A DNA stretch of 32,345 nucleotides from Roseiflexus sp. (GCA_025055265.1 JANWXL010000574.1:1-32345); one strand, 5' to 3'; shown: positions 1-32,345, counted from the first letter of the stretch. The notes: generated from the letters alone by a model not told the origin. Numbers and translations: made by a program.

Positions 1-848
1 CGCCGGGCGAAATCGACCAGCAGCGCGGCAATGCGCTGAACATCCGGATCGTAGAGCGCACGGACGAGACCAATCGGTCCCAGACGCCGCTGTGCCTGAC
101 GATCCTCATTATAGGTGGCAACGAACGCATCGCCAGCGCGCCCAACCAGCGTGACCGTATCGGGATCGAAGACGCCGGAGGTCAGCAGGGTGCGGAATTC
201 TTCGGAGGCGACGAAGGGACCGATCTGCTCCACCAGTTCGGTGAACTGCGGCACCACGGCAATCAGACGCGGCACATAGTCGCGGTGGCGGTGGAGCATT
301 TCGATCAGGGTCAGCAGGCTTTCGCTGGCGCCCGGCGTACCGGCGGCAACATCGCGCAACAGGACGTTGATGCTTTCGACGATCGTATCGCTGCGGCGAA
401 TGAGTGCATCGATCGCTTCGACCAGATAGGCGAGCAACTCGGCATGCTGCAACAGGCGCTGGAGCGAGGTCATAGTCGACGGGTTGCTGAGCAGGTTCAA
501 CAGCGCCTCGAACTCCGGGGTCGCCGTCAGCGCCGTGAGGCGGCTGGTCAATTCGAGCAGGCGGGGCAGATCGTGGAGCAGGCGCGTCAGCGCCGCCGTG
601 TCGATCTCCGGCGCCGCTGGCAGCGCCTCGCGCACCTCGGCGACCGTCGAAGTCACATTCTCGACGATCACCTCGCTCCGGCGCACCAGCCCGTCGAGCG
701 ACGCTGCGGAGAACGCCAGCAACTCGGCGTGATCGAGGAGGCGGTTCAGCGCCTCGAGCGTTCGCGGCTCGTTCAGACGATCAAGCAACTGCTCGACTCC
801 GGCGCGCTGCGCGCCGTTGCGGTGATGACCATCGAGCGTGGAGGTCAT
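1..848 (-). CDS. DUF1641-like protein, partial (3' end beyond the left window edge)
   Basis: Reading the minus strand from ATG at 848..846 gives an uninterrupted frame to the window edge: MTSTLDGHHRNGAQRAGVEQLLDRLNEPRTLEALNRLLDHAELL...GPIGLVRALYDPDVQRIAALLVDFARR. The GPIGLVRALYDPDVQRI tail resembles DUF1641 proteins. Missing from the ORF track because there is no stop inside the window. Confidence 0.8.
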   Translation of the reverse strand, partial: MTSTLDGHHRNGAQRAGVEQLLDRLNEPRTLEALNRLLDHAELLAFSAASLDGLVRRSEVIVENVTSTVAEVREALPAAPEIDTAALTRLLHDLPRLLELTSRLTALTATPEFEALLNLLSNPSTMTSLQRLLQHAELLAYLVEAIDALIRRSDTIVESINVLLRDVAAGTPGASESLLTLIEMLHRHRDYVPRLIAVVPQFTELVEQIGPFVASEEFRTLLTSGVFDPDTVTLVGRAGDAFVATYNEDRQAQRRLGPIGLVRALYDPDVQRIAALLVDFAR

Positions 849-1000
849 GGCGCTCCCCTCTAGCAATGTACTTTATGGTAACAGGCGCTGACGCACGCCA
901 GCGTGGAAGGGTCAATATGTCAATACAGCAGACGACAGGCAATCGATGCGGAGCGCTGCTGCGCAACTCCCGGTATCGCGGAGAAGGAGTGCTGGTTTCG

Positions 1001-1006
1001 ATTATA
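1001..1006 (-). promoter_or_regulatory. Candidate -10 box (TATAAT) for the DUF1641-like gene
   Basis: Minus strand reads ...GGTATCACTATAATCGAAACC; no convincing -35 box; about 150 nt upstream of the start codon. Confidence 0.3.
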
Positions 1007-1253
1007 GTGATACCATGCACAAAATAACAGTTAATGCATCTTCACCTGTGGCGGAAAAATGACAACCAGAGCGAGAGGCGAGAGGGGTTGAAGGTGGGCA
1101 GTATCGCCGTCGTAGGGGCGCCAACAGGGGCGCCCACGATGGGTGCATCCGTGGCATCGTGCCGGGTAGGACAGGTACGGGGACCTGCCCCTACGAATGC
1201 GAGGGCGCGTGTTGTCTGGGCGTCCACCGGTGGGCGCCCAGCGGTGCACACCG

Positions 1254-1466
1254 GATGTGACCGTCACCCTCAGGCGGCGGGCGATCTGTCGATGTCCCGG
1301 TCAGGGCGACGGTTCGGGCGCAACGCTGGAGTGCGGGCGAGGTGACGTGATGGCGCCGGGCGGGATGCGCAGCAGATGTGACCGTCACCGACGGATGGCG
1401 AGCGATCTGTCGATGTCCCGGTCAGGGCGACGGTCCGGGCGCAACGCCGGAGGGCGGGTGAGGTGA
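1254..1466. repeat. Two-copy direct repeat, 121-bp period
   Basis: gatgtgaccgtcacc recurs at 1254 and 1375; core gcgatctgtcgatgtcccggtcagggcgacggt recurs at 1281 and 1402, followed by cgggcgcaacgc(t/c)gga...gaggtgacg. Confidence 0.85.
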
Positions 1467-1485
1467 CGGTCTCGCACCGAGGACT

Positions 1486-1516
1486 CCTAACCCCTAACCC
1501 TTAACCCCTAACCCCC
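1486..1516. repeat. Heptameric (TAACCCC)n array
   Basis: cctaacccctaacccttaacccctaaccccc; G-rich on the minus strand; overlaps the 3' end of the TPR gene. Confidence 0.9.
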
Positions 1517-2711
1517 GGCCCTCAATCTCAGCCAGCGCCTCGTCGAGCAGCGCCGCAGCGCCATAGTCACGGTTGGCGAGGAAGATTGAGCGAGCGCGGA
1601 TCAGACAGTCGCGGGCGCGGGCGATGTCGCCGAGATGGAACAGCGCGTTTCCCTGATTCGCCAGCATGCGCGCATACCAGAGCGGGTCGCACTCCTGATC
1701 GCGGCTCGCCAGCACCTCGTCGTACAACCGTACCGCTTCAAGCAGATGATCGGCAGGAGACGCAGCAGACGAAAGGCGCAGTGCGTTGGCGAGCGTGACC
1801 TGCGCATGGAGCCACTGCTCGTAGTGCGTTTCGCAGGTGTAGACGCGGAGCGACTCACGCAACGACTGGATTGCCCGTTCGTGCGAGACCTGATGACCGT
1901 TGCCTGCAGGCGCCAGCGCCAGGATGGTCAGCGCCAGCCGGTAATGCGCCAGCGCATAGAGGTCGGGTGAGCGCTCGATTGAGCAGCAGCGCAGCGCTTC
2001 CTGGAACCACTCATTCGCCTCGATCAGCAAGGTTCGCTGCCCGTTGGCGAGGTCCTGGCACAACATCCCCAGCCGCAATGTCAGATACGCGCGCAGGTCG
2101 ACGCGCCGACCCCTGCCGGTCAGTTTGACGGCATCGCGCAACGCCTGCAGCGCCGCTGCCGACTGGCTGATATTGGCGTGGAGCGTCGCCAGATGATCAA
2201 GGAGTTGCGCAGCAAACAACGGCGAAATGTGGCGGACTTCTTCGACCGCCCGCTGGAGCGCAGCAACGGCGACATCGTATTGCTGGCGGGCAAGCGCATG
2301 CGCAGCATGCGCCGGAAGAATGCACGCCGCGATTTCGCCGCTCACTCCATCCACCTCAGGCGGCGCGTCTCTCATGCCGCCCATATATGCTACGAGATCA
2401 AGCAGAGCAGCCAGGTCGCCGCGCAACTGCCAGCGCAGATGTGCATACACGTCCGGGTCGCTGCGCAGCACAAAGCGGTTGTAGTGCGCTTCCGGCGAGG
2501 AGTCGCGCGCCAGGGCATGCCAGGCGCCCTGACGATCGTCTGCCAGCGCCATGGTGTAAAAACGGAGTGCATCAGGCACACGGTCAGGAGTTTGCCCTGC
2601 AAGGAGAGCAGAGCATACCTCTTCGGCGCCAGCGACGGGTGGGATGACCAGATACCCTGCGGGTGCGGGAAAGATGCCGAGCGGTTGTGGACGAAGCGAT
2701 AGATGCGCCAT
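1494..2711 (-). CDS. TPR-like (tetratricopeptide) repeat protein, 405 aa
   Basis: Long ORF with Ala-rich helical repeats (LANQGNALFHLGDIARARDCLIRARSIF). The last residues (RGLGVKG*) are encoded by the heptamer array. Confidence 0.75.
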   Translation of the reverse strand: MAHLSLRPQPLGIFPAPAGYLVIPPVAGAEEVCSALLAGQTPDRVPDALRFYTMALADDRQGAWHALARDSSPEAHYNRFVLRSDPDVYAHLRWQLRGDLAALLDLVAYMGGMRDAPPEVDGVSGEIAACILPAHAAHALARQQYDVAVAALQRAVEEVRHISPLFAAQLLDHLATLHANISQSAAALQALRDAVKLTGRGRRVDLRAYLTLRLGMLCQDLANGQRTLLIEANEWFQEALRCCSIERSPDLYALAHYRLALTILALAPAGNGHQVSHERAIQSLRESLRVYTCETHYEQWLHAQVTLANALRLSSAASPADHLLEAVRLYDEVLASRDQECDPLWYARMLANQGNALFHLGDIARARDCLIRARSIFLANRDYGAAALLDEALAEIEGRGLGVKG

Positions 2712-2796
2712 AGCGCCTCCTTCGGGGAGACCCCGTATCAGTCGGCTCTATCGCTACGGGCGCCGTTGTCTTTCGCGATATGCCAGCGCCGGATGT

Positions 2797-3168
2797 TCAC
2801 GACGCTGTGGCTTCCGGCGCGTTTTCCTCATATTCCAGCGCCGTCAGTTCAATCTCCTGTCCTGTCACGATGCGTCCGCATGGCTCGTCGCACTGCGGGC
2901 AGCGAAAACGCTGCGGATTGGGCAACGTCACGACTGCGTCGCAGCCAGCGCAGTACGCCTGCAATGGCACATCTTCAATCTCCAGCCGCGCACCTTCCAG
3001 TCGTGTTCCGGCAGTGGCGACCTCGAATCCGAAAAGCAGCGCATCGCGCACCACTCCCGACAGGACCCCCAGACGAAGATGCACTGCTGTGACCCGCGTG
3101 ACGCCTGCCTTCGCCGCCGCTTCTTCGGCGATCTCGACCAGACTGTGAGCGATTGACAATTCATGCAT
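2797..3168 (-). CDS. hypA: Hydrogenase/urease nickel incorporation protein HypA
   Basis: MHELSIAHSLVEIAEEAAAKAGVTRVTAVHLRLGVLSGV...CAGCDAVV...CPQCDEPCG; canonical HypA N-terminus and zinc motif. Start set at ATG 3168 rather than the longer ORF start 3297. Confidence 0.9.
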   Translation of the reverse strand: MHELSIAHSLVEIAEEAAAKAGVTRVTAVHLRLGVLSGVVRDALLFGFEVATAGTRLEGARLEIEDVPLQAYCAGCDAVVTLPNPQRFRCPQCDEPCGRIVTGQEIELTALEYEENAPEATAS

Positions 3169-3438
3169 ACGCTGGCGGCAGTTGCAGGGCGCACGAGTCC
3201 TGGCAGACGCGCGTCCGTCAACGCTGACGTCGGCTGCTCTCACTCTCTGGCGCGGATCGGTGCGGCAGAACTCTTTGTGCAGAAGACGGAGACTCACTCG
3301 AAGCTATTATAGTGAGCCTCCGAAGTATACGCCGGTTAACGAATCGCAACTAAGAGAGAGTATATGACAACCAAATGACTGGATTGCGCTCCAACGCAGC
3401 GTCATCATTGACACAATCTGAACAAAAGATAGGCATTT

Positions 3439-4248
3439 TCAGTCGAAGAGGGACAGTTGCTCGCCATGCATGTCGCTCGACCAGTGGATCGGCGCGCGGC
3501 GCGGCAACGCGACCACGCTGACGTAATGAACGCCTGCGAGCGCCAGCACCCCGCGCACCACCTGCTCGGCAATCTGCGGCGTATTGGCTTCGCGTGAGAG
3601 GTGCGCCAGCCAGGCGCTGCGCCGTCGTCCATCAGCCCCCAGACGGGCAAGCAACCGTCCTGCGGCGACGTTGTCCAGGTGCCCGGTCGGACCATAGATG
3701 CGATGCTTCACGACCTCCACATACGGAGCGCGCCACAACTTCTCCTGATCGTGGTTTGCTTCGATGACCACCAGATCCGCTGGCGCCAAACCTTCCACAA
3801 CCACATCATTCCAGTGCCCCAGATCGGTCGCAATGCCAACACACCACCGTCCCGCGCTGATCGTGTACCCCACCGGTTCGGCGGCGTCGTGCGGCACCGG
3901 AAAACTGCGCACGCTGAAGCCAGCAATCGCGGCAGCGGCGCCAGTCGCCAGTTCCTGGACGGGGACGTCTGACAGATCCTGCTCGATGGCTGCCAGCGTC
4001 GCCTGGTTGGCGACAATCGGGATACCGTAGCGCCGCGCCAGCAGACTGGCGGACAGCGCGTGATCGCCATGCTCGTGGGTGAGCAGAATGGCGCTCAACT
4101 GCGCAGGATGGATGTCAACGCGCGCCAGCGCCGGTTCGAGCGTGCGCAATGGCAATCCACAATCGACCAGCAGCGCCGCGTCGCCGGATCGCACGAGCAG
4201 GACGTTGCCGCTGCTCCCGGAAGCGAGTGAGGTGACGTAGAGCGTCAT
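3439..4248 (-). CDS. MBL-fold metallo-hydrolase, YycJ/WalJ-like
   Basis: MTLYVTSLASGSSGNVLLVRSGDAALLVDCGL...ILLTHEHGDHALS; metallo-beta-lactamase THEHGDH motif and SLASGSSGN N-terminus typical of YycJ. Confidence 0.85.
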   Translation of the reverse strand: MTLYVTSLASGSSGNVLLVRSGDAALLVDCGLPLRTLEPALARVDIHPAQLSAILLTHEHGDHALSASLLARRYGIPIVANQATLAAIEQDLSDVPVQELATGAAAAIAGFSVRSFPVPHDAAEPVGYTISAGRWCVGIATDLGHWNDVVVEGLAPADLVVIEANHDQEKLWRAPYVEVVKHRIYGPTGHLDNVAAGRLLARLGADGRRRSAWLAHLSREANTPQIAEQVVRGVLALAGVHYVSVVALPRRAPIHWSSDMHGEQLSLFD

Positions 4249-4263
4249 AGGCGGGCGATGTCG

Positions 4264-5211
4264 CTATCGCGGGAACAGCACACTGATGCTTTCGCGGTTG
4301 TGAATGCGCCGGATAGCCTCGCCAAACAGCGGCGCTACCGACACCACTTCGACTTGCGGCGTCAATGTCACCGGTTGCGTCTCGACCGTGTCGGTCACAA
4401 ACAACCGTCGGATCGGGCTGTCCGCCAGTCGCTCCATCGCTCCCCTGGCAAAGACGCCGTGGGTCACAGCGGCGTATACCTCTTTTGCGCCGCGCACCAC
4501 TAATTGCCGGGCAACCTCGACGAGCGTGCCCGCCGAAATGGTGAAATCATCGACGATCAGCGCCGTCTTGCCCTCCACGTCGCCGATAATCTCGACGATA
4601 TGAGCATGCTCGTCGTGCGCGACGCGCTCCTTGTCGCCGACAGCCATAGAGACGCCGAGATACCGCGCATACTTCCGCGCTTTCTTGGCAAAACCGCTAT
4701 CGGGCGCAACCACAATGAGATTGTCCAGATTCATCTGCTTGATGCGGTCGCAGAGCACTGGCAACGCATACAGATCGTCCACGGGAATCTTGAAAAACCC
4801 CTGGATCTGCGGCGCGTGCAGATCCATGACGACGATGCGATCGGCGCCTGCCGCCTCAATGGCGTCGGCACAGACTCGTGCGCGGATCGAGACGCGCGGT
4901 TCGTCTTTTTTGTCTCCTTTGGCGTAACTGAAAAAGGGCACCACTGCCGTCACCGATGCAGCGCTCGCGCGTTTGAAAGCGTCGATCCAGAAGAGCAGCT
5001 CCATGAAATTGTCGTTCGCCGGAAACGCCGTTGACTGCACGATGTAGACGTGTCGTCCGCGCACATTCTCCAGAATGCGGACAAACAGGTTGCCTTCGGA
5101 AAAGCGCAAAACCTCGCATTGCCCCGGCGTCACATCAAGGTAGTCGCAGATGTTCTTCGTCAATTTCGGACTCCCTGAGCCGGGAAAGATCAACATATCA
5201 TCAGCGTTCAT
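4264..5211 (-). CDS. prs: Ribose-phosphate pyrophosphokinase
   Basis: MNADDMLIFPGSGSPKLTKNICDYL...VPFFSYAKGDKKDEPRVSIRARVCADAIEAAGADRIVVMDLHAPQIQGFF...ALIVDDFTISAGTL; PRPP synthase signatures. Start set at internal Met (5211). Confidence 0.9.
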   Translation of the reverse strand: MNADDMLIFPGSGSPKLTKNICDYLDVTPGQCEVLRFSEGNLFVRILENVRGRHVYIVQSTAFPANDNFMELLFWIDAFKRASAASVTAVVPFFSYAKGDKKDEPRVSIRARVCADAIEAAGADRIVVMDLHAPQIQGFFKIPVDDLYALPVLCDRIKQMNLDNLIVVAPDSGFAKKARKYARYLGVSMAVGDKERVAHDEHAHIVEIIGDVEGKTALIVDDFTISAGTLVEVARQLVVRGAKEVYAAVTHGVFARGAMERLADSPIRRLFVTDTVETQPVTLTPQVEVVSVAPLFGEAIRRIHNRESISVLFPR

Positions 5212-5337
5212 ACGCCTGCCCTCCGCCGTATCCGCCGTCCCCTCTGCGTCAGCAGGAACGATGTTGAGTATACCACGCACCGCCTCACAATGTGCGCTCT
5301 TCGCCGACCTTGACCATTTCAGTGTTCAGGGGCATCA

Positions 5338-5733
5338 TGAGGAGGCGAGAGGCACGAGGCATGAGGCACGAGGCGCGAGGCGGGGCACGAGGCACGAGGC
5401 ACGAGGCGAGGCACGAGGCACGAGGCACGAGGCGCGAGGCGCGAGGCGAGGCACGAGGCACGAGGCGCGAGGCACGAGGCGAGAAGCAAGGGGCACGAGG
5501 CACGAGGCGCGAGGCACGAGGCGAGAAGCAAGGGGCACGAGGCATGAGGCGAGAAGCTAGAGGCGGGAGGCGGGAGGGGCGAGGTGAAAGGCAAGAGGCA
5601 AGAGACGAGAGGGAACGAGGCAAGAGGGATGAGGGGCGCATTCGCTTATTCGTTTCCATTCGTTTATTCGCTTCCCTATTCGCTGACAGGCGAACGAGGC
5701 GCGAGGCGCGAGGCGAGAGGGTATGAGGAGTAA
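5338..5733. repeat. Degenerate heptanucleotide tandem array (GAGGCAC/GAGGCGC family)
   Basis: Dozens of gaggcac/gaggcgc/gaggcat units. The block gcgagaagcaaggggcacgaggca recurs with a 42-nt offset (6x7) and a variant 28 nt (4x7) further on. Interrupted by an ATTCG-rich stretch at 5636-5690. Confidence 0.9.
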
Positions 5734-5741
5734 GGCAAGGT

Positions 5742-5804
5742 GGTTCTTGGTTCTCGGTTCTCGTAACCCCTAACCCCTAACCCTTAACCCCCTAACTCTT
5801 ACCC
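5742..5804. repeat. Heptameric GGTTCTC / TAACCCC array
   Basis: ggttctt ggttctc ggttctc gtaaccc ctaaccc ctaaccc ttaaccc ... immediately upstream of the aaggagg RBS of the DegT gene. Confidence 0.9.
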
Positions 5805-5817
5805 AAGGAGGACGACG

Positions 5818-7080
5818 ATGTCTTCGAAGCTGGCAATCGACGGCGGCGAACGCGCGGTGAAGACGCCGCTGCCACCGATGTTCCCTGGCGGCATGCGCAT
5901 TGGCGTTGAAGAGGAGCGGGCAGTGCTGAATGTGTTGCAGAGCAAGCGCCTCTTCCGCTACTATGGTCCGGCGCCGGGTCCCTCGCAGACCGATCTGTTC
6001 GAGCAGGAATTTGCTGCTCACATGGGGGCGGCATACGCCCTGGCGGTCTCGTCAGGCACGGCAGCGCTCATGTGCGCCATGGCAAGTCTCGGAGTCGGAC
6101 CAGGTGACGAGGTGATCGTCCCGGCGTACACCTGGATTGCAACTGCCTCGGCGGCTGTGGCGCTTGGCGCTGTTCCGGTGATCGCTGAGATCGATGAGTC
6201 GCTGACGCTTGACACGGCAGATGTGGAACGCAAGATCACACCGCATACCCGCGCGATTGCGGCAGTGCATATGCGCGGTTCGCCGTGCCGGATGGATGCG
6301 CTGACCGAGATCGCGCACCGACGTGGCATAGCATTGATTGAAGATGTGGCGCAGGCGGCAGGCGCAAGTTTTCACGGGAAACGCCTTGGGACGTGGGGCG
6401 ACGCTGGCGCCTTCAGTCTGCAGTTCAATAAGATTATCACGTCGGGTGAAGGCGGTGTGGTGCTGACCAACAGCCATGCCTTGTACAAACGCGCCATCAT
6501 GTATCACGATGTCGTCGGCGGGTATCGCCATCACATTCCGCCCGACGAGATCCTGCCGGGGATCAACCTCCGCATGAGCGAACTCCAGGCTGCAGTGGCG
6601 CTGGCGCAACTCGGTAAACTGGAAGGGATACTGGCGGACATGCGACGCAACTATGCCGCCATCGTCGAACGCATTGCTGATCGTGTCACATCGTCCGGCG
6701 CCATGCTCCGTCGCCTCAACGATCCGGCAGGCGACGCAGGACTGGCGCTGGTGATGCTGCTCCCCTCCGCTGAACGCACACGCTGGACGGTCGATGCGTT
6801 GCGCGCCGAGGGAGTAGGCGCAATGGCGCTGTATCGACCTGACGTCGAGGATTATCACGTGTATTGCTACTGGGCGCCGATCATGAATCGAAAGACCTGG
6901 TCAGAACAGGGCGGGCCCTGGCGTTGGGCGGCGCGCACCATCGAGTATGCGCCCGATATGTGCCCGCGCTCGCTCGATCTGTTGAGTCGCGCCATCCATA
7001 TTGATGTCAGCCCCGATTTGAGCGAGGCGCAGATCGAAGAGGTCGCGGAGGCGGTGAATAAGGTATTGGAGGCGCTGTGA
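5818..7080 (+). CDS. DegT/DnrJ/EryC1/StrS family PLP-dependent aminotransferase, 420 aa
   Basis: GPGDEVIVPAYTWIATASAAVALGAVPVIAEID...GAFSLQFNKIITSGEGGVVLT (PLP-lysine context); RBS aaggagg. Confidence 0.9.
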   Translation: MSSKLAIDGGERAVKTPLPPMFPGGMRIGVEEERAVLNVLQSKRLFRYYGPAPGPSQTDLFEQEFAAHMGAAYALAVSSGTAALMCAMASLGVGPGDEVIVPAYTWIATASAAVALGAVPVIAEIDESLTLDTADVERKITPHTRAIAAVHMRGSPCRMDALTEIAHRRGIALIEDVAQAAGASFHGKRLGTWGDAGAFSLQFNKIITSGEGGVVLTNSHALYKRAIMYHDVVGGYRHHIPPDEILPGINLRMSELQAAVALAQLGKLEGILADMRRNYAAIVERIADRVTSSGAMLRRLNDPAGDAGLALVMLLPSAERTRWTVDALRAEGVGAMALYRPDVEDYHVYCYWAPIMNRKTWSEQGGPWRWAARTIEYAPDMCPRSLDLLSRAIHIDVSPDLSEAQIEEVAEAVNKVLEAL

Positions 7081-8426
7081 CCGGTTATGATGTCGTCATC
7101 TGTGGTGCAGGCATTGCCGGAGTCGCTGCTGCCGAGGCGTTGACAGCGCGCGGCGCATCGGTGCTGCTGGTCGATGAGCGTCCGCCTCTCTCGCTCACCA
7201 GCGATGCATCGAGCGAGTGCTATCGCAACTGGTGGCCCGGTCCCGATGATGCGATGGTTGCGTTGATGAACCACAGCATCGATCTGCTCGAGACGCTGGC
7301 GCGCGAGACGAATAACGCCATTGCGCTCAATCGGCGCGGCTATCTCTATGTCACGACCGATCCGGCGCGAGTAGCATTCCTTCGGCAGGCAGGCGAAGCA
7401 GCGGCGGCGCTGGGCGCAGGACCGCTGCGCATCCATGTCAGCCCCGACACATACACACCCGCCGCTGCCCACGGATTTGATGGTCAGCCCGATGGTGCGG
7501 ATCTGATTCTCGATCAGGCGACGCTTCGCCAGTGTTTTCCCTGCATTGCCGACACTGCTGCTGCTGCGCTGCATGCGCGCCGCTGCGGGTGGTTGAGCGC
7601 TCAGCAACTTGGCATGACTCTGCTGGAGCAGGCGCGCAGTCGTGGCGCACGGTTTCTGCGTGCGCGCGTCGAGTCGGTCGAGGTGGCAAATGGACAGGTT
7701 TCCGCCGTGCAGTGCGACGGTCAGCGCATTGTCACAGGCGCGTTCGTCAATGCCGCTGGACCATTTCTTCGACAGGTTGGACGGATGGTTGGCGTGGAGT
7801 TGCCGGTCTTCTCGGAGCGCCATCTCAAGGTTGCATTTGAAGATCATCTCAGCATCATTCCGCGCGATGCGCCGCTGCTGATCTGCGCCGATCCGCAGAC
7901 GCTCCCCTGGACTGATGAGGAACGTGCGATGCTCGCAGATGAGCCGGAGGTGCAGGCGTTGCTCGGCGAGCTGCCGGCTGGCGCGCATTGCCGTCCAGAA
8001 GGCGGTGCGGGGAGCGCGTGGGTCATCGCACTGTGGGCATACGACGCTGCGCCGGTCGAAGAGTTCTTCCCTCTGCCGCCAGCGCCCTACTTTTTCGAGG
8101 TTACGCTGCGTGGACTGATGCGCATCATTCCGGGGCTCGAAGCATACGTTGATCGTCCACCGCGCCCCTCGATCGATGGCGGCTACTACACCAAAACCCG
8201 CGAGAATCGTCCGCTCATCGGTCCTGCAGGACCACGAGGATCATTTGTAATGGGGGCATTTTCCGGGTATGGCATCATGGCGGCGTGCGGCGCGGCGGAA
8301 ATCCTGGCGGCGCACATCGGCGGCGCAGCAACGCCTGCCTATGCGGCCGCATTTCACCCTGCACGCTACGACGATCCTGCCTATCGCGCGCGCCTCGACA
8401 CCTGGACGGATACGGGGCAGTTGTGA
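7077..8426 (+). CDS. FAD-dependent oxidoreductase (DAO/DadA-like), 449 aa
   Basis: MTGYDVVICGAGIAGVAAAEALTARGASVLLVDE (Rossmann GxGxxG); C-terminus ENRPLIGPAGPRGSFVMGAFSGYGIM. GTG start overlaps the DegT stop (GTGA). Confidence 0.85.
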   Translation: MTGYDVVICGAGIAGVAAAEALTARGASVLLVDERPPLSLTSDASSECYRNWWPGPDDAMVALMNHSIDLLETLARETNNAIALNRRGYLYVTTDPARVAFLRQAGEAAAALGAGPLRIHVSPDTYTPAAAHGFDGQPDGADLILDQATLRQCFPCIADTAAAALHARRCGWLSAQQLGMTLLEQARSRGARFLRARVESVEVANGQVSAVQCDGQRIVTGAFVNAAGPFLRQVGRMVGVELPVFSERHLKVAFEDHLSIIPRDAPLLICADPQTLPWTDEERAMLADEPEVQALLGELPAGAHCRPEGGAGSAWVIALWAYDAAPVEEFFPLPPAPYFFEVTLRGLMRIIPGLEAYVDRPPRPSIDGGYYTKTRENRPLIGPAGPRGSFVMGAFSGYGIMAACGAAEILAAHIGGAATPAYAAAFHPARYDDPAYRARLDTWTDTGQL

Positions 8427-8443
8427 TTCATACGCGCAAAACA

Positions 8444-8470
8444 TACAGCCGTTGCACTGCAACGGCTGTA
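8444..8470. terminator. Perfect inverted repeat between convergent oxidoreductase and tRNA genes
   Basis: tacagccgttgca-c-tgcaacggctgta (13-bp arms); no strong T-run. Confidence 0.5.
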
Positions 8471-8477
8471 CGTGAAA

Positions 8478-8553
<76 letters not shown>

Positions 8554-8676
8554 ACGCAGAATGATACCACAAGGCGGCGTATTTCGCAAGTCAATGCGGC
8601 ATTGCGGGTGCAGTCGTGAGGGGATAGCAGGCGCCGTGATCTCTGTCGCCTGGATTGTTATCCTGATCTCAAGCAT

Positions 8677-8707
8677 CGTAAGGGCGGTTCTCAGACCTGC
8701 CCTTGTG
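8677..8707. repeat. Degenerate copy of a palindrome also seen at 24089
   Basis: cgtaagggcggttctcagacctgcccttgtg versus cgtaagggcgggtctgaggcccgcccttacg. Confidence 0.5.
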
Positions 8708-8775
8708 CTACGCCGCCCCATCCAGGTCTGTTCTGCGACGATGCTCTCATACGATTATCACGGCAACCAGTGGTG

Positions 8776-8790
8776 AAGTATGCTATACTT
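8776..8790 (+). promoter_or_regulatory. Candidate promoter -10 (TATACT) inside a palindrome, upstream of the zinc-ribbon gene
   Basis: aagtat-gct-atactt perfect inverted repeat containing TATACT about 40 nt upstream of the ATG at 8826. Confidence 0.35.
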
Positions 8791-8825
8791 CTTAGGGCGT
8801 CGATAAGCGGAACGAGGAGCAACCG

Positions 8826-9254
8826 ATGGTAGAGCGCATTTGTTCGCAATGCGGTCACGGCAATCCGCTTGATCATCATTTCTGTGGGAAATGCGGCGCA
8901 GCGCTGGAACGACTGCTCCCTGCGCCACTGTCGCAGCAGCCGCTGGCGCGTCTGGGGGCATCCATTCCTGCCCGCTGGCGCGATGTCGGGCGCGCGGTGG
9001 CGATCAGCGCCGTCGCGCTGGCGGCGGAAGCCGGCATCGCCTGGCTGGCGCGGCGGATCGAACAGCGGAGTCTGCCGGTTACCCTTTCTTCCGCCCCGAC
9101 GCATACCGCAAAGCCTGCTGCCCAACTGCCAGCGACTCGCACGACAACAAATGTCGTAACGATCATCAGTGAACGGGTGATCGAGTTCATCGACGACGGC
9201 AACGGAACGCGACGCATCACTGAACGCGCATTCTGGCGCCGCGTCGAAGAGTAG
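8826..9254 (+). CDS. Zinc-ribbon domain protein, 142 aa
   Basis: MVERICSQCGHGNPLDHHFCGKCGAALERL: two CxxC knuckles; possible hydrophobic stretch. Confidence 0.75.
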   Translation: MVERICSQCGHGNPLDHHFCGKCGAALERLLPAPLSQQPLARLGASIPARWRDVGRAVAISAVALAAEAGIAWLARRIEQRSLPVTLSSAPTHTAKPAAQLPATRTTTNVVTIISERVIEFIDDGNGTRRITERAFWRRVEE

Positions 9255-9262
9255 GCGACCAC

Positions 9263-11002
9263 TTGATGTCAGCGCCTTCTGTTACAATCAATCACCTTCA
9301 GCAACGGTTGCGCCCGATGGCGCTGCGTTTGCGTCTGCGCGATACGCTCTGGTTCGCCAGCAGCACCATGTGGATCGCTGCGCTGGCGTCACTGGCTATC
9401 CAGATAGCCGGTCGTCTGTTTCCGATCCCCGGGCTGCTCTGGATATCTCTGGCGCCATTAGCGCTGTGGATATTGATTGTCGGCGGCTATCTGACGGTGC
9501 GTCCATTACCGCCGATCCGCGTCGCGCAGCGGATCGACACGTTGCTCGATGCGCGTGAGCGTCTCGCTACGGCGCTTGAACTCAGTCAGCGCGCTGAGCG
9601 GACGCCGCTGGTCGAATTGCAGCAGCGCGACGCATATGCCTTTGCCACAACCCTCAAGCCGCGTCTGGTGCCGCTTGAGATCAATCGACGACCGCTGATC
9701 GTCGCGCTGGCGCTGGCGGCTGCCGTGGTTGCGCTGATCGTATTGCCTAACCCGCAGGACCAGGTTCTGGCAGAGCGGGCCGCCATTCGCGAGGCGACGC
9801 AGCAGGCAGTGGCGCAGATCGAGCAACTGCGTCAGGAGATCGCCCAGAACCAGAGTCTCAGCCCTGAGGAACGCGCAGCGCTGGATCGCGAACTGGCGGA
9901 ATTGCAACAGCGTCTCGAGCAGAATCCGGGCAATCGTGAAGAGGCGCTCGCCGATCTTTCGACAACTGAGGCGCGTCTGCAACAGCGCCTGACGCCTGAT
10001 GCAGATGCGCAACGCGCTGCGCTGGAACAACTTGCCCGCAATTTGCAGGCGATTGAGAATCAACCGCAGAGCAGTCGTCCCTCGCTGGAACAGGCTGAGG
10101 ATGCGCTGCGACAACTGGCGCAGCAGATCGAATCCATGACCGCCGAAGAACGCGCCCAACTGGCGGAACAATTGCGCCAGGAAGCGCAGCAATTGCAACA
10201 GAGCGCGCCGCAGACGGCGCAGGCGTTGCAGCAGGCGGCGGACGCCTTGCAGCAAAATAATGTTCAACAGGCGCAGCAAGCGCTTGAACAGGCGGCGCAG
10301 AGCGTCCAGCAGGCGCAGCAGCAGCAGGCGGCGCAGCAGGCGGCGCAACAGGCGATTGCCCAACTCCAGGAAGAACGCCAGTCCATTGCTCAGTCCGGGC
10401 AGCAACAGCAAGGACAGCAGCAACAGGGACAGCAGCAACCGCAAGGACAGCAGCAACAGGGGCAGCAGCAGCAGGGACAACCGCAAGGGCAGCAGCAGGG
10501 GCAGCAGCAGCAGGGACAACCGCAAGGGCAGCAGCAGGGGCAGCAGCAGCAGGGACAACAGCAGTCTGGTCAGCAACAGGGACAACTGCAAGGGCAGCAG
10601 CAGGGACAGCAGCAGCAGGGACAGCAACAACAGGGGCAGCAACCAGGGCAGCAAGCAGGGCAGGAAGGTCAGCCGGGTTCGCAGATGCAAGGGAACCAGC
10701 AAAGCCCGGCGACCGGAAACCAGGCGGGCACTGGCAGCAGCGACCTTGTCTATCAGCCCTTTACGCCCGATGGACAACCACGTGATGTCGAGCGCATTCA
10801 GGGGCAGGAAGGCGCAGGCGGGCAGACGCAGGTTCAGCAAGGGCAGTTGAACGCGCCGGGAGGCGTGAGTCCGCTTCAGACTCCCTATCAACAGGTGTTG
10901 CGCGAGTATCAGCGTGCAGCGGGAGAAGCGCTCGATCAGAGCGCTATTCCGCCGCACCTGAAAGATTATGTGCGCGACTATTTTTCACGGCTTGAGCCGT
11001 GA
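9263..11002 (+). CDS. Membrane-anchored coiled-coil protein with Gln/Gly-rich low-complexity region, 579 aa
   Basis: N-terminal hydrophobic segments (TMWIAALASLAIQIAGRLF, LWISLAPLALWILIVGGYL, LIVALALAAAVVALIVL), long Gln/Glu/Ala coiled-coil, GQQQQGQPQGQQQ tract, then a complex C-terminus PYQQVLREYQRAAGEALDQSAIPPHLKDYVRDYFSRLEP. Confidence 0.8.
   Translation: MMSAPSVTINHLQQRLRPMALRLRLRDTLWFASSTMWIAALASLAIQIAGRLFPIPGLLWISLAPLALWILIVGGYLTVRPLPPIRVAQRIDTLLDARERLATALELSQRAERTPLVELQQRDAYAFATTLKPRLVPLEINRRPLIVALALAAAVVALIVLPNPQDQVLAERAAIREATQQAVAQIEQLRQEIAQNQSLSPEERAALDRELAELQQRLEQNPGNREEALADLSTTEARLQQRLTPDADAQRAALEQLARNLQAIENQPQSSRPSLEQAEDALRQLAQQIESMTAEERAQLAEQLRQEAQQLQQSAPQTAQALQQAADALQQNNVQQAQQALEQAAQSVQQAQQQQAAQQAAQQAIAQLQEERQSIAQSGQQQQGQQQQGQQQPQGQQQQGQQQQGQPQGQQQGQQQQGQPQGQQQGQQQQGQQQSGQQQGQLQGQQQGQQQQGQQQQGQQPGQQAGQEGQPGSQMQGNQQSPATGNQAGTGSSDLVYQPFTPDGQPRDVERIQGQEGAGGQTQVQQGQLNAPGGVSPLQTPYQQVLREYQRAAGEALDQSAIPPHLKDYVRDYFSRLEP
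10475..10552 (+). repeat. 39-bp perfect tandem duplication within the Gln-rich coding region
   Basis: ggacaaccgcaagggcagcagcaggggcagcagcagcag x2. Confidence 0.9.
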
Positions 11003-11050
11003 GCACGATGTTCCTGGCTCCGTGTTCGAGTTAGGAGGTGTCAGATTCCT

Positions 11051-11248
11051 ATGATGTGGCTATTTCCGGGCATGCTTGCGCTGATCGTCGTGCTTGGCAG
11101 CGCGGCGATCATCGTTGGCGGACGCCTGATGAAACCATCCGCCAGCGTCGTAGCCTTCGTCTTTGCTATAACAGCGGTATCGTGGGTAGTGCTGATCGTT
11201 GTGTCGATCGGCTTGATGATGCGGAGTTTTGCAACGATAAGCCTCTAG
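11051..11248 (+). CDS. Small two-TM membrane protein, 65 aa
   Basis: MMWLFPGMLALIVVLGSAAIIVGGRLMKPSASVVAFVFAITAVSWVVLIVVSIGLMMRSF; aggaggtg RBS upstream; sits in the operon. Confidence 0.65.
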   Translation: MMWLFPGMLALIVVLGSAAIIVGGRLMKPSASVVAFVFAITAVSWVVLIVVSIGLMMRSFATISL

Positions 11249-11261
11249 GAAAGAATATGGT

Positions 11262-12266
11262 ATGACAGCAGCAGCAGAAATGGCGCAGGACGTTCTATCG
11301 CCCGAAGAGTTTCGTCAGCGCGCGCTGGCGATTGAGACCGAGATCTCACAAGTGATTGTCGGGCAGCGAGAACTGATCCGGCAGACGGTGATTACACTGC
11401 TGGCAGGAGGAAACGCACTCCTCGAAGGGGTGCCGGGGCTGGCGAAAACCACGCTGGTGCGCACCCTTGCCGATGTGATCGATTGTTCTTTCAGCCGCAT
11501 CCAGTTTACGCCCGACCTTATGCCTGCCGATATTGTCGGTACGACTCTTATCAGCGAGGATGAATCAGGTCGCAAAACATTCCGGTTTGAGCCGGGTCCA
11601 ATTTTTGCGAACCTCATCCTGGCGGACGAGATCAACCGCGCGACGCCAAAGACGCAGAGTGCGCTGCTTGAGGCGATGCAGGAACATACGGTGACGGTCG
11701 CCAAGACCATCCATCGCCTGGAAAGTCCGTTCTTCGTGCTGGCGACGCAGAATCCGCTTGAAATGGAGGGCACCTATCCGTTGCCCGAAGCGCAACTCGA
11801 CCGCTTCTTCTTCAAGATTCTCATCCCCTTCCCGACCGCCGCCGACCTGGTGGAAATCGCCAATCGCACGACCGGCGCGCGGATGCCGCAGGTGCGCAAG
11901 GTGGCGAATGCTTCAACGATCCTGGCGATGCAGCGACTGGCGCGTTCGGTCCCGATTGCCAGTCACGTCCTCGCTTACGCAGCGCGCCTGATTACCGCTA
12001 CCCATCCTGAAGATAAGGACGCACCTCCGGTAACGAAGCAGTATGTGCGGTATGGCGCCAGTCCGCGCGGCATGCAGGCGCTCATTCTGGCAGGCAAGAT
12101 TATGGCGCTCCTCGATGGACGCTACAACGTTGCATTCGCCGATCTGCGCCAGGCGGCGCTGCCCGCCCTGCGCCACCGGGTCATCCTGAATTTTGAGGCG
12201 CAGGCGGAAGGGATTTCCCCCGACGATATCGTCAAACAGGTGGTTGAGTCGGTGCGCGCCGAGTGA
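11262..12266 (+). CDS. MoxR-family AAA+ ATPase
   Basis: VIVGQRELIRQTVITLLAGGNALLEGVPGLAKTTLVRTLA...LILADEINRATPKTQSALLEAMQEHTVTV...FFVLATQNPLEMEGTYPLPEAQLDRF; diagnostic MoxR motifs. Confidence 0.95.
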   Translation: MTAAAEMAQDVLSPEEFRQRALAIETEISQVIVGQRELIRQTVITLLAGGNALLEGVPGLAKTTLVRTLADVIDCSFSRIQFTPDLMPADIVGTTLISEDESGRKTFRFEPGPIFANLILADEINRATPKTQSALLEAMQEHTVTVAKTIHRLESPFFVLATQNPLEMEGTYPLPEAQLDRFFFKILIPFPTAADLVEIANRTTGARMPQVRKVANASTILAMQRLARSVPIASHVLAYAARLITATHPEDKDAPPVTKQYVRYGASPRGMQALILAGKIMALLDGRYNVAFADLRQAALPALRHRVILNFEAQAEGISPDDIVKQVVESVRAE

Positions 12267-12347
12267 CCGCAAGGTCAGGCGTCGTTGTGAGCGACGCCAA
12301 ACTATCGCTTCACTTTGCTGCTGGCGCCGCTCTGGAAGATGCATTCG

Positions 12348-13238
12348 ATGACGACAACCTCAGCACAACCGTTGTTCGACTCCGCATTTCTGCGCAAACT
12401 GGATCGCCTGGCGCTGCTGACGCGGCGCGCGATGGTCGGCGACATCCAGGGTGAGCGGCGCAGTCCCCGGCGCGGGGCGTCAGTCGAGTTCGCCGATTTT
12501 CGCCCCTACGTCCGCGGCGATGATATTCGCCAGATCGACTGGAACCTGTATGCGCGGATGGAACGCTTCTTCCTCAAACTCTTCGTGGCTGAAGAGGAGT
12601 TGACCGTCCATCTGCTCGTGGATAACAGCGCCTCAATGGATTGGGGCGACCCGCATAAACTGACATACGCCCGCCGCCTGGCGGCGGCATTCGGGTATGT
12701 GGCGCTCTCGACGCTCGACCGGGTAACAGTGACGGCATTCGCTGCCGGGGCGGGCGGTCAACTCCGCGGGGTGCGCGGCAAGGCAGGCGCGCAGCCGCTC
12801 TTTGCGTTCCTCCAGAAACTTCAACCCGGCGGCGCTGGCGATCTGGCAGACGCCTGTAAACGCTATGCACGCACGGCGATCAATCCCGGTCCGCTCATTC
12901 TGTGTTCCGACCTCCTCGATCCGCGCTGGGAAGACGCGCTCCGCGCGCTCGGATCGCGTCCGTTTGAGATCACGCTGCTCCACATTCTGGCGCCGCAGGA
13001 ACTGCGTCCGCAACTCGACGGCGATTTCCGCCTGCTGGACGCTGAGACGGGCGAGGCAGTCGAGATCACTGCCGATCTGGAGACCTTGCAACGCTACCAG
13101 GATCATCTGCGTGAATGGCAGGAGGCGATTGAACGCTTCTGCCATGGGCGCGGCATCACGTATGTGCAGGTTGATACGGCGCAGCCGGTTGAGGAGTTCA
13201 TTCTGACGATGCTGCGACGGCGCGGGGTGTTTCGCTAA
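12348..13238 (+). CDS. DUF58 domain protein (VWA-like)
   Basis: GERRSPRRGASVEFADFRPYVRGDDIRQIDWNLYARMERFFLKLFVAEEELTVHLLVDNSASMDWG; DUF58 signature and MIDAS-like DNSAS. Upstream starts at 12315 or 12339 also possible. Confidence 0.92.
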   Translation: MTTTSAQPLFDSAFLRKLDRLALLTRRAMVGDIQGERRSPRRGASVEFADFRPYVRGDDIRQIDWNLYARMERFFLKLFVAEEELTVHLLVDNSASMDWGDPHKLTYARRLAAAFGYVALSTLDRVTVTAFAAGAGGQLRGVRGKAGAQPLFAFLQKLQPGGAGDLADACKRYARTAINPGPLILCSDLLDPRWEDALRALGSRPFEITLLHILAPQELRPQLDGDFRLLDAETGEAVEITADLETLQRYQDHLREWQEAIERFCHGRGITYVQVDTAQPVEEFILTMLRRRGVFR

Positions 13239-13251
13239 TGACGGGTGTCGT

Positions 13252-15186
13252 ATGTCGTTGTTGACGCCGCTTGCGTTGCTCAGTGCGCTGATTGTGGGTC
13301 CGCTGATCGTGGCGATGTATCTGCTGAAACTTCGCCGCGAGGAACGGCGCGTCTCCTCGACCTTCCTCTGGCAGCGCATGGTGCGCGATGTGGAAGCGAA
13401 TGCGCCCTGGCAGCGCCTGCGACGCAACTGGCTCCTCTTCCTGCAATTGCTCCTCCTGCTGCTGCTGGCAATCGCGCTGGCGCGACCATTCTTCCTCACC
13501 ACCGGCATCAGCGGACAAAACCTGATCATTATTATCGACCGCTCGGCAAGCATGGCGGCGACGGACGTTCCTCCTTCGCGACTCGAAGCGGCGCGGCGTC
13601 AGGCGCAGACGCTCGTCGACCAGTTGCCTGAAGGCGGGCGTGCAACGATCATCGCCGTCGGCGGGCAGATGGAAGTGGTCGCGGCGTCTACCACTGATCG
13701 CCGCCAGATGTACGACGCCATTCGCTCGATTACGCTCAACGTCGGCGGTCGTAGCGATCTGTCGCAGGCGCTGGCGCTCGCCACAGCCCTCGCGGCGCGC
13801 GAACCGGATAGCGAGGTTGCCATTATCTCCGATGGCAATGTCGAGATTCCCACCGATATTCGCGTTCCGGCGACCGTGCGTTATTTTCCGATCGGGCAAC
13901 GCGCCGAGAATGCGGCGATCAGCTCCATGGCGCTGCAACCAGGTCCTGCCGGACAGACGCTGTTCGTGCAGGCGACCAATTACGGTCCGGCGGCAGTCGT
14001 GCGACGACTCGATCTCTACCTGGACGGTGCGCTTTTCAACGCATATGAACTGAACCTCGGTCCCGACGGCGCCTCAGACGCTATCCAGACGGTGATAGTT
14101 GATGTTCCTGCCCAGGTGCGCGTGGCTGAGGCGCGTCTCAGTCCGGCGCCGAACGCAGATTTCCTGCCCTCCGATGATCGGGCATGGGCGGTAAGCGCAG
14201 CGGGCGCTGGCGTGGAGGTGCGCATTGTTGGTCCTGGCAATCGCTTTCTCGAAACGGCGCTCGCGCTATTGCCCGGCATTACAGCCACGAAAACGACAAC
14301 TCCCACAGTTTCTGGCGACACTGCGCCGCAGATTACAATCTTTGACCGAGTTGTGCCGGAAACGCTGCCGACCGGCAATCTGGTGTTCATTGCGCCGATG
14401 CGCTCGACCGACCTCTTTTCCGTTACTGGCGTCGTCGATTTTCCGCTCCTGCGCCCGGCGCCGATTGTACTCGAAGGTCAGGCGCCGCCGCTGCTGCGGA
14501 ATGTCAGTGTGAGTGAAGTGAATGTGCTGCGCGCAATGCGTCTCGAGGCGGGAATATGGGCGCGCACGCTGGTCGAAGGAGACGGCAGCCCGATGCTGCT
14601 GGCAGGGGAACGTGAAGGGCGCCGGATCGTTGTCCTGGCGTTTGCGTTGCAGGACTCCGATCTGCCGCTCCAGGTTGCATTTCCGCTGCTGATCTCGAAC
14701 ATCATCGGATATCTGGCGCCAGGGAGCGGTCTGGATTCTTCGCAGATCGCTCCCGGACAGCCGCTGGCTGTGGCGGTTGATCCTGCCGTGACCGCAGTGC
14801 GCGTCGTTCGACCGGACGGGCGCGTCGAGGCGGCGCAGATTCAGGGCGGGCAGGCAATCTATGCCGGTACTGATGCGCTGGGACCATACCTCATTGAACA
14901 GGTGCGCGATAACCAGGTGATCGATCAGCGTGGTTTCGCTATCAATCTGTTTATGCCAGAAGAGTCACGCATTGCGCCAGCAAGCGAGCTGCGGGTGCCG
15001 CAGGTCAGCGGATTGCAACAGGCAGTGACGCGCGAGCAGGTAGGGCGACAGGAAATCTGGCGCTGGCTGGCGGTTGCGGCGATCCTGGTGGTCATCGTCG
15101 AATGGCTGGTGTATCAGCGAAGCGGTCTGGCATATCTGCGGCAGCGCTTCCGCGTCGCACTCGCAGCGCGACGCCGTCTAGCGTAG
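13252..15186 (+). CDS. BatA-N / VWA domain membrane protein, 644 aa
   Basis: MSLLTPLALLSALIVGPLIVAMYLLKLRREERRVSSTFLWQRM (BatA-like N-terminus); VWA MIDAS DRSASM; C-terminal TM WLAVAAILVVIVEWLVYQ. Confidence 0.9.
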   Translation: MSLLTPLALLSALIVGPLIVAMYLLKLRREERRVSSTFLWQRMVRDVEANAPWQRLRRNWLLFLQLLLLLLLAIALARPFFLTTGISGQNLIIIIDRSASMAATDVPPSRLEAARRQAQTLVDQLPEGGRATIIAVGGQMEVVAASTTDRRQMYDAIRSITLNVGGRSDLSQALALATALAAREPDSEVAIISDGNVEIPTDIRVPATVRYFPIGQRAENAAISSMALQPGPAGQTLFVQATNYGPAAVVRRLDLYLDGALFNAYELNLGPDGASDAIQTVIVDVPAQVRVAEARLSPAPNADFLPSDDRAWAVSAAGAGVEVRIVGPGNRFLETALALLPGITATKTTTPTVSGDTAPQITIFDRVVPETLPTGNLVFIAPMRSTDLFSVTGVVDFPLLRPAPIVLEGQAPPLLRNVSVSEVNVLRAMRLEAGIWARTLVEGDGSPMLLAGEREGRRIVVLAFALQDSDLPLQVAFPLLISNIIGYLAPGSGLDSSQIAPGQPLAVAVDPAVTAVRVVRPDGRVEAAQIQGGQAIYAGTDALGPYLIEQVRDNQVIDQRGFAINLFMPEESRIAPASELRVPQVSGLQQAVTREQVGRQEIWRWLAVAAILVVIVEWLVYQRSGLAYLRQRFRVALAARRRLA

Positions 15187-15187
15187 T

Positions 15188-17989
15188 ATGGGCATTTCGT
15201 TCGTCTATCCCGAAGCCCTCTGGCTGGTTTGCATTCTGCCGATCTTCTGGTTTCTCGCACTGTTCTCTCCAGCGCGTCATGGCGCATGGCGACGATGGCT
15301 CAGCCTCGTTCTCCGCACGCTCGTTGTGCTGGCGCTGATCGGCGCGCTCACGGGCGCACAATTGGTTCAGCCGCCTGACACAACCACGACGATTTTCCTC
15401 CTTGATGGTTCTGACTCGGTCGCTGCATCGCAACGCGCCCGCGCCGAGGCGTTCATTGCCCAGGCGCTGGCGACAATGCCGCCGGACGATCAGGCGGGCA
15501 TCATTGTATTTGGACGCGAGGCGCTCGTCGAGCGGCTTCCCTCGCCAGAACGCACCTTTGGCGCGCCTGCGGCGCGACCCTTCGGCGGCGCAACCAACAT
15601 TGCCGAAGCGCTGCAACTTGGGCTGGCGATGCTCCCCGCAGAGGGGCATCGACGACTGGTGCTTCTCTCCGACGGTGGTGAAAATCGGGGGAGTGCGCGT
15701 GAGATTGCGCAGCACATCGCTGTACAGGGCGTTCCTGTTGATGTTGTGCCGCTCAGCGGCAGCGCCGATGGGTTGGACGCGCAGGTCGTCGGTGTGTCTC
15801 TGCCAGCGGCGGCGCGCGAGGGACAGCGCCTGCCGCTGCGCGTCGATCTGGAAAGCACTACGCCTGTAGCAGGGCGATTGACGGTGACTGGACCTGATGG
15901 GCGCGTCGTTGCCACGCTTCCGGTCGAAATTGGCGCTGATCGGCAAACAATTTCGATTCTGCTCCCCGAAGCGCCGGTCGGTTTCAATCGCTACACAGTG
16001 CGTCTTGAGGTTCCAGATGATGCGCGCACCCAGAACAACGCCATCGAAACCTTCAGTTTCGTCAGGGGCAAACCGCAGGTGCTGCTGGTTGCACAGTCGA
16101 TCGACGATGTTGCCAGCCTGGAACGCGCGCTGCGCACCGCTCAGATCGATGTCACAGTCGCAGATCCGGCGTCTATGCCCGACACGTTCGGCGAGTTGAG
16201 CCTGTACGACGCAGTCGCGCTGGTGAATGTCCCCCGCGCCCTGTTTTCCGACCAGGCAACGCAACAGATTGCGGCGTATGTCCGCGACTTTGGCGGCGGT
16301 CTGCTCATGGTCGGCGGTCCGCAGTCGTTCGGTCCAGGAGGGTGGCGCGGCACGCCGGTCGAGGCGGCGTTGCCGGTGACGATGGATATTCCTGAGCGTC
16401 AGCGTCAGCCGCCGGTCAGCGTCGTAGTAGTCATCGATATTTCGGGGAGCATGTCCTCCATTGAGGATGGCGTGCCCAAACTCTCGCTGGCGCTCGAAGG
16501 CGCGCGCCGGATTGCAACGTTGCTGCGCGACGAAGACGAACTGACCGTGATCCCCTTCGACGATCGTCCTGGCGTGATAGTTGGTCCGCTGCCGGGATGG
16601 CAGCGCGACGCCGCGATCGAACAGTTGAACCAGGTGCGTCTTGGCGGCAGCGGCATCAATATTCACGATGCGCTTCAGGTAGCGGCGCGCTATGCCCGCG
16701 CCAGCAAGCACCCCGTGCGTCACATCATCACCATTACCGACGGCAACGATACAACTCAGCAGGAAGGCGCACTTGAGATTGTGCGCGATCTCCACGATGA
16801 AGGCGTGACCCTGACCTCAATCGCCATCGGGCAGGGTGAGCACGTGCCGTTCATCCGTGATATGGCCGCTGTTGGCGGCGGGCGCACCTTCCTGACAGAG
16901 CGCGCCGCTGATGTCCCCGATCTGTTGACTGGCGAGGCGCAGATGATCATTGCGCCATACATCGTCGAAGGCGCATTGACGCCACAGCGAGGAATGCCGC
17001 ATCCCATCCTCCGTGGAATTGACATTGCGCCCGACCTCCATGGCTATGTTCTGACCACGCCCCGCGCAACGGCGCAGGTGGCGCTTCTCGCTCCCAGTGG
17101 TGATACGCTGCTGGCAGCATGGCAGTACGGTCTGGGGCGTTCACTTGCCTGGACAAGCGATTTCAGCGGACGGTGGGCGAAAGAGTGGGTCGCGTGGGAC
17201 ACTTTTCCGCAGTTCAGCGCACAACTCCTCACCTGGCTTCTGCCGCAGCAAACCGGTGATACCCTGACTATTGCGACGCGCCCTGTCGGGGATGCTCTGG
17301 TCATTGAGGCCATCGCACGCTCACTCGATGGTGAACCACAGACCGGCTTGCGCGTGTCCTCCCGGCTAATTGCCGTTGACGGCGCCATTGTCGAAGCCGC
17401 GCTTCGAGAGGTCAGTCCGGGTCAGTATCGCACATCGCTCGACAGTTTACCGGCTGGCGCCTACCTGGTGCAGATCATCGCGCGAGACGGGCAGGGAACG
17501 CCGGTCGCGCTGGCGACTGGCGGCGCCGCAATGCCGTTTAGCGCCGAATATCGCAGCCAGGCAGGGGATCGCCGCGTACTTGAGGAGATAGCGCATATCA
17601 CCGGTGGACGGATCGATCCGCAGCCTCAGCAGGTCTTTGAGCGAGGACACACCGCGCGCGGCGTTGTGCGCGATGTCGGGTTATCGTTACTCTGGGTGGC
17701 GCTTGTGCTGTGGCCAATGGACATTGCGCTCAGGCGCATCTTTATTCCACATAGCCTGGTTGCCGCTACGCTGCAGCGCATTGGTCTGCGCACATCAACC
17801 GTGCGTCACGCGCCGCAAGAAACATCCGAAACAGCAGTTGCCTCCTCTCAGCCATCGTTCCCTGCCGCTGCGCCCCGCCAGCCGTCTGCTGTCCGCCCAC
17901 GCGCCACACGAGCCGCCGATGAACTGGAACGCCTTCGCGCTGCACAGGAAGCGGCGCGGCGACGCCTGCGCGGTGAGGGTGAGGGTTAG
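15188..17989 (+). CDS. Membrane protein with VWA - GATase1-like - VWA architecture, 933 aa
   Basis: TTIFLLDGSDSVAASQ (VWA-like 1); LYDAVALVNVPRALFSDQATQQIAAYVRDFGGGLLMVGGPQSFGPGGWRGTPVEAALPV (GATase1-like); VSVVVVIDISGSMSS (VWA 2); C-terminal TM; stop lies in the heptamer array. Confidence 0.9.
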   Translation: MGISFVYPEALWLVCILPIFWFLALFSPARHGAWRRWLSLVLRTLVVLALIGALTGAQLVQPPDTTTTIFLLDGSDSVAASQRARAEAFIAQALATMPPDDQAGIIVFGREALVERLPSPERTFGAPAARPFGGATNIAEALQLGLAMLPAEGHRRLVLLSDGGENRGSAREIAQHIAVQGVPVDVVPLSGSADGLDAQVVGVSLPAAAREGQRLPLRVDLESTTPVAGRLTVTGPDGRVVATLPVEIGADRQTISILLPEAPVGFNRYTVRLEVPDDARTQNNAIETFSFVRGKPQVLLVAQSIDDVASLERALRTAQIDVTVADPASMPDTFGELSLYDAVALVNVPRALFSDQATQQIAAYVRDFGGGLLMVGGPQSFGPGGWRGTPVEAALPVTMDIPERQRQPPVSVVVVIDISGSMSSIEDGVPKLSLALEGARRIATLLRDEDELTVIPFDDRPGVIVGPLPGWQRDAAIEQLNQVRLGGSGINIHDALQVAARYARASKHPVRHIITITDGNDTTQQEGALEIVRDLHDEGVTLTSIAIGQGEHVPFIRDMAAVGGGRTFLTERAADVPDLLTGEAQMIIAPYIVEGALTPQRGMPHPILRGIDIAPDLHGYVLTTPRATAQVALLAPSGDTLLAAWQYGLGRSLAWTSDFSGRWAKEWVAWDTFPQFSAQLLTWLLPQQTGDTLTIATRPVGDALVIEAIARSLDGEPQTGLRVSSRLIAVDGAIVEAALREVSPGQYRTSLDSLPAGAYLVQIIARDGQGTPVALATGGAAMPFSAEYRSQAGDRRVLEEIAHITGGRIDPQPQQVFERGHTARGVVRDVGLSLLWVALVLWPMDIALRRIFIPHSLVAATLQRIGLRTSTVRHAPQETSETAVASSQPSFPAAAPRQPSAVRPRATRAADELERLRAAQEAARRRLRGEGEG

Positions 17990-18033
17990 GTGTTAGGGGT
18001 TAGGGGTTAGGGGTTAGAGGTTAGGGGTTAGAG
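17974..18033. repeat. Heptameric GGGGTTA array, G-rich on the plus (sense) strand
   Basis: gagggtgagggttaggtgttaggggttaggggttaggggttagaggttaggggttag; overlaps the last codons and stop of the 933-aa gene. Confidence 0.92.
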
Positions 18034-18073
18034 AGCCTTGCGCCGTCACACTTCCCGCTTGCGCGCCTTCGCG

Positions 18074-18251
18074 CCTGCAACCTTCCGCTGTTACACTTCC
18101 ACTTTCGCGCCTTCGCACGTGCGACCTTCCCCTGGTGCGCCTGCCGCTTTCACACCTTTGCACCTGCAACCTTCCGCTGTTACACTTTCACTTTCGCGCC
18201 TTCGCACGTGCGACCTTCCCCTGGTGTGCCTGCCGCTTACGCGCCTTCGAT
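18074..18251. repeat. Two-copy tandem repeat, 89-bp period
   Basis: cctgcaaccttccgctgttacactt(c/t)cactttcgcgccttcgcacgtgcgaccttcccctggtg(c/t)gcctgccgctt at 18074 and 18163. Confidence 0.9.
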
Positions 18252-18268
18252 GGTCTTTGAGAAATTAA

Positions 18269-18356
18269 TCCGCTATAGCCCCGTCCAGCCCGCGAAGGCG
18301 GGCTTCGCAACCGTAGCCCGCGACTTCAGGCGCCGGGCGGATAGGCGGATAGCGGA
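18269..18356 (+). repeat. MITE/REP-like element copy A with 8-bp terminal inverted repeats
   Basis: tccgctat ... atagcgga ends; internal hairpin agcccgc-gaag-gcgggct; related sequence in opposite orientation at 23161-23244. Confidence 0.7.
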
Positions 18357-18414
18357 ATATATATTCAAAGTCCATTGCACCTTCAGCCTCTTGCCATGCG
18401 CCTCTTACCTGGTT

Positions 18415-18450
18415 AAAAGCGACTGGCGCCGGCGGGGGTGCCGACGCCAG
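18415..18450 (-). terminator. Rho-independent-like terminator for the candidate ncRNA
   Basis: Minus strand CTGGCGTCGGC-ACCCCC-GCCGGCGCCAG then TCGCTTTT. Confidence 0.5.
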
Positions 18451-18569
18451 CATCACGTGGCTTGGGGGGCGGCCACCGTGGGTCTGGGCTCAGTCGGGCG
18501 GCGTCTGTACGCTACGGCAAACGCGGCTCTCCGCCAACCGCCTTTGCCCAACCCGACAGTCCGTCGACC
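18415..18569 (-). ncRNA. Candidate structured non-coding RNA of unassigned family
   Basis: Minus strand: -10-like TATACT (18581-18576), then stems GGCAAA/TTTGCC with GCGG/CCGC, GTCGGG/CCCGAC and GTGGC/GCCAC, ending in an 11-bp GC-rich hairpin followed by TCGCTTTT. Confidence 0.35.
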
Positions 18570-18645
18570 GCTATAAGTATACCACCGTCATGCCGCAGTG
18601 CGGCATTGCGAAATCACAACTCTAGGTTAAGTATTATGACGCGCC

Positions 18646-18717
18646 GCGTAACGGAACGTTCACAGTATGCCAGCGCTGCGCGCAGCCGCATAACGCACTG
18701 CGTAACGGAACGTTCAC
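18646..18717. promoter_or_regulatory. Paired direct repeats gcgtaacggaacgttcac (54-bp spacing), candidate operator
   Basis: Identical 18-mers at 18646-18663 and 18700-18717, each containing the palindrome GAACGTTC, upstream of the flavodoxin-like gene. Confidence 0.5.
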
Positions 18718-18808
18718 TGCTGGTTGCCAGACTGCGCCAACACGGTAACAGGGCTGTGGTATGCTCAAGGCGAGCACAACGACGTGCGAATACAACGAGG
18801 TGCGAGCC

Positions 18809-19285
18809 ATGAGAGTTTTGATTGTCTATGCATCCTGGTTTGGACACAATCGCGAAGTCGCCAGAATGATCGCTGAGCGCCTGTCACCGTATGCTTCGCA
18901 CGTTATCTGCGCGCCGGTAACCTCTGTAACTGCCAGCGATACCATAGGGTGTGACCTGCTGGTGCTGGGAAGCTTCACCCATGCCCACCACGCCAGCTGG
19001 CGCCTGCGGCATCTGGTCGAAACCATTCCAGAGCGCCGCCTCAAGCGGATGGCAATTGCAGTCTTCGGCACCCAAACCGTCGACGAACGACCGAGCAGCA
19101 TCGATGATCTGGTGAGCACACTGGCTGAACGAGGCGCGCGGTTGGCTGTCCCCCCGCTCAGGGTCATCCTTCCGGCGCCGGATTTCGTACCATGGTCAAG
19201 GATCACGCCTGAAGAACGCGCCAAGATCGACGCATTCGCACAGGCGCTGGCGCATCAACTGGAACCTGAAACAATGAGTCGATAA
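18809..19285 (+). CDS. Flavodoxin-like domain protein
   Basis: MRVLIVYASWFGHNREVARMIAERLSPYASHVICAPV...CDLLVLGSFTHAHHASWRLRHLVE; flavodoxin-like FMN-loop context. Confidence 0.75.
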   Translation: MRVLIVYASWFGHNREVARMIAERLSPYASHVICAPVTSVTASDTIGCDLLVLGSFTHAHHASWRLRHLVETIPERRLKRMAIAVFGTQTVDERPSSIDDLVSTLAERGARLAVPPLRVILPAPDFVPWSRITPEERAKIDAFAQALAHQLEPETMSR

Positions 19286-19474
19286 GGAACATTTGCTGGG
19301 TCAACACGGTAGAGGCAGCGCGGGCTCTGCCGTTCGCTCATACGAGCAATGGGCGCCAGGTAAGCGCTAATCGCGGATACCTGCACGATGCCCCCCAGCG
19401 CGCGCCAGTCGTTCTCTTACATCTTCACGGCGCGCCAGAGCGCAACGATGCGCTTCCCGGCACAAGATACAACA

Positions 19475-20509
19475 ATGCTGAGATCAACTGACATTACACG
19501 TGTGTTGTCCCATTACGATCTGGGACCGATCGAAGGGATCACTGCCACAGGTCATGGGTTTGTCAATGAAACGGCCGTTGTCGTGACGCGATGCGGACGG
19601 TTCGTGGTACGGCGTAACCACTATCGCTTCTCGCTTGCGTCGGTACGTTACCGTCATCACCTGATCGAACACCTTTGCCAGCGATCGTTTCCCACGGCTC
19701 GTCTCATTCCGAACAAAACCGGTTCAACGATGACCATCATCGATGGACGGATCTACGAAGTGCAGGAGTATGTGCACGGAACCGACTTCGATCCGGGTCG
19801 TCCAGGCCAGATCGTGGACGTGGGCGCGACACTCGCCTGGTACCATCAGGCAGTCGTGGATCTCCCGCCGCCGGGCGACGCGACAGTGCCCCGGTATGCG
19901 CCAGCACGCATCACCTCTCTGACCGAGACATTGTACGAACGCGACGTCATGGGGGAACTGCACGCCGACCTCGCCTGGTACGACGGGCGGGCGTCGGCGT
20001 TGCGCGCCGCTCTGCCGGATCAGGCCTATGAAGCGCTGCCACGGGTGCTGATCCACGGCGATATGCATCCGGATAATGTGCGATTCGTCGGTGACCGGGT
20101 TGTGGCATTGCTCGACTTCGATCAGGTTGAGCGAGATGCGCGCATTGTCGATCTGGCGGATGCGCTCGTCGGGTTTGCAACCCGGGTCATGCCGTCGGAA
20201 ACGACCTCGTGGGGCGTTTTTCAGGGTCCGCTGGACATTCCGCAGGCAGTCAACCTGGTGTGCAGTTATGGGCGCATCGCGCCGCTGCTGCCAGGTGAAG
20301 TCGCTGCGCTGCCTGTGCTGATTGAAGTGCTCTGGCTGCGCGGTGAACTCGGGCGGGTCATTTCAACGCCTGAGGGAGCGCCCGATTACCACGCAGCCGT
20401 GCTGGCGCAGGGCAGGCGCCTCTCGGAGTGGATGCAGCAGCACGCACGGATGCTTATCGATCACTGGAACGAAGCGACGATTGGCCGCGTAGGCGCGCTC
20501 GCGGCGTAA
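19475..20509 (+). CDS. Aminoglycoside phosphotransferase / ThrB-SrkA-like kinase family protein
   Basis: YEALPRVLIHGDMHPDNVRFVGDRVVALLDFDQVERDARIVDLADAL; APH catalytic HGDxxxxN and DFD motifs. ORF extends to 19388 upstream; start uncertain. Confidence 0.85.
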   Translation: MLRSTDITRVLSHYDLGPIEGITATGHGFVNETAVVVTRCGRFVVRRNHYRFSLASVRYRHHLIEHLCQRSFPTARLIPNKTGSTMTIIDGRIYEVQEYVHGTDFDPGRPGQIVDVGATLAWYHQAVVDLPPPGDATVPRYAPARITSLTETLYERDVMGELHADLAWYDGRASALRAALPDQAYEALPRVLIHGDMHPDNVRFVGDRVVALLDFDQVERDARIVDLADALVGFATRVMPSETTSWGVFQGPLDIPQAVNLVCSYGRIAPLLPGEVAALPVLIEVLWLRGELGRVISTPEGAPDYHAAVLAQGRRLSEWMQQHARMLIDHWNEATIGRVGALAA

Positions 20510-20511
20510 GG

Positions 20512-20695
20512 ACGAGAGGCGAGAGGCAAGAGGGCTGAAGGTTGAAGGTGGGAAGGTTGCAGGTGGTCGCTGAACGTTGAATGTTGCACGTTGAACGTGG
20601 GAAGATTTCCTAACCCTTAACCCCTAACCCTTGAACCGGTTCTCGGTTCTCGTAACCCCTGCTCTCCACTCCCCACTCCCTACTCCCTAACCCTT
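20512..20695. repeat. Composite heptameric array (GAGAGGC, GAAGGTT, GTTGAAC, TAACCCC, GGTTCTC, CTCCCTA units)
   Basis: e.g. gaacgtt gaatgtt gcacgtt gaacgtg; ctctcca ctcccca ctcccta ctcccta; cctaacccttaacccctaaccctt. Fills the intergenic gap between convergent genes. Confidence 0.85.
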
Positions 20696-21106
20696 CGCTT
20701 CCAACTCCACCATCCGCCGAAACAGATCACTTTCGGTAATGACCCCGATCACGCGCCCCTCTTCGACGACCGGAACGCCGCCGATGCGATGGCGCAGCAA
20801 TAGCTGGGCGACGGCGATCACAGGATCATCGGGACCCACAGTGATGACATTGCGAGTCATAAAATCGCGTAACGGGAGATCGGCGACGCGATGGTAGAGG
20901 TTGTACTGCCGCATATCGTGAACGTGCGAGTCGGAGATCCGGTTGATGTCGCCTTCGGTGACGATCCCCACCAGGCGACCGTCGCTATCAATAACAGGAA
21001 GGCGACGCACGCGATGTCTGTGCATCAACCGTCGCGCTTCGGGGAGCGTTGTTGAGTCAGAAACGCAGATTGGCGGCTGGCTCATCCAGTCACGTACTGT
21101 ATCCAT
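20687..21106 (-). CDS. Dual CBS-domain protein
   Basis: MDTVRDWMSQPPICVSDSTTLPEARRLMHRHRVRRLPVIDSDGRLVGIVTEGDINR...DPVIAVAQLLLRHRIGGVPVVEEGRVIGVITESDLFRR; stop codon lies in the heptamer array. Confidence 0.93.
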   Translation of the reverse strand: MDTVRDWMSQPPICVSDSTTLPEARRLMHRHRVRRLPVIDSDGRLVGIVTEGDINRISDSHVHDMRQYNLYHRVADLPLRDFMTRNVITVGPDDPVIAVAQLLLRHRIGGVPVVEEGRVIGVITESDLFRRMVELEAKG

Positions 21107-21160
21107 AGACTCAGCGTTTCCGCCCTGGTTTGCAGTTTGTTCTACCCACAAACCAGCGTA

Positions 21161-21469
21161 CTAACCCCAATGGATGCCGCTCTCGGAAGCATTGACCAGT
21201 TTGCCGTTGCGGTCGAAGAGCAACCGTACCGAATGCCGCACCGGACAGTCGATGATCGGGCAACGACCCGCAGCAGCATCCTCAGGAGGCACGTCGTATG
21301 GGCATCCATTTGCGCGGCACTGCTCAATTGAAACGGCGTATCTCGGTGATCCGGGTGGGCCGTCGAGCGTGTGGATGCGCAGCGGCGCATCTTTCAACAC
21401 CGGTTGATGCTCGCTCAGATATGCGCGCGCGACTTTGATGAGCGGATGCTGACGTTTTCTGCGTGGCAT
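21161..21469 (-). CDS. Small cysteine-containing hypothetical protein, 102 aa
   Basis: MPRRKRQHPLIKVARAYLSEHQPVLKDAPLRIHTLDGPPGSPRYAVSIEQCRANGCPYDVPPEDAAAGRCPIIDCPVRHSVRLLFDRNGKLVN; codirectional and 55 bp upstream of the CBS gene. Confidence 0.7.
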   Translation of the reverse strand: MPRRKRQHPLIKVARAYLSEHQPVLKDAPLRIHTLDGPPGSPRYAVSIEQCRANGCPYDVPPEDAAAGRCPIIDCPVRHSVRLLFDRNGKLVNASESGIHWG

Positions 21470-21539
21470 AGACTCGCCCTCACAGATACAAAAACCATTA
21501 CAGGATGGCGATAGTGTACTTTCTTTGTGGCGATCTCCA

Positions 21540-21608
21540 CGAGAAATCTTCTCGACTAACCGTTATTGTCTCGCAACATTCGATTTGCGAGAGACGAGAA
21601 GGTATGAT
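21540..21608 (+). promoter_or_regulatory. Intergenic palindromes and TATGAT -10 candidate upstream of the histidine kinase
   Basis: cgagaa-atc-ttctcg (21540-21554); tctcgcaa-cattcgat-ttgcgaga (21569-21592); TATGAT at 21603-21608. Confidence 0.45.
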
Positions 21609-21651
21609 ACGATTGTTCATGGTACTGTAGTAGTGTGCGCAAATCAGGTCA

Positions 21652-23118
21652 ATGAAACAGCGTTCCGCCTCCGCAAAGCGACTCAAGCAGCCGATCAACG
21701 GTCAAACGGATGACAGTGCACATCTGCGAGCTGAACTGACGGCGGCATATGCGCGTATTGCCGAACTCGAGGCGCAGATGGCTGCGTCCGCTCAGCGCGT
21801 GAACCTGGCAAATGAGCGCCTGAACGCTATCCTGACAATCAGCGCGGCTTTCCTTATCACGCACGAGATAGATACCATCCTGCAGTTGGTCGTGCGTGAA
21901 GCAGTGCAACTGTTCCCCGGCACAAGCGGTGCGTTGCTGTTTCTGGCGGATCAGGCAGGGATGCGCCTGCGACTGGCGGCAAGCAGCAGCGGTAAGACCA
22001 GCGGGCTCTCCCTGCGCGCCGGGCAGGGTCTGGCAGGGCGTGCGTTCCTTGCTCCGCGCGCAATGCTGGTTGCCGGTCCGGAGCTCGAGGCAGCGCTGAG
22101 TGAATTGAGCGAAGCGCAGCTTGCTCAAAAGAAGAAAGTCCTGGGTTTCTGGCCCCCCGACTGTGCGCTGCTGGCGCCATTGCGCATTGAGGATGCCCGG
22201 CTCGGCGCCCTGGCACTGTACGGCAATCAGAATTCTCATCTGATCCATCCGCGTGATATCCCATTCGTGCAGGCGCTGGCGGATCTGACTGCTGTTGCGA
22301 TTGCGGAACATCGTCAGCGCGCGCGTGCGGCAGCATTGCAGCGAGACCTGGATCAGACGCAGTCGCTGCATGCCGAGGCGCAGGCGCGGCTTAACGCGGC
22401 GCAGGCGCAACTGTTGCAGAGCGCCAAGCTGGCTGCCGTCGGCGAACTGGCAGCCTCGGTGGCGCACGAGATCAACAATCCGCTTTATGCGGCGCGCAAC
22501 AGTCTCTACCTGGTGGAACAGGATATTCCGCCTGATACTCCGCAGCGCCATTTCCTCACGATCGCCCAGAACGAACTCGGACGCATCGCCCGCATCATTA
22601 CGCGCATGCGCGATTTCTATCGCCCGGCGCGCGATGAACTGGAGCCGACAGAGATCAACGATCTGCTGGCGGAAACGATCGAACTGGTGCAGACCCATCT
22701 GCGGCACGGGCAGGTGACAGTAACTGTCAACTTCTGTCCGCACCTCCCTCGCCTGATTGCTCATCCCGATCAGTTGCGCCAGGTTTTCCTCAACCTGATG
22801 CTCAACGCGTGCGATGCGATGCCAAATGGCGGGCAGTTGCACATTGCAACGGAACTCTCCTGCACTCATGATGCCGGTTCACAATACATCGTGATCTCGG
22901 TTCGCGATACCGGCGTGGGGATCAGCCCGGAGCATATGCCGCACCTCTTCGAGCCGTTTTACACCACAAAACCGCAGGGCACGGGGCTGGGGCTGGCGAT
23001 CAGCGCCCATATTGTGACGCAGCACGGCGGTCATATTCAGGTCGAAAGCACGCCTGGCGCCGGGAGCACATTCACGGTTCTGCTACCTGTGGATCGTATG
23101 GGAGAAGAGGGGGGGTAG
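21652..23118 (+). CDS. GAF domain sensor histidine kinase, 488 aa
   Basis: GAF-like N-terminus; HisKA SAKLAAVGELAASVAHEINNPLYAARNSLYLVEQDI; HATPase QVFLNLMLNACDAMPNGG...DTGVGISPEHMPHLFEPFYTTKPQGTGLGLAIS. Confidence 0.95.
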   Translation: MKQRSASAKRLKQPINGQTDDSAHLRAELTAAYARIAELEAQMAASAQRVNLANERLNAILTISAAFLITHEIDTILQLVVREAVQLFPGTSGALLFLADQAGMRLRLAASSSGKTSGLSLRAGQGLAGRAFLAPRAMLVAGPELEAALSELSEAQLAQKKKVLGFWPPDCALLAPLRIEDARLGALALYGNQNSHLIHPRDIPFVQALADLTAVAIAEHRQRARAAALQRDLDQTQSLHAEAQARLNAAQAQLLQSAKLAAVGELAASVAHEINNPLYAARNSLYLVEQDIPPDTPQRHFLTIAQNELGRIARIITRMRDFYRPARDELEPTEINDLLAETIELVQTHLRHGQVTVTVNFCPHLPRLIAHPDQLRQVFLNLMLNACDAMPNGGQLHIATELSCTHDAGSQYIVISVRDTGVGISPEHMPHLFEPFYTTKPQGTGLGLAISAHIVTQHGGHIQVESTPGAGSTFTVLLPVDRMGEEGG

Positions 23119-23152
23119 GAGAACCAAGAACCGAGAACCAGGAAATGAGAAC
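23119..23152. repeat. Heptameric GAACCRA array
   Basis: gaaccaa gaaccga gaaccag gaaatga gaacgaa; reverse complement of the GGTTCTC family; begins right after the histidine kinase stop. Confidence 0.7.
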
Positions 23153-23160
23153 GAAGTCCC

Positions 23161-23244
23161 GCGCCAGCTATCCGCTCACCCGCCTGGCGCATAAAGTCGC
23201 GGGCTACGGAATGCGTAGCCCGCCTGCGCGGGCTATACCGGATC
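23161..23244 (-). repeat. MITE/REP-like element copy B (inverted relative to copy A)
   Basis: Reverse complement contains tagcccgcgcaggcgggctacgcattccgtagcccgcgactttatgcgccaggcgggtgagcggatagc, aligning with copy A at 18269-18356. Confidence 0.7.
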
Positions 23245-23259
23245 TTAATTACGTTCATA

Positions 23260-23341
23260 GGGCGCACTGCCGTGCGCCCCTGCCTGACACCCTTTCACGT
23301 GCAACGTGTGTCACGTGCGCGGGCGCGCCGCTAGCGCGCCC
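23260..23341. repeat. Two REP-like GC hairpins
   Basis: gggcgcac-tgcc-gtgcgccc (23260-23279) and gggcgcgc-cgcta-gcgcgccc (23321-23341). Confidence 0.7.
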
Positions 23342-23618
23342 CTACCTGCAACCTTCGCACCTTCAAACCTATTGCCCCTCGCCTCGGTTACCCCTTCTCA
23401 ACCAAAAATTGCAAATTTGCAACCAGCGTCACAAAGAATCTCTGGTATCGTACCATTTCGATGTTGTGTGATTACAACGCGGAGTTGTCGCCTCACTTTC
23501 CAGGACTCTGTTGCTTTTTGTTATAGTGGCAACGGAGCAACCAGCCAGAACGCGCAGACCATGCGTGACAGGCAGGTTTCCCTTTGACCGTCAGTCGAAC
23601 TATGTCTGGACAGGTATC

Positions 23619-24029
23619 GTGTCGAGTTTGCACCACATTCTGGTTGTCGACAACGATCCGGTTGCCGCGATGGTGACGCAGCAGGGACTGCAACGACTGC
23701 TCGGCAAGGATGTCGAAGTCGCGCTGGCGCCATCGCCGGGAGCAGCCTGGCTGCGCTGCATGCGCGAGTCGGTTGATCTGCTGATCGTTGATCCAAGCCC
23801 TCCCAGTCGTGCGGCAGCCGCGTTGATCAAGGCGCTGCACGACGAACGGCCCCACATTCCGGTCGTCGTGCTGACGGCATACGATACGCCGCGCCTCCGT
23901 GCGCAGATGAAGCGTTTGGGCGTGCGTCACTATCTTGCCAAGCCGGTAGGATTGGCGGAGCTGAAGAATACGGTCAGCGGCGTGCTCGCATCCCTCAACA
24001 ATGTACAGGCGCCGTCGGCGGTGAACTAA
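23619..24029 (+). CDS. Single-domain response regulator (REC)
   Basis: LHHILVVDNDPVAAMVTQQGLQRLL...VDLLIVDPSPPSRAAAALIKALHDERPHIPVVVLTAYDTPRLRAQMKRLGVRHYLAKPVGLAEL; DD, D, T and K residues present. Probable GTG start at 23619. Confidence 0.85.
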   Translation: MSSLHHILVVDNDPVAAMVTQQGLQRLLGKDVEVALAPSPGAAWLRCMRESVDLLIVDPSPPSRAAAALIKALHDERPHIPVVVLTAYDTPRLRAQMKRLGVRHYLAKPVGLAELKNTVSGVLASLNNVQAPSAVN

Positions 24030-24088
24030 GCCAGATCAACCTGTCGGCACGCTGGTCCCCCATCAGGGTCCGGCATGGATCGTCAAAT

Positions 24089-24119
24089 CGTAAGGGCGGG
24101 TCTGAGGCCCGCCCTTACG
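24089..24119. terminator. Strong palindrome between convergent genes, probable bidirectional terminator or REP element
   Basis: cgtaagggcggg-tctgagg-cccgcccttacg, 12-bp perfect stem and 7-nt loop. Confidence 0.55.
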
Positions 24120-24129
24120 GCGCCCGAGG

Positions 24130-24747
24130 TCAGGACGACGCACCGATCATCCCCAGAAAATCGGCGACGGTGAACGCCGGGTTGCGGTGATACTGCGGTT
24201 CGATCACGATGTCGCTGATGCGCCGGTAGAGCGCGGCGCGGGTGCGCACAAGCTGCGGATAGCAGCGCGCCAGCGTCGCTTCCGGCGTTTCGCCGGGGCG
24301 CGGTTGGTACATCCCATTCCAGACTATCGGGCGGGGGCGCGCCAGGTAGTCTTCCAGCAGGCGCATCCGTAGATGGGCGTCGTCCGCAAGGTAGACCATC
24401 GTTGCATGGCGCTTAAGGCGTTCCAGGATCGCGGCGTCAAGGTAGACGATGCTGCCGGTCGTGTCGATAACGATGTTCTCTTCCCCGGCAATACGTTCTG
24501 CAATGTCTTCCATTACTGCATGTTCACAGGCGAGGTAGATGCGTTCGCGCTCAGCGTAGTGCGTCTCGTATGGAAATCCCATCCAGCGCCCGATATCGTA
24601 GACAGTAACGGTGTTGGCGTTGTAGATGGTTCGTAACCGTTCGGCAATCAGGTCATCGCAATGCAGTGCGCGAAATCCGACGTCCGCCAGCCGCGCCGCC
24701 CAGCGCGACTTGCCGATGCCTGCCATGCCGATCAGTCCAATAACCAC
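24130..24747 (-). CDS. P-loop kinase-like protein (shikimate kinase-like fold)
   Basis: MVIGLIGMAGIGKSRWAARLADVGFRALHCDDLIAERL; Walker A GMAGIGKS and CDDLI; lacks the canonical AroK GGG motif (VIDTTGSIVYL at that position). Confidence 0.75.
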   Translation of the reverse strand: MVIGLIGMAGIGKSRWAARLADVGFRALHCDDLIAERLRTIYNANTVTVYDIGRWMGFPYETHYAERERIYLACEHAVMEDIAERIAGEENIVIDTTGSIVYLDAAILERLKRHATMVYLADDAHLRMRLLEDYLARPRPIVWNGMYQPRPGETPEATLARCYPQLVRTRAALYRRISDIVIEPQYHRNPAFTVADFLGMIGASS

Positions 24748-24750
24748 GCG

Positions 24751-26724
24751 CTACCTCGGCAATCGGGCTGCAAGTTCCACGAAGGCATCGAGCGTCTCCG
24801 GGTTCGCCATCGCGTCGCGGTTGGCGGCTTTTTCGGGCGGGACGCCGCGCAGGATTTTTTTGATCGGCACCTCCAGTTTTTTGCCGTTCAGCGTGCGCGG
24901 CACGTCGGGAATGGCGATGATGTCGTCGGGGACGTGGCGCGGCGAAAGGACGTCGCGAATCCGGGCGCGAATCCGCTCCTTCAGCGCGTCGTCCAGGGTA
25001 ACGCCCGGTTCGAGAGCGACAAACAGATACATCCTGGCTGTGCCATCAGGGTTCTCCAGGTCGATCACCAGGCTGTCACGCACTTCTGGAACACCCTCGA
25101 CAGCGCGATACATTTCGCTCGTGCCCATGCGCACGCCGTGACGGTTGATCGTCGAGTCGGATCGCCCATAGATGACCAGCGTTCCCCGTTCGGTCAGTTT
25201 GACCCAGTCGCCGTGACGCCAGACGCCGGGATACATATCGAAGTAGCTGCTCCGGTAGCGCGATCCGTCGGCATCGCCCCAGAAGAAGAGCGGCATGGAC
25301 GGGAGCGGCGCAGTGACGACCAGTTCGCCCACATCGCCGATGATCGAGCGCCCCTGCTCGTCGAAGACCTCAACGCGCGCTCCCAGACAGCGGCACTGGA
25401 TCTCGCCAGCGGTGACCGGCAGCAGCGGGCAGCCGCCGACGAACGCCGTACAGACGTCGGTGCCGCCGCTGAGCGAGACCAGCCAGAGGTCGCGCTTGAC
25501 GCGCTGGTAAACCCAGTGGAACCCTTCAACTGGCAACGGCGAACCGGTCGAACCCATTGCGCGCAGGTGCGTCAGATCGAACGCTGTGCCAGGCGTGATG
25601 TCGGCTTTGCGGCATGCGGTGAGGTAGGCGGCGCTTGTGCCGAACAGGGTCATGCCGGTATCGGCGGCGAACCGCCACAGCGCGTGCATGTCGGGCCAGG
25701 CGGGGCTGCCGTCATACAGCAGCAGGGTGCTACCGATCAGCAGACCGCTGACCAGGAAGTTCCACATCATCCAGCCGGTGGTGGTGAACCAGAAGAAGCG
25801 GTCCTGCGGGCGCAGGTCAAGGTGCAACGCAAGCGATTTCAGGTGTTCGAGCAGGATGCCGCCGTGTCCCTGCACAATCGGTTTCGGCAGGCCCGTCGTG
25901 CCCGATGAATAGAGGATCCAGAGCGGATGCTCAAAGGGAACCGGTTCAAACTGGATCGTCGCATCGTGGTTCAGCAGTTCATCCCACGGAACGGTATCCG
26001 CCACACGCGCATCAGGATCGAGGGAAGGAACCAGCACGACGCGCTCGACGCCAGGCAGCGCGGCGCGCAGTTCAGCGAGCGCGGCGCGACGGTCAAAGGC
26101 GCGTCCGCCGTAGCGGTACCCATCGACAGCGATCAGCACGCGCGGCTCAATCTGCCGGAAGCGGTCGGCGACGCTGGCAACTCCCATTTCGGGGGAGCAA
26201 CTCGACCAGATGGCGCCGAGCGATGCACAGGCAAGGAAGGCAATGACCGCCTGCGGCGCATTGGGCAGCACCGCCGCCACCCGGTCGCCCTGGCGAACGC
26301 CAAGCGTTCGCAGACCGGCGGCAACCGCAGCAACCTGACGCTGCAACTCTGTCCACGTCATGGTCTGAGGTGAGCCGCCTTCAGACTGGAAGATGATCGC
26401 AGGACGTTCCGCTTCGGCGTGGCGGAAGGCGTGCGCCGCATAGTTGAGGGTTGCGCCGGGGAACCAGACCGCGCCGGGCATGCGCGCATCAGCGAGCGCC
26501 GCCTGCGGCGGCGTGGTCGCCTGGACATCGAAGAAGTCCCAGATCGATTGCCAGAAAGCGGACAGGTCAGTGACCGACCACTGCCAGAGCGCGTGGTAAT
26601 CAGCGAACGTCAGACCGCGCGTCTGCGCCAGCCAGTCGATATACTGCTGCATGCGGCTGGCGCGCATCATTTCCAGGGGCGGCGACCAGAGCAGGTCGCC
26701 TTCGCGGACAGGGCGCTCAGTCAT
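24751..26724 (-). CDS. Acetoacetate-CoA ligase (acetoacetyl-CoA synthetase), 657 aa
   Basis: PLWILYSSGTTGLPKPIVQGHGGILLEHLKSLALHLDLRPQDRFFWFTTTGWMMWNFLVSGLL; ANL superfamily with acetoacetyl-CoA-synthetase-like N-terminus. Confidence 0.92.
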   Translation of the reverse strand: MTERPVREGDLLWSPPLEMMRASRMQQYIDWLAQTRGLTFADYHALWQWSVTDLSAFWQSIWDFFDVQATTPPQAALADARMPGAVWFPGATLNYAAHAFRHAEAERPAIIFQSEGGSPQTMTWTELQRQVAAVAAGLRTLGVRQGDRVAAVLPNAPQAVIAFLACASLGAIWSSCSPEMGVASVADRFRQIEPRVLIAVDGYRYGGRAFDRRAALAELRAALPGVERVVLVPSLDPDARVADTVPWDELLNHDATIQFEPVPFEHPLWILYSSGTTGLPKPIVQGHGGILLEHLKSLALHLDLRPQDRFFWFTTTGWMMWNFLVSGLLIGSTLLLYDGSPAWPDMHALWRFAADTGMTLFGTSAAYLTACRKADITPGTAFDLTHLRAMGSTGSPLPVEGFHWVYQRVKRDLWLVSLSGGTDVCTAFVGGCPLLPVTAGEIQCRCLGARVEVFDEQGRSIIGDVGELVVTAPLPSMPLFFWGDADGSRYRSSYFDMYPGVWRHGDWVKLTERGTLVIYGRSDSTINRHGVRMGTSEMYRAVEGVPEVRDSLVIDLENPDGTARMYLFVALEPGVTLDDALKERIRARIRDVLSPRHVPDDIIAIPDVPRTLNGKKLEVPIKKILRGVPPEKAANRDAMANPETLDAFVELAARLPR

Positions 26725-26745
26725 AGGCCATCACCCGTCTCTTCT

Positions 26746-27825
26746 TCACCATCTATCCACCCGTGCCAGGCGCTGACGCAGCAGATGGTCGGCGAGCACC
26801 AGCGCCAGCATTGCTTCAGCGATCGGAACCAGCCGCGGAAGCACCGTTGGATCGTGGCGCCCGTGGATTTCGATCTCCGCTGGATTCCCTTCACGATCAA
26901 CAGTGCGTTGCGGGCGCGCGATCGAGGCGGGCGGCTTGGCAGCGATGCGCAGCACGATCTCCTCGCCAGTGCTGATCCCGCCGAGAATGCCGCCGTGGTG
27001 GTTGGACTCGGTTCCAATCGTCCCGTCGACGCGACGGATGAAGGGGTCATTATGCGTAGAACCGGTCATATGCGCCACGCCGAACCCTTCGCCGAACTCG
27101 ACGCCTTTGATCGCCGGGATGCTGAACATCGCCTTGCCAATATCCGCCTGCAACTTGTCGAAGACCGGTTCGCCGAGACCGGGGGGCACGCCGCGCGCGC
27201 GCACTTCGACCACGCCGCCGAGCGAGTCGAGACTGCGGCGCGCCTGTTCGACGCGCTCGACCATCAGCGCCGCGATGCGCGCATCCGGGCAGCGCATGAT
27301 ATTGCGCTCGATTTCGCTCTCGTCGATCACCTCAGCTTTCAGATCGCCGAGTTGCGCTGTCCAGGCAATCACCGAAATGCCATGCTGCGCAAGGAGGCGT
27401 TTCGCAATCGCGCCGCCAGCGACGCGCCCGATCGTCTCGCGCGCGCTGCTGCGCCCGCCGCCGCGCCAGTCGCGGAAGCCGTATTTGGCGTCCCACGTGT
27501 AATCGGCGTGACCAGGGCGGTAGAGGTCCTTGATGTTCTCGTAGTGCCCCGGCTTCGCATCGGTGTTGAACACCAGCATACTGATGGGCGCACCGGTCGA
27601 GCGCCCCTCAAACACGCCCGACAGGATCTGCACCCGGTCGGGTTCCTGGCGGGCGGAGGTCACCCGGCTCTGCCCGACCCGTCGGCGGTCCAGTTCACGC
27701 TGAATGTCCTCTTCCGAAATCTCGAGACCTGCCGGGCATCCATCGACCACGCACCCAACCGCCGGTCCGTGCGATTCGCCCCAGGTAGTCAGTCGAAAAA
27801 CCTGTCCAAAGGTGTTTCCAGGCAT
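26746..27825 (-). CDS. aroC: Chorismate synthase
   Basis: [34 protein letters not shown]...[39 protein letters not shown]...[13 protein letters not shown]. Confidence 0.97.
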
Positions 27826-27839
27826 GGGTCCTGTTTCTC

Positions 27840-29294
27840 CTAGCGTTCGTTCTGCGACGCCAGGCGTTCGATCAGCGCCCGATCCTCAGCCAGACCAGGT
27901 TGATTTGGCGCTGCCTGAAGCGCCCGGTCGATCATCGCGCGCGCCTTATCGAACTGTTTCAGCCGGGCATACGCCAGACCCAGAGCGCGCAAATAAGTGG
28001 CGTCATAGGGCGCTTTCTTGACCGCCCATTCCCATTCGAGCGACGCAGCATACCACATTCCGCGGTTCTTGAGCGCAACGCCATTGTTGTAGTGCGTCAC
28101 GTGATCGGAGGGCTTCAGAATATGGCGAAACCGTTCGAGTCTGCCGACGACGTCGTTGTACCCCACAGCACTGAGCGTCATTGCGATGATGTGCGCCACA
28201 ATCGCGCCAATAGCGACGAGCCTGCCGCCGAATTGCAGCGGCGCCAGCCAGCCAGGGGGAAGAGGCGTCGCGCCGGTCAGCCGGTTGAGCATGTCGGTGA
28301 ACGCATCGGGGCGAGCGACCAGCGCAAGGGCGCCGATCAAACCGGCAACCGTCAAGCCAACCGCCAGGTAGAGCGCCCAAACCGAGCGTTGCGCCAGTTG
28401 TTGAGCGACCGAAAAGCCGACCATTCCGACCAGCGCAAGGAGGACAGCCGGGATCAGGATGCCAATCGGGAAGCCGCGCGCCGGGTTTTCCTGATAGAGG
28501 AACACCCCCAGAACGGGAAAGATGAGCGCAATCAGCACCGTCGCTATCGCGCCGCCGCGCCACAGCCAGACCAGCGCCGGCACAATCGGCGACCGTTCCT
28601 CCGATGGAGTGACCCGCACCAGCAGGCTGCCGCTGCACTGCGTGCAGCGACGCTGCGCTTCAACGGTCGGCGCGCCGCAGTAAGGGCAGGGGATCGTGTT
28701 GTCGTCCGCTTCGATGGACGCCAGACGCGAAGAGGCTGTCGTCGGCGCGCGACTGGCAGCAGGGTTGCCGCTCTGAATGGCAGCACGCGCCGACGCTGGC
28801 GGCGGCGCAGCCTGGACGCTCTGGCGAGCGGATGTGGGCGCTGGCGCAGCCTGAACGCTCTGACGAGAGGGTGCAGACGCCGGGGCTGGAGAGGACCGGA
28901 TCGCTGTCTCCGGCGCTGGCGCAGCCGTAACGTCCGCCAGCGTCGCCTGATATGCGCGCAGACGGGTGAGCGAGAAGGCGCTGACATCGATCTCGCGTTC
29001 GGTGCTGCCGCCGGGTTGTGCTGGCGACGGAGGCGGCGGCAACGGCAGACCGACGCGCGCGTGCAGCCATTCCAATCCCTGGCGGGCGCGCGCATTGGTT
29101 GGATTCAACGCCAGCACGTTTTCCAGGCAGATTTTCACATCGTTGGGATCATCAACGACGCCCGACAGCCAGAGCCAGGCGCGTTCGTTGCGCGGATCCG
29201 CTTCCAGCGTGCGCATCAACAGAGCGCGCGCATCGTCACGACGACCATCGCGAGCTGCTGCGATTGCCTGGTGCAGGGTATCGGCATTCTTCAT
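27840..29294 (-). CDS. TPR / zinc-ribbon / multi-TM protein
   Basis: [67 protein letters not shown] zinc ribbon; several TM segments; C-terminal TPR. ORF extends to 29327. Confidence 0.85.
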
Positions 29295-29326
29295 AGATGT
29301 ATCCTTCGACGACGCCGTAACAGGCA

Positions 29327-30919
29327 TTACCGTTCCCAGACGACATTGCCTTCGAGAAGAGTCATCTCGGCACGAATTGTGTGTAACGCCGACGGATCGA
29401 TCTTAAACGGGTCGGCGGAAAGAACGGCAAGGTCGGCGAGCATGCCGGGGGCGATCATTCCCTGCTCACCGGCAGCGCCTGCCGCAACCGCACACCCGTG
29501 GCAAAAGCCGCGCAACGCTTCTTCGACCGTCAGGCGCTGTTCAGGATACCACCCGCCATCCGGCGTGCCGTCCGGTCGCTGGCGGGTCACCGCAGCATGG
29601 ACACTGAGCCAGGGGTTGAGCGACTCAACCGGCGCATCGGAGCCGAAGGCGAGCGTTGCGCCTGCATTGAGGAGCGAGCGCCAGGCGTAAGCGTTGGCGC
29701 AGCGCTTCCCCCACAGCACATCCGCGATGTCCATGTCGGCCGTGCAATGGATCGGTTGCATCGAGGCGATGACGCCAAGGCGCGCAAAGCGGGGCAGATC
29801 GTCCGGGTGCAGTATCTGGCAGTGCTCGATACGGTTAGGAATGAGGAGCGACGGCGCGCCAGGCAGCGCTGCTTCGATCGCGTCGAGCACCCGGCGGTTG
29901 GCGGCATCGCCGATGGCATGCACCATCACCGCCAGCCCGCCATGGATCGAGCGGCGCACGGCGCTGCGCAACTCCTCGGACGACAGCACGGCAATCCCGC
30001 GGTTGCTGCTCCCCTCGTATGGCGCCAGCATTTCCGCGGTTTGCGAGCCGAGTGACCCATCGGCAAACATCTTGACGCCACCAATACGGATCCAGCGATC
30101 GCCGAGGCCGCTGTGCAGCCCCAGCGCCAGCGCCGCATCGAGACCATCGAGACCGAGATAAACCAGGCAGCGCAGATGGAGGTGACCGCGCTCACGCAGC
30201 GTTTGCAGGTCAGCAAGCGTCATCTGACCATCGCCGGGGGTCATGCTGGTAGGCAGATGCATCCCGACCATCCCGTAGGAGTGCGCTTCTGTCATCGCCT
30301 CGCGCACGGCTGCCAGGCGCTCCTCCTGCCCTGGTTCGGGAATATGGCGCCGCACCAGATCGACAGCGGTTTCAAGCAAGATGCCAGTCGGCTCGCCGCG
30401 CTCACGCTGGATGGCGCCACCGACCGGATCGGGCGTCTCGGCGGTAATGCCCGCCAGACGGAGCGCGGCGCTACTGACCCAGGCAGAGTGACCATCCTTC
30501 CGCGAGAAGTACGCCGGTCGATCCCCAACGACAGCATCAAGATCAGCGGCGGTGGGCCAGCGCCCCCAGCGCGAATGGTCCCAGCCGCGCCCTCGAACCC
30601 AGGCGCCATCGGGGAGGCATTCAGCCGCCGCGCCGATCCGCTGCAACGCCTCGTCGAGGGTGGTTGCATCGTCGAGCCGGACATTGCGACGAGCAAGCGC
30701 GTGCGCAATCAGGTGAACGTGGGCATCGGTCAGCGCCGGAACAAGGGCGCGACCGTTGAGATTGATCCCCTCAGCGCGACCGGTGACCGCTGCGCGGACC
30801 TTCCCCTCGCTGCCGACGGCAACGATGCGCCCATCACGCACAGCAACCGCCTGAGCGCGCGGTTGAGCCGGGTTGAGCGTATAGACAGGACCGTTGTAGA
30901 GAATGATGGGATCGCCCAT
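29327..30919 (-). CDS. Amidohydrolase family protein (YtcJ-like), 530 aa
   Basis: [36 protein letters not shown]...[18 protein letters not shown]...[22 protein letters not shown]. Confidence 0.92.
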
Positions 30920-31035
30920 GATCGTGTTTCAACGAGCGCTGGAGCGCATACGGATGAGGCGTCAACATGGTAAGCATGGTACGGATAGAGTGAAGAGTTG
31001 TCAATGATCAGCGTAGGGGCGCGCCGCATTCGATC

Positions 31036-31067
31036 CCATTCGCTTATTCGCTTCCCCATTCGCTGAC
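31036..31067. repeat. 32-nt ATTCG-rich repeat shared with 5656-5687
   Basis: ccattcg(c/t)ttattcgcttccc(c/t)attcgctgac; 30 of 32 positions identical between the two loci. Confidence 0.8.
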
Positions 31068-31280
31068 TGCGTTGGCGCCCGGATGACCTCCGGGGTCTCG
31101 AAGAGGGAGAAAGAAGAAGCGTGACACGCGATCAATTGTGGAGAAATTGAGACTGGCATCGTCTGGTAATGAATCTGCCGCCCCAATCTGGTACAATCCA
31201 AATTAAGAAAGTGTAAGGCAATTACTCCATCTGACAACTCTCGACCCCTGAGTCATCGCTCCTCATACCACAAACGAACC

Positions 31281-32345
31281 ATGGACGACGCCGAAGCCCT
31301 TCAGTCCGAAAACGAAGCCCTGAGAGCACGCATACGCGAGCTTGAACAGCGACTGGCGGGCGCTCACGCAAACCCTCTACTTCCACGCACGGACCCGTCC
31401 AAAAGTGATGCCTACTTCGCAGCGTTTCATCAGACGGTGCTGGCAATCATGAACCGTCTCGACCTCAACGACGTGCTGGAGGCGGTTGTGACGCATGCCG
31501 CGCGTCTGGCAGGCACAGAGCATGGATACATCTTTCTGCGATCGGCAAACGCCGAAGTGATGAAAATGAAGGTTGCCATTGGTCAATTTGCACTGAATCG
31601 AGGATGTGAAATTGCGCCCGGCGAAGGGGTTTCCGGACGTGTCTGGCAATCTGGCAAACCGATGATGGTCGAGAACTACCGATCGTGGGAAGGGCGCATT
31701 GAGCGGTTGGAAATGACCGACTTTGGCGCACTCATTGCGGCGCCGCTGATGTCGGGCGAAACCGTCACCGGAATATTGGGAGTCGCTTACGATGCGCCAT
31801 ATGCGGCTGATTTCCCTTCAATTGCAGCACTGTTAGCCCGATTCGCCGATCTTGCTGCGATTGCCATTGACAATGCACGCCTGTACACCTCTGCGCAGGA
31901 AGAACTGGCAGAACGGCGCCGAGTCGAAGCGGAACTTCGGATCGCAACGCAGCACCTGCGCGACCTGCACACTATTACGCAACGGCAAGCGCAGGAACTG
32001 CATCTGATAGGACAGGTACGCGCGGCGCTGGCGCGTGAGGTCAGTCTGCCTGCCATTTTTCGCACGGTCGTCGAGTCGATCGCCCAAACGTTCGGGTACA
32101 CCCAGGTGTGCATTTACCTTCGTGAACAGGATGAACTGGTGCTGCAACATCAGGTCGGCTACCATTTCATCTCCGAACGAATCCCGATGGGGGTCGGCAT
32201 CATCAGTCGCACGATCCTGAGCGAACGCCCGACGCTGGTTGCCGATGTGAGCGCCGATCCTGATTTTCTTGGCGCGATTGACGGCGTCGTGTCCGAAGTA
32301 TGCGTGCCGCTCCGTGACAAGGGGAAAGTTATCGGCGCACTCAAC
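31281..32345 (+). CDS. GAF domain sensor protein, partial (3' end beyond the right window edge)
   Basis: Open from ATG 31281 to the window end (355 codons): MDDAEALQSENEALRARIRELEQRLAG...coiled coil, GAF domain 1 (LEAVVTHAARLAGTEHGYIFL...GILGVAYDAP), linker, GAF domain 2 (IAQTFGYTQVCIYLREQDELVLQHQVGYHF...). Absent from the ORF track because there is no stop. Confidence 0.88.
   Translation, partial: MDDAEALQSENEALRARIRELEQRLAGAHANPLLPRTDPSKSDAYFAAFHQTVLAIMNRLDLNDVLEAVVTHAARLAGTEHGYIFLRSANAEVMKMKVAIGQFALNRGCEIAPGEGVSGRVWQSGKPMMVENYRSWEGRIERLEMTDFGALIAAPLMSGETVTGILGVAYDAPYAADFPSIAALLARFADLAAIAIDNARLYTSAQEELAERRRVEAELRIATQHLRDLHTITQRQAQELHLIGQVRAALAREVSLPAIFRTVVESIAQTFGYTQVCIYLREQDELVLQHQVGYHFISERIPMGVGIISRTILSERPTLVADVSADPDFLGAIDGVVSEVCVPLRDKGKVIGALN

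What the first reader, a model, noticed from the sequence alone, without database searches (positions are those of the whole stretch)
1486..23380. Intergenic tandem repeats share a 7-nt period but not a sequence
Arrays at 1486-1516, 5338-5733, 5742-5804, 17974-18033, 20512-20695, 23119-23152 and about 23346-23366 can mostly be parsed as consecutive heptamers, while the monomers differ: TAACCCC, GAGGCAC, GGTTCTC, GAAGGTT, GTTGAAC, CTCCCTA, CACCTTC, GAACCGA. Adjacent families join in phase (GGTTCTC-GTAACCC-CTAACCC; CTCCCTA-ACCCTTC). A conserved period with divergent sequence suggests a length-templated generating mechanism, such as 7-nt slippage or a polymerase step size, rather than a mobile sequence family. 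Cyanobacterial STRR heptamers are an established analogue of 7-nt intergenic repeats, but coexistence of many monomer families in one ~32-kb window is striking.
Basis: partly seen in the sequence, partly recalled or inferred. Interest (0 to 1): 0.85.

Follow-up and report, generated by a model that had tools for sequence, protein, structure and literature searches.

The report
Oriented seven-letter repeats between Roseiflexus genes
About a fifth of the gaps between genes in this Roseiflexus-like bacterium carry stretches of several different seven-letter DNA repeats, always laid out in one polarity between the two neighbouring genes; seven-letter repeats are known in other bacteria, but this strict layout of several repeat families looks new and its cause is not known.

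Summary
The window is a Roseiflexus-genus MAG contig. Period 7 dominates noncoding tandem repeats: 170 fuzzy arrays, against 1 at period 5, 4 at 6, 47 at 8 and 16 at 9. In unselected contigs, exact runs number 25 against 0, 1, 2 and 2, with none in shuffled sequence. The last listed array (23346-23366) is only a degenerate tract.

The period is constant, but the monomers are not arbitrary: a few families recur at hundreds of places and across species, with one junction shared between loci. So there is dispersal or copying as well as 7-nt growth.

New here is a grammar. The purine/G-rich strand tends to point outward from each flanking gene. Within one intergenic region the order is always purine arrays, then pyrimidine arrays: 0 reversals in 133 neighbouring pairs, about 24 expected. 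Family order is mostly fixed too. At one orthologous site, species carry different families in the same place and orientation.

Heptamer families, border-hugging and outward G-strand polarity are published for Xanthomonas, and so is the polymerase-footprint idea. Verdict: new variant of a known kind; the cause of the polarity is open.

The parts
1060..1098 (+). Site A, left arm: class I purine-strand tract (GAGAGGC then GTTGAAGG) at the left side of the intergenic region
   Evidence: sequence; TRF 1071-1085 period 7; counted as GAGGC>
1486..1516 (-). Site A, right arm: TAACCCC array (GGGGTTA on the minus strand); overlaps the 3' end of the TPR gene 1494-2711(-) and supplies its stop codon
   Evidence: the same place holds TAACCCC in G011-G013 but a GGTTCTC-type array in G009 and G010
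5342..5627 (+). Site B, left arm: long GAGGCNN array with 33/40-bp higher-order repeats
   Evidence: (TRF scores 236-252)
5639..5675 (.). Site B: 8-bp/18-bp ATTCGYTT stretch inside the array block (not period 7)
5685..5728 (+). Site B: second GAGGC array
5742..5763 (-). Site B, right arm: GGTTCTC array (GAGAACC on the minus strand)
5764..5803 (-). Site B, right arm: TAACCCC array, ending just before AAGGAGG and the ATG of the DegT-family gene at 5818
17972..18033 (+). Site C, left arm: GGGGTTA array; supplies the TAG stop of the VWA gene 15188-17989
   Evidence: gene end differs in G009 and G013
18036..18249 (-). Site C: pyrimidine-rich 44/89-bp tandem repeat made of CCTTCGCACCTGCAACCTTCC-like words
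   Evidence: score 320; assignment to the right arm is by eye
20512..20534 (+). Site D, left arm: GAGAGGC array, 3 bp after the stop of gene 19388-20509
20536..20600 (+). Site D, left arm: GAAGGTT then GAACGTT arrays
20609..20637 (-). Site D, right arm: TAACCCC/TAACCCT array
20637..20652 (-). Site D, right arm: GGTTCTC units
20657..20698 (-). Site D, right arm: CTCCCTA array; supplies the stop of the CBS-domain gene 20687-21151(-)
23119..23152 (+). Site E, left arm: GAGAACC array starting at the base after the stop of the histidine-kinase gene 21652-23118
23346..23394 (-). Site E, right arm: degenerate pyrimidine tract with CAACCTTC / GCCTC words (weak; not called by TRF)
   Evidence: weak

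Best explanation
These are dispersed intergenic heptamer tandem repeats, a simple-sequence-repeat/STRR-type phenomenon, organised as composite tracts. Shown here: arrays cluster at gene borders with the G/purine-rich strand running outward from the gene, and a region with both polarities always has a purine arm on its left and a pyrimidine arm on its right. The typical order is GAGGC>, GAAGGTT> | TAACCCC, GGTTCTC, or the reverse complement. Inferred: arms lengthen, shorten and homogenise by 7-nt-register slippage and local duplication. New copies spread between loci by recombination, conversion or an unidentified copying step, so that one family can replace another while position and polarity stay. 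Inferred and least certain: the polarity reflects a common origin of both arms in one event per intergenic region, kept because only this polarity is tolerated next to stop and start codons. No encoded machine for it was found.
For: Period 7 is genome-wide and noncoding: 80.7 arrays per 100 kb noncoding against 3.1 coding; 170 arrays against 1, 4, 47 and 16 for periods 5, 6, 8 and 9. Families recur across loci and species: TAACCCCTAACCC has 326 hits in this genome, 91/119/58 in G011/G012/G013, 0 in G009 and 1 in G010; GAACYGAGAAC has 697 in G009 and 232 here; GAGGC dimers 470 here against 45 in G009. Reversed-pattern controls are near 0. Polarity: adjacent arrays RR 26, RY 19, YY 17, YR 0 using period alone; with family words RR 50, RY 31, YY 52, YR 0, shuffle mean 24 and minimum 15. 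Arms co-occur 30 times against 11.9 expected after length stratification. Class I and class II face each other at 25 of 31 seams. Arrays lie within 10 bp of a gene border in 31% of cases against 8% expected. Site A keeps an array of one polarity in six genomes while the family differs. The junction GGTTCTC-N-TAACCCC is in register in 9/9, 5/7 and 7/8 cases in G000, G011 and G013.
Against: No strain pair close enough was available to see 7-nt indels directly, so slippage is not shown here. No enzyme or mobile-element ends were found. The order of GAGAACC relative to TAACCCC varies and 6 of 31 seams join arms of one class, so the 'composite element' is not rigid. Family-specific gene-direction preferences (GAAGGTT purine strand on the coding strand 31:4; GAGAACC 5:16) suggest gene-coupled selection rather than one insertion event. 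Gene calls are my own hexamer-based calls, and the family word list was made after looking at the data.
Confidence: 0.55

Rival explanations
1. Pure 7-nt slippage: a polymerase- or repair-set step size expands any local seed by 7 nt, with no copying between loci.
For: Constant period with several monomers; unrelated heptamers are also the commonest noncoding short period in other Chloroflexota (15 at period 7; 2, 3, 7, 2 at 5, 6, 8, 9; but 13 at period 10).
Against: The same few families at hundreds of places, the same junction at many loci, and fixed polarity order do not follow from independent local seeds.
Confidence: 0.12
2. Non-autonomous mobile element: each tract is one polar insertion (class I arm, centre, class II arm), entering in either orientation, like a MITE or REP doublet.
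For: Heterotypic arms at 25/31 seams, mostly fixed order, co-occurrence of arms, same orientation kept at orthologous sites.
Against: No constant ends, no target duplication seen, arm order varies, no excess fold stability, no empty site resolved; polarity also holds in other Chloroflexota with other monomers.
Confidence: 0.15
3. End-extension at breaks: intergenic double-strand breaks are healed by slipping 3'-end synthesis of G-rich heptamers on both ends, then joined, giving the convergent, fused-telomere-like polarity.
For: Polarity is outward on both sides whatever the gene direction; 6 of 10 array regions are rearrangement breakpoints against G009, versus 3 of 19 array-free regions over 60 bp (p=0.03).
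Against: Both ends should then carry the same families, but 25/31 seams are heterotypic. Repeated events should make pyrimidine-then-purine order, seen 0 times. The one reverse transcriptase shared by most array-bearing genomes sits next to a cas1-like gene, so it looks CRISPR-associated. Breakpoints may simply tolerate arrays.
Confidence: 0.08
4. Selected regulatory DNA/RNA: inward-running transcripts would carry C-rich heptamers (Rho loading, insulation), or arrays bind a regulator of translation or stability.
For: Hugging of starts and stops, polarity by gene side, family-specific sense; a regulator role was proposed for TAACTGA repeats (PMC4679880).
Against: Family and array length turn over at the same gene; site B in G012 has almost no array; no link to gene function was tested; RNA folds are not special.
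Confidence: 0.1

Closest known systems
GGGAATC / GGGGA(T/C)T heptamer repeats of Xanthomonas and Nostoc (PMC4692102)
   Same: Intergenic heptamer arrays in >180 places in Xanthomonas, close to gene ends, G-rich strand within 50 bp after a stop on the sense strand or before a start on the antisense strand; 70-75 convergent pairs. Same outward-G geometry.
   Different: One family studied per genome there; here several families in ordered arms, mostly different families facing each other, and family replacement at an orthologous site. Of the main families only TAACCCC has runs of G for G-quadruplexes.
TAACTGA direct repeats of Beggiatoaceae, Cyanobacteria, Bacteroidetes (PMC4679880)
   Same: Intergenic heptamers near starts; indels mostly in 7-nt steps between two Cyanothece strains; mixed heptamer assemblages in some genomes.
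   Different: TAACTGA is not among the common families here; in BOGUAY mostly one orientation upstream of starts, here both gene ends.
Cyanobacterial STRR heptanucleotides
   Same: Several 7-nt tandem families dispersed in intergenic DNA.
   Different: STRR sequences and their layout were not compared directly; knowledge of STRRs here is from memory and from citations in PMC4692102.
Interstitial telomere-like repeats
   Same: TTAGGGG units, convergent G-strands as at a telomere fusion.
   Different: Several non-telomeric heptamers behave the same way; the G009 relative is a single 5.8-Mb bacterial contig.

Membership tests
Dispersed bacterial heptamer SSR/STRR-type repeats | tandem units of 7 bp, in excess over other periods | tested here: met
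Dispersed bacterial heptamer SSR/STRR-type repeats | intergenic and dispersed in many copies | tested here: met
   80.7 against 3.1 per 100 kb; 22 of 112 intergenic regions of >=40 bp in unselected contigs carry family tracts
Dispersed bacterial heptamer SSR/STRR-type repeats | length change in 7-nt steps between strains | not testable with these tools
   no near-identical strain held; nearest relatives are about 85-89% identical in DNA
Xanthomonas-type GGGAATC repeats | G-rich strand outward from the nearest ORF, convergent pairs | tested here: met
Xanthomonas-type GGGAATC repeats | GGGAATC sequence | tested here: not met
   not among the common Roseiflexus classes listed; one Caldilineaceae locus, L019, does carry it
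TAACTGA repeats | TAACTGA sequence | tested here: not met
   not among the common classes listed
REP/REPIN or MITE | palindromic or inverted-repeat fold | tested here: not met
   two-armed regions are not more stable than shuffles (10 regions, median z -0.3; array-free controls -1.65)
REP/REPIN or MITE | defined ends and target-site duplication | tested here: inconclusive
   five orthologous sites read; no clean empty/filled pair
Reverse-transcriptase-made repeats | dedicated RT with a template RNA in array-bearing genomes | tested here: not met
   the shared RT lies beside a cas1-like gene and was not found in array-bearing G013; cas1 was recognised by eye

The most novel reading that the evidence does not exclude
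A single undescribed process lays down heptamer arrays as polar two-armed units between genes and imposes both the 7-nt register and the outward G-strand polarity, largely regardless of monomer sequence, in several bacterial phyla (Roseiflexus, other Chloroflexota, Xanthomonas).
Probability: 0.2. Interest if true: 0.85.

Novelty: new variant of a known kind. Interest (0 to 1): 0.55.

Why it matters
The excess of heptamers in bacteria was reported in 2007 (cited in PMC4692102) and still has no demonstrated mechanism. Here is a genus in which several families coexist, replace each other at an orthologous site and still obey a polarity order without an exception in 133 pairs. That separates the constant (7-nt register, outward G strand) from the variable (sequence), and makes the cause testable with close strains, RNA-seq and reporter constructs. 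It also warns that gene ends here are partly written by repeats, because the stop codon lies in the array at several genes.

Tried and rejected
Reverse transcriptase as repeat writer: the RT shared by most array-bearing genomes is followed by a cas1-like gene, and none was found in G013. Hairpin/terminator function: no excess RNA stability of two-armed regions. General purine loading of 3' ends: the outward purine excess over all intergenic DNA is slight and near 0.5 in G009, and divergent regions obey the array rule too. Known RNA family: only the tRNA in the window matches Rfam. G-quadruplex as general cause: of the main families only TAACCCC has runs of 3-4 G. A seam motif GGGAAG before CTAACC: 4 cases, with about 0.3 expected by a rough count, too few to build on. 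Replication-strand effect: in G009 the GAGGC purine strand is + at 9 of 11 loci before 2.9 Mb and - at 13 of 16 after (p=0.002; dnaA at 370 bp), but GAACYGAGAAC is balanced in total, so this stays unexplained. A cyanobacterial plasmid as control was not available.

Full report
What the window is. It is contig C369 (32,345 bp) of a 4.03-Mb MAG in 604 contigs. Its closest named relatives are Chloroflexota/Roseiflexus MAGs (DegT-family protein 94% and 85% identical). A same-genus genome, G009, is one contig of 5,801,598 bp with dnaA at position 370; from memory this matches Roseiflexus sp. RS-1. Window genes are ordinary: TPR protein, HypA, PRPP synthetase, DegT aminotransferase, MoxR/DUF58/VWA cluster, CBS protein, histidine kinase, acetyl-CoA synthetase-like protein, chorismate synthase.

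Checking the observation. TRF finds period-7 arrays at all the listed places except 23346-23366. Exact lag-7 runs of 11 or more matches number 8 in the window and 25 in 287 kb of unselected contigs (every tenth contig from C200 to C590). Lags 5, 6, 8 and 9 give 0, 1, 2 and 2 there, and shuffled sequence gives 0 at lag 7. G009 gives 21 against 0 at each of those lags. With a fuzzy detector and my own gene calls, noncoding DNA of six genomes holds 170 period-7 arrays against 1, 4, 47 and 16 at periods 5, 6, 8 and 9; part of the 8s look like variants of the 7s, judged by eye. Density is 80.7 per 100 kb noncoding and 3.1 coding. Two same-family genomes, G001 and G014, have none in 100-120 kb.

Families. 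The monomers fall into few classes that recur at many loci: AACCCCT, AACCGAG/AACTGAG/AACCAAG, AACCTTC/AACGTTC, and the AGAGGCG group. Counts differ strongly by species: TAACCCCTAACCC has 326 hits in this genome, 91, 119 and 58 in G011-G013, none in G009 and one in G010. GAACYGAGAAC has 232, 697, 299, 98, 571 and 535 in G000, G009, G010, G011, G012 and G013. GAGGCRMGAGGC has 470, 45, 18, 269, 55 and 453 in the same order. Reversed-pattern controls gave 0-3 per strand.

Grammar. Arrays hug gene borders: 31% lie within 10 bp, 8% expected by random placement. Purine content of arrays falls from the left to the right of intergenic regions (rho -0.45, p 5e-8), in convergent, divergent and codirectional regions alike. 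Using period alone, neighbouring arrays are purine-purine 26, purine-pyrimidine 19, pyrimidine-pyrimidine 17 and pyrimidine-purine 0. With a list of family words the counts are 50, 31, 52 and 0; shuffling labels inside regions gives a mean of 24 reversals and never fewer than 15 in 2000 trials. Fourteen of the 31 mixed regions come from contigs not chosen for repeats or from other genomes, and all obey. Far from borders single arrays show no side preference, yet the order is kept. Family order is mostly GAGGC>, GAAGGTT> | TAACCCC, GGTTCTC or its reverse complement; class I faces class II at 25 of 31 seams, and same-strand neighbours of different class are 3 of 41. Both arms occur together 30 times, 11.9 expected after length stratification.

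Gene side. Within 25 bp of a 3' end the nearest tract is outward in 73 of 79 cases; at 5' ends in 22 of 32, nearly all class II. In codirectional regions the purine strand of GAAGGTT is the coding strand 31:4, of GAGAACC 5:16, of TAACCCC evenly split. Arrays supply stop codons at 1494, 17989 and 20687, and gene C-termini differ between species at sites A, C and E.

Orthologous sites. At site A, G000, G011, G012 and G013 have TAACCCC next to the TPR gene; G009 and G010 have a GGTTCTC/GGTTCCT array in the same place and polarity. At site B, G012 (the same contig as L001) has only about 18 bp where the window has about 460 bp. At site D, G011 and G012 keep the same arm classes in the same orientation with different array lengths and inserts. 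Against G009, 6 of 10 array-bearing regions are synteny breakpoints, 3 of 19 array-free regions over 60 bp, and 4 of 45 of all array-free. This is suggestive and confounded by operon structure.

Junctions. GGTTCTC followed by TAACCCC is in one register at 9 of 9 loci in this genome, 5 of 7 in G011 and 7 of 8 in G013; in this genome 7 of the 9 also have the same linking base. Either one ancestral junction was copied to many loci, or units change family within a fixed 7-nt lattice. GAGGC->GAAGGTT junctions show no phase.

Beyond the genus. In about 650 kb of other Chloroflexota with unrelated monomers, 15 noncoding period-7 arrays were found and 13 have the G-richer strand outward from the nearest gene. 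One is GGGAATC, the Xanthomonas heptamer. Published work on Xanthomonas reports the same geometry for that single family. So polarity is not peculiar to these sequences.

Mechanism. Shown: period, families, polarity order, family order, border anchoring, family difference at a fixed site. Inferred: growth by 7-nt-register slippage and local duplication; copying between loci. Not determined: what sets the polarity. A unit origin of both arms is favoured by the strict order and co-occurrence; gene-coupled selection is favoured by the family-specific sense preferences. Reverse transcriptase, hairpin and general purine-loading explanations were tested and not supported.

Limits. Gene calls are home-made, word lists were chosen after inspection, part of the G000 sample was chosen for TAACCCC, and MAG contigs may break at arrays. 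The period-only test and the unselected contigs guard against the word list and the selected sample, not against errors in the gene calls.

Noticed in passing
window 18249-18376: A dispersed repeat of about 127 bp (AGCCCGCGAAGGCGGGCTTCGCAACCGTAGCCCGCGACTTCAGGCGCC...), dozens of copies in this genome and in G011-G013, next to the TTAGGGG array; REP/MITE-like. A cousin may lie at 23190-23240.
   Followed up: partly
window 5639-5675; L189, L215, L127: An 8-bp family (ATTCGCTT / GCGAATAA) is mixed with the heptamer arrays, often beside GAGGC tracts.
   Followed up: no
G009 whole contig: GAGGC purine strand is mostly + before about 2.9 Mb and mostly - after it (9:2 against 3:13 loci), with dnaA at 370 bp: a possible replichore bias of one family.
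   Followed up: partly
L206 1000-2334 (-): Reverse transcriptase followed by a cas1-like gene, so probably CRISPR-associated; the RT gene ends in GGAAGGTTGAAGGTTGA, so its stop codon lies in a heptamer dimer.
   Followed up: partly
window 5818-7080: The DegT-family gene is missing at this place in G009, G011 and G013; the breakpoint is at or near the array at site B.
   Followed up: partly
L264 3900-4500 (G009), L252 4700-5100: At sites D and E, G009 has other tandem repeats (GGGGCGCAGCGGCGCAGTC and GCGGGCAGGATGCCCGCGTACCC) instead of heptamers.
   Followed up: no
window 10399-10663: Low-complexity CAGCAG-rich coding repeat in ORF 9263-11002 (no Pfam match).
   Followed up: no
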